Shown here: piece after piece, positions 1 to 64,000 of the stretch
Layout: every line of letters starts with the position of its first letter
Numbering within the stretch: the first letter of the stretch is position 1
Source of the DNA: an uncultured Aquimarina sp.
GTDB lineage: Bacteria > Bacteroidota > Bacteroidia > Flavobacteriales > Flavobacteriaceae
Length of the DNA stretch: 64,000 bases
Assembly: GCA_947495425.1 (NCBI GenBank)
Contig: CANLYR010000005.1
Coordinates: 1-64,000, forward strand
Reading direction: 5' to 3'
Translations under genes and position numbers: made by a program
Notes under the pieces: model-generated
Told to the model about the DNA's origin: nothing
Database searches by the model: none
Seen by the model: only the letters and a program-made list of their open reading frames with translations

Positions 1-275
1 TTAAATTGTTGTGTGGTAACTACAATTTACTGCCTTTTAGCAGTTTGCACAACTTTTTCTAAATGCACAACGGGTTAATACTATTTATTTATTCGTACAT
101 CCAAATTCTTAATTTCTCACTATCATAAACCCTTTTTACTCCAATGAATACAATTTTAGGTTCGTTCACTTCATTATTTACACTGAATTTTCCTAGGACG
201 TTTAAAACAGAATTAAAATCATCTCTCTCTTCTTTCAGTATTCGTAATTCTTAATTCTACATTCGTAATTCCTCA
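1..275. other. Intergenic stretch at the window edge
   Basis: No gene is visible. It holds a weak hairpin (ACTGC at 29-33 and GCAGT at 40-44). A phrase like AATTCTTAATTTCTCACTATC occurs near 105-125 and again in diverged form near 245-280, which looks like the short dispersed intergenic repeats common in flavobacterial genomes. No T-rich rho-independent terminator for the aminotransferase gene was recognised. Confidence 0.4.
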
Positions 276-1349
276 CTATCCTACCTTCTCTTCAATAGCT
301 ACGGGTACAATCCATCCGTGGATATCTTCTTGTTTTTGAACTTTAATTTCGTCTAAAGTATTTTTCATACCCTGACTAACAGGGTTTGCCTCTGGCAATG
401 TGATCAACTCATCTTTATAACCAATAGCTTCTATCATTGCAATAGCTACCGCAGTACCTGTACCAAAAGCCTCTTCCAGTGCTCCTTCTTTAGAAAACTG
501 AATCACTTCATCGATGGTAATCGGGCGCTCTTCGACCTCAAAACCTTTATCTTTTAGTAGTGTAATTACACTATCTCTTGTGATTCCTTTTAAAATTGAT
601 CCGCTGGTACTAGGGGTAATAAATTTACCCGCTACTTTAAAAAAGATATTCATCGTACCCACTTCCTGTACGTATTTATGCTCGTTGGCATCTAACCATA
701 ACACCTGATCATATCCTTTGGCTTTAGCTTTTTCTGTAGGTAGAATTGCTGCAGCATAATTTCCAGCTGCTTTTGCTTCTCCTGTTCCTCCATCAGCCGC
801 TCTTATATATTCGGTTTCGGCATATAATCGGATCTTTTTTGTGAAAAATGGCCCTGCTGGTGAACAAATCACAATGAACTTATAACTCGTTGCAGCTCGC
901 ATCCCTATAAAAGGCTCGTCGGCATACATAAATGGTCTTAGGTATAAAGCACTTCCATCTTGTGGTGGGATCCAATGATGTTCTACCCCAACAATTTGTT
1001 TTACGGCTTCTACAAATAGTGTTGGAGGCACAGGGGGCATTCCCATTCGTGCGGCACTATGATTAAAACGTTTTGCATTTTCTTCTGGCCGAAATAATAA
1101 CGGGGTTTTGTCTTCACCAACGGTAGCTTTCATCCCTTCAAAAATTGCCTGTCCATAGTGTAATGCCATGGCAGCCGGGTGTGTTGGAATTAATGCCAAA
1201 GGTTCTATTCTTGGGTTTTGCCATGCTCCATTTTCATACTCACAGATAAACATGTGATCCGTAAAAGTTCTTCCCAAAGGAATGTTTTCAAAATCAATAT
1301 GTTGCAATTTTGAATCCGTAGTTCTAGTAATTTTGATTTTTGGTTCCAT
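276..1349 (-). CDS. ilvE: Branched-chain amino acid aminotransferase
   Basis: This is a PLP fold-type IV transaminase that interconverts Val, Leu and Ile with their 2-oxo acids; family members often also accept aromatic amino acids. The PLP lysine lies in AKAAGNYAA near residue 195, followed by the EVGTMN motif that holds the cofactor phosphate. The 357-aa length is normal for the long (group II) form. I chose the start MEPKIKI; the nine upstream codons (MRDVPKTII) run into a dispersed repeat near 1365-1400 and are not conserved-looking. It is the last gene of the minus-strand paa-associated series, 132 bp after the E2 gene. Together they suggest 2-oxo acid metabolism. The family is secure; substrate preference is inferred. 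Confidence 0.92.
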   Translation of the reverse strand: MEPKIKITRTTDSKLQHIDFENIPLGRTFTDHMFICEYENGAWQNPRIEPLALIPTHPAAMALHYGQAIFEGMKATVGEDKTPLLFRPEENAKRFNHSAARMGMPPVPPTLFVEAVKQIVGVEHHWIPPQDGSALYLRPFMYADEPFIGMRAATSYKFIVICSPAGPFFTKKIRLYAETEYIRAADGGTGEAKAAGNYAAAILPTEKAKAKGYDQVLWLDANEHKYVQEVGTMNIFFKVAGKFITPSTSGSILKGITRDSVITLLKDKGFEVEERPITIDEVIQFSKEGALEEAFGTGTAVAIAMIEAIGYKDELITLPEANPVSQGMKNTLDEIKVQKQEDIHGWIVPVAIEEKVG

Positions 1350-1364
1350 TATTATTGTTTTGGG

Positions 1365-1445
1365 CACATCCCGCATGCTTCGGGTCGGGCTATTCGCTAT
1401 ATCTTTTTAATTTGATCTGCACTTCGACAAGCTCAGTGTGACAAA
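1365..1445. repeat. Two dispersed short repeats between E2 and ilvE
   Basis: Near 1365-1400 there is a segment containing GCATGCTTCGGGTCGGGC followed by TATTCGCTATATC. Near 1420-1444 there is CACTTCGACAAGCTCAGTG followed by TGACA. Both have the look of multi-copy intergenic palindromes of Bacteroidota. The second is related to CTTCGAGTAGCCTCAG in paaA and to CTTCAACTTCGCTCAGG near 13626. The family assignment rests on resemblance within this window and on memory of such motifs, not on a search. Confidence 0.5.
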
Positions 1446-1481
1446 CAAAAAAGGATGTCACTTCTATCCCTTGTGCATTTA

Positions 1482-2858
1482 TTATTTTATTTCTCTAGTA
1501 GGATCAAAAGCTTCTAATTCATTACCTACTTTGCGTAAAAATGAACCGCCTAAAAATCCATCAACTACTCTATGATCAAAGGATAATGACAAATACATCA
1601 TACTTCTAATCGCTATTTCGTCGCCTTGTTCAGTGGTAATTACCTCGGGCCTTTTCTTTATGATTCCTAATGCCAGAATTGCAACTTCCGGCTGATTAAT
1701 GATCGGAGTACCCATCAAACTACCAAAAGTTCCTACGTTAGAAATTGTAAATGTACTTCCTCCTATTTCATCAGGTTTCAATGCATTATTTCGGGCACTA
1801 TTAGCCAAATGATTCACGTGTTTAGCCAATCCTAAAAGGTTCTTTTCATCAGCATTTCTAACCACGGGAACTATAAGGTTTCCGCTTGGCAAAGCTGTTG
1901 CCATACCTACATTGATATCCTTATGAACCACAATTTTCTTGTCATCTACCGATACATTAATCATCGGGTATGCTACAATCGCTTTGGCTACTGCTTCTAC
2001 AAAAATGGGGGTAAAGGTTAATTTCTCTCCGTGCATCTCCTGAAACTCCTGCTTCACCTTGTTTCGCCAATTTACAATGCTAGTAACATCTACTTCGATG
2101 TAACTTGTTACATGCGGAGAAGTATGTTTAGAGTATACCATATGATCTGCAATCATACAACGCATACGATCCATTTCTACAATGCGATCTTTTCCTTCTA
2201 AAAAAGAAATTGGAGGCGCATTATATGACGATTTTGGAGCTATTGGTTGTGGTCTGCTTGGTAATGGGTATGTTCTGTTTTTTAAGTACTGTACTACATC
2301 ACTCTTGCGAATTCTACCCGCTGCACCAGTTCCAGAAATACGTTGTACTTCCTCGATCGTAAGGTTTTCTTTTTGTGCGATCCTAATTACTAAGGGAGAT
2401 AAAAATGTATCTGACCCTTTCTGTCTGCCTAAGGCGGACATCTCTCCCTCTGGGAGAGAAACTTGATTTTTTTTATGCCTTAAACCTTCCTGATAAGTTT
2501 GCCCTCTCTGTCCTCCGGACATCTCTCCCAGAGGGAGAGAAGCTTTTTCATGTTTTTTATCAAGAGAAATTTCAGAATCTATTTCCTTAGATTTTGACTT
2601 TTTCATTGCTAAGTCCTTATCTGCATGGATTATAGCGATTACTTTTCCTACCTCAATAACGTCGTTGGGCTGACAATGTATTTCGGCAATCACACCATCA
2701 CAAGGAGAAGGCACTTCTGAATCTACTTTGTCGGTGGCTACCTCAAGTATCGTCTCATCTTCTTCAACAGTATCTCCTACATTCTTTAACCAACTAAGAA
2801 TCGTAGCTTTTGATATGCTTTCGCCCATTCTGGGCATTTTTAGTTCTACTGTATTCAT
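1482..2858 (-). CDS. 2-oxoacid dehydrogenase E2 (lipoyl acyltransferase)
   Basis: This is the E2 core of a 2-oxoacid dehydrogenase complex, which transfers the acyl group from lipoyl-lysine to CoA. Residues 1-80 form a lipoyl domain with the modified lysine in EVATDKVDSEV (about K44). Residues 152-195 form the peripheral-subunit-binding domain. From about 210 to the end is the catalytic domain with the active site SFDHRVVDG. The linker at about 106-150 carries two copies of a palindrome-derived peptide (SLPLGEMSGG and SLPEGEMSA). No E1 or E3 gene is in the window. A 16-bp palindrome shared with paaE sits 8 bp before the start codon, and ilvE follows downstream. A branched-chain or phenylpyruvate dehydrogenase role is inferred; the exact substrate cannot be read from the sequence. 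Confidence 0.9.
   Translation of the reverse strand: MNTVELKMPRMGESISKATILSWLKNVGDTVEEDETILEVATDKVDSEVPSPCDGVIAEIHCQPNDVIEVGKVIAIIHADKDLAMKKSKSKEIDSEISLDKKHEKASLPLGEMSGGQRGQTYQEGLRHKKNQVSLPEGEMSALGRQKGSDTFLSPLVIRIAQKENLTIEEVQRISGTGAAGRIRKSDVVQYLKNRTYPLPSRPQPIAPKSSYNAPPISFLEGKDRIVEMDRMRCMIADHMVYSKHTSPHVTSYIEVDVTSIVNWRNKVKQEFQEMHGEKLTFTPIFVEAVAKAIVAYPMINVSVDDKKIVVHKDINVGMATALPSGNLIVPVVRNADEKNLLGLAKHVNHLANSARNNALKPDEIGGSTFTISNVGTFGSLMGTPIINQPEVAILALGIIKKRPEVITTEQGDEIAIRSMMYLSLSFDHRVVDGFLGGSFLRKVGNELEAFDPTREIK
2422..2540. repeat. Two double-hairpin palindromic elements inside the E2 coding frame
   Basis: Copy 1 (2422-2459) has TGTCTGCC/GGCGGACA (one wobble) next to a perfect TCTCTCCC-TCT-GGGAGAGA hairpin. 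Copy 2 (2509-2540) has TGTCC-TCC-GGACA next to a perfect TCTCTCCC-AGA-GGGAGAGA hairpin. Both lie in the disordered linker of E2 and keep the reading frame. They encode nearly the same short peptide on the minus strand, so each was probably inserted as a unit or duplicated. Confidence 0.8.
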
Positions 2859-2866
2859 TTTTATTA

Positions 2867-2882
2867 ACTAATGTTCGTTAGT
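2867..2882. promoter_or_regulatory. Putative TetR-type operator upstream of the E2 gene
   Basis: The sequence is ACTAATGTTCGTTAGT (minus strand ACTAACGAACATTAGT), an imperfect palindrome whose nearest base is 9 bp from the E2 start codon. It matches the palindrome before paaE (ACTAACGATTGTTAGT) at most positions, with identical half-sites. Binding by the paa TetR-family regulator is an inference. Confidence 0.55.
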
Positions 2883-2898
2883 TTAATATATAAATAAT

Positions 2899-3684
2899 TT
2901 ACGATAAAATTATTTCTCTTTTTCTTAATGTATTGCTAATACTATCCCATAGTTTTAATCGCTCCTCCAAAGCGATTTTACTATACTTCAAGGCTTCATT
3001 CCACTTTTCATTATCATTACCACATAGATTTTCCAACATTTTTAGGCTCACAGGTCCATGTTCATCACCATCTAACTCAATATGTCGCTCTAAATAATAG
3101 ATTAGTTTCCTTAGTGTAGCATCACTATTTTTTTCCAAATTTTTAACAATACCTATAAATAAATCCGGAATCAGATCTTCTCTTCCCATGGTAAATACTG
3201 CGGCTGTTATATGTGGTTTTTGTAAATCAATAACATCAAATGTAAAACGCATAAAGTCTTTTACCTCTTCCTTTACGTTGAGTTCTCTAAGGCTCTCTTT
3301 TAGAGCAATCCCCTGAGAAAGATTTTTTAGCAAATTTTCAATCTGAGTAGTATCTGCTTTAATCTCGATCATCGCTTCGATATACATTTCATAATGACTC
3401 ATAGGCTTTCCACCTTCATTACTATCACTTTCTTCACCAAGAACAATTTCATTTATAAATCTACTGATCTCAGGATCTTTTGCAGGTATCCACGGAGTCT
3501 TTATTGTTGTAACATGTAGTTGTAAGCTTTTTAACAATGACATAAAATCCCAAACTGCAAATACGTGATATTGCATAAAAGTTTGAACGTCTTTAATCTC
3601 TTCTATTTGACCATATAAGGAATGGGTAACCACCTTTTCCCTAATTGGTTGTAATTCATGAACTAGCAATTCAATTTTGGTCAT
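2899..3684 (-). CDS. DUF3050 family protein (heme-oxygenase-like fold)
   Basis: The 262-aa protein matches the DUF3050 family, all-helical proteins related to the heme oxygenase/TenA fold whose function is not established. Visible signatures are the N-terminal LVHELQPIREKVVTHSLYGQI and VFAVWDFMSLLKSLQ, and the C-terminal RHIELDGDEHGP, where Glu and His residues could bind metal. I chose the start MTKIELL at 3684, five bases after the paaY stop codon. The longer frame would overlap paaY by 35 codons. It is probably co-transcribed with paaY. The family is recognised; a link to phenylacetate metabolism is only positional. Confidence 0.82.
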   Translation of the reverse strand: MTKIELLVHELQPIREKVVTHSLYGQIEEIKDVQTFMQYHVFAVWDFMSLLKSLQLHVTTIKTPWIPAKDPEISRFINEIVLGEESDSNEGGKPMSHYEMYIEAMIEIKADTTQIENLLKNLSQGIALKESLRELNVKEEVKDFMRFTFDVIDLQKPHITAAVFTMGREDLIPDLFIGIVKNLEKNSDATLRKLIYYLERHIELDGDEHGPVSLKMLENLCGNDNEKWNEALKYSKIALEERLKLWDSISNTLRKREIILS

Positions 3685-3688
3685 TCTA

Positions 3689-4285
3689 TTATCTTTTTTT
3701 AAAGTCTTCCAAGGTCTTATAAAAGGCCTCCTGCATAGGTCTATCTTTTGGTATTTCTCGCAGTGGTTGTACTTCTTGTAAGGATTCAAAACAATCTGCC
3801 GGTAATTGCTGATACAGTTTAGTTCCCTTTGTTTTCCAAGCTATCATTTCGTCACTTACCGCTTTAATCACTTCAGCTGGATTGCCAACAATTAAACTTC
3901 GTTTTTGAAAAACTGAATTTGCTTTTACAAAAGACATTGCGCCTACGATACATTCATCTCCAATTTCTGCATCATCCATAATCACAGTATTCATACCAAT
4001 TAAGCAATTTCGTCCCAGATTTGCACCATGTATTACGGCTCCGTGACCTACATGAGCGCCTTCTTTGAGGACTATCGACTTACCTGGAAACATATGTACT
4101 GTGCAATTTTCTTGCACATTGACTCCATTTTCAAGGATAATTTCGCCCCAATCCCCTCGAATTGCAGCTCCTGGCCCAATGTAACAGTTTTCACCAATAA
4201 TCACATTACCGGTCACCGCGGCAAGAGGATGCACGAAACTACTTTCGTGTATTACGGGTATATATCCTTTGAAACTGTAAATCAT
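3689..4285 (-). CDS. paaY: PaaY, gamma-carbonic-anhydrase-like thioesterase
   Basis: This 198-aa left-handed beta-helix protein has hexapeptide repeats and the three metal-binding histidines expected of the gamma carbonic anhydrase fold (TVHMF, HVGHG, VIHGA). The C-terminal block W-K-x-K-G-T-x-x-Y-Q and the ending EVQPLREIPKDR match PaaY rather than generic YrdA proteins. In phenylacetate pathways PaaY hydrolyses dead-end CoA esters formed when ring cleavage stalls. The DUF3050 gene follows five bases after. A ~100-bp repeat fills the gap on its 5' side. Confidence 0.88.
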   Translation of the reverse strand: MIYSFKGYIPVIHESSFVHPLAAVTGNVIIGENCYIGPGAAIRGDWGEIILENGVNVQENCTVHMFPGKSIVLKEGAHVGHGAVIHGANLGRNCLIGMNTVIMDDAEIGDECIVGAMSFVKANSVFQKRSLIVGNPAEVIKAVSDEMIAWKTKGTKLYQQLPADCFESLQEVQPLREIPKDRPMQEAFYKTLEDFKKR

Positions 4286-4382
4286 ATTTAAATACTAAAT
4301 TGTAAATGATAAATGTAAAAGTTTAAAGTTTTTACAACTCTTCTTAACTACTTTTACATTTTAAATTTTTCAGTTTTATATT
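4286..4382. repeat. ~100-bp AT-rich inverted-repeat element, copy 1
   Basis: It fills the whole gap between the paaY start codon and the end of the four-helix-bundle pseudogene. It contains AAATGTAAAAG (4311-4321) and its exact inverse CTTTTACATTT (4351-4361), then ATTTTTCAGTTTTATATTTT. The same plan and nearly the same length occur at 10323-10420 and 12675-12774. All three abut the start codon of the next minus-strand gene. Confidence 0.7.
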
Positions 4383-4745
4383 TTATTTCATTTTTGATGT
4401 TTTAATACTACTTGCGAAAATTGCAACCAATTCTTTACATTCTTGAGCTATCTTATCAAATTCATCAGAATCTCGAATTAATCGAGCCTCTTTTCATACT
4501 TGTAAATTAACTTGTGATTCTCTCAACTCTTTAAGACATATTTTCATTTTGTGAATGAAATCTCGTCTTGATTCTGCGCTTTGTGCCTCTCCGTAATTTA
4601 ATGCTGAAGAAGTTGAGGAACGTATTAATTGTTTTACTAAATGTTCTGAAGCAAAGTTCTTATTCAAACCACTTGTGTTAAAAATTATACTTGCAGAAAA
4701 CTTAACAAGTCTTTCTTGCAGATCGTATTTTTGATTTAATTTCAT
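4383..4745 (-). pseudogene. Four-helix-bundle (S23/IVS-type) protein, nonsense mutated
   Basis: Residues 1-83 (KLNQKYDLQERLVKF ... RRDFIHKMKICLKELRESQVNLQV) fit the four-helix-bundle family first known from 23S rRNA intervening sequences and common as solitary genes in Bacteroidota. A TGA at 4494-4496 interrupts it. The same frame then continues with KEARLIRDSDEFDKIAQECKELVAIFASSIKTSKMK and a normal TAA, which restores the usual length of about 120 residues. The gene is therefore probably inactivated by one substitution, unless the base is a sequencing error. The function of intact members is unknown. Confidence 0.75.
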
Positions 4746-4767
4746 CTTTGAACTTTATACACTCATT

Positions 4768-5520
4768 TTACATAAACCGCTTCAATGTCTCTTTTGTAAA
4801 TCCACTCAGCGCCAATCTTCCACTAATTACAGCTCTATCGGCCAAGAGTGTATCCCAATGTTCTGTTCCTTCCCAAAATACTTTTTTCATATCCTTCATC
4901 GCCTCTGGATTATAGGTACACAAATGTGCTGCAAAAGCCTTGACTTCTGCATCCAACGTTTCGATATCTTCAAAAACTTTGGTGAATAGTCCTTTATCTC
5001 TCGCCCATTCTGCATCATAAAATGAATTGGCATCAATGGCTATTTGTGTCATGGCTGATAGCCCTATTTTACGTTCTATAGCAGGTCCTACTACAAATGG
5101 ACCGATACCAACATTAAGCTCACTCAGTTTAATCGATGCATATTTTGTAGCCATACAGTAATCTGTGGCTGCTGCAAGACCTACCCCGCCACCAACAGTT
5201 TTTCCTTGTATGCGACCGATCACGAACTTTGGGCATTTGCGCATTGCATTAATTACATTGGCAAAACCAGAGAAAAAGATTTTTCCCGTTTCTGCATCAT
5301 CGATGTTGATTAATTCTTTAAAACTTGCTCCTGCACAAAAGGTTCTGTCCCGTCCACTTTTTAGCACAATTACTTTAATATCATCCTGCGCTCCTGCTTC
5401 TGTAATTGTTTGTGCCAATTTGGACAGAACATCTCCAGGTAATGAATTATGGGCAGGATGAAAAAATTCTATGGTTCCTACTCCGTTTTCTATTTTTATA
5501 TTTACGTATGGGTCACTCAT
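4768..5520 (-). CDS. Enoyl-CoA hydratase/isomerase family protein (PaaF-like role)
   Basis: This is a 250-aa crotonase-fold enzyme. The oxyanion-hole regions are FCAGASFKEL and GKTVGGGVGLAAATD. Of the two catalytic glutamates of classical hydratases, the second is kept (KLSELNVGIG), but the position of the first (GGGVGLA) is glycine. It may therefore be an isomerase or a hydratase using one acid. Its place between paaZ and paaY suggests the 2,3-dehydroadipyl-CoA hydratase step usually done by PaaF, but the sequence does not prove this. I chose the start MSDPYVNIK at 5520, because the preceding seven codons come from a palindromic repeat. Confidence 0.8.
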   Translation of the reverse strand: MSDPYVNIKIENGVGTIEFFHPAHNSLPGDVLSKLAQTITEAGAQDDIKVIVLKSGRDRTFCAGASFKELINIDDAETGKIFFSGFANVINAMRKCPKFVIGRIQGKTVGGGVGLAAATDYCMATKYASIKLSELNVGIGPFVVGPAIERKIGLSAMTQIAIDANSFYDAEWARDKGLFTKVFEDIETLDAEVKAFAAHLCTYNPEAMKDMKKVFWEGTEHWDTLLADRAVISGRLALSGFTKETLKRFM

Positions 5521-5535
5521 CTTATTATTATGTGA

Positions 5536-5554
5536 ATGCACACTTGTTGCGCAT
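5536..5554. repeat. Short palindrome, copy 1 (ATGCRCA-N5-TGCGCAT)
   Basis: ATGCACA-CTTGT-TGCGCAT has 7-bp arms with one mismatch. An inverted near-identical copy lies at 5756-5774. The two bracket a GIY-YIG nuclease remnant. Confidence 0.65.
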
Positions 5555-5564
5555 TCGGTTTTAG

Positions 5565-5714
5565 CTATTCTTTATTGTATTTTGAAAAATCCCAGTTTAA
5601 ACTTAAATCTATCCATTCAGGATTTAGTTCATTGACTTGATTAATCTTCCATTGTTTTTTCCATTTTTTAATGATCTTTTTTTCTAATTGCAATTCTAAT
5701 ACTCGGATGCTTCT
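5565..5714 (-). pseudogene. GIY-YIG nuclease C-terminal remnant
   Basis: No ATG-initiated frame is called here, but an open 49-codon minus-strand frame ends at TAG (5565-5567). It reads LELQLEKKIIKKWKKQWK followed by INQVNELNPEWIDLS. This is the typical C-terminal end of the small single-domain GIY-YIG proteins of Bacteroidota, whose usual form is like REKQIKKWKR...NPEWKDL. The catalytic GIY and YIG part is missing, and a stop codon lies upstream at 5715-5717. It is a decayed fragment bracketed by two copies of a short palindrome. Confidence 0.75.
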
Positions 5715-5755
5715 TTAAGTATACTAATTCCTTGCTGCTTTAATGTTATACATGC

Positions 5756-5774
5756 ATGCGCAACAGGTGCGCAT
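5756..5774. repeat. Short palindrome, copy 2 (ATGCGCA-ACAGG-TGCGCAT)
   Basis: The 7-bp arms are perfect. It is in inverted orientation to the copy at 5536-5554 and lies 9 bp beyond the paaZ stop codon on its 3' side. Confidence 0.65.
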
Positions 5775-5783
5775 CGACATTAC

Positions 5784-8282
5784 TTAGAGTAATCCAAATT
5801 GCTCAAAATGATGATTTAAATGTTTTCTTTCCAATAAATACCATTCATATTTATTCAATTCTCCGAAAACAATATTTTTCAATAGCGCTTCAGGGTTTTC
5901 TACAAAGTATAATTTATATGCTTCTCTTGCTTCATTAAGTTTAGCAATAGCAGTTTTTAAATCTGCATGTTTTAAATTTTCTAACTCTCCTTTCTTCAGT
6001 AATGGAAACTCTGTATTTTTCGGAAATGGATTATAATTATATAAGCTATTATGTACTTTCTCTAAAATCTTTTCTGGAGTTGCAATATCAAAATTCTGTA
6101 GTTCACCTGAAGCTATTTTGTAAGTATATTCCAAATGTTCTACCATATGTTGTGGTGTCATTATTCCCCATTTGGTTTTAGTATTAGTAGTTAGTTTGTA
6201 TAAACATTGCTGTATTCGCTCTTCAGTCATTTCAACCAGAGTTGTTTGTTTTTTCTGCACCATAGTCAGAATAGTAGCAATCGCTACTAATTCATCTTCT
6301 ATGTCAAATACTTCAACAAACCATTTTACAATTCCGCTTGGATGTTCTGCACTTGCAACATCACGATCCACTTTTTGCTTACACGTTAGTCTAACGTATA
6401 CGGTATCATTATGATAAATCGGTCTCAAGAATCGACATTCTTCTAATCCATAATTAGCGGCTACAGGTCCTTTGTTAGGATATACAAATAATCCTGCTGC
6501 TGCTGCCAGGATAAAATATCCATGTGCAGTGCGTTTTTCAAAAATACTCCCTTCTAAAGACGTGATATCGGTATGGGCGTAGAAATGATCCCAAGTAAGG
6601 TTTGCAAAGTTGATGATATCTGTATCAGTAACTGTACGTTTATGCGTTTTGATAGACATTCCGGGCGCTATATCTTCCCAATGGTATGCAAATGGATGTT
6701 TTTCTGATTCTTTATATGCAGAATTGGCCTGATATATCCCAGTAATCTCTGTGAGTGTCGTTGGTGTACCTTGGATTGCACATCGCTGCATATAATGTTT
6801 TATGCCACGCATACCTCCCATTTCTTCTCCACCACCTGCTCTTCCCGGACCGCCATGAGTTAACATAGGTAATGGAGAACCATGACCTGTACTCTGTTTC
6901 GCATTTTCTCGGTTTCCGACTAAAATACGTCCATGATGAGAAGCGGCTCCAACAACATATTCTTTAGCTATTTTGTCGTCATAGGTAAAAATCGAAGATA
7001 CTAAAGATCCTTTACCCATCTGAGATAAAGTAATAGCATCCTCTAAAGTATCATATGGCATTATCGTAGACACAGGACCAAAAGCTTCAATATCATGTAC
7101 CTCTGTATTTTTAAATGGATGATTCTCTCTTAATAAAATTGGAGGCACAAAAGCTCCTTTTTGTGCGTCAGCTCCAATCGTTTCAATTTTATCCAAATTA
7201 CCGTATACCATTTGCGCCGTTTTAGCAATTGCAGTAACATTATTTTTGAAACTTTCTACTTGTTGTTTACTAGCCAAAGCCCCCATTCTTACTGCTTTTA
7301 ATCTTGGATCTCCTATGGTAACTTTATCTAATTGATTACCTAATGCAATCTGTACATCTTCAATCAGATCAGCAGGAACAATAATCCTGCGGATAGCCGT
7401 ACATTTCTGACCAGATTTTACGGTCATTTCTTTCCGTACCTCTTTGATAAACAAATCAAATTCTGGAGTTCCGGGTACAGCATCTTTTCCTAATACTGAA
7501 GCATTAAGAGAATCTGCTTCCATCGTAAATGGCACTGATTCTTCAATCAATCTGGGATGTGCTTTAAGAATTCTACCTGTATGTGCAGAACCTGTAAAAG
7601 TGACCACATCTTGAGATTCGACAGTGTCCAAAATATTTTTAGTCATCCCGCTTAATAATTGCAATGATCCTTCTGGAAGAATTCCTGAATTTATGATCAC
7701 ACGAACCACAGCTTCCGTTAAATATGCTGTTTGTGGTGCTGGTAGTACTACCGCTGGTACTCCTGCCATCCAATTTACTGCGCATTTTTCGAGCATTCCC
7801 CAAATCGGAAAATTAAATGCATTGATATGAACGGCTACTCCTTTTTTAGGAACCAAAATATGATGTGCCATAAAACGCCCACCACGAGAAAGATCAATTG
7901 GATCACCTTCTACATGATACGATTGATTTGGAAATAATTTACGCAATGATGCATTGGCAAATAGGTTTCCGAATCCTCCTTCGATATCGATCCAGCTATC
8001 TACACGAGTAGCACCAGAACGGTAACTCAGCTCATAAAATTCTTCTTTTCGCTTAGTAAGGAAAAATGCTAATTTTTTAAGCATATTACCACGCTGTTGA
8101 AAGGTCATTTTTCGTAAAACTTCTCCTCCTTTAGTTCTACCATATTGTAAGACTTCGGGAATATCTAATCCTTCTGTGGTCGATGCTCCTATAACTTCAC
8201 CAGTAACTGCATCATGCATTACGGTTCCATCGCCTGAACCGGCAACCCATTTCCCATTTATGTAGCTTTCTAATTTTTTCAT
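5784..8282 (-). CDS. paaZ: PaaZ, oxepin-CoA hydrolase / semialdehyde dehydrogenase, with a fused DUF1569 domain
   Basis: PaaZ opens the oxepin-CoA ring and oxidises the resulting aldehyde with NADP. Residues 1 to about 520 form an aldehyde dehydrogenase domain with the general-base Glu in FTMEADSLNASVL and the catalytic Cys in SGQKCTAIRR. About 540-675 is a MaoC-like (R)-hydratase hotdog domain with NLTWDHFYAHTD carrying the catalytic Asp and His. Unusually, about 148 more residues follow (685-832), with MTPQHMVEHLEYT and ERKHLNHHFEQFGLL, which resemble DUF1569 of the DinB metal-binding superfamily. E. coli PaaZ ends near 681. I chose the start MKKLESYINGKW at 8282; the upstream frame lies in a dispersed poly-purine repeat. 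Confidence 0.93.
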   Translation of the reverse strand: MKKLESYINGKWVAGSGDGTVMHDAVTGEVIGASTTEGLDIPEVLQYGRTKGGEVLRKMTFQQRGNMLKKLAFFLTKRKEEFYELSYRSGATRVDSWIDIEGGFGNLFANASLRKLFPNQSYHVEGDPIDLSRGGRFMAHHILVPKKGVAVHINAFNFPIWGMLEKCAVNWMAGVPAVVLPAPQTAYLTEAVVRVIINSGILPEGSLQLLSGMTKNILDTVESQDVVTFTGSAHTGRILKAHPRLIEESVPFTMEADSLNASVLGKDAVPGTPEFDLFIKEVRKEMTVKSGQKCTAIRRIIVPADLIEDVQIALGNQLDKVTIGDPRLKAVRMGALASKQQVESFKNNVTAIAKTAQMVYGNLDKIETIGADAQKGAFVPPILLRENHPFKNTEVHDIEAFGPVSTIMPYDTLEDAITLSQMGKGSLVSSIFTYDDKIAKEYVVGAASHHGRILVGNRENAKQSTGHGSPLPMLTHGGPGRAGGGEEMGGMRGIKHYMQRCAIQGTPTTLTEITGIYQANSAYKESEKHPFAYHWEDIAPGMSIKTHKRTVTDTDIINFANLTWDHFYAHTDITSLEGSIFEKRTAHGYFILAAAAGLFVYPNKGPVAANYGLEECRFLRPIYHNDTVYVRLTCKQKVDRDVASAEHPSGIVKWFVEVFDIEDELVAIATILTMVQKKQTTLVEMTEERIQQCLYKLTTNTKTKWGIMTPQHMVEHLEYTYKIASGELQNFDIATPEKILEKVHNSLYNYNPFPKNTEFPLLKKGELENLKHADLKTAIAKLNEAREAYKLYFVENPEALLKNIVFGELNKYEWYLLERKHLNHHFEQFGLL

Positions 8283-8302
8283 TTTACCGATTTTACATTC
8301 TT

Positions 8303-8329
8303 TTCTTTTTTGCATTGCCAAAAAAAGAA
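8303..8329. repeat. Poly-T/poly-A inverted repeat upstream of paaZ
   Basis: TCTTTTTTG (8304-8312) and CAAAAAAAGA (8319-8328) surround CATTGC. The sequence TTTGGCAATGCAAAAAAG on the minus strand is a motif I associate with recurrent intergenic repeats of Bacteroidota, though I cannot confirm copy number here. It lies in the 232-bp gap before paaZ, in which no gene is visible. Confidence 0.4.
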
Positions 8330-8514
8330 ACAAAAAAGTCTAGTCTTAAGAAACTTCAGCTAAAAATTTCGTTCTCTTCACTAAATTAAATGAAGCCTTA
8401 CTAATAGTTTAAACTTTCTTTTGATCAATTATATTTTGAAATAATTCATTCCTTCTAACAATTTGCGAATTTAATTTTACGCTTCGTTTACTTAATTTTT
8501 TACGCTGAACTTTC

Positions 8515-9111
8515 TTAGGACGCTTTCATAAGTTGTTCAAGGTTGTTCGATATAGCCTGATAATAATCTCTATGACTGTTAATAAATGTTTCAAGCTTTC
8601 GTTCCAATAAATTTATGTTGATACTGTATATATATTCTTCCTTGTTATTAATTAATGATTCATATTCAATATTTATTAAATCATCAAAATGTTCAATTCT
8701 TATTTTCTTAAATTTTTCAAGTTGTTCTTCGAAAAAAGATATGATTAAATTTTCTTTATTTTCTAACTTTCTTTTTATCAGTTCTGTTTTGAATGTTTCA
8801 TAATCTCTTTCTCCTCTGCCACTTCCATATCCTTTATTATTAAAACAAGAACTAATCTTAGATCCTAGTGAACCAATAAATACTGATTCAATCATACACC
8901 CATAAAAAAGAGAAACAACATTTGACACAAAATCATTATTCAAAATCTTAAAATCTGTTTTCCCTAAGTAATCATCTTCATACGCATTTGTTTTATATTC
9001 TAAAGATATATTTAGCACTAAATTATTGCTTAATTTATGGGCTAAAAAGTGACCGATCTCATGAATTAATACACATTTGAATTTTGGTGGGTTTTGAATC
9101 TCATATTTCAT
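8515..9111 (-). CDS. Uncharacterised HExxH protein (possible zinc peptidase)
   Basis: I do not recognise this 198-aa protein as a named family. Residues 16-20 form HEIGH with a following FLAH, a zinc-metallopeptidase signature. A hydrophobic stretch (NDFVSNVVSLFYGCMIESVFIGSLG) follows, then SGRGERDYETF and a long, charged, Lys/Glu/Asn-rich helical C-terminus with no signal peptide. The HEIGHxxA-type motif plus a downstream helix recalls FtsH-trafficking or M41-like peptidase folds, but the third ligand is unclear. It stops short of the neighbours' codon style, being richer in AT. It sits between paaJ (2-bp gap upstream) and paaZ, an odd position for such a protein. Confidence 0.6.
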   Translation of the reverse strand: MKYEIQNPPKFKCVLIHEIGHFLAHKLSNNLVLNISLEYKTNAYEDDYLGKTDFKILNNDFVSNVVSLFYGCMIESVFIGSLGSKISSCFNNKGYGSGRGERDYETFKTELIKRKLENKENLIISFFEEQLEKFKKIRIEHFDDLINIEYESLINNKEEYIYSININLLERKLETFINSHRDYYQAISNNLEQLMKAS

Positions 9112-9113
9112 AC

Positions 9114-10322
9114 CTAGTTAACTCTTTCAATTATACAAGCATATCCTTGACCAACACCCACACACATTGTGATTAAGGCATAGCGTTTCTTTTGTTCTTG
9201 TAATTCTAGCGCTGCAGAATACGCAATTCTGGTTCCTGTTACTCCTAAGGGGTGTCCTATTGCAATAGATCCTCCATTAGGATTTATTCTTGGGTCATCA
9301 TCTGCCAACCCCCATGCTCTTATACAGGATAATGCTTGAGATGCAAAGGCTTCATTAAGTTCGATTACATCGATATCATTCATGGTGATTCCTGCTTTCT
9401 CTAAGGCTTTATTAGAGGCCTGAACAGGACCAATACCCATAATTCTTGGTGGCACACCTACTACTGCTGAACTTACAATTCTGGCCATAGGATTTAGATT
9501 GTATTTTTGTACTGCTTCTTCTGAAGCAATAATTGTTGCCGCCGCACCATCATTTAGTCCTGAAGAATTCCCAGCAGTTACGCTTCCATCTTTTTTGAAT
9601 GCTGGTCTTAGTTTTCCTAATATTTCTTTAGTAGTGGTTGGTTTTATAAACTCATCATGAGCAAACAGAATCGGGTCTTTTTTTCGTTGCGGAATTTGGA
9701 CTGTTGTAATTTCTTTGGCCAATCTCCCAGATTGTTGCGCTTTGGTAGCTTTCATCTGACTCGAGTAGGCAAAAGCATCTTGGTCTTCTCGCGAAATATC
9801 ATATTTCTCTACTAAATTTTCGGCAGTATTCCCCATACCATCAGTACCGTATAATTCATGCATTTTTTGATTTACAAAACGCCATCCAAAACTAGAATCA
9901 TACATCTTGGCATCATTACCAAATGCTGAGGATGGTTTTGCAACTACATACGGACCACGAGTCATGTTTTCGACTCCGCCAGAGATAAAAAGATCACCAT
10001 CACCAGCTTTGATTGCTCGATTCGCGTGAATAATAGCAGATAATCCTGAACTACACAAACGATTCACGGTCTCTCCTGGAACTGTAAATGGTAAGCCTGC
10101 TAAGAGAGCACACATACGTGCCACATTACGATTATCTTCACCGGCTTGATTTGCACATCCCATAATAACATCATCAAAGGCTTCTTTTGGGATATTAGGA
10201 TGCTTTGCTACTAATTTTTCAATAACTAAAGCGCCTAAATTGTCAGTTCTTACCGTTGATAAAGTTCCTTTATAATTTCCGATTGGAGTTCGTACTCCAT
10301 CTATGATGTATGCTTCTCTCAA
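9114..10322 (-). CDS. paaJ: PaaJ, 3-oxoadipyl-CoA / 3-oxo-5,6-dehydrosuberyl-CoA thiolase
   Basis: This 402-aa thiolase performs two cleavage steps of the phenylacetate pathway, releasing acetyl-CoA and finally succinyl-CoA. The nucleophilic Cys is in NRLCSSGLSA (C90). The catalytic His is in GHPLGVTGTR and the second Cys in TMCVGVGQG. The ending GQGYACIIERVN is typical of PaaJ/PcaF. The HExxH gene follows two bases after, and a ~100-bp repeat touches its start codon. Confidence 0.92.
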   Translation of the reverse strand: MREAYIIDGVRTPIGNYKGTLSTVRTDNLGALVIEKLVAKHPNIPKEAFDDVIMGCANQAGEDNRNVARMCALLAGLPFTVPGETVNRLCSSGLSAIIHANRAIKAGDGDLFISGGVENMTRGPYVVAKPSSAFGNDAKMYDSSFGWRFVNQKMHELYGTDGMGNTAENLVEKYDISREDQDAFAYSSQMKATKAQQSGRLAKEITTVQIPQRKKDPILFAHDEFIKPTTTKEILGKLRPAFKKDGSVTAGNSSGLNDGAAATIIASEEAVQKYNLNPMARIVSSAVVGVPPRIMGIGPVQASNKALEKAGITMNDIDVIELNEAFASQALSCIRAWGLADDDPRINPNGGSIAIGHPLGVTGTRIAYSAALELQEQKKRYALITMCVGVGQGYACIIERVN

Positions 10323-10420
10323 AAGTTTAAATTTTAAATGTAAAATTTTAAAGTCAAAAGTTATACCTAGTACAGGTTACTCATTACTTTTTTATTTTAC
10401 ATTTTTCGGTTTTACATTTT
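10323..10420. repeat. ~100-bp AT-rich inverted-repeat element, copy 2
   Basis: It fills the entire gap between the paaJ start codon and the lipoprotein stop. TAAATGTAAAATTTT near 10335 pairs with ATTTTACATTTTTCGG near 10393, followed by TTTTACATTTTTTATTTT. Its layout matches 4286-4382 and 12675-12774. Confidence 0.7.
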
Positions 10421-10969
10421 TTATTTTTCTAGTGTAGCCGACAATACCGACTTTATAATTAGTGGCAAATACTTCGATTCTTCTGTTTTGGGATAAAATG
10501 AAGAGATCATCATCGTTTTATCTCCAGCGGGTAATGCATGCATCATCATGATCATCTCATCACCAACCTCATCTACCATCGCCGATTTTTGTTGTAATAT
10601 GATTCTACCCTCCCTTTCTATTTCTCCAATGCTAATAAGTGTATACCCTTCTTGGTTAGGTTCTTTTTCTAATTGTTCTTTTAGCATTTGATATGGTTGT
10701 GGAGCAAGCATAGTCATAATCCCAGCAGACATATCTTCGGTTACTCTATTGCTGCCATTATCAATTACAAAAACGGTTTCATCAACTTCAATCTTAATTT
10801 CAGAATTAAATACGTCTCCTAGCGTTTGTATATCTTCTTCTTGCGAAACTTCATTTGAACCTTCAGAATTTATAGTTGCTGTTCCTAGAGGTGTTTCTGC
10901 TTTGGATTTGGTTTCTTTTCCGCAGGAAATAAAAAATATAATTACTACTGCTGCTAAAACTTTTTTCAT
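10421..10969 (-). CDS. Hypothetical lipoprotein in the paa cluster
   Basis: This is a 182-aa protein with an N-terminal lipoprotein signal (MKKVLAAVVIIFFISC, lipobox ending at Cys16), so it is probably anchored in the periplasm or outer membrane. The low-complexity region after the signal is rich in Glu, Ser and Thr. The rest (VFVIDNGSNRVTEDMSAGIM ... SMMISSFYPK-like) looks like a small globular domain of about 120 residues with a conserved-looking beta pattern. I recognise no family. It lies between paaI and paaJ. Its presence in an otherwise cytosolic pathway is unexplained. Confidence 0.7.
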   Translation of the reverse strand: MKKVLAAVVIIFFISCGKETKSKAETPLGTATINSEGSNEVSQEEDIQTLGDVFNSEIKIEVDETVFVIDNGSNRVTEDMSAGIMTMLAPQPYQMLKEQLEKEPNQEGYTLISIGEIEREGRIILQQKSAMVDEVGDEMIMMMHALPAGDKTMMISSFYPKTEESKYLPLIIKSVLSATLEK

Positions 10970-11042
10970 CTTAAACTTTATTTTTCTTTTGCCCCCCGCC
11001 TCAATTCTCTTCCAGAGAAAAAAGGAGCTATAAACATTTTTT

Positions 11043-11450
11043 TTATTCCCAATCCTTATTGGTTCTATATACTACGCCTTTGAACAATGCCACGATTTGA
11101 TCTCCGCGTTTCACTTCTACTATATTAAACCCAATTTTGGTTTTAGCAATATCTGTTACTGCCTCTGCGATTAAATAATCACCTTCTTCTAAGGCTTCGA
11201 TATGATTGATTGAAGTCTCTATTGAAACTGCATATTTACCATGTGTATTTGCTGAAAAACCAAAAGCAGTATCTGCTAAACTATAGGATATTCCTCCGTG
11301 TGCCTTACCCATACTGTTAAGCATCTCTTTCCTCACCGTCATTCCTACTTTACAGCTTCCTTTTTCTACCTCGAGAACCTCAATTCCAAGCCATTGACTA
11401 AACTGATCTTGATCTAGCATTTTATGAGGAATTTCTTCTAATTTAATCAT
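11043..11450 (-). CDS. paaI: PaaI, phenylacetyl-CoA-pathway thioesterase
   Basis: This 135-aa hotdog-fold thioesterase hydrolyses ring-hydroxylated or dead-end phenylacetyl-CoA intermediates, freeing CoA. GKAHGGISYSLADTAFGFSAN carries the HGG motif and the catalytic Asp of the PaaI subfamily. Length is normal (E. coli 140 aa). The stop of the dehydrogenase gene is nine bases upstream, consistent with co-transcription. Confidence 0.9.
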   Translation of the reverse strand: MIKLEEIPHKMLDQDQFSQWLGIEVLEVEKGSCKVGMTVRKEMLNSMGKAHGGISYSLADTAFGFSANTHGKYAVSIETSINHIEALEEGDYLIAEAVTDIAKTKIGFNIVEVKRGDQIVALFKGVVYRTNKDWE

Positions 11451-11459
11451 GCTTCAAGA

Positions 11460-12674
11460 TTAGTTATCAGCAACAAGCTTTTGATTAAAAAAATTCTTTT
11501 TCTCTCTCTTCATTTTTCTTAGTAAAGAGCTACATCGATAACGATCTTCATGATATTCATCATAGAGTTTGTCTAATGTACTTACACACCAATCTATTCC
11601 TCTTTCATCTGCCCAGGATAATAATCCTTTTGGATAATTTACGCCTTTGGTCATAGCATTATCAATATCTTCTGCAAACGCGATATTCCAAAATAAGGCA
11701 TCTGCCGCTTCGTTGATAAGCATTACCAATACGCGATCAAAAATGTATTGGGAAATCTCATCTTTGGATACCCTCTCGACTCCGCTCGAGAGGACAGACG
11801 TTTTTTCTACTTTCCTTCCATTTACATCATACTCATAATATCCCTTACCAGATTTCCTCCCTAAATAACCGGCTTCAGACAATCGTTTTTGAGTAAAAGC
11901 GGGTTTGTATCTAGGATCATAATAGAAAGCTTTAAAAACAGTTTCTGTTACGGTATAATTAATATCGTTTCCTATAAAATCCATCAATTCAAAAGGCCCC
12001 ATTCTAAAACCACCAAGTGTTTTCAAACTCCAATCTATGGTCGCTATATCTGCTATACCTTCTTCATAGATTCGTAATGACTCTCCATAAAAAGGTCTGG
12101 CAACACGATTTACAATAAACCCAGGGGTATCTTTTGCTATAGCAACTGTTTTTTTCCAATCTTTGATAATCTGTACTACTTTATTTTTAACTTCTTCTGA
12201 AGTTTGTACTGCTGGAATTACTTCAACAAGCTTCATTAATGGCGCTGGGTTAAAAAAATGGATGCCTATACAACGCTCAGGTTTTTTTAGGGATGAAGCT
12301 ATTGAAGCTATAGACAGTGAAGATGTATTGGATGCAATGATCGTATCTTCAGAAACATAGCTTTCTAATTCTGAAAACAGGTTCTTTTTAATATCTAGAT
12401 TTTCGATAATTGCTTCGATTGTAAGATGGGTATCACTTAAATCTTTCAGAGCATTAACATAGAAAATGTTATGCTGGATACGATCCTTTTCATTTTGATC
12501 GATCCTACCTTTTTCAATTAATCGAGAAAGCACTTTCTCTAAAGCATTCTTACTCTTATCCAATGCTTCCTGATTGGTATCAAACACTTTTACGGTACAA
12601 CCAGAGGTCGCTGCTACCTGTGCAATCCCGCTCCCCATTGTTCCTGATCCTATTATACCTACTTTGTAAATCAT
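11460..12674 (-). CDS. paaH: 3-hydroxyacyl-CoA dehydrogenase (PaaH-like)
   Basis: It oxidises 3-hydroxyadipyl-CoA to 3-oxoadipyl-CoA with NAD. The Rossmann domain begins GIIGSGTMGSGIAQ, the catalytic His is in GIHFFNPAPLMKLVEV, and the paired C-terminal helical domains contain GFIVNRVARP and FRMGPFELMDFIGND. At about residues 292-303 the peptide VLSSGVERVSKDE is encoded by a perfect 8-bp-arm palindrome (11772-11793), apparently an in-frame repeat insertion between the two helical domains. At 404 aa it is shorter than E. coli PaaH (about 475 aa). Confidence 0.88.
   Translation of the reverse strand: MIYKVGIIGSGTMGSGIAQVAATSGCTVKVFDTNQEALDKSKNALEKVLSRLIEKGRIDQNEKDRIQHNIFYVNALKDLSDTHLTIEAIIENLDIKKNLFSELESYVSEDTIIASNTSSLSIASIASSLKKPERCIGIHFFNPAPLMKLVEVIPAVQTSEEVKNKVVQIIKDWKKTVAIAKDTPGFIVNRVARPFYGESLRIYEEGIADIATIDWSLKTLGGFRMGPFELMDFIGNDINYTVTETVFKAFYYDPRYKPAFTQKRLSEAGYLGRKSGKGYYEYDVNGRKVEKTSVLSSGVERVSKDEISQYIFDRVLVMLINEAADALFWNIAFAEDIDNAMTKGVNYPKGLLSWADERGIDWCVSTLDKLYDEYHEDRYRCSSLLRKMKREKKNFFNQKLVADN
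11772..11793. repeat. Palindrome inside the paaH frame
   Basis: CCTCTCGA-CTCCGC-TCGAGAGG, 8-bp perfect arms around a 6-base loop. Relatives with the core TCTCGACTGYGCTCGA occur at 51149-51168 (coding) and 55090-55109 (intergenic). Confidence 0.75.
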
Positions 12675-12774
12675 AAATTTTAAAGTCTAAATGTAAAATG
12701 ATAAAGTATCAAAAACTAGACTACTTAACTTACCACTTTTACATTTATCATTTTTCGGTTTTATATTTCAAACT
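12675..12774. repeat. ~100-bp AT-rich inverted-repeat element, copy 3
   Basis: It exactly fills the gap between the paaH start and the paaG stop. CTAAATGTAAAATG near 12688 and CTTTTACATTTATCATTT near 12736 form the inverted arms, followed by TTCGGTTTTATATTT as in copies 1 and 2. Confidence 0.7.
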
Positions 12775-13554
12775 TTACTTCCCTTTAAATTCAGGTTTTC
12801 TTTTTTCTATAAATGCATGTACACCTTCTGAGTAATCTTCACTTTCTGCGGCTTCAATTTGCAAATCTGATTCCAAAGCTAACTGTTGCTCCAAATTATT
12901 TGTCATCGATTGATTTAATAATCTCTTAGTTAAGCCTAAAGCTTTTGTAGGCATTTTTGCAAGTTTTAGTGCTAATTTAGTTACTTCTTCTTCAAAAGTT
13001 TCGACGGGAAATACCTGGTGCAACATCCCAAGTTGCTGCGCTGCCGTAGCGCTTACATTATCCCCTAACATCATTAAAGCTGAAGCTTTTTGAAAACCGA
13101 TCAATCGTGGTAAAAAAAAGGTTCCTGCACTATCAGGAATTAATCCAATTTTACTAAATGCTTGGATAAAACTAGCGTTTTCAACAGCTACCACAACATC
13201 ACAAGCCAAAGCTATATTGGCTCCTGCTCCAGCCGCAACACCGTTTACAGCTGCAATAATGGGTTTTTCTATCGATCGTATCCTTTCTACTATTGGGTTA
13301 TAATGCTCTTCGAGTATTTTTCTAAAGCCGGGATTCAATTCTGGCGAAGTCACTTCATTAAGATCCTGGCCAGCACAAAATGCTTTTCCGTTACCAGTTA
13401 GTACAATAGCTCTTATCTCATTATTATCAGCACAATCATCTAATGTTTTTTGCAAAAGCAAAGCCATTTCTCTATTGAAACTATTAAAAGTTTCCGGACG
13501 ATTTAATGTAACTCTTGCTACTCCGTTTTCAATTTGTAAATCGATTGAAAGCAT
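12775..13554 (-). CDS. paaG: PaaG, 1,2-epoxyphenylacetyl-CoA isomerase
   Basis: This crotonase-family enzyme converts ring-1,2-epoxyphenylacetyl-CoA to the oxepin form. The 259-aa sequence follows E. coli PaaG closely over NSFNREMALLLQ, GKAFCAGQDLNEV, AAVNGVAAGAGANIALACD and FSKIGLIPDSAGTFFLPRL. The Asp of GLIPDSAG is the catalytic acid of PaaG. The gene lies between paaD and paaH and is separated from paaH by a repeat element. Confidence 0.93.
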   Translation of the reverse strand: MLSIDLQIENGVARVTLNRPETFNSFNREMALLLQKTLDDCADNNEIRAIVLTGNGKAFCAGQDLNEVTSPELNPGFRKILEEHYNPIVERIRSIEKPIIAAVNGVAAGAGANIALACDVVVAVENASFIQAFSKIGLIPDSAGTFFLPRLIGFQKASALMMLGDNVSATAAQQLGMLHQVFPVETFEEEVTKLALKLAKMPTKALGLTKRLLNQSMTNNLEQQLALESDLQIEAAESEDYSEGVHAFIEKRKPEFKGK

Positions 13555-13560
13555 ATTTTA

Positions 13561-13655
13561 ATTCTCTAGTTTAAATTCTGGATTACAAATAATCCAATAC
13601 TATTATTTCTTTAGCTCTCTGACCCTTCAACTTCGCTCAGGATGACAGACAATAG
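13561..13655. repeat. Dispersed repeat between paaD and paaG
   Basis: The gap contains GACCCTTCAACTTCGCTCAG then GATGACAGAC (13621-13650). This motif belongs to the same family as CTTCGACAAGCTCAG at 1422. No gene or clear terminator is visible. Confidence 0.5.
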
Positions 13656-14159
13656 TTATTTTAAGCATTTAAAGTAATCAAAAGGTTCCAAACAATCTTC
13701 ACACTGAAATAGTGCCTTGCAAGCTGTAGAACCAAACTGACTTACCATTTTAGTATGTATGGAACCACATTGTGGGCATTTTACTATCTTCTTATTACCA
13801 AGTAAGGCCTCTTTATCAGCTTCTTCATCTAGTGGAGCTGCTATCCCATACTCCTCCAAAGCTTTTCTACCTCTTGGAGTAATCCAATCTGTTGTCCATG
13901 CCGGTGATAGGATCAAATCAACTTCTGCCTTGATATCTTTATCTTTGAATGCTGCGATAATATCATCTCCAATTACATCCATTGCAGGACAGCCACTGTA
14001 TGTTGGTGTTATTTTGATTTGAGCGACATCGTCAACTATCTGGGCATAACGAACCACACCCATATCCATAATAGACAATACGGGAATTTCTGGATCTGAA
14101 ATTTTTTCCAGAATCGAAATAAGTTTTGGGTTGATATGTTGTTCTAGTTCTATTGTCAT
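13656..14159 (-). CDS. paaD: PaaD, epoxidase complex Fe-S/MIP18-like subunit
   Basis: This 167-aa protein has an N-terminal MIP18/DUF59 domain (KISDPEIPVLSIMDMGVVR) and a C-terminal cysteine cluster (CPQCGS, then CKALFQCEDCLEPFDYFKC). PaaD is required for the phenylacetyl-CoA epoxidase, probably for cofactor maturation. I chose the start MTIELEQHINP at 14159; a longer frame would run through the hairpin at 14188-14207. Confidence 0.9.
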   Translation of the reverse strand: MTIELEQHINPKLISILEKISDPEIPVLSIMDMGVVRYAQIVDDVAQIKITPTYSGCPAMDVIGDDIIAAFKDKDIKAEVDLILSPAWTTDWITPRGRKALEEYGIAAPLDEEADKEALLGNKKIVKCPQCGSIHTKMVSQFGSTACKALFQCEDCLEPFDYFKCLK

Positions 14160-14187
14160 TTTATTATAGAGGTACTTAAATAATGAG

Positions 14188-14207
14188 ATTTCCGTCTTCA
14201 CGGAAAT
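14188..14207. repeat. Hairpin repeat between paaC and paaD
   Basis: ATTTCCGT-CTTC-ACGGAAAT has perfect 8-bp arms and a 4-base loop. It is too AT-poor at its 3' side to be a typical terminator and is followed by TGACACAAATG. Similar stem-loops occur at 14989-15002 and 15041-15058. Confidence 0.65.
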
Positions 14208-14225
14208 GACACAAATGAATTTAAC

Positions 14226-14981
14226 TTACCACTCCATATTTGGATAGGTACGTTGCATATATTGTAAATCAGCAAGTAAATACCCCATATGCTCACTATG
14301 AATCCCTTGTTTGCCACCTTTTTGAAACCATTTAGTTTCTGGGATAGTCAAGGTAGCTTCTTCTAATACTTCACCTACTCTTTTGTAATATCGCTCTTTA
14401 AGTTTTGAAACATCAACTCCTATTCCAGATTCAACAGCTACCCTGTCATCTTCAGTCATATGAAATAATTCATCGGTAAATTTCCAAAGATCATCTACTG
14501 CTTCTTGCACCTTATGATGACTCTCTTCTGTACCATCACCCAATCTTTTTATCCAATCTGAAGAAAATCTTTGATGATAGCTCACTTCCTTAATTCCTTT
14601 TTTTGCAATCGCTGTAAGGGTTTCATCAGTACTCTTTTGTAATTCTTGGAGCAATAACAAGTGAAAAACATCATAAAAAAACTGTCTTGTGAGTACATAT
14701 CCAAAATGTCTATTGGGTTGCTCTACGAGTAGTACATTTTTATATTCTCTTTCAATTCTCAAAAAAGCAAGATCGTCTTCGGTCTTCTTATCTCCAGAAA
14801 GCTTTGCTGCATATTGAAAATAACTTCGAATCTGTCCAAATAAGTCTAACGAAATATTAGTTAAAGCTATATCTGTTTCAAGATTTGGTCCATGACCACA
14901 AAGTTCTGACAAACGCTGACCAAGAATCAAGGCATTATCTGCGATACCGTAGATATATTGTATTATATTTTCGTTTTTCAT
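14226..14981 (-). CDS. paaC: PaaC, structural subunit of phenylacetyl-CoA epoxidase
   Basis: This 251-aa ferritin-like four-helix protein is homologous to PaaA but is the non-catalytic partner in the PaaAC heterodimer. Typical stretches are NALILGQRLSELCGHGP, DIALTNISLDLFGQIRSYFQYAA, SYHQRFSSDWIKRLGDGTEESH and the ending MGYLLADLQYMQRTYPNMEW. The pattern and length match E. coli PaaC (248 aa). Confidence 0.92.
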   Translation of the reverse strand: MKNENIIQYIYGIADNALILGQRLSELCGHGPNLETDIALTNISLDLFGQIRSYFQYAAKLSGDKKTEDDLAFLRIEREYKNVLLVEQPNRHFGYVLTRQFFYDVFHLLLLQELQKSTDETLTAIAKKGIKEVSYHQRFSSDWIKRLGDGTEESHHKVQEAVDDLWKFTDELFHMTEDDRVAVESGIGVDVSKLKERYYKRVGEVLEEATLTIPETKWFQKGGKQGIHSEHMGYLLADLQYMQRTYPNMEW

Positions 14982-14988
14982 TGTATTG

Positions 14989-15058
14989 CCCGCGAAAACG
15001 GGTATCTTTTATTTAATAACTTCAATTTCATACATTGAGTTTCCCACTTTCGTGGGAA
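14989..15058. repeat. Two hairpin repeats between paaB and paaC
   Basis: CCCG-CGAAAA-CGGG (14989-15002) and TTCCCAC-TTTC-GTGGGAA (15041-15058, 7-bp perfect arms) occupy the 101-bp gap. They resemble the loop class at 14188. Such stems in the middle of the operon could adjust mRNA stability, but that is inference. Confidence 0.6.
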
Positions 15059-15082
15059 TTGCAAGTATTGCAGTTGCAATAA

Positions 15083-15367
15083 TCACATATGTTTTACCTC
15101 ATCTGGCAATGAGTAGAACGTTGGATGTCGGTATACTTTATCTTGTGCTGGTTCAAAAAGTTCTCCATTATTTTCGGGATTAGAAGCCGTAATATGTTTG
15201 GATTCTACAACCCATATGCTCACGCCTTCGTTTCTACGCGTGTATACATCTCTTGCATTTTTTAATGCCATATCTGCATCTGCAGCATGAAGGCTACCAA
15301 AATGACGATGCTCTAAACCATTTTTGCTACGTACAAACACTTCCCAAAGAGGCCAGTTATTTTTCAT
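15083..15367 (-). CDS. paaB: PaaB, epoxidase accessory subunit
   Basis: This 94-aa protein matches PaaB (E. coli 95 aa), the small subunit that bridges PaaAC heterodimers. WPLWEVFVRSKNGLEHRHFGSLHAADADMALKNARDVYTRR and WVVESKHITAS are characteristic. It lies between paaA and paaC. Confidence 0.93.
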   Translation of the reverse strand: MKNNWPLWEVFVRSKNGLEHRHFGSLHAADADMALKNARDVYTRRNEGVSIWVVESKHITASNPENNGELFEPAQDKVYRHPTFYSLPDEVKHM

Positions 15368-15369
15368 AA

Positions 15370-15412
15370 TTATCAGCCCTCACCCCCAGCCCCTCTCTCA
15401 AAAGGAGAAGGG
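15370..15412. repeat. Dispersed repeat between paaA and paaB
   Basis: The gap reads CAGCCCTCACCCCCAGCCCC then TCTCTCAAAAGGAGAAGGGAG. CTCTC...GAGAAGGGAG forms an imperfect stem. A diverged relative is CCCCTCATCCCAGCCCTCGC near 23391. It has a much higher GC content than its surroundings. Confidence 0.55.
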
Positions 15413-15430
15413 AGTAAGCAAGGAATTTAT

Positions 15431-16435
15431 TTAAATTGCTTTTTTAAGCTTTTTATCTTCTTGTTTTTCGGCGTAAGCCATAGCTGCATCACGCACCCAT
15501 TCTCCTTCTTCCCATGCATTTACGCGTGCAGACAATCTTTCTTTATTACAAGGTCCATGACCTTTTACTACCTGCCAAAATTCATCCCAATTTATTGCTC
15601 CAAAATCATAATGACCCCTCTCATCATTCCACTTTAAATCAGGATCAGGAATCGTTAATCCAATTAGATCTGCTTGTGGTACGGTTTGATCTATAAATTG
15701 CTGACGTAGTTCATCATTAGTTTTACGTTTCAGTTTCCATTTCATGGATTGTTCTGTATGTACAGACTCTGCATCTGTGGGGCCCAACATCATTAATGAA
15801 GGCCACCACCATCGATTTAAAGCATCCTGTGCCATTGCTTTTTGCTCTGGAGTTCCTTGTGCAAGTTTAGTCATGATCTCGAAACCCTGTCGTTGATGAA
15901 AGCTTTCTTCCTTACATACACGTATCATTGCTCTTGCATATGGCCCATATGAAGTACTACAAAGCGGCACTTGATTGATTATAGCCGCACCATCTACCAA
16001 CCATCCAATAGCACCCATATCTGCCCAGGTTGTTGTTGGATAATTAAATATACTAGAATATTTTGCTTTACCTGTATGTAATTGTTCGTACAATTCTTCT
16101 CTTGTAATACCCAAGGTTTCGCATGCGCTGTAGAGGTATAGTCCGTGACCTGCCTCGTCTTGCACTTTTGCCAAAAGTGCTACTTTGCGACGTAACGAAG
16201 GTGCACGAGTAATCCAATTTCCTTCGGGTAACATGCCTACGATTTCAGAATGTGCATGCTGAGAAATTTGTCGAATATGAGTTTTACGATATTTCTCTGG
16301 CATCCAATTTTTGGGCTCAATTTTCTCATCTCTGGCAATTCTTTGCTCAAAAATTTCCTCTAGACTTCGAGTAGCCTCAGCCCTATCGCTTCGAGTAGCC
16401 TCAGTCCCTGTGTTCTTAATTTCTTTTTTACTCAT
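15431..16435 (-). CDS. paaA: PaaA, catalytic diiron subunit of phenylacetyl-CoA epoxidase
   Basis: PaaA carries the diiron centre that inserts one oxygen across the aromatic ring of phenylacetyl-CoA. The two ligand motifs are visible as [15 protein letters not shown] and [12 protein letters not shown]. From [17 protein letters not shown] onward the sequence follows E. coli PaaA. The 334-aa length is about 25 longer than E. coli because of an N-terminal segment that contains TEATRS and AEATRS, encoded by two 16-bp direct repeats. The start was kept at 16435 since no nearer ATG fits better. Confidence 0.95.
16365..16404. repeat. 16-bp direct repeat inside the paaA 5' end
   Basis: CTTCGAGTAGCCTCAG occurs at 16365-16380 and 16389-16404, separated by eight bases. 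It keeps the paaA frame and encodes ATRS twice. It resembles the dispersed CTTCGACAAGCTCAG at 1422. Confidence 0.75.
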
Positions 16436-16498
16436 AACAATTTTATTTTTTCTACTATGAAAATGGGTTCCAAACTACGCCGGAATCACAAAAATGTT

Positions 16499-17572
16499 TT
16501 AAACATCAAAATCAACTACTACTTTTTCGGTTGTTGGAACAGCCTGACAAGAAAGCACTAAACCTTTTGCTACTTCATCTTCTTCTAGTGCATAATTTAC
16601 TTTCATCTCGACGGCACCATCTATGACTTTACATTTGCAGGTGCTGCATACGCCTCCTTTGCATGCAAATGGTAAATCAGCTCCTGCAGCTAAGGCTCCA
16701 TCTAAAATATTATCATAGTCATCATCCATACCAAAGTGAAATTCTTTACCACCATCTATAATCGTTACTTTGGTTCCATCAAACTTTTGCTCTACAGCTT
16801 CTGCAGCTTTAATTTTATCTTCATCTGTGATTCCTGAAAAGAAAAGTTCATAATGAATCTTCTCTTTGGACAATCCGGCAATAACCATTTCGTCTCTAAT
16901 CATGAAAATCATTTCTTCTGGACCACAGATAAAACATTCATCTACATTAGAAACGTCTATTATTTTATCGGTAAGTTCTTTTATTTTTTCTGAAGTAAAT
17001 CTTCCATTAAGCAATGGAATATCACGTTGTTCCTTAGTCAAAAAATAAAATATTTCTAAGCGCCCAAAATATTTGTTTCTAAGCGCCTCAATCTCTTCTT
17101 TAAAGATAATTGATTTAACGTTTCGATTCAAATAAAAAAGCTTAAAAGTGCTATTAGGCTCTGCTGATAAATGTGTTTTTAATATTGACAAAATCGGAGT
17201 TATTCCACTACCCGCAGCAAAAACAATATAATTTTTTGCTTTTGAAGGATTCACTTCTACAAAAAAATCACCCAAAGGTGGCATTATCTCTAAGACATCA
17301 CCTGTTTTTAATACATCATTGGCATAGTTCGAAAATACACCACCATGAATTCGTTTTATAGCGACTTGCCATTTATTTTCTACAGGGCTTGAACATAATG
17401 AATACGACCGCCTTACTTCTTCATTGTTAATAGAAGCCTTTAGTGTAAGGTGTTGTCCTTGTTTATAAAAAAACTGTTCTCTTAATGCTAAAGGAACATC
17501 AAAAGTGATAGATGTACAATCCTTTGTTTCTTTATTAATTTCGGAAACCTGTATGGAATAAAAATCTGTCAT
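16499..17572 (-). CDS. paaE: PaaE, NAD(P)H reductase of the epoxidase
   Basis: This protein passes electrons from NADPH to PaaA. Residues 1-100 are an FAD-binding barrel (RRSYSLCSSP), 105-230 an NAD-binding domain (VFAAGSGITPILSILK, CGPEEMIFMIRDEM) and 260-357 a plant-type 2Fe-2S ferredoxin domain with CKGGVCSTCKCKV plus a distal Cys in LSCQAVP. I prefer the start MTDFYSIQV at 17572. The alternative at 17581 overlaps a 24-bp palindrome. It is the first structural gene after the regulator, with a 93-102 bp spacer carrying the presumed control sites. Confidence 0.92.
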   Translation of the reverse strand: MTDFYSIQVSEINKETKDCTSITFDVPLALREQFFYKQGQHLTLKASINNEEVRRSYSLCSSPVENKWQVAIKRIHGGVFSNYANDVLKTGDVLEIMPPLGDFFVEVNPSKAKNYIVFAAGSGITPILSILKTHLSAEPNSTFKLFYLNRNVKSIIFKEEIEALRNKYFGRLEIFYFLTKEQRDIPLLNGRFTSEKIKELTDKIIDVSNVDECFICGPEEMIFMIRDEMVIAGLSKEKIHYELFFSGITDEDKIKAAEAVEQKFDGTKVTIIDGGKEFHFGMDDDYDNILDGALAAGADLPFACKGGVCSTCKCKVIDGAVEMKVNYALEEDEVAKGLVLSCQAVPTTEKVVVDFDV

Positions 17573-17580
17573 ATACTTCA

Positions 17581-17604
17581 TTTAGCTATAACGTTATAGC
17601 TAAA
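17581..17604. promoter_or_regulatory. Perfect 24-bp palindrome next to the paaE start
   Basis: The half-site is TTTAGCTATAAC followed directly by its exact inverse GTTATAGCTAAA, with no spacer. It touches the upstream candidate start codon of paaE and lies 9 bp before the preferred one. It could be a second operator or a leader stem. Its function is inferred only. Confidence 0.55.
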
Positions 17605-17605
17605 C

Positions 17606-17627
17606 AAAACTAACGATTGTTAGTTTT
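17606..17627. promoter_or_regulatory. Putative TetR-type operator upstream of paaE
   Basis: AAAACTAAC-GATT-GTTAGTTTT has 9-bp perfect arms. The core ACTAACGATTGTTAGT matches the site before the E2 gene at 2867-2882 and, less well, one before the regulator gene at 18257-18272. The position 34-55 bp before the paaE start fits repression of the catabolic operon. Confidence 0.65.
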
Positions 17628-17674
17628 ATACACAAATAAAAATTTGTTAATTTTAAAAAAGTCAGATATCTAAT

Positions 17675-18244
17675 CTACACTACACCCTGAAGTAATACCG
17701 ATACCATATCGTGCTTAAGTATGTCTGCATCTATATCATTTTGTTTTGGATACCATAAATATAGTGTTCTAAGAGTAGAGAGGGTAGAAAATACTATAAT
17801 CTCGATGCTGTAGGCTTTTATCTCAGCTTTATCCACACCCTTTTTTACTATATTTCTAAAACTTTCTTCATAATCATGTCGCATTTGCTCAAAATATTGA
17901 AGATTTTCTTCTTCGAGATGCATCCAGTCGTTATTAAGCGAAGCCAACCCATCGGCATTGCGTAAGGTAACATCGATATGTAAATCTATAATATTTTCTA
18001 GTTTCTGAATTGAACTCACCTCGGAGTTTACTATCCTATTCATACCCGAAGTAAATTCTTCTGCCAAATCAATAATAATTGTAGACAAGATCTCTTGTTT
18101 TGACTGAATATGATTATAAAGGCTCGCAGCTTTAATCCCCATGGATTTCGCTAAGTCCCTCATAGTAACTGCACTATATCCTTTTTCTTTAAAAAGAACT
18201 GAAGCTGCATTAATAATTTCTTGCTTTCGGCTTTCGGTTTTCAT
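17675..18244 (-). CDS. TetR/AcrR family regulator of the paa cluster (PaaR-like)
   Basis: This 189-aa regulator begins MKTESRKQEIINAASVLFKEKGYSAVTMRDLAKSMGIKAASLYNHIQSK, a classical TetR DNA-binding helix-turn-helix. The C-terminal ligand-binding domain resembles those of acyl-CoA-responsive members. It precedes paaE in the same direction. Other bacteria use TetR-type PaaR with phenylacetyl-CoA as inducer, so that role is likely here. I chose the start at 18244 because the ten upstream codons are non-conserved-looking and cover the presumed operator. Confidence 0.88.
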   Translation of the reverse strand: MKTESRKQEIINAASVLFKEKGYSAVTMRDLAKSMGIKAASLYNHIQSKQEILSTIIIDLAEEFTSGMNRIVNSEVSSIQKLENIIDLHIDVTLRNADGLASLNNDWMHLEEENLQYFEQMRHDYEESFRNIVKKGVDKAEIKAYSIEIIVFSTLSTLRTLYLWYPKQNDIDADILKHDMVSVLLQGVV

Positions 18245-18256
18245 TAGATAGCATCT

Positions 18257-18279
18257 ATTAATTTTCGTTACCAAAAATA
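18257..18279 (-). promoter_or_regulatory. Putative autoregulatory site and -7 element of the TetR gene
   Basis: On the minus strand TATTTTTG (18279-18272) fits the Bacteroidota -7 consensus TAnnTTTG. It is followed by GGTAACGAAAATTAAT (18272-18257), which shares TAACGA and the TTA half-site with the operators before paaE and E2. No convincing -33 TTTG at the normal spacing is seen, so the promoter part is weak. Confidence 0.4.
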
Positions 18280-18381
18280 AATTTTAATCACCAATAATAG
18301 ATGTTTTTGCAATTAAAAACCCTGATAATTATAAATTTATTATTTTCACGTATTCCCTTTTGAACCTAAAGACCGTAATTC

Positions 18382-18813
18382 ATGAAATATTTAATCGTTA
18401 CATTATTGTTTTTAACTTTTACTAATACTTGCAATACTAAAAATGCTAAGACAGCTAGCAATCAAGAAAAACAAATTGAAGCACAACAAAGAGTGAAATT
18501 CTTGATCACCTCTCTTAATGGAAAAAATGTAGCTAAAGAAAATCTACATATCACGATCGACGAAGAACGGAATTCTATATCTGGTTATTCCGGGTGCAAT
18601 ACATTTTCAAGTACGTACACTGCTGAAAAAAACTCCATTTCAATTGGTTTTCCTATGGCATCAAAAATGCACTGTGAAAAAAAAGTTGCACTAGAGGATG
18701 AATTTTTTAAAGCGCTATCTGAGGTTAACATCAAAAACATAATAAAAGATTCTTTGTTTTTGAAAGATAGAAACGGAACTGTATTATTTACGGGCATTGT
18801 ACTCAACGAATAA
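18382..18813 (+). CDS. META-domain lipoprotein (HslJ-like)
   Basis: This 143-aa protein has a lipoprotein signal ending in TFTNTC. A META/HslJ-type domain follows: ITSLNGKNV, ISGYSGCNTFSSTYT and FPMASKMHCEKKVALEDEFFKALSEV. The C-N-x-F and M-x-C pattern is diagnostic of the family. META proteins are envelope proteins of poorly known function, with HslJ linked to novobiocin and heat stress. It is divergent from the TetR gene and convergent with the protease. Confidence 0.82.
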   Translation: MKYLIVTLLFLTFTNTCNTKNAKTASNQEKQIEAQQRVKFLITSLNGKNVAKENLHITIDEERNSISGYSGCNTFSSTYTAEKNSISIGFPMASKMHCEKKVALEDEFFKALSEVNIKNIIKDSLFLKDRNGTVLFTGIVLNE

Positions 18814-18863
18814 GAATACAGTTCTCTTTAAATAATTTTAAATAAAAAGTATGATTTAGATTT

Positions 18864-20552
18864 TTAAAATCTTTGATTAATGATTACTTTCTTTGTAAAC
18901 GAAGCTCCGCTATTTACATTCTCTATATAAATAAAATACATACCAGAAGATTTATCTGCCATGTTAATTTTATCCTCTTCACTGGATATTTTTCCCGACC
19001 CGACTAATTTACCTGATATATCATAAATTTCATACTCTAATACTTGTCCAGGCGCACTAGAAACAGAAATAACCGCTTTTGTAGGTTCGAAAAACACTTC
19101 AGATTCTCTATCAGAAGGGCATTCAAAATTGTTAACATCAGTGATAGTCATTCCTTCTAATTCTTGGGAAAGCATATTTAATTGTACAGTATTTGTTCTT
19201 GCGGGATCTAACCAATTTGCAAGCCCGTCTCCAAATTCCCAAGAAACATCAAACCTGCCGTAATAATCTGACAAATCATTATCTACTATACCATTACAAG
19301 CAGCAGCACCACCTGCTAATTGTCCTATAATTCTACCATGCTGATCAAAGATTGCTGATCCAGATGAACCACCTTCGGTTACCCCAATGTCCCAATCTTC
19401 AATTTCCCAAGTTTCGGTTTCTCGCTCTCTATTAAAGTCTAGAAGTATTTTATTTAAAGGATCATTTTCTCGACATATTTTCATAATATCTCCTGCTGGA
19501 TGATGAATTCCAACGACAAAATCCGGAAGACTACCCGTTCTGTCCCAACCGGCCCATTCTAAATCCCATGATCTCGGAAGATCTGTATCTATATTAATCA
19601 GTAACACATCTGATTTTTCATTTCTTGATAAAATTGTTGCCCCACTAGTAGTTTGTTGATCTCGGTTTCCCTGCGAGCTTGATTCTGTAGTACCACAAGA
19701 TGGATTAGGACTTATCCAATTAAATCGAAATGCCCATGTAGCGGGATCACTTTGCGTATTCTCTAAATTATTAACAAAACAATGATTCGCTGATAAAAAA
19801 TAAGGAGCTCGATCATTATTGGTATTATTAATTAGCGTTCCTGAGCAAACCCCACCACCTAATATAAATAAAGCTACCGAACGTTTGAGCTTATCTTTTA
19901 TACAATCAAAATCATTGCCAACAGAACAATCAACGTCGTGATTACAATCTGCAGAACTACCTAAACTTTTTTGCCTTACCATAGCATCTGAAATAGAACG
20001 ATACCCATGTATAACCTTACTTATATTTAACTCCCCTTGGCCATTTACCGAAAATGGCTCAAAATATTCTATCCATACACTTTCCCCATCAATTAACCAA
20101 GTACCTAATACCTTATCTTTCCTATTGAAAGTACTTGTGTAAGCCCCGAGCAGATCCGAACGATCGTCATTATACACATACAACGTTGCGCCTTTAGGAA
20201 CATCGTAAGTATTGAAAATAAAATTTAAGGTTTTAGCTCCCTTAGATACTATATTAATACGCCATATTCTATCCCCATTATCTAACTCATCCCAAACACC
20301 TGCGTTATTTAATCCTAAATTCACACCAAACTCATGCCCAAACCTGTAGGGAATTGCACGATTTTTATCATTGATTTCATCTTCAGCCTTAATGCTATTC
20401 AAATCAAAGCTTTTCATGGATATAGCCTTGACCTTTTTTTTGGCTGTTTGCATTTTCCAACTTGCGGGAGTACCTTCGTTTGTAACCTGAGCATTACCAA
20501 ACCAAAAACTCAACAGACTTACTATCAATATCAACTTAACTCTCACAACCAT
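18864..20552 (-). CDS. Secreted trypsin-like serine protease with T9SS tail
   Basis: A signal peptide (VKLILIVSLLSFWFGNAQ) is followed by a prodomain and a lysyl-endopeptidase-like S1 domain. The catalytic triad is visible as His in YFLSANHCFV, Asp in KSDVLLINID and Ser in TEGGSSGSAIFDQHG. The last ~80 residues (ISVSSAPGQVLEYEIYDISGKLVGSG to FTKKVIINQRF) are a type A T9SS sorting domain, so export through the outer membrane and removal of the tail are expected. I took MVVRVKLIL at 20552 as start, giving 562 aa. Confidence 0.88.
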   Translation of the reverse strand: MVVRVKLILIVSLLSFWFGNAQVTNEGTPASWKMQTAKKKVKAISMKSFDLNSIKAEDEINDKNRAIPYRFGHEFGVNLGLNNAGVWDELDNGDRIWRINIVSKGAKTLNFIFNTYDVPKGATLYVYNDDRSDLLGAYTSTFNRKDKVLGTWLIDGESVWIEYFEPFSVNGQGELNISKVIHGYRSISDAMVRQKSLGSSADCNHDVDCSVGNDFDCIKDKLKRSVALFILGGGVCSGTLINNTNNDRAPYFLSANHCFVNNLENTQSDPATWAFRFNWISPNPSCGTTESSSQGNRDQQTTSGATILSRNEKSDVLLINIDTDLPRSWDLEWAGWDRTGSLPDFVVGIHHPAGDIMKICRENDPLNKILLDFNRERETETWEIEDWDIGVTEGGSSGSAIFDQHGRIIGQLAGGAAACNGIVDNDLSDYYGRFDVSWEFGDGLANWLDPARTNTVQLNMLSQELEGMTITDVNNFECPSDRESEVFFEPTKAVISVSSAPGQVLEYEIYDISGKLVGSGKISSEEDKINMADKSSGMYFIYIENVNSGASFTKKVIINQRF

Positions 20553-20662
20553 TCGTTTATTTTTTAATAATAACAAATTTAACCATTTAAAGATACTTCA
20601 ATATTAAAATAAAACTATTAATTTCCCATTTATAGTATATTTTATAAAAAATTAATTGCTAC

Positions 20663-22423
20663 ATGTCTTTACCTATAGAATCAAATCCTTTACTAGACAG
20701 ACTACCGCCTCATCTGAAACAGTTCATAAAACCACAAAATTATGAAGAATACACTCCTATAGATCAAGCAGTATGGAGATATGTAATGCGAAAGAATATT
20801 ACATCACTCAGCAAAGTGGCGCATGATTCTTATTTAAATGGGTTAAAGAAAACTGGGATTTCGATTGATAGCATCCCCAGTATGTACGGGATGAATAGGA
20901 TTTTAAAAGAAATTGGATGGGCAGCTGTTGCCGTTGACGGTTTTATTCCGCCTAATGCCTTTATGGAATTTCAGGCCTATAATATTCTTGTTATTGCCTC
21001 AGATATCAGACAGCTAGAAAACATAGAATACACGCCTGCTCCTGATATTATTCATGAAGCAGCAGGACATGCTCCAATCATTGCCAACCCAGATTATGCC
21101 GAATATCTGAGACGTTTTGGAAAAATTGGCTGTAAAGCGATTTCTTCAAAAAAAGATTATGAAATGTATGAAGCCGTGCGCACACTTTCTATCTTAAAAG
21201 AAGCTCATGATTCACAACAAAAAGATATAGACGAAGCCGAAAAGAGAATTTCTACCTTACAAAACCAGAAAGATGAACCTTCAGAAATGGCTTTGATACG
21301 CAATCTGCATTGGTGGACTGTCGAATATGGATTAATCAATACTACAGATGATCCTAAGATTTATGGTGCAGGTTTATTGTCTTCTATTGGTGAGAGCGAA
21401 TGGTGTATGACCGGCAATGTTAAAAAAATCCCGTATTCTCCAGAAGCTGCTTTTCAGGATTTTGATATCACAAAACCACAACCTCAATTATTTGTTACTC
21501 CTGATTTTGCATATTTATGCCAGGTTTTAGAAGAATTTACAGACACTATGGCTTTGCGAAAAGGAGGACATCGGGGACTCGCAAAATTAATCGAATCAGA
21601 AAACTTAGGTACTATTGAGTTAAGCACAGGTTTGCAGATCTCGGGAGTTTTTACACGCATGATAAAAAATGAAGACAACGAAGTTATTTATTTTGAAACT
21701 TCAGGTCCTACGGCACTTTCGTTTAGAGAAAAAGAGCTTATTAGCCACGGTATCGACTCACACCCTGATGGTTTTAGGTCTCCTCTTGGAAAATTGAAGG
21801 GCATTAATCTTGCTATCGAAAACATGTCGCCTAGAGATTTAAAAGCATACAATTTTTACGATGGAGAATATATTGAATTCGAATTTGAAAGCGGAATTAC
21901 AGTAGCCGGAAATAATATTACCGGAATGCGAAATATTCAGGGAGAATTAATTCTAATTCAGTTTAGCGAATGTACTATCAAGTATAAAGATGAGTATCTT
22001 TTTAAGCCCGAATGGGGAAATTTTGACTTAGCCGTAGGAAAAGAAATTGTTTCAGCTTTCTCAGGTCCTGCAGATGACTATTCTTTTGATCTAATTACGC
22101 ATGACCCCAACACCATTACTACAAAACGAATATACACTTCTAAAGAAAAAGAATTACATTCTTTGTATCAATCTGTAAGAAATATCAGAGAAGGAAAAAA
22201 CACAACGTTCTCCTTAGAAGCTGTCTTTGATATTTTAGAGAAAGATCACTCGCTTGATTGGCTATTACCCATGGAAATTTATGAATTAGTGTTTAATAGA
22301 GATCAAAAATTTGCTGTACACATCACAAAGCACTTAGAACATATAAAGATCAAAAAACCTGAAATTAAACATTTAATTGATAGCGGGCTCGAGATCATTA
22401 CAGATAAGTATATCGAGGTATAA
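20663..22423 (+). CDS. phhA: Aromatic amino acid hydroxylase (phenylalanine 4-monooxygenase), long form
   Basis: This pterin-dependent non-heme iron enzyme hydroxylates phenylalanine to tyrosine. The iron ligands lie in PDIIHEAAGHAPI (two His), and the Glu is probably in WWTVEYGLI. The hydroxylase core covers about residues 20-340. The 586-aa length exceeds single-domain bacterial PhhA (about 270-300) through a C-terminal extension of about 240 residues typical of Bacteroidota forms, whose role I do not know. Next to the paa cluster it marks an alternative route for phenylalanine. Confidence 0.9.
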   Translation: MSLPIESNPLLDRLPPHLKQFIKPQNYEEYTPIDQAVWRYVMRKNITSLSKVAHDSYLNGLKKTGISIDSIPSMYGMNRILKEIGWAAVAVDGFIPPNAFMEFQAYNILVIASDIRQLENIEYTPAPDIIHEAAGHAPIIANPDYAEYLRRFGKIGCKAISSKKDYEMYEAVRTLSILKEAHDSQQKDIDEAEKRISTLQNQKDEPSEMALIRNLHWWTVEYGLINTTDDPKIYGAGLLSSIGESEWCMTGNVKKIPYSPEAAFQDFDITKPQPQLFVTPDFAYLCQVLEEFTDTMALRKGGHRGLAKLIESENLGTIELSTGLQISGVFTRMIKNEDNEVIYFETSGPTALSFREKELISHGIDSHPDGFRSPLGKLKGINLAIENMSPRDLKAYNFYDGEYIEFEFESGITVAGNNITGMRNIQGELILIQFSECTIKYKDEYLFKPEWGNFDLAVGKEIVSAFSGPADDYSFDLITHDPNTITTKRIYTSKEKELHSLYQSVRNIREGKNTTFSLEAVFDILEKDHSLDWLLPMEIYELVFNRDQKFAVHITKHLEHIKIKKPEIKHLIDSGLEIITDKYIEV

Positions 22424-22435
22424 ACCTGATAATAT

Positions 22436-23383
22436 TTAAAAGCTCATAAATGGATATGTGGCTTGAAGTTGCTCTTTCTTACCCTCTAATTTTTTCAGAA
22501 ACGAAGCATGTTGCTTACTCGCTGGATTAAACGCTCTGTGAGTTAATCCTTTTTGAATTTCTTCGACCTCACGCATTGTTTTTTTAGCGTTTTCAGAAAT
22601 CCCTATTTCAGAAAAACGCTCCCAAATATATTGGATTGCCGTTATATTAGGATGAATCATATCTGTATCATAAAATCTGTAATCCCTAAGCTCATCCATC
22701 ATAATTTCATAGGAAGGAAAATACGCTACATGATCACTAGCTTCAATAACTTGATGCAGGGCAGTAATGAGATGAGATTTACTTCTGTTATTTTCTACAA
22801 ACCCATCTTTACTATGTCGCACAGGAGATACCGTAAAAATAAGCTCAATATCTGGATTAACACTTTTTATAAAGTGTATGCAATTATGAAGACATTGATT
22901 AATTTCTTTGATTGATAACAATGCTTTTGCAAACTCTTTTTGTGGAATTTTATGACAATTAGCCACAAACATATCCATAGATTTGAGGCGATATGCCCAG
23001 GCTGTCCCTAAAGTAATGAAAACATGTGTTGCTGAACGAAGTTTTTCTTTTGTGTATGCTAAGGCATTATTTAAGTCTGATAACAATTTTTTTGGATTGG
23101 AATTACTTAGCGAAGAATGTGCATCAAAACAATGCCAAAGTTCATTATGAAAAAACAAATCCGTCTCGGCATATATTTCTTCTTGAGTTGCCATCCACAA
23201 AAAAGTCTCGATAGCTTTAGGATGAAATAAAATCCCGAATGGATTGATGAGGTTTATAAACTTATAATATTCGAATTTTTCTCCAATATTCTCTGCAAAA
23301 CAAGAGCCCAGCATCAATACCTCAGACTCATAATCAATTCTTGACTGCCAAGATTGTAATGGTATTTTGGTTAGTAGATTCAT
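22436..23383 (-). CDS. GSCFA family protein
   Basis: This 315-aa protein has the signature LMLGSCFAENIGEKFEYYKF and later FITLGTAWAYRL and FTVSPVRHSKDGF, defining the GSCFA domain, an SGNH-hydrolase-like family. The Ser of GSCFA and the His/Asp near YDTDMIHPN fit a hydrolase catalytic arrangement. Substrate unknown. It ends 12 bp from the convergent phhA stop and lies downstream of alaS in the same direction, with a repeat-like gap. Confidence 0.85.
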   Translation of the reverse strand: MNLLTKIPLQSWQSRIDYESEVLMLGSCFAENIGEKFEYYKFINLINPFGILFHPKAIETFLWMATQEEIYAETDLFFHNELWHCFDAHSSLSNSNPKKLLSDLNNALAYTKEKLRSATHVFITLGTAWAYRLKSMDMFVANCHKIPQKEFAKALLSIKEINQCLHNCIHFIKSVNPDIELIFTVSPVRHSKDGFVENNRSKSHLITALHQVIEASDHVAYFPSYEIMMDELRDYRFYDTDMIHPNITAIQYIWERFSEIGISENAKKTMREVEEIQKGLTHRAFNPASKQHASFLKKLEGKKEQLQATYPFMSF

Positions 23384-23438
23384 AATCCCCTCATCCCAGC
23401 CCTCGCAACAAAAAGAGCTGGACTTTTGTTATTAAAAT

Positions 23439-26069
23439 TTATTTTACATATTGCTTTGCATTTTCTAACGCTTCCTCTATGCCATTGGGATTTTTACCTC
23501 CCGCTGTAGCAAAAAATGGTTGGCCGCCGCCGCCGCCTTGAATATATTTACCCAGTTCACGAACAATTTGCCCTGCATTTAATGCTTTCTCGGCAACTAA
23601 GTTTTTAGAGACATAACATGATAATAACGCTTTACCATTGTGTTCGGCTCCAAAAAGGACTAACACATTGTCGAGTTCTCCTCCCAATTCAAAAGACAAA
23701 TCTTTAATTCCTGCTGCATCCAAATCAACCTTTTTTGCTAAAAAATTAACTCCATTTACTTCTTCAAACGCTGTTTTAAGTTCGCCCTTCAGATTTTTTG
23801 CCTTGTCTTTAAGAAGTATTTCAATTTGTTTCTTAAGGCTCGTATTTTCTTCTTGCATGGCAGTAATCACTTTTACCGGATCATTGGTCTTAAGCACTGT
23901 TTTTACTTCGCCATATGCTTCTGATTGCGTAGTAAAATATTCTTTTGCAGCATCCCCTGTGATCGCTTCTATTCTTCGGATTCCAGCTGCAATTGCACTT
24001 TCAGATGTGATTTTAAAGTGCCATATGTTACTTGTATTCTTAACATGTGTGCCCCCACACAACTCCATAGATTCTCCAAAACGAATAGCTCTTACAGAAT
24101 CCCCGTATTTTTCTCCAAATAGCGCGATTGCTCCTTCTTTGATTGCTTGATTGTAGGAAATATTACGTTGTTCTTCTAATGGAAGGCTCTCTCGAATCCT
24201 GGCGTTTACAAAATTCTCGACTTCTTTTAACTCTTCTGAGGTTACTTTTGCAAAATGAGAGAAATCAAAACGTAAACTACCGCTATGTACCATCGATCCC
24301 TTTTGCTCTACATGAGTTCCTAAAATAGCTCGTAGTGCTTGGTGCATGAGATGTGTTGCCGTATGATTTGATGCCGATCTAGAACGTTGTTTTGCATCTA
24401 CTACCGCGGTTAATGTCTCATTAATATGCTTTGGTAAGTTTTTTGTGAAGTGAATGATTAGATTATTTTCTTTTTTGGTATCAATTATATAAACAACATC
24501 ACCATTAGGAACTTCCAGATATCCTTTATCTCCGACTTGACCTCCTCCTTCAGGATAAAAAGGTGTCTTGTCAAAAACCAGTTGATATAGTTCTCCATCT
24601 TTCTTACTATTTACTTTTCGATATCTGGTAACCTTTACTGTAGCAGAGAGGTTATCGTATCCAATAAATTCTTCTGATTCATTATCTAATAATACGTTCC
24701 AGTCTCCGGTTGAAACTTGAGAAGCTGCTCGAGATCTTTCTTTTTGTTTTTGAAGTTCGGTCTCAAAACCTTTTTCATCTAACGTATATCCTTGCTCACT
24801 TAAGATCAATGCAGTCAGGTCAATAGGGAAACCAAAGGTATCATATAACTCAAAAGCTTTTTCTCCAGAAACCACTTCTCCTTTTGTGTTTTTGATCACT
24901 GTATCCAAAAGGGTTAATCCTTGATCCAATGTTCTTAAAAAAGAGTGTTCTTCTTCTTTGATCACATTAATGATCAGGTTTTTTTGAGCTTTTAATTCTG
25001 GAAATGCATCACTCATTTGTTTACTTAGTGTTTCTACCAATTTATAAATAAAAGGTTCTTTGGTATTCAAAAAAGTAAACCCATATCGGATTGCTCTACG
25101 TAAAATCCTTCTAATCACATATCCTGCTCCTGTATTGCTGGGCAATTGCCCGTCTGCAATTGAAAAAGAAACTGCTCTTACATGGTCTGCAATCACACGA
25201 ATGGCAACACTCACTTTACCATTTTCATCAGTCGGCTTACTATTTTTATTATACGTAGCGTTGGTGATTGTCTCGATTTCTCGTATTAGTGGAGTAAATA
25301 CATCGGTATCATAATTCGATTTAACACCTTGCAAAGCCATACACAATCGCTCAAAACCCATACCTGTATCTACATGCTGTGCAGGTAATTTTTCTAAGGA
25401 GCCATTAGCTTTTCTATTATACTGCATAAAAACCAGATTCCAGATTTCTACGACCAGCGGGTGATCTTGATTGACTAGTGTTCTCCCTGAAGTTTTGGCC
25501 TTTTCTTCTTCTGATCTAAGGTCTACATGAATTTCGGAACAAGGTCCACAAGGTCCCTGATCTCCCATTTCCCAGAAGTTATCCTTCTTGTTGCCCATGA
25601 TGATACGATCCTCGGGAACAATATGCTTCCATAAATCATAGGCTTCTTGATCCATCTCCAGTTTTTCATCCTTAGCACCTTCAAAAACCGAAACATATAA
25701 TATATCTTTATCGATACCATAAACCTCAGTCAATAATTCCCAGGCCCAATGTATGGCTTCTTTTTTGAAGTAATCTCCAAAACTCCAGTTCCCAAGCATT
25801 TCAAACATGGTATGGTGATAGGTATCCATCCCTACCTCTTCTAGATCGTTGTGCTTACCACTTACCCTTAAACATTTTTGAGTATCTGTGATACGGTTGT
25901 TCTTTGGAGTACCATTACCTAAAAAGAATTCTTTAAACTGGTTCATCCCTGCATTGGTAAACATCAACGTAGGATCATCTTTGATTACCATTGGAGCTGA
26001 TGCTACGACACTATGTTTTTTTGACTTAAAAAACTCTAAAAACTGACTTCTGATTTCTTGGGATTTCAC
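23439..26069 (-). CDS. alaS: Alanyl-tRNA synthetase
   Basis: This 876-aa class II synthetase charges tRNA-Ala. Motifs visible: [47 protein letters not shown], the editing-domain zinc-site [12 protein letters not shown] and the distal CGGTHV. The C-Ala domain ends [15 protein letters not shown]. Length is normal. Confidence 0.97.
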
Positions 26070-26391
26070 AATTTAAATTTTATTGATTATTTCAAAACGA
26101 ATCATTAATACTATTAAAATAGCCGGCTAACTTTATATACCTTCTTCTATCAAGAGATTTGTAAGCTTACTAACACTCATTTTATGAATTCTTAAATTAA
26201 TAGTTTCCATAGTAACAACGTTTACCATAGGTGTTAGTATAGTTTCACATACATTTTTCGAAAAAAATAACATCTTGATATTTGTCAGTTTTTTCTGCAC
26301 TTTACAACATTTTACTATATTTGTTGCGATATCTTTACTTTTTGTGAGTTCATTTTGGTTGATATCCTGCAAAAATAGCATATTTTAGATT
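26070..26391. other. Divergent intergenic region between alaS and the M23 peptidase
   Basis: About 320 bp with no convincing gene. The 82-codon minus-strand frame inside it has a Cys/Lys/Asn-rich composition and no recognisable domain. TATATTTG at 26316-26323 matches the Bacteroidota -7 consensus for the plus-strand peptidase gene 69 bp downstream, without a good -33 element. Confidence 0.45.
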
Positions 26392-27369
26392 ATGTCAAAG
26401 GTTAAATATTACTATGATAGTGAGACGCTTTCTTATCGCAAAATAGAGCAAAAGAAAGGGCGTAAATTTGGTATCGCTGCATTGGGAGTAGTGGGTACTT
26501 TTTTAGCGGGTTTTGTACTGCTTCTCATATATCTTAATATCCCACAATTAGAAACTCCTAAAGAAAAAGCATACAGAAGAGAGCTTGAGAATATGCAGTT
26601 TCAGTATGACTTAATGAACAAAAGACTGAGTCGTGATGAAGAAATCCTAAAAGAAATTGCAGAGCGAGACGATAATATCTACCGTCTCTATTTTGGTGCA
26701 AACCCAATTCCTGAAGAATTACGTAACGCTGGATTTGGCGGAGTAAATAGATATAAAAACCTTCAGGGGTATGATAATTCTAATTTGATTATCGAAAGTA
26801 GTGAGCGTATTGATAAACTAACCAAACAAATTGTAGTACAATCTAAATCTCTTGATGAGATTGCTGATCTTGCTGAACAGAAAGAAGAATTACTAGCTAC
26901 GATACCCGCGATACAACCCATACGAAATTCTGATCTAAAACGGATGGCATCCGGTTATGGTTGGAGAAGTGATCCATTTACAAAGGCAAGAAAGTTTCAT
27001 TATGGCATGGATTTCTCTGCTCCAACAGGAACCCCTGTGTATGCATCGGGTAATGGTGTTGTAAAAAGAGCCGATGCAAATTCTACAGGATACGGAAGAC
27101 ATATCCGTATCGACCATGGTTTTAACTACATGAGTTTGTATGCGCACTTAAGCAAGTATAATGTGAAGAAAGGGCAAAAAGTGAAACGCGGAGATGTTAT
27201 TGGTTATGTAGGAAATACCGGTAGATCTGTTGCTCCTCACTTACATTATGAAATTTTCAAGGATGGGGAAAAAATTAATCCAAGAAATTTCTATTACGGG
27301 AGTTTGACACCCAAAGAATTTGCCGAAATGCTCAAGGCATCCAATCTAATTAATGAAACCTTAGACTAA
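26392..27369 (+). CDS. M23 family metallopeptidase, membrane anchored
   Basis: This 325-aa peptidoglycan endopeptidase has a transmembrane helix (about 25-48, GIAALGVVGTFLAGFVLLLIY), a coiled-coil segment (55-170) and a LytM domain with zinc ligands in FHYGMDFSAPTGTPVYASG and APHLHYEIFKDG. It heads a tight plus-strand series with the CapA-like gene (6-bp gap). It probably acts in cell-wall remodelling. The same series of M23, CapA-like, MerR and LemA genes is seen as a compact group here. Confidence 0.9.
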   Translation: MSKVKYYYDSETLSYRKIEQKKGRKFGIAALGVVGTFLAGFVLLLIYLNIPQLETPKEKAYRRELENMQFQYDLMNKRLSRDEEILKEIAERDDNIYRLYFGANPIPEELRNAGFGGVNRYKNLQGYDNSNLIIESSERIDKLTKQIVVQSKSLDEIADLAEQKEELLATIPAIQPIRNSDLKRMASGYGWRSDPFTKARKFHYGMDFSAPTGTPVYASGNGVVKRADANSTGYGRHIRIDHGFNYMSLYAHLSKYNVKKGQKVKRGDVIGYVGNTGRSVAPHLHYEIFKDGEKINPRNFYYGSLTPKEFAEMLKASNLINETLD

Positions 27370-27375
27370 ATATCG

Positions 27376-28482
27376 ATGCGTAAATTCTTTCTTTTTGCTA
27401 TTATTTTTGGTTTAAGTTATACCATGCAAGGCCAAAAATATTCAAAAGAAGTGCTTGATTCGATGTATGTCATCGTAAAAAACACACAGTTAAAATTAGA
27501 AAAATCCAAGCGGATAACAATAATGGCTGTTGGGGATATCATGATGGGAACCAATTTCCCTAATGACAGCTACCTACCTCCAAAAGGCAAAGGTCCATTT
27601 GATGATGTTAATAGCATTTTAAAACAGGCCGATATCCTTTTCGGAAATTTGGAAGGCACACTTACTGATGAAGGTGAAAATGCCAAACGATGCTCGGATC
27701 CCTCAAAATGCTATTCTTTCAGATCTCCAGAATCCTTTGGCAACTATCTTGAAGAAACAGGATTTGATGTGATGAGTATTGCCAATAATCATATTGGTGA
27801 TTTTGGAGAAATTGGCATCAAAAATACGTCAAAAACATTAAAGAAACATAAGATCGCTTATGCTGGAGTATTTGCAAAACCTTCTGCAGTTTTTGAGAAA
27901 AATGGTATTACCTATGGATTTTGTGCTTTTGCTCCTAATAAGGATTGCATAAAAATTCATAATTTAACCAATGCAAAAGAAATTGTACAAGAACTTAAAC
28001 AAAAAGCAGATATTGTGATTGTTTCTTTTCATGGTGGAGCCGAAGGAACAAAACACACTCATGTTCCTAGAAAAACAGAGCGTTTTTATGGAGAAGACCG
28101 AGGGGATGTGTACCGCTTTGCACATACTGTAATTGATGCAGGAGCTGATATCGTTTTAGGGCATGGCCCACACGTATCCAGGGCCTTTGAAGTATATCAA
28201 AATAAATTTATCGCTTACAGTTTGGGTAATTTTTGCACCTATTCTAGATTTAATTTAACTGGAATTAAAGGATATGCTCCTATCGCTGAAATAGAAATTG
28301 ATACCGATGGAAATTTTATTAAGGGCACCCTTCATTCTGCAAAACAGATTGATGAAATTTATCCTTTTATAGACGAAAAGAAAAGGGCCCTGAAAGAAAT
28401 CCAAAAACTTACTCAGGAAGATTTTCCTGAGAGCAAGCTTATTTTTGAAGAAGACGGAAGTTTTACACAACAAAAAGAATAA
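27376..28482 (+). CDS. CapA family protein (PGA-synthesis-like metallophosphatase fold)
   Basis: This 368-aa protein has an N-terminal signal-like segment (KFFLFAIIFGLSYTMQGQ). The CapA/PGA_cap domain follows: MAVGDIMMGTNFP, DILFGNLEGTLT, ANNHIGDFGEIGI, VSFHGGAEGT and VLGHGPHVSRAFEVY. The Asp/His/Asn motifs match calcineurin-like phosphoesterases. CapA proteins take part in poly-gamma-glutamate or envelope polymer handling. The exact substrate is unknown. The MerR gene starts 3 bp later. Confidence 0.87.
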   Translation: MRKFFLFAIIFGLSYTMQGQKYSKEVLDSMYVIVKNTQLKLEKSKRITIMAVGDIMMGTNFPNDSYLPPKGKGPFDDVNSILKQADILFGNLEGTLTDEGENAKRCSDPSKCYSFRSPESFGNYLEETGFDVMSIANNHIGDFGEIGIKNTSKTLKKHKIAYAGVFAKPSAVFEKNGITYGFCAFAPNKDCIKIHNLTNAKEIVQELKQKADIVIVSFHGGAEGTKHTHVPRKTERFYGEDRGDVYRFAHTVIDAGADIVLGHGPHVSRAFEVYQNKFIAYSLGNFCTYSRFNLTGIKGYAPIAEIEIDTDGNFIKGTLHSAKQIDEIYPFIDEKKRALKEIQKLTQEDFPESKLIFEEDGSFTQQKE

Positions 28483-28485
28483 TAT

Positions 28486-28815
28486 ATGTATGTAGACTTG
28501 CCAAAAAAAATGTACTATGGTATCGGTGAAGTTGCCGAAGCATTTGATGTAAACACCTCATTGATTCGCTTTTGGGAAAAAGAATTTGATATTCTAAAGC
28601 CTAAGAAAAATGCTAAAGGCAATCGAAAATTTACCCCCGAAGACATCAAAAATTTAGAATTGATCTATCACTTGGTAAAAGAACGTGGCTTTACTCTCGA
28701 AGGTGCCAAAATTCATCTCAAAGAACAGAAACATGAAGCTTTGGATAGTTTTGATATCATTCGGAAACTAGAATCTATAAAAGGACAACTACTTAAAATA
28801 AAAGAACAACTTTAA
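28486..28815 (+). CDS. MerR family transcriptional regulator
   Basis: This 109-aa protein carries a MerR winged helix at the N-terminus: MYYGIGEVAEAFDVNTSLIRFWEKEFDILKPKKN and RKFTPEDIKNLELIYHLVKERGFTLEGAK. A short C-terminal helix may dimerise. No effector-binding cysteines are visible. It is common in Bacteroidota next to LemA and peptidase genes, but its targets are unknown. Confidence 0.88.
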   Translation: MYVDLPKKMYYGIGEVAEAFDVNTSLIRFWEKEFDILKPKKNAKGNRKFTPEDIKNLELIYHLVKERGFTLEGAKIHLKEQKHEALDSFDIIRKLESIKGQLLKIKEQL

Positions 28816-28839
28816 ACCCATACTGGGTAACTAATTATT

Positions 28840-29448
28840 TTGGTTATGAAAAAAATTTTAATTCCAATACTAGTACTAATTGTTATAATCGGCATTTTGT
28901 ATACCGTTTTTGCTGGTAGATACAATACTGCCATCGTATTACAAGAAGATGCCAAAACCGCATGGTCTAATGTCGAAAGTGCTTATCAAAGACGTAGTGA
29001 TCTTATCGGTAATCTAGTAAAAACAGTACAAGGTGCAGCTGATTTTGAGCGTACAACGCTGAAAGAAGTAATTGACGCAAGAGCTAAAGCTACTTCGGTA
29101 AATATTGATCCTAGTAATATCACGCCGGATCAAATGGCTCAGTTTCAGCAAGCTCAAGGAGGACTCACCTCTGCTCTGTCGAGATTATTGGTTACTGTAG
29201 AACGATATCCTGATTTAAAATCAAATCAAAACTTCCTGAATTTACAAACACAGCTTGAAGGAACAGAAAATCGTATTAATGTAGAACGTAATCGATATAA
29301 TGAAAACGTAGGTGAATTTAATAAATTTATTAAAAAGTTTCCAAACAATATTATTTTAGGTCTTTTTGATAGTTTTGATGAAATGGCAAGGTTTAAGGCT
29401 GAAGAAGGCACTGAGAAAGCACCTGATGTAGATTTTGAATTCAAATAG
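28840..29448 (+). CDS. LemA family protein
   Basis: This 202-aa protein has an N-terminal membrane helix (ILIPILVLIVIIGILYTVFAG) followed by an all-helical LemA domain: NTAIVLQEDAKTAWSNVESAYQRRSDLIGNLVKTVQG and VERYPDLKSNQNFLNLQTQLEGTENRI. LemA proteins are envelope helix bundles of poorly known function, often paired with TPM-domain proteins, as seen here. Confidence 0.93.
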   Translation: MVMKKILIPILVLIVIIGILYTVFAGRYNTAIVLQEDAKTAWSNVESAYQRRSDLIGNLVKTVQGAADFERTTLKEVIDARAKATSVNIDPSNITPDQMAQFQQAQGGLTSALSRLLVTVERYPDLKSNQNFLNLQTQLEGTENRINVERNRYNENVGEFNKFIKKFPNNIILGLFDSFDEMARFKAEEGTEKAPDVDFEFK

Positions 29449-29461
29449 AAATATAAACAAG

Positions 29462-29481
29462 ATCCCGCTCTCCAGCGGGAT
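29462..29481 (+). terminator. Hairpin between lemA and the TPM genes
   Basis: ATCCCGCT-CTCC-AGCGGGAT has perfect 8-bp arms and is followed by TTGTTC. It could be a weak terminator or attenuator, or one of the dispersed hairpin repeats, since the same gene series continues 61 bp later. Confidence 0.5.
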
Positions 29482-29542
29482 TTGTTCAATTAATCATTAT
29501 GGGAAATCTTCTGTTTAGATTTTCAAAATAACGTTTCACTAC

Positions 29543-29980
29543 ATGTCAAAAGTTGAAGATTTTCTCACCGCAGCACAAGAACAGGAAATTGTGGCAGCCA
29601 TAAGAAGTGCAGAAAAAACTACTTCAGGAGAAATACGGGTACATATAGAAAAGCATACGGATCTTGATGTGCTAGAAAGAACATATGAACTTTTCCATTT
29701 CCTTAAAATGGACAATACCATACAGCGTAATGGGGTATTGATCTATGTCGCAGTAGAAGATAAAAGTTTTGCTATTTATGGCGATCAAGGAATTAATGCT
29801 GTAGTTCCTGAAAATTTTTGGAAAAGCACCCGGGACATTATCCTGAATAAATTCAAAGAAGGAGATTTCACACAAGGATTAGTTGATGGCATTCTTGTTG
29901 CTGGTGAGCAATTACAACACTATTTTCCTTGGGATCACGGTGACATCAATGAACTTTCAGACGAAATATCAAAAGGATAA
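29543..29980 (+). CDS. TPM domain-containing protein (short form)
   Basis: This 145-aa protein has a TPM_phosphatase domain: LTAAQEQEIVAAIRSAEKTTSGEIRVHIEKH and FWKSTRDIILNKFKEGDFTQGLVDGI. No signal peptide is visible. The next TPM gene begins immediately after its stop. TPM proteins are linked to membrane integrity and, in plants, photosystem repair; the bacterial role is unclear. Confidence 0.88.
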   Translation: MSKVEDFLTAAQEQEIVAAIRSAEKTTSGEIRVHIEKHTDLDVLERTYELFHFLKMDNTIQRNGVLIYVAVEDKSFAIYGDQGINAVVPENFWKSTRDIILNKFKEGDFTQGLVDGILVAGEQLQHYFPWDHGDINELSDEISKG

Positions 29981-30784
29981 ATGAAAACTACAAAACATTT
30001 CGTATTCTCAATACTTCTTTTTCTAGGAGTCTTCTATTTATCGTTATATACTGTATATTCTCAAAGAGAAATTCCGGCCAAACCTAAAGCACAGACAGCA
30101 GTGTATGATCAGGCAAAAATACTTTCTGTATCTAATGCCAAAAGTCTAGAGCAAAAATTAATTCGATATGCCGATACCACCTCTACACAAATTGTAGTGG
30201 CTACTATTATCTCCTTACAAGGTGAAAATATCGGATTATATGCTGCAGAATGGGCTCATGAATGGGGAATCGGACAGAAAAAAGAAGATAATGGGGTTTT
30301 AGTTTTGGTTGCCAAAAACGATAGAAAAATCTGGATTGCTACCGGGTATGGTGTAGAAGAAAAGCTAACTGACTTCACTTCTAAAACCATTATTGATGAA
30401 ATTATCACACCCGCATTTAAAAAAGGTGATTTTTATACGGGTTTAGACAAAGGAACAGATGCCATTATTGAAGTTATGGCCGGCACATTTGAAGGAAGCA
30501 GGAAAAGTAATAAAGACATCCCTATAGGGCAATTAATTCTATTATTGGTCTTCTTCATTATTATTGTAAAGGCATTTTCTAAAAGCAATCATGGAAATGA
30601 CGGTAGAGGTAACCGCGGAAATCGATCCAGAAGAGGCGGTCTGCTAGAAGCGATCATATTAAGCAATATGGGACGAGGAAGTTATGGTGGAGGATCTAGT
30701 AGTGGTGGATTTGGCGGTGGTGGATTTGGCGGAGGCTTCGGTGGTGGTGGTTTTGGTGGTGGCGGTGCCGGTGGGAGTTGGTAG
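29981..30784 (+). CDS. TPM domain-containing membrane protein with Gly-rich tail
   Basis: This 267-aa protein has a signal peptide (VFSILLFLGVFYLSLYTVYS), a TPM domain at about 40-170 (VYDQAKILSVSNAKSLEQ, AAEWAHEWGIGQKKEDNGVLVLVA, TGYGVEEKLTD), a transmembrane helix (QLILLLVFFIIIVKAF) and a C-terminal run of Gly/Ser repeats (GGGFGGGFGGGG). The tail resembles YgcG-type proteins. Confidence 0.9.
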   Translation: MKTTKHFVFSILLFLGVFYLSLYTVYSQREIPAKPKAQTAVYDQAKILSVSNAKSLEQKLIRYADTTSTQIVVATIISLQGENIGLYAAEWAHEWGIGQKKEDNGVLVLVAKNDRKIWIATGYGVEEKLTDFTSKTIIDEIITPAFKKGDFYTGLDKGTDAIIEVMAGTFEGSRKSNKDIPIGQLILLLVFFIIIVKAFSKSNHGNDGRGNRGNRSRRGGLLEAIILSNMGRGSYGGGSSSGGFGGGGFGGGFGGGGFGGGGAGGSW

Positions 30785-30893
30785 CGTTAGTTTGTAGTAA
30801 TTAAATCTCTTCAAATTTGAAATACCATAGAAATACTGATTATACGATAAGATGAATAATGGGAAAATAAAATGAAGCAGGTTAGTTTATAGG

Positions 30894-32036
30894 CTACTTC
30901 ACTTTATGCGGATAGCCTGCGTGGCGATTTTGGAATCTTAGAATAGTGTCTTTAACAATAACACCTTTATCAACATTGATAGCATTTTTGATCGTCTTAT
31001 TTTCGTTCCAGCTTTTGCGACCGGATATTACAGAGGGTAAGTGTACAATTAAAGCGGCAGAAATGGATCTGGAAGCACTGTCCCAAAAATAACTTGGTGT
31101 ATGATCTACAGCATAGTAATCAATTTTATCAATTGCTATAATTGGATTTTTAAAAGTGGTAGGTTTTGCAAAATAAAATCCCATACCTTCATCACAACTC
31201 ACATCTATAATTAGTGTACCAGGTTTAAGCATAGATTTTTCATTCTCTTTTACATAATCAATCGGGTCATCTGTATCTTGATAGGTTCCATTAATTATTA
31301 TTTCAGATTCATTTATTAACTCCAATAACGGTCGTTCTGAGCCGTCATGTTCTACAACGATCAAGCGAGCCTCATTCTCATTTCCTTTTCTAAGTCTAGT
31401 ATAGTGTACATCTAAGACTTCTTCTCTAACCTCATGATCTGGTCGTTGAATACAAATGGTAATATCTCTAAAACCATGTGCTTTTAAGGCGTAAATGGCA
31501 CCTCTACTTACCGCACCAAAACTAAAAATGATTACTTTTCGTTGGTTCCCATAATGACCATCTATTCCTTTTAATTGAAGTGCGTGTATAACCGCGCTAT
31601 ATCCTGCCATTTCATTATTTTTATAAAAAGTATGCCTTCCCATTTGTCCATTAGGATGCCACACATACATATCTTCAAAAGCAATCAAGGTTAATTTTTT
31701 ATCTATCGCTGTTTGTGTAATTTGCATTTGTTGAGCACAATGAGGATAGCCCCAAATAATGCCCCCATCTTTTAGCTCTTCTAAATCAGATAAAATAGGT
31801 TTGGCAATAATAACAGAACCAATATCAGATAATATTTCGCTTCGTGTAGCGATTCCACCTGTCAAGTCACTAATTTTTTCATCTTTTATATTGAATGGCC
31901 TCCCATAACCTTTCTCAAAAATAAGTTGTCTGCGAATGTGTTCTGGAAGTCTTTTTAAATGTTCTGGATGAATAGGCACACGCCTTTCATCTTCTTTTTT
32001 TGAAGTTCCAATAACACCCATTTTAAAAAAAGTCAT
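30894..32036 (-). CDS. Alanine dehydrogenase/PNT family oxidoreductase (possible N5-(carboxyethyl)ornithine synthase)
   Basis: The ~380-aa protein has an AlaDH/PNT N-terminal domain (GTSKKEDERRVPIHPEHLKRLPEHI, HCAQQMQITQTAID) and a Rossmann domain (KVIIFSFGAVSRGAIYALKAHGF). The later PGTLIIDVSCDEGMGFYFA and IAIDKIDYYAVDHTPSYFWDSAS segments fit the family of amino acid dehydrogenases that includes alanine dehydrogenase, saccharopine-type and carboxyethylornithine synthase. I lean to the last because of the DHTPSYFWDSAS end, but cannot decide the substrate. Starts at 32036 (MTFFKMGVIG) or 32021 are possible; the longer frame has no support. Confidence 0.7.
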   Translation of the reverse strand: MTFFKMGVIGTSKKEDERRVPIHPEHLKRLPEHIRRQLIFEKGYGRPFNIKDEKISDLTGGIATRSEILSDIGSVIIAKPILSDLEELKDGGIIWGYPHCAQQMQITQTAIDKKLTLIAFEDMYVWHPNGQMGRHTFYKNNEMAGYSAVIHALQLKGIDGHYGNQRKVIIFSFGAVSRGAIYALKAHGFRDITICIQRPDHEVREEVLDVHYTRLRKGNENEARLIVVEHDGSERPLLELINESEIIINGTYQDTDDPIDYVKENEKSMLKPGTLIIDVSCDEGMGFYFAKPTTFKNPIIAIDKIDYYAVDHTPSYFWDSASRSISAALIVHLPSVISGRKSWNENKTIKNAINVDKGVIVKDTILRFQNRHAGYPHKVK

Positions 32037-32487
32037 ATTTTTTTGAATTGAAACGAATTGCAGAGTAATGACATTAGCAAAGCGTAAGATTAAAACCACT
32101 ATTAGATAGGTACTCACTAGCAATCAGGCATTAAATTGACTACTAGAATTTTATTAATCAAAACAAGAGCTTAAAAAAAGAAAAACTAAGCAATTCGCTA
32201 AAAAAGTGCGAAGGAATAATTAATATCAATAAATAAGTAATACTCTGATAAAGATACTTTTTTAAAACCTATTATGAGTATAATACCAAAGTAATATCTA
32301 TCAACATATTTAATAGAAAATCTTAGTCTTAGAATTAGAAAAATTTAATACACATTTTGAAAGCGAGATGCCAGAATAAAAATTACTTTTAATACCACAC
32401 AAATCCCATGAATGATTAAGGCAAGTACTTGAATATATTATCTAAAGCGAAATTTTAGCTATATCGAAGATAAGTAAATAATCAAAT
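32037..32487. other. Intergenic region with nothing recognised
   Basis: About 450 AT-rich bases between two minus-strand genes. I saw no gene, RNA or strong hairpin. It presumably carries the promoter of the dehydrogenase gene. Confidence 0.4.
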
Positions 32488-33795
32488 CTATTTCTTCCTG
32501 AAATACACAGAAACAGGCACCCCATTGAAATTAAATTCTTTACGTAATTGATTTTCTAAATACCGCTTATATGGATCCCTCACATATTGTGGCAGATTAC
32601 AAAAAAATGCAAATTGTGGTTGTGGTGTAGGCAATTGTGTAATGTATTTTATTTTTACATATTTACCTTTATAAGCAGGTGGAGGATTTCTTTCAATGAT
32701 AGGGAGTAGAACATCATTAAGTTCGCTGGTTTTAATCTTTTTAGATCGATTTTTATATACTTCTACTGCAGTTTCCATAGCCTTAAAAATACGTTGCTTC
32801 GTTAATACAGATATAAAAACAATAGGCACATCGGTAAAAGGCGCTGTTTCTTGTCTGATGTATTTTTCGAAATCTTTTAAGGTATTACTTTCTTTGTTTT
32901 CAATAAGATCCCACTTATTTACAAGAATCACTATACCTTTGCGGTTACGCTCTGCAAGCCAAAAGATATTTTGCACCTGACCATCAAAACCTCTGGTTGC
33001 ATCTAGTACCAAAAGACATACATCACAATGTTCTATAGCACGAACCGACCTCATTACTGAATAAAACTCTAAGTCTTCTTTTACCTTGGATTTTCTTCTA
33101 ATACCAGCGGTGTCGACTAAGTTAAATTCGAATCCAAAACGATTATACTTCGTATCTATAGCATCACGAGTAGTTCCTGCAATATCAGTCACTATATAGC
33201 GATCTTCACCAATAAGTGCATTGATAAATGATGATTTACCTGCATTAGGTCTCCCTACGACTGCAAATCGAGGTAAGTCTTTGGTTACTTCTTCTTCTTT
33301 ATCGGGCAAAGCCTCAACTAATGCATCTAAAAGCTCTCCTGTACCGCTTCCATTAATACTAGCAATAGTATAATATTCACCTAAGCCCAAGCTATAAAAT
33401 TCGACAGCATCTGCCGCTCTCTGTGAGTTATCTACTTTATTTACTGCTAAAAAAACAGGTTTATCAACTTTGCGTAATAAATTAGCAACATCTTCATCCA
33501 TTCCTGTAACACCGGACTCTACATCAACTATAAATATGATTGCATCTGCTTCATCTATTGCTAATTCTACTTGCTTATCTATTTCAGCTTCAAAAATATC
33601 GTCACTCCCTACTACATAACCTCCTGTATCTATTAAAGAAAATTCTACACCATTCCAATCACTTTTTCCGTAATGACGATCACGAGTAACACCACTAACC
33701 GCATCTACGATTGCCTCTCTTCTTTGTATTAACCGATTAAAGAATGTCGACTTTCCTACATTAGGGCGTCCTACAATTGCTACTATACCGCTCAT
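32488..33795 (-). CDS. der: GTPase Der (EngA)
   Basis: This 435-aa tandem GTPase for 50S ribosome assembly has two G domains: [20 protein letters not shown] and NKVDN, then [22 protein letters not shown] and NKWDL. A KH-like C-terminal domain follows. The start [11 protein letters not shown] at 33795 is clear; the 50 codons upstream in the same frame are not part of the family. Confidence 0.96.
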
Positions 33796-34164
33796 GTTGA
33801 TGTATTCTAATTTTTTTGCAAAATTAGACTTTTTTATTTCAGCACTGCTATAAATATATAAATGTTTTATTTTGAATGATCTACTAGAGGGGATAAAAAA
33901 CAAAAAGCCCAAAGGCCAATGTTTCAGGCCTATGGAACTTTTCATAATTGATAGTCAGTCAGTGAAATAATTACTTATCTCAAAGATACCAAGTATTAAG
34001 GTCAACTTGGTTACTGTAAAACAACAAAGTTTTTATGGATGATATTTGTATGATTTAAATCTCAAATATTAGCCATTAATAGATTTAAAGCGTTTTCAAT
34101 GTATGTTTGTCGAACAGTAATAAATCCCTTATTATGGTAAACTCTTCTAAAAACAAATTAAAGC
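33796..34164. other. Intergenic region upstream of der
   Basis: No gene was recognised. The frame continuing from der into this region codes for a hydrophobic, non-conserved-looking peptide. The region presumably holds the der promoter. Confidence 0.4.
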
Positions 34165-34201
34165 AAAACCCCCTCTACTATTGACTAGCAGAGGGGGTTT
34201 T
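34165..34201 (-). terminator. Strong rho-independent-type terminator
   Basis: AAAACCCCCTCT (34165-34176) pairs perfectly with AGAGGGGGTTTT (34190-34201) around a 13-base loop. It lies 19 bp beyond the stop of the T9SS protein gene at 34221 and works in either direction by sequence. Confidence 0.85.
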
Positions 34202-34220
34202 TAAATTATTGTAGTATAGA

Positions 34221-36389
34221 TTACTCTATAATTACCATTCGTGAAGTAGTTTTATTTCCTTCTATTAGAAGTATGTACATTCCTGTTGATATTTTTGAAA
34301 ATTGTGCAAGGCTTATCTTAATCATTGACTGACCTTTAGGCATTTTTTTAACAAGTACTGGTCCAACGGAACTTCCTGATAGGTCATGTAATGAAATTGT
34401 AACTTTTTGATCATGATCAGATTTCATACTTAATGATAGGTCATCTGATGGTTTTAAAACAGTAGGAAATACATCTATATTTCCTCTACCTTCACAAATA
34501 ATAGGGGAAATATCTATCTCACCCATACCTATGCATCCATCCTTAGTAACTTCTAGTGTATAAACAGCAGGCTCTACAACAAATATTGAAATAGATTGGG
34601 TAGTTTCTCCAGTAGACCATAAGTAAGAGTCCCCTTCTATAGGGGAGGTAATTGTATAAGATTGGCCTAGACATACTGGTGCATCTAACTGTATATCAAC
34701 AGTAAGACCAGATAATGAAACTACCACCTCATCTGTTGCACTACCACAATCATTGCATCCTCTTACCGTAACTGAATATGTAGTCTCTACACCTGGAGAC
34801 ACGATAATACTCTTGGTAGTTTCTCCAGTAGACCAAAGGTATTCGATTCCACTTGATTGAGATAAAATACAATCACCAAAATTTATGTTGAAATCGCCAA
34901 ACGTATATTCACTATTTGTAGTTTCAAACCAACCAGAAGCTCCATTTCTTCCTTCAACCATTTCATTTGTATTTGCACCATTACCAGACTGGAATGCAGG
35001 GCCGACTCTTGAAATATTAGTTGACCATGAACCGTCTTCACTAGTTATTGTACCAGAATAATTTGGGTAATAAGTCCACGATGTTGCATCTTCATTATAA
35101 CAGAAATGATCTTTAGGGCTTTCTGTCGTTGGAGGAGCAGTTGTTCCTCCTGTAAATGTAACATCAACTTCATAATTTTGATCTAATTGACTATTATAAA
35201 CAGTTCCTTTTAATGAAGCTGTACCATCATTACCTTCATTCCATACTAAATCTATATTAGAAAAAAATCTGTTTGGAGCTGTTGTACTTTGCAACCACAA
35301 CACATATTGTTCCCCATTACCAGTACACATTTCTGTATCTGTAATTCCGTATTCTATACATTGCTCACACTCCTCAGCACCATCTACTTCTGCCACAAGT
35401 GTAGCCTCCTGCCCTGGACAAATTTGTTGATCTTCTCCTGCATTTACTGTAATAGGGTTACCAAGTACCACATCAACACTGTCTGAGGCTTCACAATCTT
35501 CACAATCTTTTACAGTTACCGTGTATGTGCCTCCTGTATTCACAGTAATAGTTGGAGTAGTTTCTCCTGTTGACCATAGATATGTAACTTCACTTGTTTC
35601 GGTTACAATACAGTTTCCTATATTAATATTAAAGTCTCCTCTTGTAAAATCACTATCCGTAGTATTGAACCAACCAGAAGCACCATATTTTCCAACTTCT
35701 TCTTCTGTGATATTTGCGCCATTACCTAGCTGAAATGCTGGTCCCATTCTTGAAATATCAAAAGACCAAGAACCATCAGTTGAAGAAATTGTTCCTGTAA
35801 CATCAGTGTAGTAAATCCACCCTGTACTATCCTCAGTATTACATAGATGCTCTTTTGGGCTATCTACTGGTGGTACAGTAGTTCTTCCTGTATAGGTAAC
35901 ATCTACCTCGAGTGTGATCTGTGAATCATTATTATCAACCACTGTGCCCTTAAGTGTTGCAGTACCATCGGCAAGTTCTTTCCATTCTAAATCATCATTA
36001 CGAAATCTTCTTACAATGTTGTTATTATCATCCTTTAACCAAAGTACGTATAGTATACCTTTTCCGCATCGCTCTGTATTTTCTATTCCATACTCGATAC
36101 AATCATTGCATTGAGATTGCCCCGAGATACTAGCACTAAGTATTACTTCTGTTTCTTCACATAACTCTACATCATCTCCCGCATCAACTGAAAGCATACA
36201 ATTAGCTTCGTTAAGATAAAGAGGAATATCTGTAGCATCAGAAACATTACTATTTTCATTTGCGGCCATAGCAAAATTAGTAGCCGTAATAAAAAACATT
36301 ATCAATATATAGCTATAGAACGTCGATGAAACTGGATTGATCATCGTTTTTTTGCTATAATCATTAGTTTTAATTGTAGTTTTTGACAT
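34221..36389 (-). CDS. Secreted T9SS protein with two copies of a Cys-rich module
   Basis: This 722-aa exported protein begins with a signal-type helix (YILIMFFITATNFAMAA). Two ~160-residue modules follow, at about 85-270 and 340-530. Each starts CIEYGI, contains YVLWL, TASLKGTV, TYTG or TFTG, PKEHLC or PKDHFC, GPAFQ-GNGAN and GASGWF, and ends GDFNINIGNCI or GDFNINFGDCI. PKD/Ig-like segments with YLWSTGETT and CxDC motifs alternate with them. The last 80 residues are a type A sorting tail (FPTVLKPSDDLSLSMKS...GMYILLIEGNKTTSRMVI). An adhesin or surface role is likely but unproven. MINPVSS at 36344 is an alternative start. Confidence 0.8.
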   Translation of the reverse strand: MSKTTIKTNDYSKKTMINPVSSTFYSYILIMFFITATNFAMAANENSNVSDATDIPLYLNEANCMLSVDAGDDVELCEETEVILSASISGQSQCNDCIEYGIENTERCGKGILYVLWLKDDNNNIVRRFRNDDLEWKELADGTATLKGTVVDNNDSQITLEVDVTYTGRTTVPPVDSPKEHLCNTEDSTGWIYYTDVTGTISSTDGSWSFDISRMGPAFQLGNGANITEEEVGKYGASGWFNTTDSDFTRGDFNINIGNCIVTETSEVTYLWSTGETTPTITVNTGGTYTVTVKDCEDCEASDSVDVVLGNPITVNAGEDQQICPGQEATLVAEVDGAEECEQCIEYGITDTEMCTGNGEQYVLWLQSTTAPNRFFSNIDLVWNEGNDGTASLKGTVYNSQLDQNYEVDVTFTGGTTAPPTTESPKDHFCYNEDATSWTYYPNYSGTITSEDGSWSTNISRVGPAFQSGNGANTNEMVEGRNGASGWFETTNSEYTFGDFNINFGDCILSQSSGIEYLWSTGETTKSIIVSPGVETTYSVTVRGCNDCGSATDEVVVSLSGLTVDIQLDAPVCLGQSYTITSPIEGDSYLWSTGETTQSISIFVVEPAVYTLEVTKDGCIGMGEIDISPIICEGRGNIDVFPTVLKPSDDLSLSMKSDHDQKVTISLHDLSGSSVGPVLVKKMPKGQSMIKISLAQFSKISTGMYILLIEGNKTTSRMVIIE

Positions 36390-36846
36390 AGTGTTGTTGG
36401 TTTTAAAATTTATTAAATTTGAGATTGTTAAAATTTCACGAGAAATCCCATTATTGCAAAGTCAACCAATTGACTAAAAGGTTTTTACTAATATTCTTTT
36501 ATTATTATAATATGAATATGACCTTAATTAATTGTTATTAATAATATCGAGAGTGAGGGAGTATTTTGCTTCATAATTACATGGCTTTAGAATAAATTTG
36601 GAAAGCTAAAATATATATTAACCATTGAAAATCAACGATAAAAGAATAAAAAAACGTTGATAGGTCCTAAAGATTATGTGAAATACACATTTAAATAAAT
36701 TATCTTACAAAAAATGTTTTTTCCTACAAAAAATGTATATTCAAAGGTTTCTAAAATGAGGAAAGACATAAATCAGATGTGTTTATGATCACGAAGTATT
36801 ACAATATATATCTAAAAGGGGATGGATTTCCCTATCTAATACTACA
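36390..36846. other. Intergenic region between era and the T9SS gene
   Basis: About 457 AT-rich bases, no gene seen. TTACAAAAAATG and CTACAAAAAATG occur as a direct repeat near 36703 and 36725. The promoter of the T9SS gene should lie in its left part. Confidence 0.4.
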
Positions 36847-37728
36847 TTACTTATTATAACCAAACCGCTTTAATTGGCGTTGATTACTTCGCCAGTTTTT
36901 GTTGATTTTCACATAAAGCTCGATGTGAATTTTTTTGCCAAAGAATTTTTCTAGCTCTTTGCGAGATTCTATCCCAACCTTTTTTAAAGCTGATCCTTTG
37001 TGTCCGATTATGATTCCTTTTTGAGAATCACGTTCAACCATGATTACCGAACGAATCCTAATAATGTCTTCGTCTTCTACAAATTCTTCAGTTTCTACTT
37101 CTACAGAATAAGGAATCTCTTTCTTGTAATTAACCAATATTTTTTCGCGGATAGCTTCATTTACAAAAAATCGCTCGGGCTTATCAGTTAATTGATCTTT
37201 TGGATAAAAGGCTGGTGATGCTGGCAATAATTCTACTATACGGGCAAACACTTCTTTTACATTAAAGTTTTTTAGGGCAGATATAGGATAAATTTCAGCA
37301 TTAGGAACTTTTTTGGCCCAAAATTGCACTTGTTCTTCTAACTGTTCCTGATTGGATTGATCTATCTTATTCAGCAATAAAAACACCGGAATCTTGGCAG
37401 ACGTTATTTTAGTGAAAAAAGCTTCGTCTTTGAGTTCTTTTTCACCAATCTCTACCATATATATTAATAAATCTGCATCTTCAAAAGCAGATTTAACAAA
37501 ATCCATCATCGATGCCTGAAGTTCATACGCTGGTTTAATAATCCCAGGAGTATCCGATAAAATTACCTGAAAATCCTCACCGTTAACAATACCAAGAATG
37601 CGATGTCTTGTCGTTTGCGCTTTTGAGGTAATGATAGATAACTTTTCACCAACAAAAGCATTCATAAGGGTAGATTTACCTACATTAGGATTACCAATAA
37701 TATTTACAAAACCTGCTTTGTGACTCAT
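36847..37728 (-). CDS. era: GTPase Era
   Basis: This 293-aa Ras-like GTPase acts in 16S rRNA maturation. The P-loop is GNPNVGKSTLMNAF, G2/G3 are TTRHRILGIV and DTPGIIKP, G4 is NKID, and the KH domain motif is IIGHKGSALKKVGIESR. The end is typical of the family. Its occurrence 3 kb from der is a placement detail only. Confidence 0.96.
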   Translation of the reverse strand: MSHKAGFVNIIGNPNVGKSTLMNAFVGEKLSIITSKAQTTRHRILGIVNGEDFQVILSDTPGIIKPAYELQASMMDFVKSAFEDADLLIYMVEIGEKELKDEAFFTKITSAKIPVFLLLNKIDQSNQEQLEEQVQFWAKKVPNAEIYPISALKNFNVKEVFARIVELLPASPAFYPKDQLTDKPERFFVNEAIREKILVNYKKEIPYSVEVETEEFVEDEDIIRIRSVIMVERDSQKGIIIGHKGSALKKVGIESRKELEKFFGKKIHIELYVKINKNWRSNQRQLKRFGYNK

Positions 37729-37914
37729 TTACTTTATTTTGATACAAAGGTAAACGAATATTAGACAAGAAAATAATTACTAAGGACAGGATTATTCATC
37801 ATCATAAATTTGTTAACATTTTGCATACGAAGCGGATGCGAACTATTTCTTAGCATATTAACTTTTTGTTTATATTTTTTATAAATTTACTTATACTTTG
37901 TTTTCAAAAACCCC

Positions 37915-39966
37915 GTGAAAGCTAATTTTTATATTAAACATTGGGTTGATTTGAAAAACTATGTAACCATTTCTTTACAATTTTTTGAGAACTATAGGGT
38001 CATCTCCTTGATTCTGTTAGCACTACTATCTTCAAACCTGAAAGCTCAGGATCAAGAAAAACAACTAACCAAAGCAGATCAGAGCTTTAAGGCATTCGCT
38101 TACATCGATGCAAGAGCTATTTACTTAGATGTTGCACAGCAAGGATATGTAACTCAAAACTTATTACAAAAGTTGGCCGATTCTTATTATTTGACAGGTG
38201 AGCTTGAAGATTCGGTAATATGGTATGAAAAATTAACACAGGCATATGCTGTAGACCTTGATCCCGAATACCTCTTTAGATATGCACAAAGTCTGAAAAG
38301 TGTTGAACGCTATAAGGAAGCAGATGTAATCATGGAAAAGTTTATCACAATTACCGGAAATGATAAACGCGCTAAGTCATTTATAAACAAAAGAAATTAT
38401 TTAGACTTTATTGAAATGCAATCTGGCAGATATGACCTTTTCAAGCTAAGTATTAATTCTGAAAACTCTGAATATGCACCGAGTTTTGATCACGATAGCC
38501 AAATTGTTTTTGCTTCTTCTAGGTCCAAAACAACTAAGAATTCAAAATTACATAGCTGGAATAAAATGCCATTTTTAGATATCTTTTCTTCCAAAATTAA
38601 AGAAGATCAAATGACTTTGGAAGAACCTACTAAACTCAAAGGAAAAATAAACACCAAATATCATGAATCATCAACCACTTTTAGCAAAGATGGGAAAACA
38701 ATATATTTTTCTAGAAATAACTATACCAAAAATAAACTTGAAACCAGTAAAAAAGGAGTGGTTTTATTAAAGATATATAAAGCAAGTCTCATAGATGGAA
38801 AATGGATCGATATACAAGAACTCCCTTTTTGTAGCAATAATTATTCTGTATCACATCCTTCTCTAAGTGCTGATGGCACCAAACTATATTTTGCGAGTGA
38901 CATGCCAGGCACATTGGGTAAATCTGATGTGTTCTTTGTCGATATATATGAAGATGGAAAATATGGAGAACCAAAAAATCTGGGAGACAAAATTAACACA
39001 GAAGGCAGAGAAACTTTCCCTTATATCAGCGATAGTAATCGATTATATTTTGCCAGTGATGGCCATGTAGGACTAGGTGGTCTGGATATTTTTGTAGCAA
39101 TACCCGAAACATCAGGTTTTTCTACGGCATTTAATGTAGGAAAACCTGTAAACAGTTCTAAAGATGATTTTTCTTTTGTACTCAATGAAGAAACTAAAAT
39201 AGGATACTTTGCCAGTAATAGAAAAGGAGGTAAAGGAAATGATGATATCTATAGCTTCAAACAAACTCAAGAATTAATTACTTCTTGTAAGCAATATATC
39301 GAAGGTGTTGTTTTTAATACTGAAACCAACGAAAGTATTGCCAATGCAGACCTAAAGTTACTTGATAGTAACGGTACTACTATAGGAGAAACAAAAGCCA
39401 ATAGTCTGGGTGTGTATAAGTTTGAAGTTGAATGCAATACAGAATACTTTATAAAAGCATCATCAAATCAATTTCACCCTAAAGAGATAACATTGAATAC
39501 AGACGATATCTTTGAATATGTACATGATTTATCTATTCCTCTGAACGCTTCAAAGGATGGCGATGTATTATTAACATCGGTAGCTATTAATATAGGAGAT
39601 GATTTATCTGAAACATTACAGATGGATCCTATTCATTTTAGATTAAACGATTCATTAATTAATCCTGAAGCTGAGGTAGAATTGCAAAAAATTATTACTA
39701 CCCTCAAGAAATATCCCGATTTAAAAATAGAAGTCCGTTCACATACGGATAGCAGGTCCAGTTACTGGTATAATAAAAAATTAAGTGTACAGCGAATGCG
39801 AGCTACTATACAATATATAGTTGAAAAAGGCGATATCTACTGGCGAAGGGTACGAGGCAAAGCGTATGGTGAACGTCGATTACTCAACAATTGTACAGAT
39901 GATGTACCATGCACAGAAGAACAACATCAAGAAAATAGAAGAAGTGAGTTTATTATAATAGAATAA
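37915..39966 (+). CDS. OmpA-family protein with TPR and PD40 repeats (T9SS/gliding-type)
   Basis: This outer-membrane-associated protein has a signal-like hydrophobic segment (ISLILLALLSSNLKAQ), TPR-like helices (60-150), a WD40-like PD40 beta-propeller (YAPSFDHDSQIVFASSRS, STTFSKDGKTIYFSR, HPSLSADGTKLYFASDM, YISDSNRLYFASDG), a carboxypeptidase-regulatory-like domain (EGVVFNTETNESIANADLKLLD) and a C-terminal OmpA peptidoglycan-binding domain (IEVRSHTDSRSSYWYNKKLSVQRM). This domain order resembles PorE/PorW-like T9SS factors. The first codon in frame is GTG at 37915 and no ATG is close, so the start is uncertain. Confidence 0.82.
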   Translation: MKANFYIKHWVDLKNYVTISLQFFENYRVISLILLALLSSNLKAQDQEKQLTKADQSFKAFAYIDARAIYLDVAQQGYVTQNLLQKLADSYYLTGELEDSVIWYEKLTQAYAVDLDPEYLFRYAQSLKSVERYKEADVIMEKFITITGNDKRAKSFINKRNYLDFIEMQSGRYDLFKLSINSENSEYAPSFDHDSQIVFASSRSKTTKNSKLHSWNKMPFLDIFSSKIKEDQMTLEEPTKLKGKINTKYHESSTTFSKDGKTIYFSRNNYTKNKLETSKKGVVLLKIYKASLIDGKWIDIQELPFCSNNYSVSHPSLSADGTKLYFASDMPGTLGKSDVFFVDIYEDGKYGEPKNLGDKINTEGRETFPYISDSNRLYFASDGHVGLGGLDIFVAIPETSGFSTAFNVGKPVNSSKDDFSFVLNEETKIGYFASNRKGGKGNDDIYSFKQTQELITSCKQYIEGVVFNTETNESIANADLKLLDSNGTTIGETKANSLGVYKFEVECNTEYFIKASSNQFHPKEITLNTDDIFEYVHDLSIPLNASKDGDVLLTSVAINIGDDLSETLQMDPIHFRLNDSLINPEAEVELQKIITTLKKYPDLKIEVRSHTDSRSSYWYNKKLSVQRMRATIQYIVEKGDIYWRRVRGKAYGERRLLNNCTDDVPCTEEQHQENRRSEFIIIE

Positions 39967-39976
39967 CGTTAAAAAG

Positions 39977-41323
39977 TCATATCCTTTTTATACTCCTGAA
40001 ATATTGTTTTGCTTTAGCATTTACCTTTGGTGCCAATAATAATCCTGAAATAACTGTAGGAATTGCCATCAATGCAAAAGCGCTATCAATAAGATTTATG
40101 GCAAAATCAACCTTCACAACAGCAGAGACTATAATTGATACTATATAGATATAATTATAATATTTTCCATATTTGGGTTTGGTTAAGAAACCTAAACAGG
40201 TGGTGCCATAATGCGAATATGAAAACAAGGTTGAAAAGGCAAACACCAAAACCATGATAACAACAACTATATCGCCTAAGCCATAAGGCAGTACAGAATT
40301 AAAAGCTTCCAAAGTTAAAGATATACCATTGCCATCAGTATGTTGCCATACCCCGGTTGAGAGTATAGCCAAAGCAGTTAAAGTACATACTAATAATGTA
40401 TCAATTGATGGACCAATCATGGCTACTAATCCTTCTCTGATAGGCTCTTTTGTTTTTGCGGTTCCGTGCATCATGGGAGCAGTACCTATACCAGCCTCAT
40501 TAGAAAAAGCAGCTCTTTTAATTCCTGTTTTAATTAAATATCCTAAAGCGCCTCCTGCAGCAGCTTTACCCGTAAATGCATCAGAAAAGATGAGCATAAA
40601 CATCTCTGGCACCTTCTCAATTTGCAATATTAAAATTGTAATAACCGTGATAAAATATAAGACCACCATAAAAGGAACCAGCCTACTGGCTACCAGACCT
40701 ATTCTTTTAATCCCTCCTATTATGACCAAAGTAGCAATAACTGCCAATACGATACCTATATACAGCTTGTAGCTCTCTTGCCACTCCATGACGTCGACCA
40801 GAGTCTGTGTTAATTGATTAGCAGTAAACGCTGGGAGCGTACCTACCAAACCTGCTAAAGCGAAGAAAACGGCTAATGGCTTCCATTTTTTACCCAATCC
40901 TTTGGTAATTACATACATTGGTCCACTAAGCAAGTTGCCGCTTTTGTCCTCAGCTCTGTACATTACAGCAAGCGAACAGGTATAAAACTTGGTTGCCATA
41001 CCGATTAGAGCACTAATCCACATCCAGAAAACGGCTCCAGGACCTCCTGTGACAATTGCAACTGCCACCCCACTAATATTTCCCATACCCACAGTGGCTG
41101 CAATAGCCGATGACAATGCCTGAAAATGGCTTAGCTGCCCTGGATCATTATCATTATCATATGTACCACGCAAAACATCAATCGCATGACCAAAATACAG
41201 GAAAGGTGTAAATCGCGAGTAGATTAAAAAGAATACCCCGCCACCAATAAGCAATATTAGTAAAGGCCAATCCCATACCCAAGAACTAAATGCTGCAACA
41301 AGACCTTCTAGTGTTTCAAACAT
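39977..41323 (-). CDS. Sodium:alanine/glycine symporter (AGCS family)
   Basis: This 448-aa inner-membrane protein has about ten transmembrane helices. The AGCS family motifs are ATVGMGNISGVAVAIVTGGPGAVFWMW and LLSGPMYVITKGLGKKWK, with the conserved AAFSNEAGIGTAPMMHGTAKT region. It imports small neutral amino acids with sodium, which suits a marine organism. It stands alone, convergent with the OmpA-type gene. Confidence 0.9.
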   Translation of the reverse strand: MFETLEGLVAAFSSWVWDWPLLILLIGGGVFFLIYSRFTPFLYFGHAIDVLRGTYDNDNDPGQLSHFQALSSAIAATVGMGNISGVAVAIVTGGPGAVFWMWISALIGMATKFYTCSLAVMYRAEDKSGNLLSGPMYVITKGLGKKWKPLAVFFALAGLVGTLPAFTANQLTQTLVDVMEWQESYKLYIGIVLAVIATLVIIGGIKRIGLVASRLVPFMVVLYFITVITILILQIEKVPEMFMLIFSDAFTGKAAAGGALGYLIKTGIKRAAFSNEAGIGTAPMMHGTAKTKEPIREGLVAMIGPSIDTLLVCTLTALAILSTGVWQHTDGNGISLTLEAFNSVLPYGLGDIVVVIMVLVFAFSTLFSYSHYGTTCLGFLTKPKYGKYYNYIYIVSIIVSAVVKVDFAINLIDSAFALMAIPTVISGLLLAPKVNAKAKQYFRSIKRI

Positions 41324-41584
41324 AGTTAATAAAAATACTTGTTATAAAAGTAGTGACAAAATGTATTACCATTTAATCTTATATACTTTGATGGAATTAA
41401 TAGCTCTTTGCATTAACGAGCACTAAGTCACAATATCAGTTTGCCATGGTTCAATAAAGATAAGGTGTTTACCAATGAAGCTAAGAAAAGTTAAAAATAA
41501 GGTTTCCATATACAACAATGTACTTCAGGAATACAACAATGAACTCGATGTTAATCTCGACACTATTAGAAACAATATGTTATC

Positions 41585-42058
41585 TTATTCTGAAGCTCTT
41601 ATAAACCTGGGCTTATCGAGTCCCCGATCATACATTACTATACTACCCGCTACAGATACATTAAGACTTAATACAGAATTAAATTTTATCAAACGATGTG
41701 ATTTTTCTATGGCTATTTTAGATAATCCATGATCCTCAGCTCCTAATAAATATACACAGCGTTTAGGATGATTAAATGTTTCTAATGACGCTGCACTATC
41801 GGTTAATTCTACACCTACAAGCATAGCCCCTTTGGGTAAATGATAATAAAAATCTTCAAAAGTATTGTAATGAAAATACGGCATTGCTTTTACTGCATTA
41901 TGGGTATCACTAGCCTGTTTTGCATAACGATTACCGATAGTAAAAATAAAGCTCGCACCCATGTTCTGTGCAGAACGCCATAAAACACCTAGGTTTTCTG
42001 GAGTTTTTCCGTTTTGGATACCTATTCCAAAAAATTCATTTTCGAAGTTATCAATCAT
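41585..42058 (-). CDS. TrmH/SpoU-type RNA methyltransferase
   Basis: This 157-aa SPOUT enzyme has the characteristic motifs NLGVLWRSAQNMGASFIF, YLLGAEDHGLS and LSLNVSVAGSIVMYD that form the knotted SAM site. The short length is typical of the smallest SpoU family members (TrmH-like, RlmB-like). I chose the start MIDNFENEFFG at 42058; the upstream frame is hydrophobic and non-conserved. The RNA target is unknown. Confidence 0.88.
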   Translation of the reverse strand: MIDNFENEFFGIGIQNGKTPENLGVLWRSAQNMGASFIFTIGNRYAKQASDTHNAVKAMPYFHYNTFEDFYYHLPKGAMLVGVELTDSAASLETFNHPKRCVYLLGAEDHGLSKIAIEKSHRLIKFNSVLSLNVSVAGSIVMYDRGLDKPRFIRASE

Positions 42059-42157
42059 AGGGATAAAAATATAAAAGATCAAAATAACCTCTATAACCTT
42101 ATCCCAATAATATTTTTTTAGCACTTCCCCTAAGAATTGGTTATATCCCAATTGCGA

Positions 42158-42994
42158 TTAGCTATATCGTATGTACGCATTTTTTAATTTAGTATCATAT
42201 TTATTCCTTTTATAACCTGGACCATTGTATCCTTCTGCAAATCTTGCCCAATTCTTTTCTTTGATCCAATCGATTAGCTTTTTACCTCTAAATGAAGTTT
42301 TCTCGATAAACTTACCAAAGGCCTTGAGGTGTTCTCGCTCGTGCTCATACATTGCCGATACAAAATGATCTATAGATGAATACCCTAAATGTTTATAATG
42401 AAATCCCATTATCTGGAAGGATCCCCATGACGCCGATGCATGTGCTGCATCATGAAAAGCAGTCAAATCAGAGATTCCGGCTGCTTTTTCTAAGCGATCA
42501 TACTCTCCGGTTCCTCCTCTGTAATGTACTTTGGTCCATTTCTTATACAACACATCTTTTGTATGTTGTGTAACGTATTGAGATGCTTTTATGCCTCTCT
42601 TTTCTAGTTCTCTCCAAAAGATATGACCTTCAAAGAGGATTATTGGTCTTCCGCTTAATAAAAACCCTTTGCCTCTACTTTCAATTTCGTTAACCGCTTT
42701 GACCATAGCAACCTCTAGACCGTGGGTAATTGCAAAATCTTTAATATCCTGCTCTGCCAGAAATTTGTCATTAAACGCGATTAAGTTTCTTTCAGCTTCA
42801 ATGAGCTTGGACCAGCTTTTAAGTCCTACTATACCATCCACTACTAAGTCATTTTTAGCCTGAAAATCTTTTACTGCCGCATCAGTGTCTCTACCAAAAT
42901 AATTAGAGACATAAACTGTATACCCAAGTTTGGTTAGGATTTCCTCTAGATAATGCACATCTTCTCCTCTGGAGCGATAACGTATTGTTTTCAT
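42158..42994 (-). CDS. N-acetylmuramidase with peptidoglycan-binding domain
   Basis: This 278-aa protein has an N-terminal PG_binding_1 domain (GEDVHYLEEILTKLGY, GRDTDAAVKDFQAKNDLVVDGIVGLKSW). A catalytic domain follows with ALEVAMVKAVNEIESRGKGFL-type sequence (EIESRGKG with a likely catalytic Glu), ILFEGHIFWRELEK and ASASWGSFQIMGFHYKHLGY, which fit the N-acetylmuramidase (DUF3380) family. No signal peptide is visible, so it may be a phage-derived lysozyme-type enzyme or be released by other means. Confidence 0.85.
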   Translation of the reverse strand: MKTIRYRSRGEDVHYLEEILTKLGYTVYVSNYFGRDTDAAVKDFQAKNDLVVDGIVGLKSWSKLIEAERNLIAFNDKFLAEQDIKDFAITHGLEVAMVKAVNEIESRGKGFLLSGRPIILFEGHIFWRELEKRGIKASQYVTQHTKDVLYKKWTKVHYRGGTGEYDRLEKAAGISDLTAFHDAAHASASWGSFQIMGFHYKHLGYSSIDHFVSAMYEHEREHLKAFGKFIEKTSFRGKKLIDWIKEKNWARFAEGYNGPGYKRNKYDTKLKNAYIRYS

Positions 42995-43453
42995 AGTATG
43001 TTAAATTTCATAATTACTTTAAAAAATTAGAGAACGCTTATCAATAAAAAGCAACAATTCTCGAATTTAAAAATTAAAGGGTAATATGTACTAGGGGTAG
43101 ACCATTTAAAAGAAACGCTTTTAGCTTTAGAAAAATCATTCTAATAAATCAATATGAATTTACAAAAAAATGTCTACCCTCAACATGTATGCAAGCATTT
43201 ATTTTCTCTTATGACTTTACACCTTACTAACTTCTAAATAACAGTTTACATATGGGATACTGTGTAAGATGAGATCTAAACCTAAGGATAATAACAGTAA
43301 AGACAAGGAAATTGGATAGCGTATATAATGAATTAAGTACGTAGTTACAAAACGAATTCTAATTAAACCGTTACGAATACTAAAACTCCTCTTGAAAGAT
43401 CGTGATAAGACACTAATTTTATACTCAAATAGCCAACCTCAAAATAAGCTGTT
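42995..43453. other. Intergenic region upstream of the secreted hypothetical
   Basis: About 459 bases. GGGTAGAC (43095-43102) and GTCTACCC (43172-43179) form a long-distance inverted repeat, with nearby CCATTT and AAAAT extending it loosely. No gene or RNA was recognised. Confidence 0.35.
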
Positions 43454-44026
43454 ATGAAAAATGTTGCCATAATCATTATTTTATTTCAAAGTTTTCAATT
43501 TATCTATTCCCAAGGATTTATTGATACTGAAAAATATTTAGTAACGACAGAAATTACAGATCAAGGAAAAGAGCATCCGGTTTATCAGGTCAATTTGGTT
43601 AGATCAGAAAATAGCTCCGAAAAAATTTCGACGCTAACCATTGATGATACAGAACTTTTTGAGGACATCTTTATTACCACCTTAGAGAATCCCGGATTAG
43701 AAGGAATCTCTGAGGTGATTAAGATGGAAGTAGAATACCTCGCATGCTGTGCGCATGTAGAAGCGTACTACTTTACGGTTTCAGAAGATGGTGATACCAT
43801 TGTTGCACTACCTGAACTCAAAAATGTATATTGTGAGGACTCTAATACAGATTTTCAATATATATTTCCGAACCAAGAGTATGGTATCAAAGGTAATATC
43901 TTACAAACTCAAACATTTTATAAAAATACATCTGATATACAATACGTGAATTTGAAGCAAAGTTTTGAATGGAACCACGGTACTATTAATTCTTCGAAAA
44001 CAACGACAGCAATTACTGGGTATTAA
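43454..44026 (+). CDS. Hypothetical secreted protein
   Basis: This 190-aa protein begins with a Sec-type signal (VAIIIILFQSFQFIYSQ). The rest is mainly beta-type sequence with a Cys pair (EYLACCAHVEAY) and a third Cys in NVYCEDSN. I recognise no family. It stands alone and is followed by a good terminator. Confidence 0.75.
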   Translation: MKNVAIIIILFQSFQFIYSQGFIDTEKYLVTTEITDQGKEHPVYQVNLVRSENSSEKISTLTIDDTELFEDIFITTLENPGLEGISEVIKMEVEYLACCAHVEAYYFTVSEDGDTIVALPELKNVYCEDSNTDFQYIFPNQEYGIKGNILQTQTFYKNTSDIQYVNLKQSFEWNHGTINSSKTTTAITGY

Positions 44027-44090
44027 AGAAAGCCATTCACAAACTCAACTCAATCTGATGAACAAAAAGGGGGAAACTTTTGTTTATTAT

Positions 44091-44124
44091 ACCGATCCAT
44101 CTTTAAGGTGGGTCGGTTTTGTTG
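44091..44124 (+). terminator. Rho-independent-type terminator
   Basis: ACCGATCCA (44091-44099) pairs with TGGGTCGGT (44109-44117) with one G-T wobble, followed by TTTTGTTG. It ends transcription of the secreted hypothetical gene. Confidence 0.75.
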
Positions 44125-44173
44125 TAGTATATAAATAACAATGTATACTTCTAAGTCAAAAAAACAGTTTGAT

Positions 44174-44181
44174 TATATTTG
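44174..44181 (+). promoter_or_regulatory. Possible -7 element of the sensor kinase gene
   Basis: TATATTTG fits the Bacteroidota -7 consensus TAnnTTTG and lies 22 bp before the ATG. A -33 TTTG at normal spacing is not clear. Confidence 0.35.
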
Positions 44182-44202
44182 TTCTCGACCTCATTCTTGT
44201 TT

Positions 44203-47200
44203 ATGAATTTATATCGCTATTTCAATTTTATATTTCTCATCCTAATTTGGGGTTCTATCTGCGTATTATCGGCACAGAATAACCAGCTTAGAGGATATAC
44301 ATTAGAGGATGGCTTACCTCAATCACAGGTTTATGATATTATACAAGATGATATTGGATATCTATGGCTAGGTACACAAGGTGGCGGTCTTTGCAGATTT
44401 AATGGTGATGCCTTCAAAATCTGGAATGAAAGTGATGGATTACAATCTAATTATATCCAATCCCTCGCCTTTGTTAATGATAGCCTTTTTATAGGCACCA
44501 AAAGTGGGCTTAGTATTAAAACAAAAAATAGATTCACCAACCTAGAAGGACCAAGAATTAATAGAATATTTAGGATCAATAATAAAACCTTTTTAGCGAC
44601 CAATATCGGGATCTATGAATATCAAAAAAAACGTGGATTAGTTAAGATAAATCTTAATCCCAAAATCAACACCAGTATTATTAATGATATTGTTTTTGAT
44701 GGTAAACTATTCTGGGTTGCAACCAATAAGGGATTGTGGAAATTAAAGAATATTAGACAAAACTCCAGCATTATAGAGCGACATAGTGCTCATGATTTTA
44801 CAGCTGCTATATATTATAATAATAAAATCTTTGCTGCCGCTTTTAATCAAGGTGTGTTGGTACTGAATACAAATGCGAAAAGTTATGGCAATCATTGGAT
44901 TGAAAAACCACTAAGAGTGACCAATATTTCTGTTCATGATGATAATGAACTATGGTTTGCTACAAACAATGAAGGCATCACAATAATCGACGCCAAAAAA
45001 CGCACCAAAAAAAAGAAAATCAATCGCAAAAATGGTTTAACGGTATCCCATATAAGAAAAAGTATTTTGGATCGTCAATCCAATATTTGGATCGCTACTT
45101 CGGGTGGAGGGTTCTATAAATACTTTGAAAATAATTTTATTCATTATGACCAGAACACAGGGTTAAAAGGCAATCGCGTGTATGCAGTACATACTGCAAA
45201 AGAAGGCATTTGGGCATCTAATTCTGAAGCCGGACTTATAAAAATTGACTCCCTTGGTATTCAGAAAATCCCCCAAGATGATCAACTATCAGAAGTAAAG
45301 ATCAAAACGATAACAAGTGATTTTTCTGGAAACATATGGGCAGGAACCGATGGAAAAGGGATCCTTTTTAAACAAGTTAAAAAAATCGACAGTATAGTTA
45401 TCGATAGTAGTCAGGTAAAGCTATTAAAAACAGACACAATTACAAACATTGACGCTTTGTTAAAGCGGGATACGCTAGTTAAAACTGTGTATAAAAATCA
45501 TATCATAGATGTAGACAAAGGGTTACCATCAGATTGGATCAGAACTATACTTGTTGACAGAAGTACAATTTGGGCAGCATCGTATTCAACAGGCATTGTG
45601 AGATTCAAATATGATTCGGAAAAAAAACGATTGCTAGGTGTAAAAAAATTCGAAAGAAGAAATGGTATAAAAGACCTACAAATCAGTTACATGACACAAG
45701 ACTCTTTGGGTAAGATTTGGTATGCTACACAAAATGGACACTTAGGTTACATCAAAAATAATCGTGTTACTCATCTAAATAATGTTTTAAATCAAAAAAC
45801 GGCGATCAGCACATTGCTATTTCATAAAAACAAACTGTATATCGGCACCGAAGGCAGAGGGATATGGTGGTCTGATCTTGATGGAGATATAACACTCAGA
45901 AAACTAAAGGGTAGAAAGCGACCCTATTCTGATAATATTTACCAAATGATTTTTGACGGGCAGAACAATCTATGGGTAGGTAGTGAGAGAGGCGTAGATA
46001 AAATAGAATTAAATCAATCTAATGAAATTGTAGATATTTTTCATTTTGGAAGAAACGATGGGTTTTTAGGAATTGAAACCTGTCGTAATGCCGTCACCAA
46101 AGATAAAAACGGAAACTTATGGTTTGGTGCTATCTATGGGTTAACAAAATACCAACCGAGTGAGACCATTAAAAAAACAATCAAGCCTAAGCTGTTTTTT
46201 GAAAATATTGAAGTCGCATACCGAAGCGTAGATTCTATTAATCTAAATACCTGGACCAATAGTAGTAATGTTTTAAAACTAAAACCGAATCAAACCGAAC
46301 TCTCTTTTAGTTACAAAACCATTGATCTTGATCACCCCAATGACATACAATATCGTATCCGTTTGAATACTTCTGAGTGGAGCCCTTGGTCATCAGACAA
46401 CAAACAAAATCTAGCAGGTTTGGCCTATGGTGCACATACCTTTTTTGCCCAATCCAGAAATTACAGATGGGAGGAAAGCGATCCTGTAGCTTTTAATTTC
46501 TTTATCGATAGCCCTATTTATGAAAAAACCTGGTTTCAATTCTCTGTATTAGGTATAATACTATTTGTTTTAGGAGGCTATGCCATGTCCTACATAAGAA
46601 GAGTAAAACATAAAAATAAGGAAGAACGAAAACGGTTAGAAATGCAAAATCATTTGCTTTCACTAGAACAAAAAGCATTGCGTTTACAAATGAACCCACA
46701 TTTTATCTTTAATGCCCTTAATGGTATCAAAGCCATGGGAACGAGTAACCCACAACGTATGAATAATACCATCAATACGTTTGCCATCTTGTTACGCGAA
46801 ACCCTATATAACTCCAGAAAAGATTATATTACACTAGATCAAGAAATACAAACATTAAAACATTATGTAGAGATAGAGAAGTTGATGGCAAATAAACCGT
46901 TTACGTATGACATTGCTATAGATACAGATTTTGACCCAGAGGAAATATTAATTCCGCCTATGCTCATCCAACCTTTTGTAGAAAATGCAGTTAGGCACGG
47001 TATCTTAAAAGGAAGTAGAGCCGGTAAGCTCAAAGTACAGTTTCATACTACCGAAGAATTCTTACATTGTACGGTATTAGATAATGGGCAAGGTATTTTT
47101 CAGTCCCAAAAAGCAAAGACAAATACAGACCATCAATCCATGGCACTAACAGTGACCAGGGAAAGACTTGAGTCTATTTCGGGCAAAGATTCTTTAATTA

Positions 47201-47280
47201 TAAAAGAGATTAAAAATAATGGCAATACGATTGCCGGAACCCAAATTACATTTAAAATACCATTACAAACCGACTATTAA
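44203..47280 (+). CDS. Propeller-type sensor histidine kinase (LytS-like)
   Basis: The 1025-aa sensor has a signal or membrane anchor (FNFIFLILIWGSICVLSAQ) followed by repeats of a two-component-regulator propeller (YTLEDGLPQSQVYDIIQDDIGYLWLGTQGGG, with many similar WxAT/WIG-type blades), a Y_Y_Y domain (about 665-755), one transmembrane helix (FQFSVLGIILFVLGGYAM) and a His_kinase domain with LRLQMNPHFIFNALNGIKAM (phosphate-accepting His) and an ATPase region (PPMLIQPFVENAVRHGILKG). It pairs with the LytTR regulator 9 bp later. The ligand is unknown. I chose the first ATG at 44203. Confidence 0.9.
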   Translation: MNLYRYFNFIFLILIWGSICVLSAQNNQLRGYTLEDGLPQSQVYDIIQDDIGYLWLGTQGGGLCRFNGDAFKIWNESDGLQSNYIQSLAFVNDSLFIGTKSGLSIKTKNRFTNLEGPRINRIFRINNKTFLATNIGIYEYQKKRGLVKINLNPKINTSIINDIVFDGKLFWVATNKGLWKLKNIRQNSSIIERHSAHDFTAAIYYNNKIFAAAFNQGVLVLNTNAKSYGNHWIEKPLRVTNISVHDDNELWFATNNEGITIIDAKKRTKKKKINRKNGLTVSHIRKSILDRQSNIWIATSGGGFYKYFENNFIHYDQNTGLKGNRVYAVHTAKEGIWASNSEAGLIKIDSLGIQKIPQDDQLSEVKIKTITSDFSGNIWAGTDGKGILFKQVKKIDSIVIDSSQVKLLKTDTITNIDALLKRDTLVKTVYKNHIIDVDKGLPSDWIRTILVDRSTIWAASYSTGIVRFKYDSEKKRLLGVKKFERRNGIKDLQISYMTQDSLGKIWYATQNGHLGYIKNNRVTHLNNVLNQKTAISTLLFHKNKLYIGTEGRGIWWSDLDGDITLRKLKGRKRPYSDNIYQMIFDGQNNLWVGSERGVDKIELNQSNEIVDIFHFGRNDGFLGIETCRNAVTKDKNGNLWFGAIYGLTKYQPSETIKKTIKPKLFFENIEVAYRSVDSINLNTWTNSSNVLKLKPNQTELSFSYKTIDLDHPNDIQYRIRLNTSEWSPWSSDNKQNLAGLAYGAHTFFAQSRNYRWEESDPVAFNFFIDSPIYEKTWFQFSVLGIILFVLGGYAMSYIRRVKHKNKEERKRLEMQNHLLSLEQKALRLQMNPHFIFNALNGIKAMGTSNPQRMNNTINTFAILLRETLYNSRKDYITLDQEIQTLKHYVEIEKLMANKPFTYDIAIDTDFDPEEILIPPMLIQPFVENAVRHGILKGSRAGKLKVQFHTTEEFLHCTVLDNGQGIFQSQKAKTNTDHQSMALTVTRERLESISGKDSLIIKEIKNNGNTIAGTQITFKIPLQTDY

Positions 47281-47289
47281 ATCATTTCT

Positions 47290-48039
47290 ATGCTTACAGC
47301 TATTATTGTAGAAGACATGCCAGACGCGCTTCAGCTTTTAAAAAGTGATCTTGAGGCTAATCATCCAGAAATAAAGATTATTGATACCGCACAAAGTGTA
47401 GTAGAAGCTGCAAAATCACTACGAAACACAGAACCCGATATTTTATTTTTAGATATTATGTTGGGCGATGGTACTGGCTTTGATGTATTAGAGATATTTC
47501 CTGATCTAAAATCAAAAATTATTTTTGTTACTGCCAGTGATGAGTTTGCGATTAGGGCTTTTAAATTTGCAGCCATTGATTATGTATTAAAACCATACTC
47601 AAACGAAGAATTAGCACAAGCTATTGCCAAAGCCAAACAACAAATACAACCTAACAAAGAACGATTAAACATCCTAAAAGATACCTTATCTGCTCCTGAG
47701 CAAAAACCCGACAAAATATCGCTACATACCCTTGATAAAATTATTATTGTAAGCCTTGACGATATAATACGCTGCGAATCAGACAGTAACAATACAATCT
47801 TTTATCTACAAGACGGGCAAAAAATATTTGTAACCAAAACGTTGAAGTATTTTGCCGACATGCTAAAGAATTATCAATTCCTGAGAGTACACCAAAGTCA
47901 TCTAGTGAACCTACAATGTATCAGCGCATTTATTAAAACTGACGGAGGATATCTTCTACTCAAAAACGGAGAAAACATACCTGTTTCTGTTCGTAAAAAA
48001 ATAGAAGTCATGGAGATTTTAGATCGATTACATCGGTAA
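47290..48039 (+). CDS. LytTR response regulator
   Basis: This 249-aa regulator has a receiver domain with the phospho-accepting Asp in ILFLDIMLGDGTGFDVL (about D54) and the Lys in YVLKPYSNEELAQAI. The C-terminal LytTR DNA-binding domain includes HTLDKIIIVSLDDIIRCESDSNNTIFYL and FLRVHQSHLVNLQCI. It is the partner of the preceding propeller kinase. Confidence 0.94.
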   Translation: MLTAIIVEDMPDALQLLKSDLEANHPEIKIIDTAQSVVEAAKSLRNTEPDILFLDIMLGDGTGFDVLEIFPDLKSKIIFVTASDEFAIRAFKFAAIDYVLKPYSNEELAQAIAKAKQQIQPNKERLNILKDTLSAPEQKPDKISLHTLDKIIIVSLDDIIRCESDSNNTIFYLQDGQKIFVTKTLKYFADMLKNYQFLRVHQSHLVNLQCISAFIKTDGGYLLLKNGENIPVSVRKKIEVMEILDRLHR

Positions 48040-48258
48040 AAAATCATAACTATAAAATATCTTTTGGGAGATACTGGCTATCAGATAGAAAATATAATCG
48101 TTATCATTAGATATTATTTCAAACACTCATAAATAAATAGTATACATGCAATAAAAAAATTAAATGAAGATGTATGATACTAATCGCGTAATTTTACGAG
48201 TATTTATTATGAATGCACTTTTACCCTTAACACGAAACATTACTATAAAAACATACTT

Positions 48259-49623
48259 ATGATGCATCTTTTTAAAAATATGAAGCAAATTATCCACCTG
48301 ATGAAGGAGGTTGATTTTAAGGAATTAAGCAAAATTTCAGAAAAAATAGATCTCGCAAAGATTATGAAATCTGTTGGTGAGTTAAACGATGCCCAGCTCA
48401 ATGGATTGACAAAAATGCTTACTGAAAAGGCAAAAAAAGGACAACATAAGCTACCACCTATAGATGGGGATTTTTATGATTATGATTTAAAGCTTACCCA
48501 AGAAGAAAGAGCTATCCAATTAAAAGTGCGCAACTTTATGGAAACAGAAGTTGAACCCATTGCGAATGACTATTGGAACAGGGCTGAGTTTCCTATGGAA
48601 ATCATCCCTAAACTAGCAAAACTGAATATTTGTGGTGTGGCCTATAATGGCTATGAGTGCCCTAACCTACCTTTTGTTATGGAAGGGATTATTGCTGAAG
48701 AACTATCACGCGTAGATGTGTCGATCTCTACATTCTTTGGTGTGCATAGCGGTTTGGCTATGGGTTCTATTTATCTCTGTGGCAGTGAAGAACAAAAACA
48801 AGAATGGCTTCCCAAAATGCAAAAATTAGAAGCTATTGGTGCGTTTGGACTCACAGAACCTAATGTAGGTAGTGGTGTTGCCGGAGGTATGGAAACTACA
48901 TGCAAAAAAGAAGGAGAGCACTGGGTACTTAATGGTCAGAAAAAATGGATAGGTAATGCTACATTTTCAGATGTAACCATTATTTGGGCAAGAGATATTG
49001 ATTCGAATCAGGTGAAGGGATTTCTTGTACGTAAAGGCAATCCTGGATATAAAGCAGAGAAAATTGAAAATAAAATGGCATTACGTACCGTCCAAAATGC
49101 TCTGATCACACTTACCGATTGTAAAGTGCCGGAACAGGATAGATTACAACATGCAAATTCGTTTAGAGACACTGCAAAAGTGCTAAGAATGACCCGTGCC
49201 GGTGTGGCATGGCAAGCCTTAGGTTGTGCCAGAGGAGCGTATGAAAGCGCATTGAAATATACTAAAAAGAGAGAGCAGTTTGGCAAACCGATCGCAAAGT
49301 TTCAACTTATTCAAAATCATCTGGTAGAGATGTTAGCCAATCTAACAGCGATGAAAGCCATGGTATATCGACTATCCGAGTTGCAAGACCAGGGATTGCT
49401 AACCGATGAGCACGCATCACTGGCAAAAGTATTTTGTTCGATGCGCACACGCGATGTAGTCAGCCGGGCTCGAGAAGTTATGGGCGGAAATGGCATTCTA
49501 CTCGAGTACGATGTAGCTCGATTTGTAGCAGATGCCGAAGCTATTTATTCCTATGAAGGTACCAAAGAAATAAATTCCTTGATCGTTGGACGAGCAATTA
49601 CCGGGTATAGTGCCTTTGTATAA
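48259..49623 (+). CDS. Acyl-CoA dehydrogenase, glutaryl-CoA dehydrogenase-like
   Basis: This 454-aa flavoenzyme has the core DYDLKLTQEERAIQLKVRNFMETEV, FGLTEPNVGSGVAGGMET, WIGNATFSDVTIIWAR, LALKYTKKREQFGKPIA-type sequence (ALKYTKKREQFGKPIAKFQL) and the catalytic Glu in SYEGTKEINSLIVGRAITG. The C-terminus resembles glutaryl-CoA dehydrogenase. An extra ~60 residue helical N-terminus precedes it, so the true start may be downstream of MMHLF. It stands alone between the kinase pair and nhaA. Confidence 0.82.
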   Translation: MMHLFKNMKQIIHLMKEVDFKELSKISEKIDLAKIMKSVGELNDAQLNGLTKMLTEKAKKGQHKLPPIDGDFYDYDLKLTQEERAIQLKVRNFMETEVEPIANDYWNRAEFPMEIIPKLAKLNICGVAYNGYECPNLPFVMEGIIAEELSRVDVSISTFFGVHSGLAMGSIYLCGSEEQKQEWLPKMQKLEAIGAFGLTEPNVGSGVAGGMETTCKKEGEHWVLNGQKKWIGNATFSDVTIIWARDIDSNQVKGFLVRKGNPGYKAEKIENKMALRTVQNALITLTDCKVPEQDRLQHANSFRDTAKVLRMTRAGVAWQALGCARGAYESALKYTKKREQFGKPIAKFQLIQNHLVEMLANLTAMKAMVYRLSELQDQGLLTDEHASLAKVFCSMRTRDVVSRAREVMGGNGILLEYDVARFVADAEAIYSYEGTKEINSLIVGRAITGYSAFV

Positions 49624-49780
49624 AACCAGTGTTATGCATTAGAATTTTGTTATTACGTGTTACCAATCTAGTTTTAAATGTCATATGCAGCCTCCAGTGC
49701 TTAGCATTTTAAGGCAAAATAGCTATGGAGTTATTGTATAACGAAGAAGAACTAATATTTGCAGCGTATTTACCACAAGG

Positions 49781-51094
49781 CTATTCTTTCTTACGGGATA
49801 TTCTAAGAATGACATAGCCTATAATTCCTGAGACCAAAGAGCCTATGATAATACCAACCTTTGCAGAATTTATACTGATTAAATCTCCGTAAAATGCCAG
49901 ATTATCAATAAAAATAGACATGGTAAACCCTACACCGGCTATAGCTGAAATTCCTAGTATCTGTTTGAAATTGACGCCGGTGGGCAACTCGGTAATTTTG
50001 AGTTTTGTTCCCATATACGAGAATAGTGCAACACCAACAAATTTACCAACAAATAAACTTATCGCAATATTGATTAATAATGGGACATCAAAATCATAAG
50101 TAGTACTAATCACTACGCCCGCATTGGCAAAAGCAAAGATGGGTAAAATAAAATAGGCAGTTAAACTATGAAGTTTATGCTCGAGATGCTGCAAAGGAGA
50201 GCGTACTTCAAAAGCCAACTCGTCCAAAATTTCTAACTGTTCTAACTCGTCCTTGGTTAATAAGTGTTTATCATCATTATCTCCATCATCATTAGAAACA
50301 GTAACGATAGTATTAGAAATTGAACTCAGATTATCTGAGAATACTTTTATATTCATTCTTCTTTTGATGGGAATCGTAAAAGCCAGAATCACACCTGCGA
50401 TCGTAGGATGTACTCCGGATTTTAAAAATAAAAACCATATTACAATCGCAAGAATAATACCGATAGTAAATGAATATTTCTTTTTATAATAAAGCAATCC
50501 TAAAAAGGCAACAAGAATAACTCCGTAGAGTATAAAGAGCCAGTTGATGTTTGTACTATAAAATACAGCAATAACTAGAACTGCTGCAATATCATCTATA
50601 ATAGCGAAGGCTGTGAGAAAAATTTTAAGACTTAGCGGTACTCTCTTACCTAGTGTGCTTAAAATTGCCAAGGCAAAAGCGATATCGGTAGCCATTGGTA
50701 TCCCCCACCCCTTTGCCGTTTCTGGGTTTTGATTTAGAAATAAATAGAGACCTACCGGTACTATAACACCACCTACAGCTGCTACAAACGGAAAAGCAGC
50801 TTTTTTAATGGTATTAATTTCACCTACAAGTAATTCTCTTTTTAATTCTAATCCAATTAAAAAGAAGAAAATTGCCATTAAGCCATCATTGACCCAAAGA
50901 ATTAATGGTTTTTTCAACTCAAATTGCTGAAAAGACAGGCCGATTTCGTATTGCCATAGACGTTCATAATATTCGCCAAAAGGTGAATTTGCCCATAGCA
51001 GTGCAACAATAGTCATCCCAAAGAGCAACATTCCTGCCAAACTTTCTAATTTGATAAACTTTTGAAATGGTGTTAGTATTAATTTTTTAATCAT
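49781..51094 (-). CDS. nhaA: Na+/H+ antiporter NhaA
   Basis: This 437-aa membrane protein has the NhaA motifs LWVNDGLMAIFFFLIGLELKRELLVGE, MATDIAFALAILSTLGKRVPLSLK, FLTAFAIIDDIAAVLVIAVFY (with the paired Asp that bind sodium) and SGVHPTIAGVILAFTIPIK. A hydrophilic insert with acidic residues (DNLSSISN to DELEQLEIL) between helices makes it longer than E. coli NhaA (388 aa). It exports sodium. Confidence 0.95.
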   Translation of the reverse strand: MIKKLILTPFQKFIKLESLAGMLLFGMTIVALLWANSPFGEYYERLWQYEIGLSFQQFELKKPLILWVNDGLMAIFFFLIGLELKRELLVGEINTIKKAAFPFVAAVGGVIVPVGLYLFLNQNPETAKGWGIPMATDIAFALAILSTLGKRVPLSLKIFLTAFAIIDDIAAVLVIAVFYSTNINWLFILYGVILVAFLGLLYYKKKYSFTIGIILAIVIWFLFLKSGVHPTIAGVILAFTIPIKRRMNIKVFSDNLSSISNTIVTVSNDDGDNDDKHLLTKDELEQLEILDELAFEVRSPLQHLEHKLHSLTAYFILPIFAFANAGVVISTTYDFDVPLLINIAISLFVGKFVGVALFSYMGTKLKITELPTGVNFKQILGISAIAGVGFTMSIFIDNLAFYGDLISINSAKVGIIIGSLVSGIIGYVILRISRKKE

Positions 51095-51139
51095 TAGGTG
51101 ATTAGTTTAGAGGTTTATGTAGCGGTTAGTGCCAGTTTC

Positions 51140-51649
51140 TTATACATGGTTCTCGACTGCGCTCGAACAAACATTAATACACATTTTAAAATTCATAGCA
51201 TTATATAATTGATGATTAATAATATAGTAAGGAGGAATTAAACGCTCACCGCTAATTTTTTTATCGCCTTTAATTTCATAATCTTTAGTTTCCAGAATGC
51301 ATATGGAATCTCCGATTTTTACAGAATGATTAAAAAACATAATAATCCCCGATGTAATATTAGACAAGAGTGACCATTGTGCAAACATCGCTACTCCTAC
51401 TACAGTAAGTACTGAGCCTACAAAGACAGCTACAACAGCATGTTTCACTCCCCAGATAATCAGCAGCAGGGTTAGACAGATGGTGAGGAGTATAAAATTA
51501 AATACTTTTCTAATGAGTTGCGTTCTGGCTTTGTGTATAATTTTGTCAGTAATCGTTTTATCAATAAGCTTATTTACCAAAAATCGAATAAGCACAAATA
51601 CCGTTAGTATTACCAGTGATTCTATGATTTTAGTAGCATATATTTCCAT
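51140..51649 (-). CDS. Small MscS-like mechanosensitive channel protein, C-terminus altered
   Basis: This 169-aa protein has three membrane segments and the MscS pore/beta region (VGSVLTVVGVAMFAQWSLLSNITSGIIMFFNHSVKIGDSICI). After KIGDSI family members usually continue with a conserved beta domain, but here the sequence GERLIPPYYIINHQLYNAMNFKMC is unlike it. The last codons (CSSAVENHV) come from a palindromic repeat copy at 51149-51168. It may be a truncated or rearranged channel. Confidence 0.65.
   Translation of the reverse strand: MEIYATKIIESLVILTVFVLIRFLVNKLIDKTITDKIIHKARTQLIRKVFNFILLTICLTLLLIIWGVKHAVVAVFVGSVLTVVGVAMFAQWSLLSNITSGIIMFFNHSVKIGDSICILETKDYEIKGDKKISGERLIPPYYIINHQLYNAMNFKMCINVCSSAVENHV
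51149..51168. repeat. Palindromic repeat forming the C-terminus of the MscS-like gene
   Basis: GTTCTCGACTGCGCTCGAAC (20 bp). An opposite-orientation copy with one change is at 55090-55109 and a relative lies inside paaH at 11772-11793. Confidence 0.75.
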
Positions 51650-52306
51650 ACATTTTATTTTCTAAACAACGCTGTTTTATATAAATATAATTGGTGTGAG
51701 ATACGCCATTTCTATATTGAGTGCAAAGTAAAATTTTTTCTATAACTAAATTGTGGTCATTAACATAAAAAAGTACTACAATTGATATTTGACCTGTAGA
51801 TTCTCTTTAAAACAAAAAAAACAGCTACAAACTGAAGCCTATATCTATTCTAGGACAAGACAAAGTATAGTAGTTTTTTAGATCAGAATAGTAGTTATAA
51901 AGTGGATATCGAATAAAATCATGAAGTAAGAGACGTAGGACACCAAGAGCTAAAAGCCTAAAGCTAATAACCATTAGCTAATGTTCTATATGAAAACGCG
52001 AATAAGCTTCCTCCCTGCCACGCCGGGGTGGTGTCGACTCGTGGCGGTGGAGGGGTGCAATATTCTAGTTACCACTTCATATACTTTTTATCTATCGTAC
52101 CTTTTCTATTCATCTTTTTCCACAAGTTTTGATTATTCTGCGAAGTCGGGAGACTTTGGAGCAGTGAACTAAAACCTGAATACTGAATACTCAACAGTTG
52201 GTAATAGGCAGTGGGCAGTTAGCACTGAAACCAGAAATCTCAAACCTGAATACTATAAGGAAAACTATTGACTATCAACCATTGACTACTTAACAATCAA
52301 GTTCTC
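51650..52306. other. Repeat-rich intergenic region
   Basis: This 657-bp gap has no supported gene. It contains an AGCTAAT-AACC-ATTAGCT hairpin (51962-51979), a GC-rich imperfect stem with CCTCCCTGCCAC (52010-52021) and GTGGCGGTGGAGG (52041-52053), and then a run of short phrases such as CCTGAATACTGAATACT, CAGTGGGCAGTT and TTGACTATCAACCATTGACTAC (52170-52295). The last type of degenerate word repeat is common between flavobacterial genes. Confidence 0.6.
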
Positions 52307-54544
52307 CTACAAATTTAGCCAATACGTAACTTTAACCACTATTGATCGGGTTCTAACATCAAAAGCAAAACGATCCAAAGGATCTACTTCTCCTGTTAAG
52401 AAATTATCGGTATACACCAGGATTACATCGGATACCGGAGCAAATCGCCACTGTATACGCGCATTGATATTGGTATTATCATCCTGAGAGTTATATTGTG
52501 CGAAAAGTGAGGTAAATAACGTTTTTGAAAAGGTATAATCAATACGCGGACTAATTAAAAAAGTTTCTCTACCCCCATCCAGGTGTGGTAAATCAAAATA
52601 GTTTACAGCATAGTTTAGCGAAAAAGAGCCTTTGGGTTGGTACCTGATATTAAAACTCCCTCGAGTACCATATCGCCAACCATTAAAGTATTGCCCAATG
52701 TATGGATTGAGGCTCCAACTAAATGCCTTGCGCCTATCGCTTCGGTACTCGCTTGTAAAACTAACATACGAAAAATCTTGTCCTTCATCTAACTCAAGAG
52801 AATCTGTACCGGTAGGATCAAAGGGATCGAATAAGTATACATAATTGTGATTGAGATTAAACCCAAACGTAGATCGCTCGGCTAGTTCTCCTCCCCATCC
52901 CACCGAATAGAAATGGTCTGTTTTGCCAAAACCAGGACGCCAAAAAATATCTGATTCTGCACTGTAGGTATGATTATTTAAAAACTCATTTTGAGGATAA
53001 TACCTAAGCTCTACCACCGGATTAATCCTGAAGTAATCCACCCGGGGTACAAAGCCAACCTCTGCATTATACTCCTGATCTACATATTCATGCCGCCACA
53101 ATACGCCAAACTTTCGAGTATTATAATTTAGGGTACTACCCTGCGCAATGGCAAGATCGGTATTAGGAGAAAAAGTACCGTGTGCAAAGGTTTTACCAGA
53201 CCAGGTATTATCACTGGTGGCATAATTAAAATCTACTCCTGCCATCCTATTGTATCTATTGATATCGAGGGTATCTAGATCTACATCCAGATTTTCTAAA
53301 CCCAGTGATTCTTTATTTACGGCAATGATCCCAATATTAGAACGTGTCCATAATTTGCGCTGTGCGACAGCGACACCATAGTTAACACCGGGGATACCTT
53401 GTGGATTACTTGCCTCGGTTTGCATGTTTAAAAAACCGATTCGTGTATTAGGGTCTAGTTTTCCGCTCACACGTGCCCCACCATAGATTCTATTCTGCAC
53501 CAATTCTTCTCGCACCACATCTTCACTGGCTCCTATACGCCTTGAAAAAAAAGGGTTGATGTTTGAAAATCCAAACTGCCCAAAAAGGTCTGCATTTTCT
53601 AAAAAAAACTGTCTTCGTTCTGGGAAAAAGATTTCAAACCGATCCAAATTAGTAATTTGCTCATCGACCTCAACCTGAGAAAAGTCTGGGTTCACGGTAA
53701 GATCAAGATTAAGTCCAGGGGTAAGGGCTATTTTAACATCACCCCCGGCTTCAAAAAATTCATCTGCCGGAGTCTGTTCTTCAAAATCTTTATTAAATCC
53801 AGAAGACACAAACGGAATTAAAGAAACAGCACTACTTTTTGTGGTCAGCTCTTTTTCCCAAATCATAGTGGCAGGATAGGCCAGCGTAAAAACAACCTGA
53901 TTACGAGGTGTACTACTATAAGTGCTAATTTCGTTGGTCTGCGAATCAAAACGATAGGTAGAAAAACCCCATTGTGTAGAAGGTGTAGGATATCGTAGTG
54001 TACTGAATGGAATTTCTAATTCTGCGGTGTAGTATCCATCATACTTTTTTGCTTGGCCTTTCCATTTATTATCCCACGAGGTCGAGAAATCTCTAGATTC
54101 ATTCCCCCCATTACTAATAATTCCTTCTCGGCGAACACCCTCTGGATTAATTCCAAAATACATAGCATTGGTACCATCATCAAACGTATCAAACAATAAG
54201 GTAATATTATCAGCACCCCCTGCGCGATAGTCTCTGCGCAACGAGCTTACAATCCAATCGTTACCAATAGAATGGCATACGATACCGATATACAAGCTTT
54301 TTTGGTCTGCACACATAAAGATTTCTGTCTGTGCTTTTGCAGGTATAGAATCTGACGGAAAGTATTGTACAAAATCTTTTGCGGGTTCTATGCGCTCCCA
54401 AATGGATTCGTCTAAGTCTCCATCAATGTTGATATCTTCTGTGGTAGTCGTTACTACAAAAGACTTTTTTTTAGTCCCATCGATTTGAGACCAGCTTAGT
54501 GTTACCGAACTCATGCAAATAAAAAATAATAAAATTCTCTTCAT
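52307..54544 (-). CDS. DUF5916 outer-membrane protein with CBM9-like domain
   Basis: This 745-aa exported protein has a signal peptide (LLFFICMSSVTLSWS). Residues 30-220 form a carbohydrate-binding family 9-like domain (INIDGDLDESIWERIEPAKDF, QKSLYIGIVCH). The rest is a DUF5916 beta-barrel (VNPDFSQVEVDEQITNLDRFEIFFPERRQFFLENADLF), ending in aromatic-rich strands and a final aromatic-Leu motif typical of outer-membrane proteins (VVKVTYWLNL). Function is not established; some relatives occur in polysaccharide or steroid loci. Confidence 0.87.
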   Translation of the reverse strand: MKRILLFFICMSSVTLSWSQIDGTKKKSFVVTTTTEDINIDGDLDESIWERIEPAKDFVQYFPSDSIPAKAQTEIFMCADQKSLYIGIVCHSIGNDWIVSSLRRDYRAGGADNITLLFDTFDDGTNAMYFGINPEGVRREGIISNGGNESRDFSTSWDNKWKGQAKKYDGYYTAELEIPFSTLRYPTPSTQWGFSTYRFDSQTNEISTYSSTPRNQVVFTLAYPATMIWEKELTTKSSAVSLIPFVSSGFNKDFEEQTPADEFFEAGGDVKIALTPGLNLDLTVNPDFSQVEVDEQITNLDRFEIFFPERRQFFLENADLFGQFGFSNINPFFSRRIGASEDVVREELVQNRIYGGARVSGKLDPNTRIGFLNMQTEASNPQGIPGVNYGVAVAQRKLWTRSNIGIIAVNKESLGLENLDVDLDTLDINRYNRMAGVDFNYATSDNTWSGKTFAHGTFSPNTDLAIAQGSTLNYNTRKFGVLWRHEYVDQEYNAEVGFVPRVDYFRINPVVELRYYPQNEFLNNHTYSAESDIFWRPGFGKTDHFYSVGWGGELAERSTFGFNLNHNYVYLFDPFDPTGTDSLELDEGQDFSYVSFTSEYRSDRRKAFSWSLNPYIGQYFNGWRYGTRGSFNIRYQPKGSFSLNYAVNYFDLPHLDGGRETFLISPRIDYTFSKTLFTSLFAQYNSQDDNTNINARIQWRFAPVSDVILVYTDNFLTGEVDPLDRFAFDVRTRSIVVKVTYWLNL

Positions 54545-54744
54545 AAAATCTTTATAGTGTTAAGCGTTTATTATAAAGTTATATGGCTAAGAGGTACCTA
54601 AAATTAAGTAGGGAAAATTTAGTTTTTGTTAAAATTATGACAAACTAGCGGTATTCGTGTTATCGTTATAAAAATCAGTACGTAAACAAACTCTGGCACG
54701 TGTAGCCATGAGGATACAGGTCGAAACTCATAAAAATATAGCAG

Positions 54745-55038
54745 TTACCAAAATCCTATGGCGGGTAAGTATGTTGAAGCCAAAACTATGTATACTACGA
54801 GTATTGATAAGGATGAAGCTACCATATATCGAATTGTATTTGAAGTATTGGGTAGTAAGATAATAGTGGTAAAGCTTATCAACGCAATCAAACTCATCAA
54901 AAAAAATCCTCCGAATACTATAGAAATAAAGAAATTGTTCAAGTCATCGATTCCATCATCAGTATATTGATTAGTGCACCTATACAATGCTAGAAAAAAA
55001 AGAGTTGATACTGTAAATATGAGTAAAGGTTTCTTCAT
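54745..55038 (-). CDS. Small membrane protein of unknown function
   Basis: This 97-aa protein has three hydrophobic helices (KPLLIFTVSTLFFLALY, FFISIVFGGFFLMSLIALISFTTIILL, MVASSLSILVVYIVLASTYL). I recognise no family. I chose MKKPLLIF at 55038 as start. It stands alone between the DUF5916 gene and a repeat-containing gap. Confidence 0.55.
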   Translation of the reverse strand: MKKPLLIFTVSTLFFLALYRCTNQYTDDGIDDLNNFFISIVFGGFFLMSLIALISFTTIILLPNTSNTIRYMVASSLSILVVYIVLASTYLPAIGFW

Positions 55039-55089
55039 TAATTTTATTTTTATGTGATATTGCAAACTTTACAATAGTCACTACTGTCG

Positions 55090-55109
55090 GTTCGAGCACA
55101 GTCGAGAAC
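55090..55109. repeat. Intergenic copy of the TCGA-type palindrome
   Basis: GTTCGAGCACAGTCGAGAAC, the reverse complement of the element at 51149-51168 with one base changed. It lies in the gap upstream of the small membrane protein gene. Confidence 0.75.
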
Positions 55110-55308
55110 TATTCGTTTACAAGAAATAGATTTCGACGACGTTCAATCGAGGGTTTTCAAGGTATTTCAATTAAACTCGCTTTATGAGCATGCCTCCTTA
55201 GCTAGCTCAAAAATTGTTTATTGTGATTAGATGAGATAGCACAGCCTATTGGGTGTAAAAGTAGAAAGAAATCCTAGTAAAATAGGCTCATATTATAAAT
55301 TGGGGCTT

Positions 55309-56988
55309 CTATTCATTAGAATAGCCTGAAGAAGTCATATGTTTTTTCTGATATTCGGTTGGGGTTAACCCTACTAAATTTTTAAACACTCTATTAAATG
55401 AAGTTTTACTAGGAAAACCTGCCTCATAGCCAATAGCTAGAATTTTATAATTTTTATATATTGGATCTTTCATCAATTGTTTTGCACTATCAACTCTATA
55501 TAAATTGATGAAATTATTAAAATTCTTTTTGAAGCATACATTCAACACTTCAGAAAAAAGATGCACAGTCATATCTAAGTTTCCTGGAATATCAGATTGT
55601 TTAATCTCGTGATTCAGGTATGGTTTTTCTATTTCCATATACTCTAGGATGAGCTTCATATACTTTTCTTGATCTTGTTGGTTTAGAGAAGGTTTTTTGT
55701 GTGATTGGGATTTTGCATATCCACCTGAAGATTCTTTATCTTTTTGATTTCTTTTGGCAAGTTCATTCAGTTTATCTTTGAGTGCTTCATTTTCATTCTT
55801 AAGTAATGCTTTATCATCTTGTAATTGTAATGATTCTTTAGCCAATCGCTTGCGTTTGTTCAAATAGATAACAGAAGATACGATTAGCAAAATAACTAGA
55901 ATAACTCCTAAAAAGATATACAACTGCTTCTCTTTGCTCAAAAAAACGATAGATTTTTGTTGCTTGGTGATGATATCTGATTTATTTTTTGATTCTTTTT
56001 CTACTTCTAATCGCTGCGCTTTAGAAAGTGTTTTGAGATATGCTTCTCGTGTATTAGTATATGCTTTTTGTTCTTCAAGAGATTTTTTTAAATCTCCCAA
56101 AGATTCATATACAAGTGCCAGGTGCTCATGCGAATCCATTTTTATTTTCAGAAAATTACCCGAAATTGCAATTTCCTGTGCTTCTTGCAAGGGAGCTAGA
56201 GCTTCCTTTGGTTTTTCTAAACCGATATACGCTGCCCCTATGGTTATTTGAGTTAATGCTTTGCTTTCTACTGATTCTTCTGATGTTATACGCTTAAGTG
56301 CTTGTGTGCTATTATCGATAACATCGTGATATCGCTGTAGTTCTAGATAACATTCTGATATGTTAATCATTGTTCTGATCACATTATCGTTACGATCCAT
56401 CTTAATTGATAATGCTTTTGTTTGCTCCATATACTCTAGAGCAGCCTGATACTCTTTTTTACGCAAAGCCGCAGTTCCCAATATGCTGTAGGCAACGCTC
56501 AAAAATTGATCTGGATTATCTTGATTTTTGGCTAGTCGTATCACATTTTTCATCGTTTTGGTTGCCATCTCATAATCCGCAATGGCGATATAGATGTTAC
56601 CTAAATTTACTTCAACCAATAATTTGAGATAAGAATCCTGAGGTAATGAACCTGCAAGCTCTGAAGCTTTGATATATGTAGATAGTGACTGTTCGTATTG
56701 GTCGGTTTGCTGGTAATAAATAGCGATGTTTACAAGTGCGCGTATTCTCACTTCTTCGAGATTATTGGCGATAGCTATAGTTAAGACAATTTCGCTATAG
56801 GTCTTAAAAGTTTTTAAATCTCCTGCTCTGTAGGTTTCTGCTGATAATTTGGTGTATTTTGCAACACTATCCTGTGGGGAGGCAATAACTTGATTATATG
56901 GGGTAGGGTCTTGATCGGCTTCTGGTTACGCAAAAAACGCAAAAAATCTAAAACAGAAGATAACGATGGTGTAAAAAGGACTTCGCAT
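55309..56988 (-). pseudogene. TPR-AraC membrane-anchored regulator, nonsense mutation at the signal peptide
   Basis: The gene starts with ATG at 56988 as MRSPFYTIVIFCFRFFAFFA, a signal peptide, but the next codon is TAA (56926-56928). The same frame then continues PEADQDPTPYNQV and SAETYRAGDLKTFKTYSE into TPR repeats, a transmembrane helix (LYIFLGVILVILLIVSSVIYL) and a C-terminal AraC helix-turn-helix (ILAIGYEAGFPSKTSFNRVFKNLVGLTPTEYQKK). A CAA to TAA change would explain it, since Gln after Ala is the usual first mature residue in Bacteroidota. Downstream GTG (56751) gives a shortened frame with no signal. The gene is probably inactive, unless the base is an error or readthrough occurs. Confidence 0.75.
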
Positions 56989-57198
56989 TTCGTTTAAAAT
57001 CTATGCTAGAATGCATTTTATTTTGGGGTTCAAAATACTATGAAATGTTTTGTTTTTCTAACATTTTTAAAGAAAAAGCAGGATCTGTTTCTATTTTACT
57101 GTTATACCTTATATTTTTTGTTTGCTAAGTAGTTTATCGCTCCCTTTTTTGAAGTAATTTATATATTTTACATTCACTATGCAAATATTCATTTTGAG

Positions 57199-58374
57199 TT
57201 AAGTCAGTACTTGATTTTTTACAACTTTGGATTTTGATCTATTTTTATATGCTCTTCCATACCATAACAAAGCACCGCTCACAGGCAATGAGGCACAAAT
57301 AAAGCTTACCAGAAAAGCAATAATCTTACCAGCGATACCACCAATAGCTCCAATATGAATATCGTAATTCATACGAATTACTTTATCTGCAAATTTAGCA
57401 TCCTCGTATTTGCCATAAATGCTAGGAGTTTCAATCTCTTTGAGCGTATTTTGATCAAAAAACAAATAATCCATATTATAGTACAATCCCTTAGTATTGC
57501 TAACTTCTACAAGTATAGAAGTTGTATCGTTCTCCGGGTAGTGTAATTCATAACTCTTTGCATACTTATACCTTTTATAAAGCATCGGAATGAGTTGATT
57601 GTAGGGTGGATCATTGTTAGTTTTATCTACATAGGCAACAGTACTCTCCGGAGTAATAAATTGAGGTGCTTTATCCCCTCCTGCAGCTACATAAGCAATA
57701 AAATAAAACCAATTAAAAGCCATTACACATCCTGTGAATGCCAGAATTAATCCAAACGAAGAGATATAAAAGCCTGTAATGGTGTGTACATCAAAGTTTT
57801 TTCGTTTCCAACGGGTTTTGGTATTCCAGTCAAACTTAAATCGTTGCTGCCAGTTTTTCTTATTTCTGGGCCACCATAAAAAAAGCCCACTAATCATGAT
57901 GATTAAAAACAGTAAAATAGAATACGATACCACTCTGGAACCTATGGCATCTGGCAACCATAGTTGTATATGTCCTCGTAGGATAAATGCAAAAAAACCG
58001 GCATCATTATCTATTTTTTTGATCACATCACCGGTATAAGGATTCAAAAACAAACTTTGATAAAATAGTTCGGGTTGTGCTTCGTAAAAAACGACTTCTA
58101 TCGCCTCGTTTGGCTGCCCATAAATAACCCCATGTATCGTTTTATTGGGAATACTTTGTTCTGCTATGTTTTTTACTTTGGAAGCTGTAATAAACTCTTT
58201 TTTTTCAGGATTTACATACTTATAATCATCATAGAAACTTTCGATTTCTTCTTTGAAAACCCATAAGCAACCTGTGATTGACACTATAAAGAGGACGATA
58301 CCCGTAGTTAACCCCAATATCTTATGAAGCTGAAGTATGGTTTTGCGTGTATTTTTCTTTTTCCTTTGTGGCAT
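57199..58374 (-). CDS. PepSY-associated membrane protein
   Basis: This 391-aa protein has a PepSY_TM domain: four membrane helices starting QLHKILGLTTGIVLFIVSITGCLWVF and SYSILLFLIIMISGLFLWWPRNKKNW, with periplasmic PepSY-like segments between. The His of LHKILGL and others could coordinate heme. Such proteins are linked to siderophore-iron reduction and lie downstream of TonB receptor genes. The start MPQRKKKN at 58374 is preferred over MYTM. Confidence 0.88.
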   Translation of the reverse strand: MPQRKKKNTRKTILQLHKILGLTTGIVLFIVSITGCLWVFKEEIESFYDDYKYVNPEKKEFITASKVKNIAEQSIPNKTIHGVIYGQPNEAIEVVFYEAQPELFYQSLFLNPYTGDVIKKIDNDAGFFAFILRGHIQLWLPDAIGSRVVSYSILLFLIIMISGLFLWWPRNKKNWQQRFKFDWNTKTRWKRKNFDVHTITGFYISSFGLILAFTGCVMAFNWFYFIAYVAAGGDKAPQFITPESTVAYVDKTNNDPPYNQLIPMLYKRYKYAKSYELHYPENDTTSILVEVSNTKGLYYNMDYLFFDQNTLKEIETPSIYGKYEDAKFADKVIRMNYDIHIGAIGGIAGKIIAFLVSFICASLPVSGALLWYGRAYKNRSKSKVVKNQVLT

Positions 58375-58455
58375 AGTGTACATGTTCTCAATACTCTAAA
58401 TTTAAATCCTTCGAGGCTTGCCCCGTTATTTCAGAGATCTCTATAGTATATAGTT

Positions 58456-58490
58456 AAAAGCACGCTTAAAAATTGCCTAAGCGTGCTTTT
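58456..58490 (-). terminator. Strong terminator after the DUF4374 gene
   Basis: AAAAGCACGCTTA (58456-58468) pairs perfectly with TAAGCGTGCTTTT (58478-58490), 13-bp arms and a 9-base loop. On the minus strand it is followed by AACTATATACTA. It separates the TonB receptor operon from the PepSY gene. Confidence 0.85.
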
Positions 58491-58504
58491 ATAAAATAAG
58501 TTGG

Positions 58505-59842
58505 TTAGTTGCTTAACTTAAAAATTCCTTTAAGTCCAAAACCATTTACTTTGGCTCCTCTAACGGCGGTGGCATTTTCTACATCAACTTCGTATACATA
58601 GGTTTCTCCAGTATCACTTGCACTACCAATTTCTAGCAGTTCACCTGTTCTTCCGGTAACATAGGCTTTACCATCTTCGACAAAAGTAGGGGCGGTATAT
58701 CGGTTACCATGGTTAGGCATACCTTCTACGTTGGTAACGGTTTTATTTATCAGATCCAAAACGACAAGCTTCAAGTGCTCTCCTTGTTCAGTAAAAGCCA
58801 ACCAATCTCCCATGTTTTCGTCCAGGACAATTCTTGCCAATGCTTTTCCATTCCCTATGTAGTCCATCCAATAGATTTTACCTCCATTGGTAGTATTTTC
58901 TACATCAAAGAAGTATTCGGTGTCAAAATCAGTTGATCCATTACTAATCTTTAATACTCCAGAAGGTTTAGTAGCGCCAAAAATACCTGAAGTTTCTGAA
59001 GCTGCAGAATACGAATAAATATCCCCATTCTCTGCCTGTTCTATACCGGTACTTGGGCCAAAAGTACCAATTGAACTTGTTCGATCATCTTCGATCAATT
59101 TTTCTAATTCTAATTCAGGATACGTCAACACAGCTACGTATGCTTTGTCTACAGCAATGGCTAATGTTGAGCCATTAGGATAATATTTTTGATACGAAAG
59201 AAATAGTTTTCCATCTCGCATTACCATCCCTGTCACCCATGGGATATACGCAGGGTTTGTTGCGCTTTCTCCATCAAAACTATCTACAGGATTTGTTTTT
59301 TTATCAGTTACCGCTCCCGTAATAGCATCTACAAAATAAAAAGTACGGTCAGGGATACCATCACTAGCGATGCCGGTGTTTTCATCAAAACTGGCTACTC
59401 CTATTGAACCTTCTACTGCCAAAAGCGTAGTGGCATCTATAGAAGTGTAATTATTTAAGGTAGACTCGTACGTAAAGTCCGTCTTTTTTTCGACCGTTGC
59501 CTCTTCATTAAGTTGATACGAAATACATCGTCTATCTTCTATATACCCTGCTGTGAATAAGGTATTTCCTGTTTGATGAAAAAATCGCCATCCGGTCTGC
59601 GGGATTCCTGTGCCCTCTACTGTAATTTCACCACTCATCAGCGCTTCTTTTGAGGGTAATTCTAGCACATAATCCACCGAAGCTTGCCCTACTGGTAAGG
59701 ATTGAAAAGCGACTACATATTTTGAGGAAGTAGCCGGATCGGGATTAGGTGAGATTTCACTGTCATCATCACTACATGAATAGGCGGTCATTACTGCGAG
59801 TGCAACAGCCATGATATAGTATTTCCATTTTTGAGTTTTCAT
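58505..59842 (-). CDS. DUF4374 lipoprotein
   Basis: This 445-aa lipoprotein (signal ending in AYSCSDDDSE) belongs to DUF4374, predicted beta-propeller surface proteins found next to iron-type TonB receptors. Recurrent strands such as YVVAFQSLPVGQASVDYVLELPS and VYEVDVENATAVRGAKVNGFGLKGIFKL support the call. It follows the receptor gene by 12 bp and probably helps capture a metal chelate. Confidence 0.85.
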   Translation of the reverse strand: MKTQKWKYYIMAVALAVMTAYSCSDDDSEISPNPDPATSSKYVVAFQSLPVGQASVDYVLELPSKEALMSGEITVEGTGIPQTGWRFFHQTGNTLFTAGYIEDRRCISYQLNEEATVEKKTDFTYESTLNNYTSIDATTLLAVEGSIGVASFDENTGIASDGIPDRTFYFVDAITGAVTDKKTNPVDSFDGESATNPAYIPWVTGMVMRDGKLFLSYQKYYPNGSTLAIAVDKAYVAVLTYPELELEKLIEDDRTSSIGTFGPSTGIEQAENGDIYSYSAASETSGIFGATKPSGVLKISNGSTDFDTEYFFDVENTTNGGKIYWMDYIGNGKALARIVLDENMGDWLAFTEQGEHLKLVVLDLINKTVTNVEGMPNHGNRYTAPTFVEDGKAYVTGRTGELLEIGSASDTGETYVYEVDVENATAVRGAKVNGFGLKGIFKLSN

Positions 59843-59854
59843 ACTTAATTGATT

Positions 59855-62242
59855 TTAAATTTTAGATTTATCTTGTTTAAAAAAATATCTGAGTTTTACA
59901 AAAAAAGCACGCCCCGGTTGTTGAACGGCAATGTTATCAAAGACTCTGGCATCTGTAACATTTCTGGCTTGCAAAGACAGATTATAGCGGTCACCAAAAG
60001 AATATGCGAATTGGATATTGTGTGATACTTGTTGCGGGATCACCAATCGTGATTCGGGATTGCCATCCTCGAAAGACTGAAATGGAAATTCTTCGGTAAA
60101 AAGTGAATCCCAGGATACGATAAGCTGTCCTTTGGGTGAAAGAATATTTTTGAAGGTATATGCAGCTGTAAAATTTCCAAAAAAATAAGGAATGTTTGCA
60201 ATACGCGTGTCCAATACTGCATCGTTGATATACTGATATGTCGCATTGAGCGAGGTAAAAAATCGATCGCTGTGTGTTACAGAGATTGCTCCTTCTACTC
60301 CTGTAGTATTGGTTTCAAAAAGATTGATATATCGAGCAGTTGCTCCTTCTGGTAGAAGAAAAAATAGATTTTTGGTATTTCTATAAAATGCATTCACATC
60401 AATATCGACTAATGCGTTATTGCCTTGCCACTGCCATAAAAAACCAAGATTGATATTATCACTTTGTTCAGGTTCTAGAAATGGGTTGGGTCGAAGTAGC
60501 AATCCATCTCCAAATATTTCATATCCTTCGGGGATTCTAAAGGTTCGCTCATAGGAGATTTTTCCTTGTAACCCAAAACCAATATTGTAGGACGAAGCTA
60601 TGCCATATCCCCATTCTTGTGATGTATTGTTAAAGGGTGTGAATCGTGTAGCTTCATTACTATCAAACACATCCTCGGTCAATCCTTCTACTCTGGCCAT
60701 AAATAATTTAGAAAATACAGTGGTGTTCCATTTATTTTGTAGTGTTTCTATTTCATAAGAAAGTCCTACTATATTTTTATCAATCCGGTGTGGTTCTTCA
60801 AAAGGGGATCTAATCAGACTGAAAGCATCGCTTCCTTCTCTTTTTAAATGATTTTTGGTGTAGTTAAAATAAACTGCCTGATTTTCACTTAGATCATAGT
60901 GTAGGGAGGTATTAATAAGATGGTGTTGATCATCAAAGGTAAACAGTGTTTTGGCACCTCCTAATTCTCCTAAAGTTTGGTCATTGCGATTAATGATTTC
61001 TCCAAACCAGGTATAGCTTCTAGAAGAGGTATCAATCTGTGTTGCCTGTATGTTTGCAAATTCTCCGTACACTCGTAGTTTTAGACGAGCATTAAGGATA
61101 GAATCTTTTTTGAAAGTCACAGATCCTCGTATCACCTCCTCTTTTGCTTTGACTTCTCCAAAAGGGGTTTGTGGAAGAATCCCATGTTGAATTTCATTAT
61201 CATTCGAAGCTGCAGTTACACCAATAAAGAGTTCATCTGCAAATGTTTTATCAACCAATCCTATTTTTGCCTGTATCATTTGTGATTGATACGCATCATG
61301 AAACCGCTTGGCACTCTCTATGACTTCACCTGTGGGATTCCCTAATTCATCTCTTACAATAAACCCTTCTTCTAAGGTGATACTATTACTAAAAATGGTA
61401 TAATCGTTATCAGAATAATTAAAGAATGAGGTTACCTTTACTGCAAATCCATTGTTGCCATAATAACTTCCATTCAATGTAGCTCTATGGGTATTAAAGG
61501 ATCCTGTATCATAAGAGACATCTAAAAATGTTGTTTTGCGCTGGTTGGTCACTATATTTATAGCGCCTCCTAAGGCATCTGCTCCTAAATATATTGGGAC
61601 TACGCCTTTATACACCTCTGCGCGTTCGATAAGTGTAGCAGGAAAATTATTAAATGTGAGTGATGTACCCAGGTTATCCTGAGGAATTTCATCAATAAAG
61701 AATCGCACCTGATTTTCTGAAAACCCGTGTAGCGAAAAACTAAATCGTGACCCCAATCCACCACTTTCTCGAACGACCACTCCTGGTATTGTATTTAAAA
61801 CTGAATTGATATCAACGCTCAGGTTTTTGAGTCCTTTGGTTTCTATCACATCAATTTCAAAAGCTTTTTCTCTAAGTGTTTGGGCTTCGGTTTTACTTTT
61901 GACGAGTACATCTGTTAATTCTTCAATATCTTCTTGAAGAATAATAGTAAGGTCTAACGTTTTAGATGCATTTAGCTGTATTTTCTTAACGCTATTTTTA
62001 AACCCAACAAAACGAGTCTCTAGCGTGTACGAACCACTAGGTAGTGATAGGCTAAAGGTGCCGTCAAAATCACTTACCGTTCCCTTATCCTTAAGTTCAA
62101 TAATCCGTAGTGTTGCACCGGGAATGGGATTGGCATCTGTATCCAAAACTATTCCTTTCAATTCACCCTGAGCACCACAGATTAGACTACATAAAAACAG
62201 GAAAAACACCGATGTCTTTTTTCCAAAATTTTTCACTGACAA
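59855..62242 (-). CDS. TonB-dependent outer-membrane receptor
   Basis: This 795-aa receptor has a signal peptide (VFFLFLCSLICGAQ), a carboxypeptidase-regulatory-like domain (GIVLDTDANPIPGATLRIIELKDKGTVSDFDGTFSLSLPSG), a plug (VNSVLNTIPGVVVRESGGLGSRFSFSLHGF, VYKGVVPIYLGADALGGAINIVTNQ) and a 22-strand-type barrel ending in FFVKLRYFF. It is co-transcribed with the DUF4374 lipoprotein and adjacent to PepSY proteins and an AraC regulator, so a siderophore substrate is likely. Confidence 0.93.
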   Translation of the reverse strand: MSVKNFGKKTSVFFLFLCSLICGAQGELKGIVLDTDANPIPGATLRIIELKDKGTVSDFDGTFSLSLPSGSYTLETRFVGFKNSVKKIQLNASKTLDLTIILQEDIEELTDVLVKSKTEAQTLREKAFEIDVIETKGLKNLSVDINSVLNTIPGVVVRESGGLGSRFSFSLHGFSENQVRFFIDEIPQDNLGTSLTFNNFPATLIERAEVYKGVVPIYLGADALGGAINIVTNQRKTTFLDVSYDTGSFNTHRATLNGSYYGNNGFAVKVTSFFNYSDNDYTIFSNSITLEEGFIVRDELGNPTGEVIESAKRFHDAYQSQMIQAKIGLVDKTFADELFIGVTAASNDNEIQHGILPQTPFGEVKAKEEVIRGSVTFKKDSILNARLKLRVYGEFANIQATQIDTSSRSYTWFGEIINRNDQTLGELGGAKTLFTFDDQHHLINTSLHYDLSENQAVYFNYTKNHLKREGSDAFSLIRSPFEEPHRIDKNIVGLSYEIETLQNKWNTTVFSKLFMARVEGLTEDVFDSNEATRFTPFNNTSQEWGYGIASSYNIGFGLQGKISYERTFRIPEGYEIFGDGLLLRPNPFLEPEQSDNINLGFLWQWQGNNALVDIDVNAFYRNTKNLFFLLPEGATARYINLFETNTTGVEGAISVTHSDRFFTSLNATYQYINDAVLDTRIANIPYFFGNFTAAYTFKNILSPKGQLIVSWDSLFTEEFPFQSFEDGNPESRLVIPQQVSHNIQFAYSFGDRYNLSLQARNVTDARVFDNIAVQQPGRAFFVKLRYFFKQDKSKI

Positions 62243-62286
62243 TTACAATTTTTCTTAAACAATTTAGTTAGATTTACAATATTATT

Positions 62287-62294
62287 TATATTTG
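62287..62294 (+). promoter_or_regulatory. Possible -7 element of the AraC gene
   Basis: TATATTTG, 57 bp before the ATG of the AraC gene in the divergent 109-bp region. A -33 partner is not clear. A loosely palindromic ATATTTGATC...AAATAAATAT surrounds it and could bind a regulator. Confidence 0.35.
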
Positions 62295-62351
62295 ATCTAA
62301 ATAAATATAATTGCAAAATTACTAGCTATAGAAAAAGAAAAATGACGTATT

Positions 62352-63368
62352 ATGGATAAAAAAAGACGTGAATTAACGTCGCTTAAAACCGAAAATTTAC
62401 CTAAAAAAAACACATGTGCTTTATCCACAATTTCTCGATTAGTAACCGCCCAGGAACACTGCGGTATTATCTCAAAAAAGTATAGGTTTTTGGAACACTG
62501 CGGCATTGGGTATTTTGATTCATATCGTTTTGATGGCTTATATGTTGGGGTTTTTGATGTGCTATTAAAAAAAGATATTCATATTGAAGGACATCTGGAT
62601 ACCGATTTTCTTGAGTTGTCATTCCTTATTGAAGGTGAGCAAATCATCAAGATTGATGGGATTTCTAATGATCTGGTCTATGAAAGCCAAGAAAGCTATC
62701 TCGTCTTTCTTTCTGATGTTAGCGGTTCTATTTCATATTACAAACGCAAGCGACTAAAAGAGATAAAAATCAGGATGGATCATCGTTTTATTCAAAAACA
62801 CCGGCTTAACGAAGCTTATGATATTAAGGATCGATATTCGCTGGTAAAAGTTCAGAAAAACTTTGTTAAACCGCTATGCACAAAAACACAAGAAATACTC
62901 TCAGAAATTTTATCAGATACACGCAAAGGAATCCTTAAACGATTGTTTCTGGAATCTAAAGCCCTTGAACTAATTACGTTACAACTAGACACAAAATCAA
63001 CAGACACTATAGAGAAAACAAATCAGGTTGATAATCTGGTTAAGAAATTATATACGATACAACATATTATTGCCAAAGATCTTTCTGTACAATACTCTAT
63101 ACAACAATTAGCAAGACAGATCGGAGTCAATGATTTTGTAATAAAAAAAGAGTTTAAACGTGTATTTGGTAAAACGATTTTCGAATATGCTATTGCACTA
63201 CGAATGAATAAGGCAAAACAACTTTTGAATCATAGTAAAAAACCTATTTATGAAATCTCGGAGCTGGTAGGGTATAAAAACTCAACACATTTTACGGCAG
63301 CGTTCAAAAAAATAGAGGGGACTACTCCAAAAAAATATAGGGATGCATCAGGAATCGAAAAGATATAG
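62352..63368 (+). CDS. AraC family transcriptional regulator
   Basis: This 338-aa regulator has a C-terminal AraC HTH pair (SIQQLARQIGVNDFVIKKEFKRVFGKTIFEYAIALRMNKAKQLL and YEISELVGYKNSTHFTAAFKKIEGTTPKKY). The N-terminal part looks like a ligand-binding domain. Two near-repeats (QEHCGIISKKYRF and LEHCGIGYF) derive from a 12-bp direct repeat. Divergent to the TonB receptor, it likely controls the uptake genes, as with PchR-like siderophore regulators. Confidence 0.87.
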   Translation: MDKKRRELTSLKTENLPKKNTCALSTISRLVTAQEHCGIISKKYRFLEHCGIGYFDSYRFDGLYVGVFDVLLKKDIHIEGHLDTDFLELSFLIEGEQIIKIDGISNDLVYESQESYLVFLSDVSGSISYYKRKRLKEIKIRMDHRFIQKHRLNEAYDIKDRYSLVKVQKNFVKPLCTKTQEILSEILSDTRKGILKRLFLESKALELITLQLDTKSTDTIEKTNQVDNLVKKLYTIQHIIAKDLSVQYSIQQLARQIGVNDFVIKKEFKRVFGKTIFEYAIALRMNKAKQLLNHSKKPIYEISELVGYKNSTHFTAAFKKIEGTTPKKYRDASGIEKI

Positions 63369-63494
63369 TTTTTACCATCCTTTGAATTTACTGGGATAAA
63401 TGGTATTATATAATTGCTTTAGCTTTTCGAGACTGTGCTTTTGCTAAAATTTCCATTTTGCAGAGATCAAACTGCTTCATTTTTATACAAAAAA

Positions 63495-64000
63495 TTAACC
63501 CAACCGTTTGTAATTTAACGAAGTTACCTTTTTACTTTTTAAATAAAATAAAGAAATCAATATCCCAATTATTCCTGTACAAAGCCAAACTATATCGACG
63601 CTAAAAATATGATATTGTTTGTTGGCTAATGCTTTCCATATCCAATCTCCTGTAACAACACCATTGGTTGCTGGTATCAGAAGTGCAAGAACTCCACCTA
63701 TTAATAGATAGTTTTTATTAAGCTTTTCAAAATCATTCCAAAACAATCCTACTAAAATTAGTAATAGCCAGCCTCCAAAAAAAACAGTATTTACTATATG
63801 TATACGACCAATTGTTTCAATTGGCACCAGTTTGTTGGCTAAAAAGATAAGAGCCGTTGCAGGAAAAAGGCTTAGACATATTGCCAAATACACTTTGGTA
63901 GTACGATGATGAAATCGTTTTTGTTTATCTGTATATTTTGAATTATCCCTAGCTTTCTTCCAAATAAGAATACCACTCAGAATAATAAAGCAGGTAATCA
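63495..64000 (-). CDS. PepSY-associated membrane protein, 5' end cut by the window edge
   Basis: Only the C-terminal part is in the window. The frame is open to the edge and reads ITCFIILSGILIWKKARDN, then KQKRFHHRTTKVYLAICLSL and LVPIETIGRIHIVNTVFFGGWLLLILVGLFW, with about five membrane helices. The same His-rich cytosolic loop and helix pattern occurs in the PepSY_TM family. It is the second such protein beside the TonB receptor locus. Confidence 0.72.
   Translation of the reverse strand, partial: ITCFIILSGILIWKKARDNSKYTDKQKRFHHRTTKVYLAICLSLFPATALIFLANKLVPIETIGRIHIVNTVFFGGWLLLILVGLFWNDFEKLNKNYLLIGGVLALLIPATNGVVTGDWIWKALANKQYHIFSVDIVWLCTGIIGILISLFYLKSKKVTSLNYKRLG

Follow-up and report, generated by a model that had tools for sequence, protein, structure and literature searches.

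The window, a stretch of 64,000 nt from an uncultured Aquimarina sp., carries on one strand a phenylacetate degradation (paa) cluster that runs from a TetR-family regulator gene and paaE to a paaY-like gene, followed by genes for a 2-oxoacid dehydrogenase E2 acyltransferase and a branched-chain aminotransferase (Table 1). Of the genes of the complete pathway, those for PaaABCDE, G, H, J and Z are all present, with PaaE, PaaG and PaaH scoring under the equivalog cut-offs. The gene at 11043..11450 had no NCBIfam match at 1e-30, and from its sequence and position we take it to be a paaI-like thioesterase gene. The original prediction described the E2 gene as lying 15 kb away; a palindrome is indeed found before it, but E2 is no stray gene, since the paa cluster continues on the same strand and has E2 close to its end. 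A terminator scan of positions 2400-4400 yielded nothing that was put to use.

Table 1. Genes and sequence elements of the paa locus (window coordinates unless indicated)
Feature	Position	Strand	Description
TetR-family regulator, PaaR-like	17678..18244	minus	189 aa; start ATG 18244; TetR_N + TetR_C_24
Candidate upstream promoter element TTG	17633..17635	minus	20 bp from -7 box
Putative operator before paaE	17609..17624	minus	ACTAACGATTGTTAGT; minus-strand reading ACTAACAATCGTTAGT; cross-locus conservation
Candidate sigma-A -7 box	17605..17612	minus	TAGTTTTG; overlaps paaE operator
24-nt perfect palindrome	17581..17604	minus	start of predicted paaE leader
paaE	16499..17572	minus	TIGR02160 420.6 bits, just below cut-off 420.8
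paaA	15431..16435	minus	TIGR02156 above cut-off
paaB	15083..15367	minus	TIGR02157 above cut-off
paaC	14226..14981	minus	TIGR02158 above cut-off
paaD	13656..14159	minus	TIGR02159 above cut-off
paaG-like	12775..13554	minus	TIGR02280 319.1 bits, below cut-off 345.15
paaH-like	11460..12674	minus	TIGR02279 457.8 bits, below cut-off 669.4
paaI-like thioesterase (presumed)	11043..11450	minus	syntenic
paaJ, 3-oxoadipyl-CoA thiolase	9114..10322	minus	NF006551 608.9 bits, cut-off 605
paaZ	5784..8282	minus	TIGR02278 869 bits, above cut-off
Enoyl-CoA hydratase family gene	4768..5517	minus	PF00378; syntenic
paaY-like	3689..4285	minus	TIGR02287 232.7 bits, below cut-off 319.6
DUF3050 protein	2899..3684	minus	PF11251; between paaY and E2 in part of loci
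Operator-like site before E2	2867..2882	minus	ACTAATGTTCGTTAGT; minus-strand ACTAACGAACATTAGT; 8 nt from ATG
2-oxoacid dehydrogenase E2 acyltransferase	1482..2858	minus	lipoyl, E3-binding and catalytic domains
ilvE, branched-chain aminotransferase type II	276..1376	minus	TIGR01123 333.8 bits, cut-off 250
Fused E1	G000:C92:262-2322 (own genome, outside window)		PF00676, PF02779, PF02780 (alpha + beta domains)

Both palindromes, ACTAACGATTGTTAGT before paaE and ACTAATGTTCGTTAGT before E2, were found where the original prediction had placed them. We compared them across Aquimarina loci and across 80 named loci, which are the best 80 of 563 PaaZ matches and thus biased to close relatives; 28 of these are Aquimarina loci (27 so named and L209 assigned by similarity). 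Several named loci are the same records as genomes in our genome set, so that the two sets are not independent, and all counts are raw, with kinship ignored. The paaE site was exact in 45/45 Aquimarina loci (window included; L129, whose match began at residue 31, was excluded). Among the best 80 of 563 PaaZ matches, it was exact in 37 of the 44 non-Aquimarina Flavobacteriaceae loci showing paaE, a set that includes six loci with <200 bp before paaE, all without an exact site. The E2 site was exact in 37 of 46 Aquimarina loci and carried one mismatch in 8 (45/46 at 0-1 mismatch); L124, in which it is absent, was kept in the count as a miss. The idea of a TetR-type inverted repeat common to paaE and E2 is thus upheld by conservation in relatives. 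In the Aquimarina loci, the information content per column was 1.92 bits for the paaE operator, 1.10 upstream and 1.26 downstream, indicating that the flanks are conserved there too; for the E2 operator it was 1.82 bits, with 0.47 in the 40 upstream columns and 0.96 in the 30 downstream columns.

We then scanned the 4.77 Mb genome with the symmetric pattern ACTAAYNNNNRTTAGT, the tight pattern ACTAACDAWYRTTAGT and the paaE site, rather than with the motif NNTAACGANNRTTANT of the original prediction. The symmetric pattern occurred exactly at three places, namely the paaE site, the E2 site and G000:C32:19522. The tight pattern, which was designed after the sites were known, matched the paaE and E2 sites only (reversed control, 0). 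Two looser scans were dropped as uninformative: allowing <=3 mismatches to the paaE site gave 32 forward matches versus 49 for the reversed pattern, and the symmetric pattern with 1 mismatch gave 45 versus 120. Loose matching thus amounts to noise, with fewer matches than the reversed control. The tight pattern was present in 45/61 Aquimarina genomes, which are the 44 cluster-bearing genomes and G053. The 80 named loci (1.69 Mb; best 80 of 563 PaaZ matches) contained 94 exact sites: 63 before paaE, 28 before E2 and 3 elsewhere, one of which, in L258, likewise precedes an E2 gene. That loose matches are no commoner than reversed-pattern controls would fit palindromes arisen by chance in an AT-rich genome; a chance origin is nevertheless already contradicted by retention of the palindrome in 45 Aquimarina loci and in other genera, and by 0 matches of the reversed pattern in the same 1.69 Mb of the best 80 of 563 PaaZ matches, and we assign it virtually no probability.

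Other recurrent sites were also noted. ACTAACGTTTGTTAGT lies in nine genomes just past the stop of a presumed kbl-like gene and ~330 bp before what we take to be a pheA-like gene (context inspected in six genomes; the remaining three have the same flanks), ACTAACATTAGTTAGT lies in six genomes past the stop of another gene (context inspected in four), and a few genomes have additional single tight-pattern sites. Because these sites are at 3' ends or scattered, and occur in limited sets, they were not counted as regulon members; those behind kbl and the other gene play no part in the regulon model.

The two sites differ in their promoter context. Using the sigma-A -7 box consensus given in PMC9723704, we found TAnnTTTG at the -7 box register before paaE in 42/45 Aquimarina loci, and TTG-N20-TAGTTT(T/A)G in 43/45 aligned paaE leaders. 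At the E2 site TAnnTTTG was nearby in only 2/44 loci, and a canonical sigma-A promoter there was accordingly rejected. The 24-nt palindrome with which the predicted paaE leader opens is possibly an RNA hairpin: in 42 of 45 Aquimarina leaders (L110, L122 and L118 excluded) its pairing is kept with covariation and G-U pairs, one loop-side pair being present in only 18. It folds at -9.4 kcal/mol, with z-scores of -3.97 over 29 nt and -1.17 over a piece of 47 nt.

The position of the E2 element raises the possibility, which we consider improbable, that only the paaE palindrome is a PaaR operator and that the E2 element acts in RNA or translation, or binds another factor. The element starts 23-25 nt before the ATG in 34/45 Aquimarina loci and thus mostly adjoins it; it retains an asymmetric ATTAGT half and AAC core with no promoter box; and among the best 80 of 563 PaaZ matches it precedes E2 in only 7 of 48 other-genus loci with a visible E2 and is missing from 41. 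However, both of its half-sites match the paaE operator, it stands 33-87 nt from the ATG in 11/45 Aquimarina loci, and it is a perfect palindrome in L122, where 5.8 kb separate E2 from paaY.

The regulator encoded next to paaE has TetR_N (49.6 bits) and TetR_C_24 (65.8 bits) domains, and its structure model (pLDDT 92.8) gave TetR structural matches, with a fold close to those of Thermus PfmR and the acyl-CoA-bound TetRs AibR and FadR. Homologues at E<=1e-40 were found in 48/110 genomes, our own included, all of one genus. An upstream position on the paaE strand is kept by the gene in 42 Aquimarina loci with E2, and in 35 non-Aquimarina loci among the best 80 of 563 PaaZ matches, where the proteins are 42-64% identical; three genomes have the regulator with neither paa genes in the stretch examined nor the tight pattern. 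No PaaR model was among the 21 NCBIfam matches. The assignment as PaaR-like follows from the TetR helix-turn-helix and fold, the linkage to paa, the inverted repeat in the paa promoter and agreement with CNAACGNNCGTTNG, one of the two sites (CNAACGNNCGTTNG / AACnAACGTTnGTT) reported for Thermus thermophilus PaaR (TTHA0973) in PMC6651687. That protein is likewise a TetR-family paa repressor; the half-sites CNAAC and GTTNG and their spacing are as in the first motif published there, and by eye the paaE and E2 sites each differ from CNAACGNNCGTTNG by one mismatch. Thermus belongs to a different phylum, and its regulon as described in PMC6651687 includes a phenylacetyl-CoA ligase (TTHA0966), whereas none was found here above the cut-off and the regulon proposed here takes in E2-IlvE-E1. 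The PaaR of Burkholderia cenocepacia is also a TetR-type negative regulator with an inverted-repeat operator, a 15-bp repeat placed between the -10 and -35 elements in several paa promoters; a CoA ester of the pathway (the review's compound II, taken as phenylacetyl-CoA) is reported to release it (PMC2770484, PMC9493321). Unlike in Aquimarina, its operator reads ACCGACCGGTCGGTT and PaaK is present (PMC2770484, PMC9493321).

In the original prediction, a single TetR acted at three sites, including its own promoter. The third string, GGTAACGAAAATTAAT, does adjoin a TATTTTTG box, and the TetR gene of one Kordia MAG (L282, among the best 80 of 563 PaaZ matches) is preceded at 22 bp by one exact site. 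However, the string at 18257-18272 departs from the symmetric consensus at 3 positions and is not conserved in relatives: in the 250 bp before TetR, none of 48 Aquimarina loci (own included) contained a site at 0-1 mismatch, and three of them carried a 2-mismatch string. As the third site is unsupported, so is TetR autoregulation in Aquimarina, and we regard the full three-site model as very unlikely.

Past paaY, the gene order on one strand is E2, often ilvE, and then a fused E1. In our genome the E1 is on a separate contig, the end of which has no overlap with the window end. E1 was located behind ilvE on the same strand in 19/19 downstream regions. An E1 was present in 44/61 Aquimarina genomes, precisely those in which the cluster was found; for genomes without TetR, E2 and E1, absence of the cluster was judged from the lack of these genes. 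Because E1 and paa are physically linked, their joint presence lends no independent support to a functional role. Among the best 80 of 563 PaaZ matches, E1 was present in 46/52 non-Aquimarina loci, five of the other six ending too early to show it, and ilvE was detected in only 25/52. A second fused E1 (G000:C2), considered as the E2 partner, was set aside since it is outside the cluster. No operator within 1 mismatch was found at the five E1 loci of our genome, and the 19 downstream regions contained one single-mismatch operator string, ~2.5 kb beyond E1 (L310), and otherwise none. In a search for IorA in the 61 Aquimarina genomes, 0 matches exceeded the cut-off (best, 33 bits); the cluster E1 surfaced there as weak matches adjoining the clusters.

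A standard phenylacetate-CoA ligase was not found. The best PaaK match in our genome was partial (28.5 bits), with no full-length PaaK-like match, and PaaK above the 646.3-bit cut-off was found in 0/61 Aquimarina and 0/42 other genomes (103 in total; L265 is left out of the 42). One of the 42 had a match at 571.5 bits, below the cut-off, and PaaK-like proteins of ~148-203 bits were present in 29/61 Aquimarina and 18/42 other genomes but not in our own; another acyl-CoA synthetase could thus activate phenylacetate. The placement of E2 in the phenylacetate regulon is supported by the conserved shared site; the E2-IlvE-E1 module and the absence of PaaK had not been foreseen.

Since the same palindrome precedes the paa genes and E2 in nearly all Aquimarina clusters examined, one repressor likely controls both, a regulatory link that draws on conservation. 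We hypothesize, with somewhat better than even confidence, that ACTAAC-N4-RTTAGT is the operator of the adjacent PaaR-type TetR, which would repress both the paa operon and an E2-IlvE-E1 module predicted to make phenylacetyl-CoA from phenylpyruvate without PaaK. A TetR dimer would bind both sites and be released by phenylacetyl-CoA, as reported for the Thermus and Burkholderia PaaR; here, the fold resembles those of TetRs solved with acyl-CoA. At paaE, the bound repressor may block RNA polymerase, given that in Aquimarina the -7 box and the operator overlap and that in other genera the operator directly follows the box. At E2, we favour transcription that reads through from the paa operon and is stopped by the bound repressor acting as a roadblock, because there is no conserved sigma-A box and the site mostly adjoins the start codon; a non-canonical local promoter is a possible alternative.

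As no standard PaaK was found, the module is predicted to make phenylacetyl-CoA from phenylalanine. IlvE would convert phenylalanine to phenylpyruvate, and E1, E2 and a shared E3 would, judging from the gene context, decarboxylate phenylpyruvate to phenylacetyl-CoA, which would feed the PaaABCE oxygenase and relieve repression. The main rival, which we consider rather unlikely, accepts the regulon but takes E2-IlvE-E1 as a common branched-chain 2-oxoacid dehydrogenase with its aminotransferase; the shared regulation would then reflect joint use of paa and of branched-chain amino acid breakdown, and an unrecognised ligase would activate phenylacetate. The matches of E1 and E2 are to 2-oxoacid dehydrogenases in general, 2-oxoisovalerate dehydrogenases are among the solved relatives of E1, IlvE scores above the branched-chain aminotransferase cut-off, and many relatives have the PaaK-like proteins of 148-203 bits. 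Nevertheless, the cluster E1 is absent from all 17 Aquimarina genomes in which no cluster was found, the second fused E1 is present in 47/61, and our genome lacks any full-length candidate ligase of the PaaK type. We lean, by a narrow measure, toward a dedicated phenylpyruvate dehydrogenase (fused E1 with E2) that in Flavobacteriaceae would belong with IlvE to the PaaR regulon, forming a PaaK-free phenylalanine route whose product would also be the inducer.

A comparable reaction, phenylpyruvate to phenylacetyl-CoA, was suggested for the pyruvate-dehydrogenase-like PglB/PglC of Streptomyces pristinaespiralis (PMC7089894). These proteins are likewise E1-type but serve phenylglycine biosynthesis rather than paa catabolism, and the likeness lies in the proposed reaction. 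Full-pathway clusters described in Flavobacteriia share the association of paa, PaaY and PaaR (PMC13186573); the main text of that survey does not mention phenylpyruvate, lipoamide or a dehydrogenase complex. Among the papers listed by our literature searches, mostly assessed from title and abstract and including few from subscription journals, we noted none on a phenylpyruvate dehydrogenase in a paa cluster or on Flavobacteriaceae PaaR operators. The survey is anchored on phenylacetate-CoA ligases, and ligase-free clusters would be missed by such a design. If our reading is correct, PaaK-anchored paa surveys such as PMC13186573 overlook a group of flavobacterial degraders. With a ligase-free paa cluster and a shared operator, the operator, the regulon and the enzyme are all directly testable, and the entry substrate of the ligase-free flavobacterial paa pathway would be phenylalanine rather than phenylacetate.

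The original prediction linked one operator-like palindrome to the paa operon and a distant E2 gene, and its two main sites, before paaE and before E2, were confirmed at their coordinates (see table) in the window, which covers bases 1–64000 of contig C5 in a draft genome of 4.77 Mb and 159 contigs, with Aquimarina as its closest named relatives. In order, the minus strand carries TetR, then paaE, paaA, paaB, paaC and paaD, G-like, H-like and I-like genes, a lipoprotein-like gene, paaJ, a small gene, paaZ, an enoyl-CoA hydratase gene, a paaY-like gene, DUF3050, E2 and ilvE, which places E2 towards the end of the paa cluster itself. Only part of the Aquimarina loci have the DUF3050 gene between paaY and E2. 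The window starts at the contig edge just past ilvE. Because the ends of C5 and contig 92, which holds the counterpart of the cluster E1, do not overlap, we infer ilvE–E1 adjacency in this genome from relatives, where a fused E1 alpha/beta gene followed ilvE on the same strand in all 19 downstream regions fetched.

Coordinates of the features discussed
Feature	Contig	Position	Strand	Remark
E2 operator	C5	2867–2882	minus	16-nt palindrome
DUF3050 gene	C5	2899–3684	minus	
Leader palindrome	C5	17581–17604		24 nt, perfect
paaE operator	C5	17609–17624	minus	16-nt palindrome
Proposed third site	C5	18257–18272		3 mismatches
Aromatic amino acid hydroxylase gene	C5	20663–22420		NF010657, 860.7 bits
E1 gene	G000:C92	262–2322		

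The exact symmetric pattern ACTAAYNNNNRTTAGT occurred at three places in this genome, two of them in the window, and loose pattern matching there gave fewer matches than the reversed-pattern control, so that the single genome alone is weak proof and the relatives are decisive. A tighter pattern, ACTAACDAWYRTTAGT, designed after the sites had been seen, was found in 45 of 61 Aquimarina genomes, namely all 44 with a detected cluster and one other (G053); its reversed control, on both strands, gave 0 matches in 49 of the 61, 1–2 in eleven, and 20 and 14 in G020. An operator-like ACTAACGTTTGTTAGT site was also seen in nine Aquimarina genomes (loci L141, L158 and L168–L174), after the stop of one gene and ~330 bp ahead of another, which we take to be kbl-like and pheA-like, respectively. 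In six genomes (L151, L152, L157, L164, L176 and L177), ACTAACATTAGTTAGT lay shortly after the stop codon of another gene.

TetR was detected in 48 of the 110 genomes searched, every one of the same genus, and E2 (E ≤ 1e-120) in 60, a count that takes in E2 genes outside such clusters. TetR, paaE and E2 shared one contig and one strand at 42 loci including the window, and some further Aquimarina loci were broken up by contig ends. The paaE operator was exact in 45/45 Aquimarina loci; that of E2 was exact in 37/46, had one mismatch in eight and was absent in one (L124). The mean information content at the E2 site was 1.82 bits in operator columns, 0.47 in the 40 upstream and 0.96 in the 30 downstream; the respective values at the paaE site were 1.92, 1.10 and 1.26. 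A third operator, proposed at the TetR promoter, was not borne out, as none of 48 TetR upstream regions held a site with ≤1 mismatch. In L115, L127 and L128, the fetched stretch contains a TetR copy (70–79% identical) but no paa genes; in L115, a 2-mismatch site lies 101 bp upstream of its own TetR.

The family set consisted of the best 80 of 563 PaaZ matches (1.69 Mb; 28 Aquimarina, with L209 assigned through similarity only, and 52 others). These best 80 loci contained 94 exact sites, of which 63 preceded paaE, 28 preceded E2 and three lay elsewhere (L258, ahead of the E2 start; L253, unassigned because it lies at a contig end; L282, before TetR), and 0 matches to the reversed pattern. Among the non-Aquimarina loci of this best-80 set, TetR was found in 35/52 (42–64% identical), and the paaE site was exact in 37/44 with paaE and not found in seven (L264 and six with <200 bp of upstream sequence). 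The E2 site was present in 7/48 of those with E2 (five exact, L258, and L267 with one mismatch) and not found in 41, in 30 of which E2 starts 2–138 bp from paaY. In L282, a Kordia MAG, the exact site lies 22 bp upstream of the TetR gene (L282:2004), so autoregulation may occur outside Aquimarina.

The flavobacterial sigma-A –7 consensus is described as TAnnTTTG (PMC9723704). In 42/45 Aquimarina loci, the right half of the paaE operator overlaps such a box, and TTG lies 20 bp upstream of the box in 43/45 (TAGTTTAG allowed); in other genera of the best 80 of 563, it lies immediately upstream of the operator (30/37 in one register, 32/37 within 25 bp). Under both geometries, dimer binding would mask the promoter or start site. 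At E2, a box was close to the site in only 2/44 loci, and the site begins 23–25 nt ahead of the ATG in 34/45; control there would probably act on read-through, with bound repressor as a roadblock, and a local promoter or RNA element is a possible alternative. The leader palindrome directly follows the paaE operator, where the predicted transcript begins; its arms covary in 42 Aquimarina leaders (of 504 cells, 30 G–U and 71 unpaired), which suggests a 5΄-end RNA hairpin.

The regulator has TetR_N and TetR_C_24 domains, and its structure model (pLDDT 92.8) resembles Thermus PfmR, KstR2, AibR and FadR. AibR was solved with isovaleryl-CoA and FadR with stearoyl-CoA; this is a structural likeness that does not count as evidence for the ligand. 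By eye, the paaE and E2 sites each differ by one mismatch from the Thermus PaaR motif CNAACGNNCGTTNG (PMC6651687).

Against the curated PaaK cut-off of 646.3 bits, this genome gave at best 28.5 bits, a partial match within a very long frame. None of 61 Aquimarina genomes exceeded the cut-off (best 203.3; 29 with matches of ~148–203 bits), nor did any of 42 others (Aequorivita sinensis 571.5, next 176.8; 18 with ~159–177 bits), while 1/14 controls did. The Aequorivita sinensis score shows that the search is able to detect a PaaK in the family, for which 646.3 bits is a strict threshold. In the paaZ locus of that species (L275, L288), upper paa genes E, A–D and G were not detected. Indolepyruvate oxidoreductase is another known source of aryl-acetyl-CoA; 0/61 Aquimarina genomes exceeded its cut-off (best 33 bits), compared with 2/14 controls.

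E1, with E1_dh and transketolase domains, was found in 44/61 Aquimarina genomes, exactly the set with a detected cluster, its absence from the rest being judged by TetR, E2 and E1. Among the 52 non-Aquimarina loci of the best 80 of 563, E1 was found in 46 and ilvE in 25; in five E1 misses (L237, L253, L263, L282 and L286) the sequence stops too soon, and L269 has neither E2 nor E1 within its stretch. Because the cluster genes are physically linked, co-occurrence is weak evidence of shared function. Solved relatives of E1 include pyruvate, 2-oxoisovalerate and other 2-oxoacid dehydrogenases, and a serious rival is that E1–E2–IlvE form a branched-chain module. For the phenylpyruvate to phenylacetyl-CoA chemistry, Streptomyces PglB/PglC are a suggested precedent (PMC7089894). 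A 2026 survey describes PaaY–PaaR clusters in Flavobacteriia, but takes the ligase as its anchor (PMC13186573). The aromatic amino acid hydroxylase encoded close to TetR is a possible second fate of phenylalanine.

The simplest account, all its functional elements putative, is a PaaR regulon that includes its own phenylacetyl-CoA feeder. IlvE would convert phenylalanine to phenylpyruvate, E1–E2–E3 would convert this to phenylacetyl-CoA, and the PaaABCE oxygenase would attack the ring; phenylacetyl-CoA would relieve the repressor, as modelled on Thermus and Burkholderia PaaR (PMC6651687, PMC9493321, PMC2770484).
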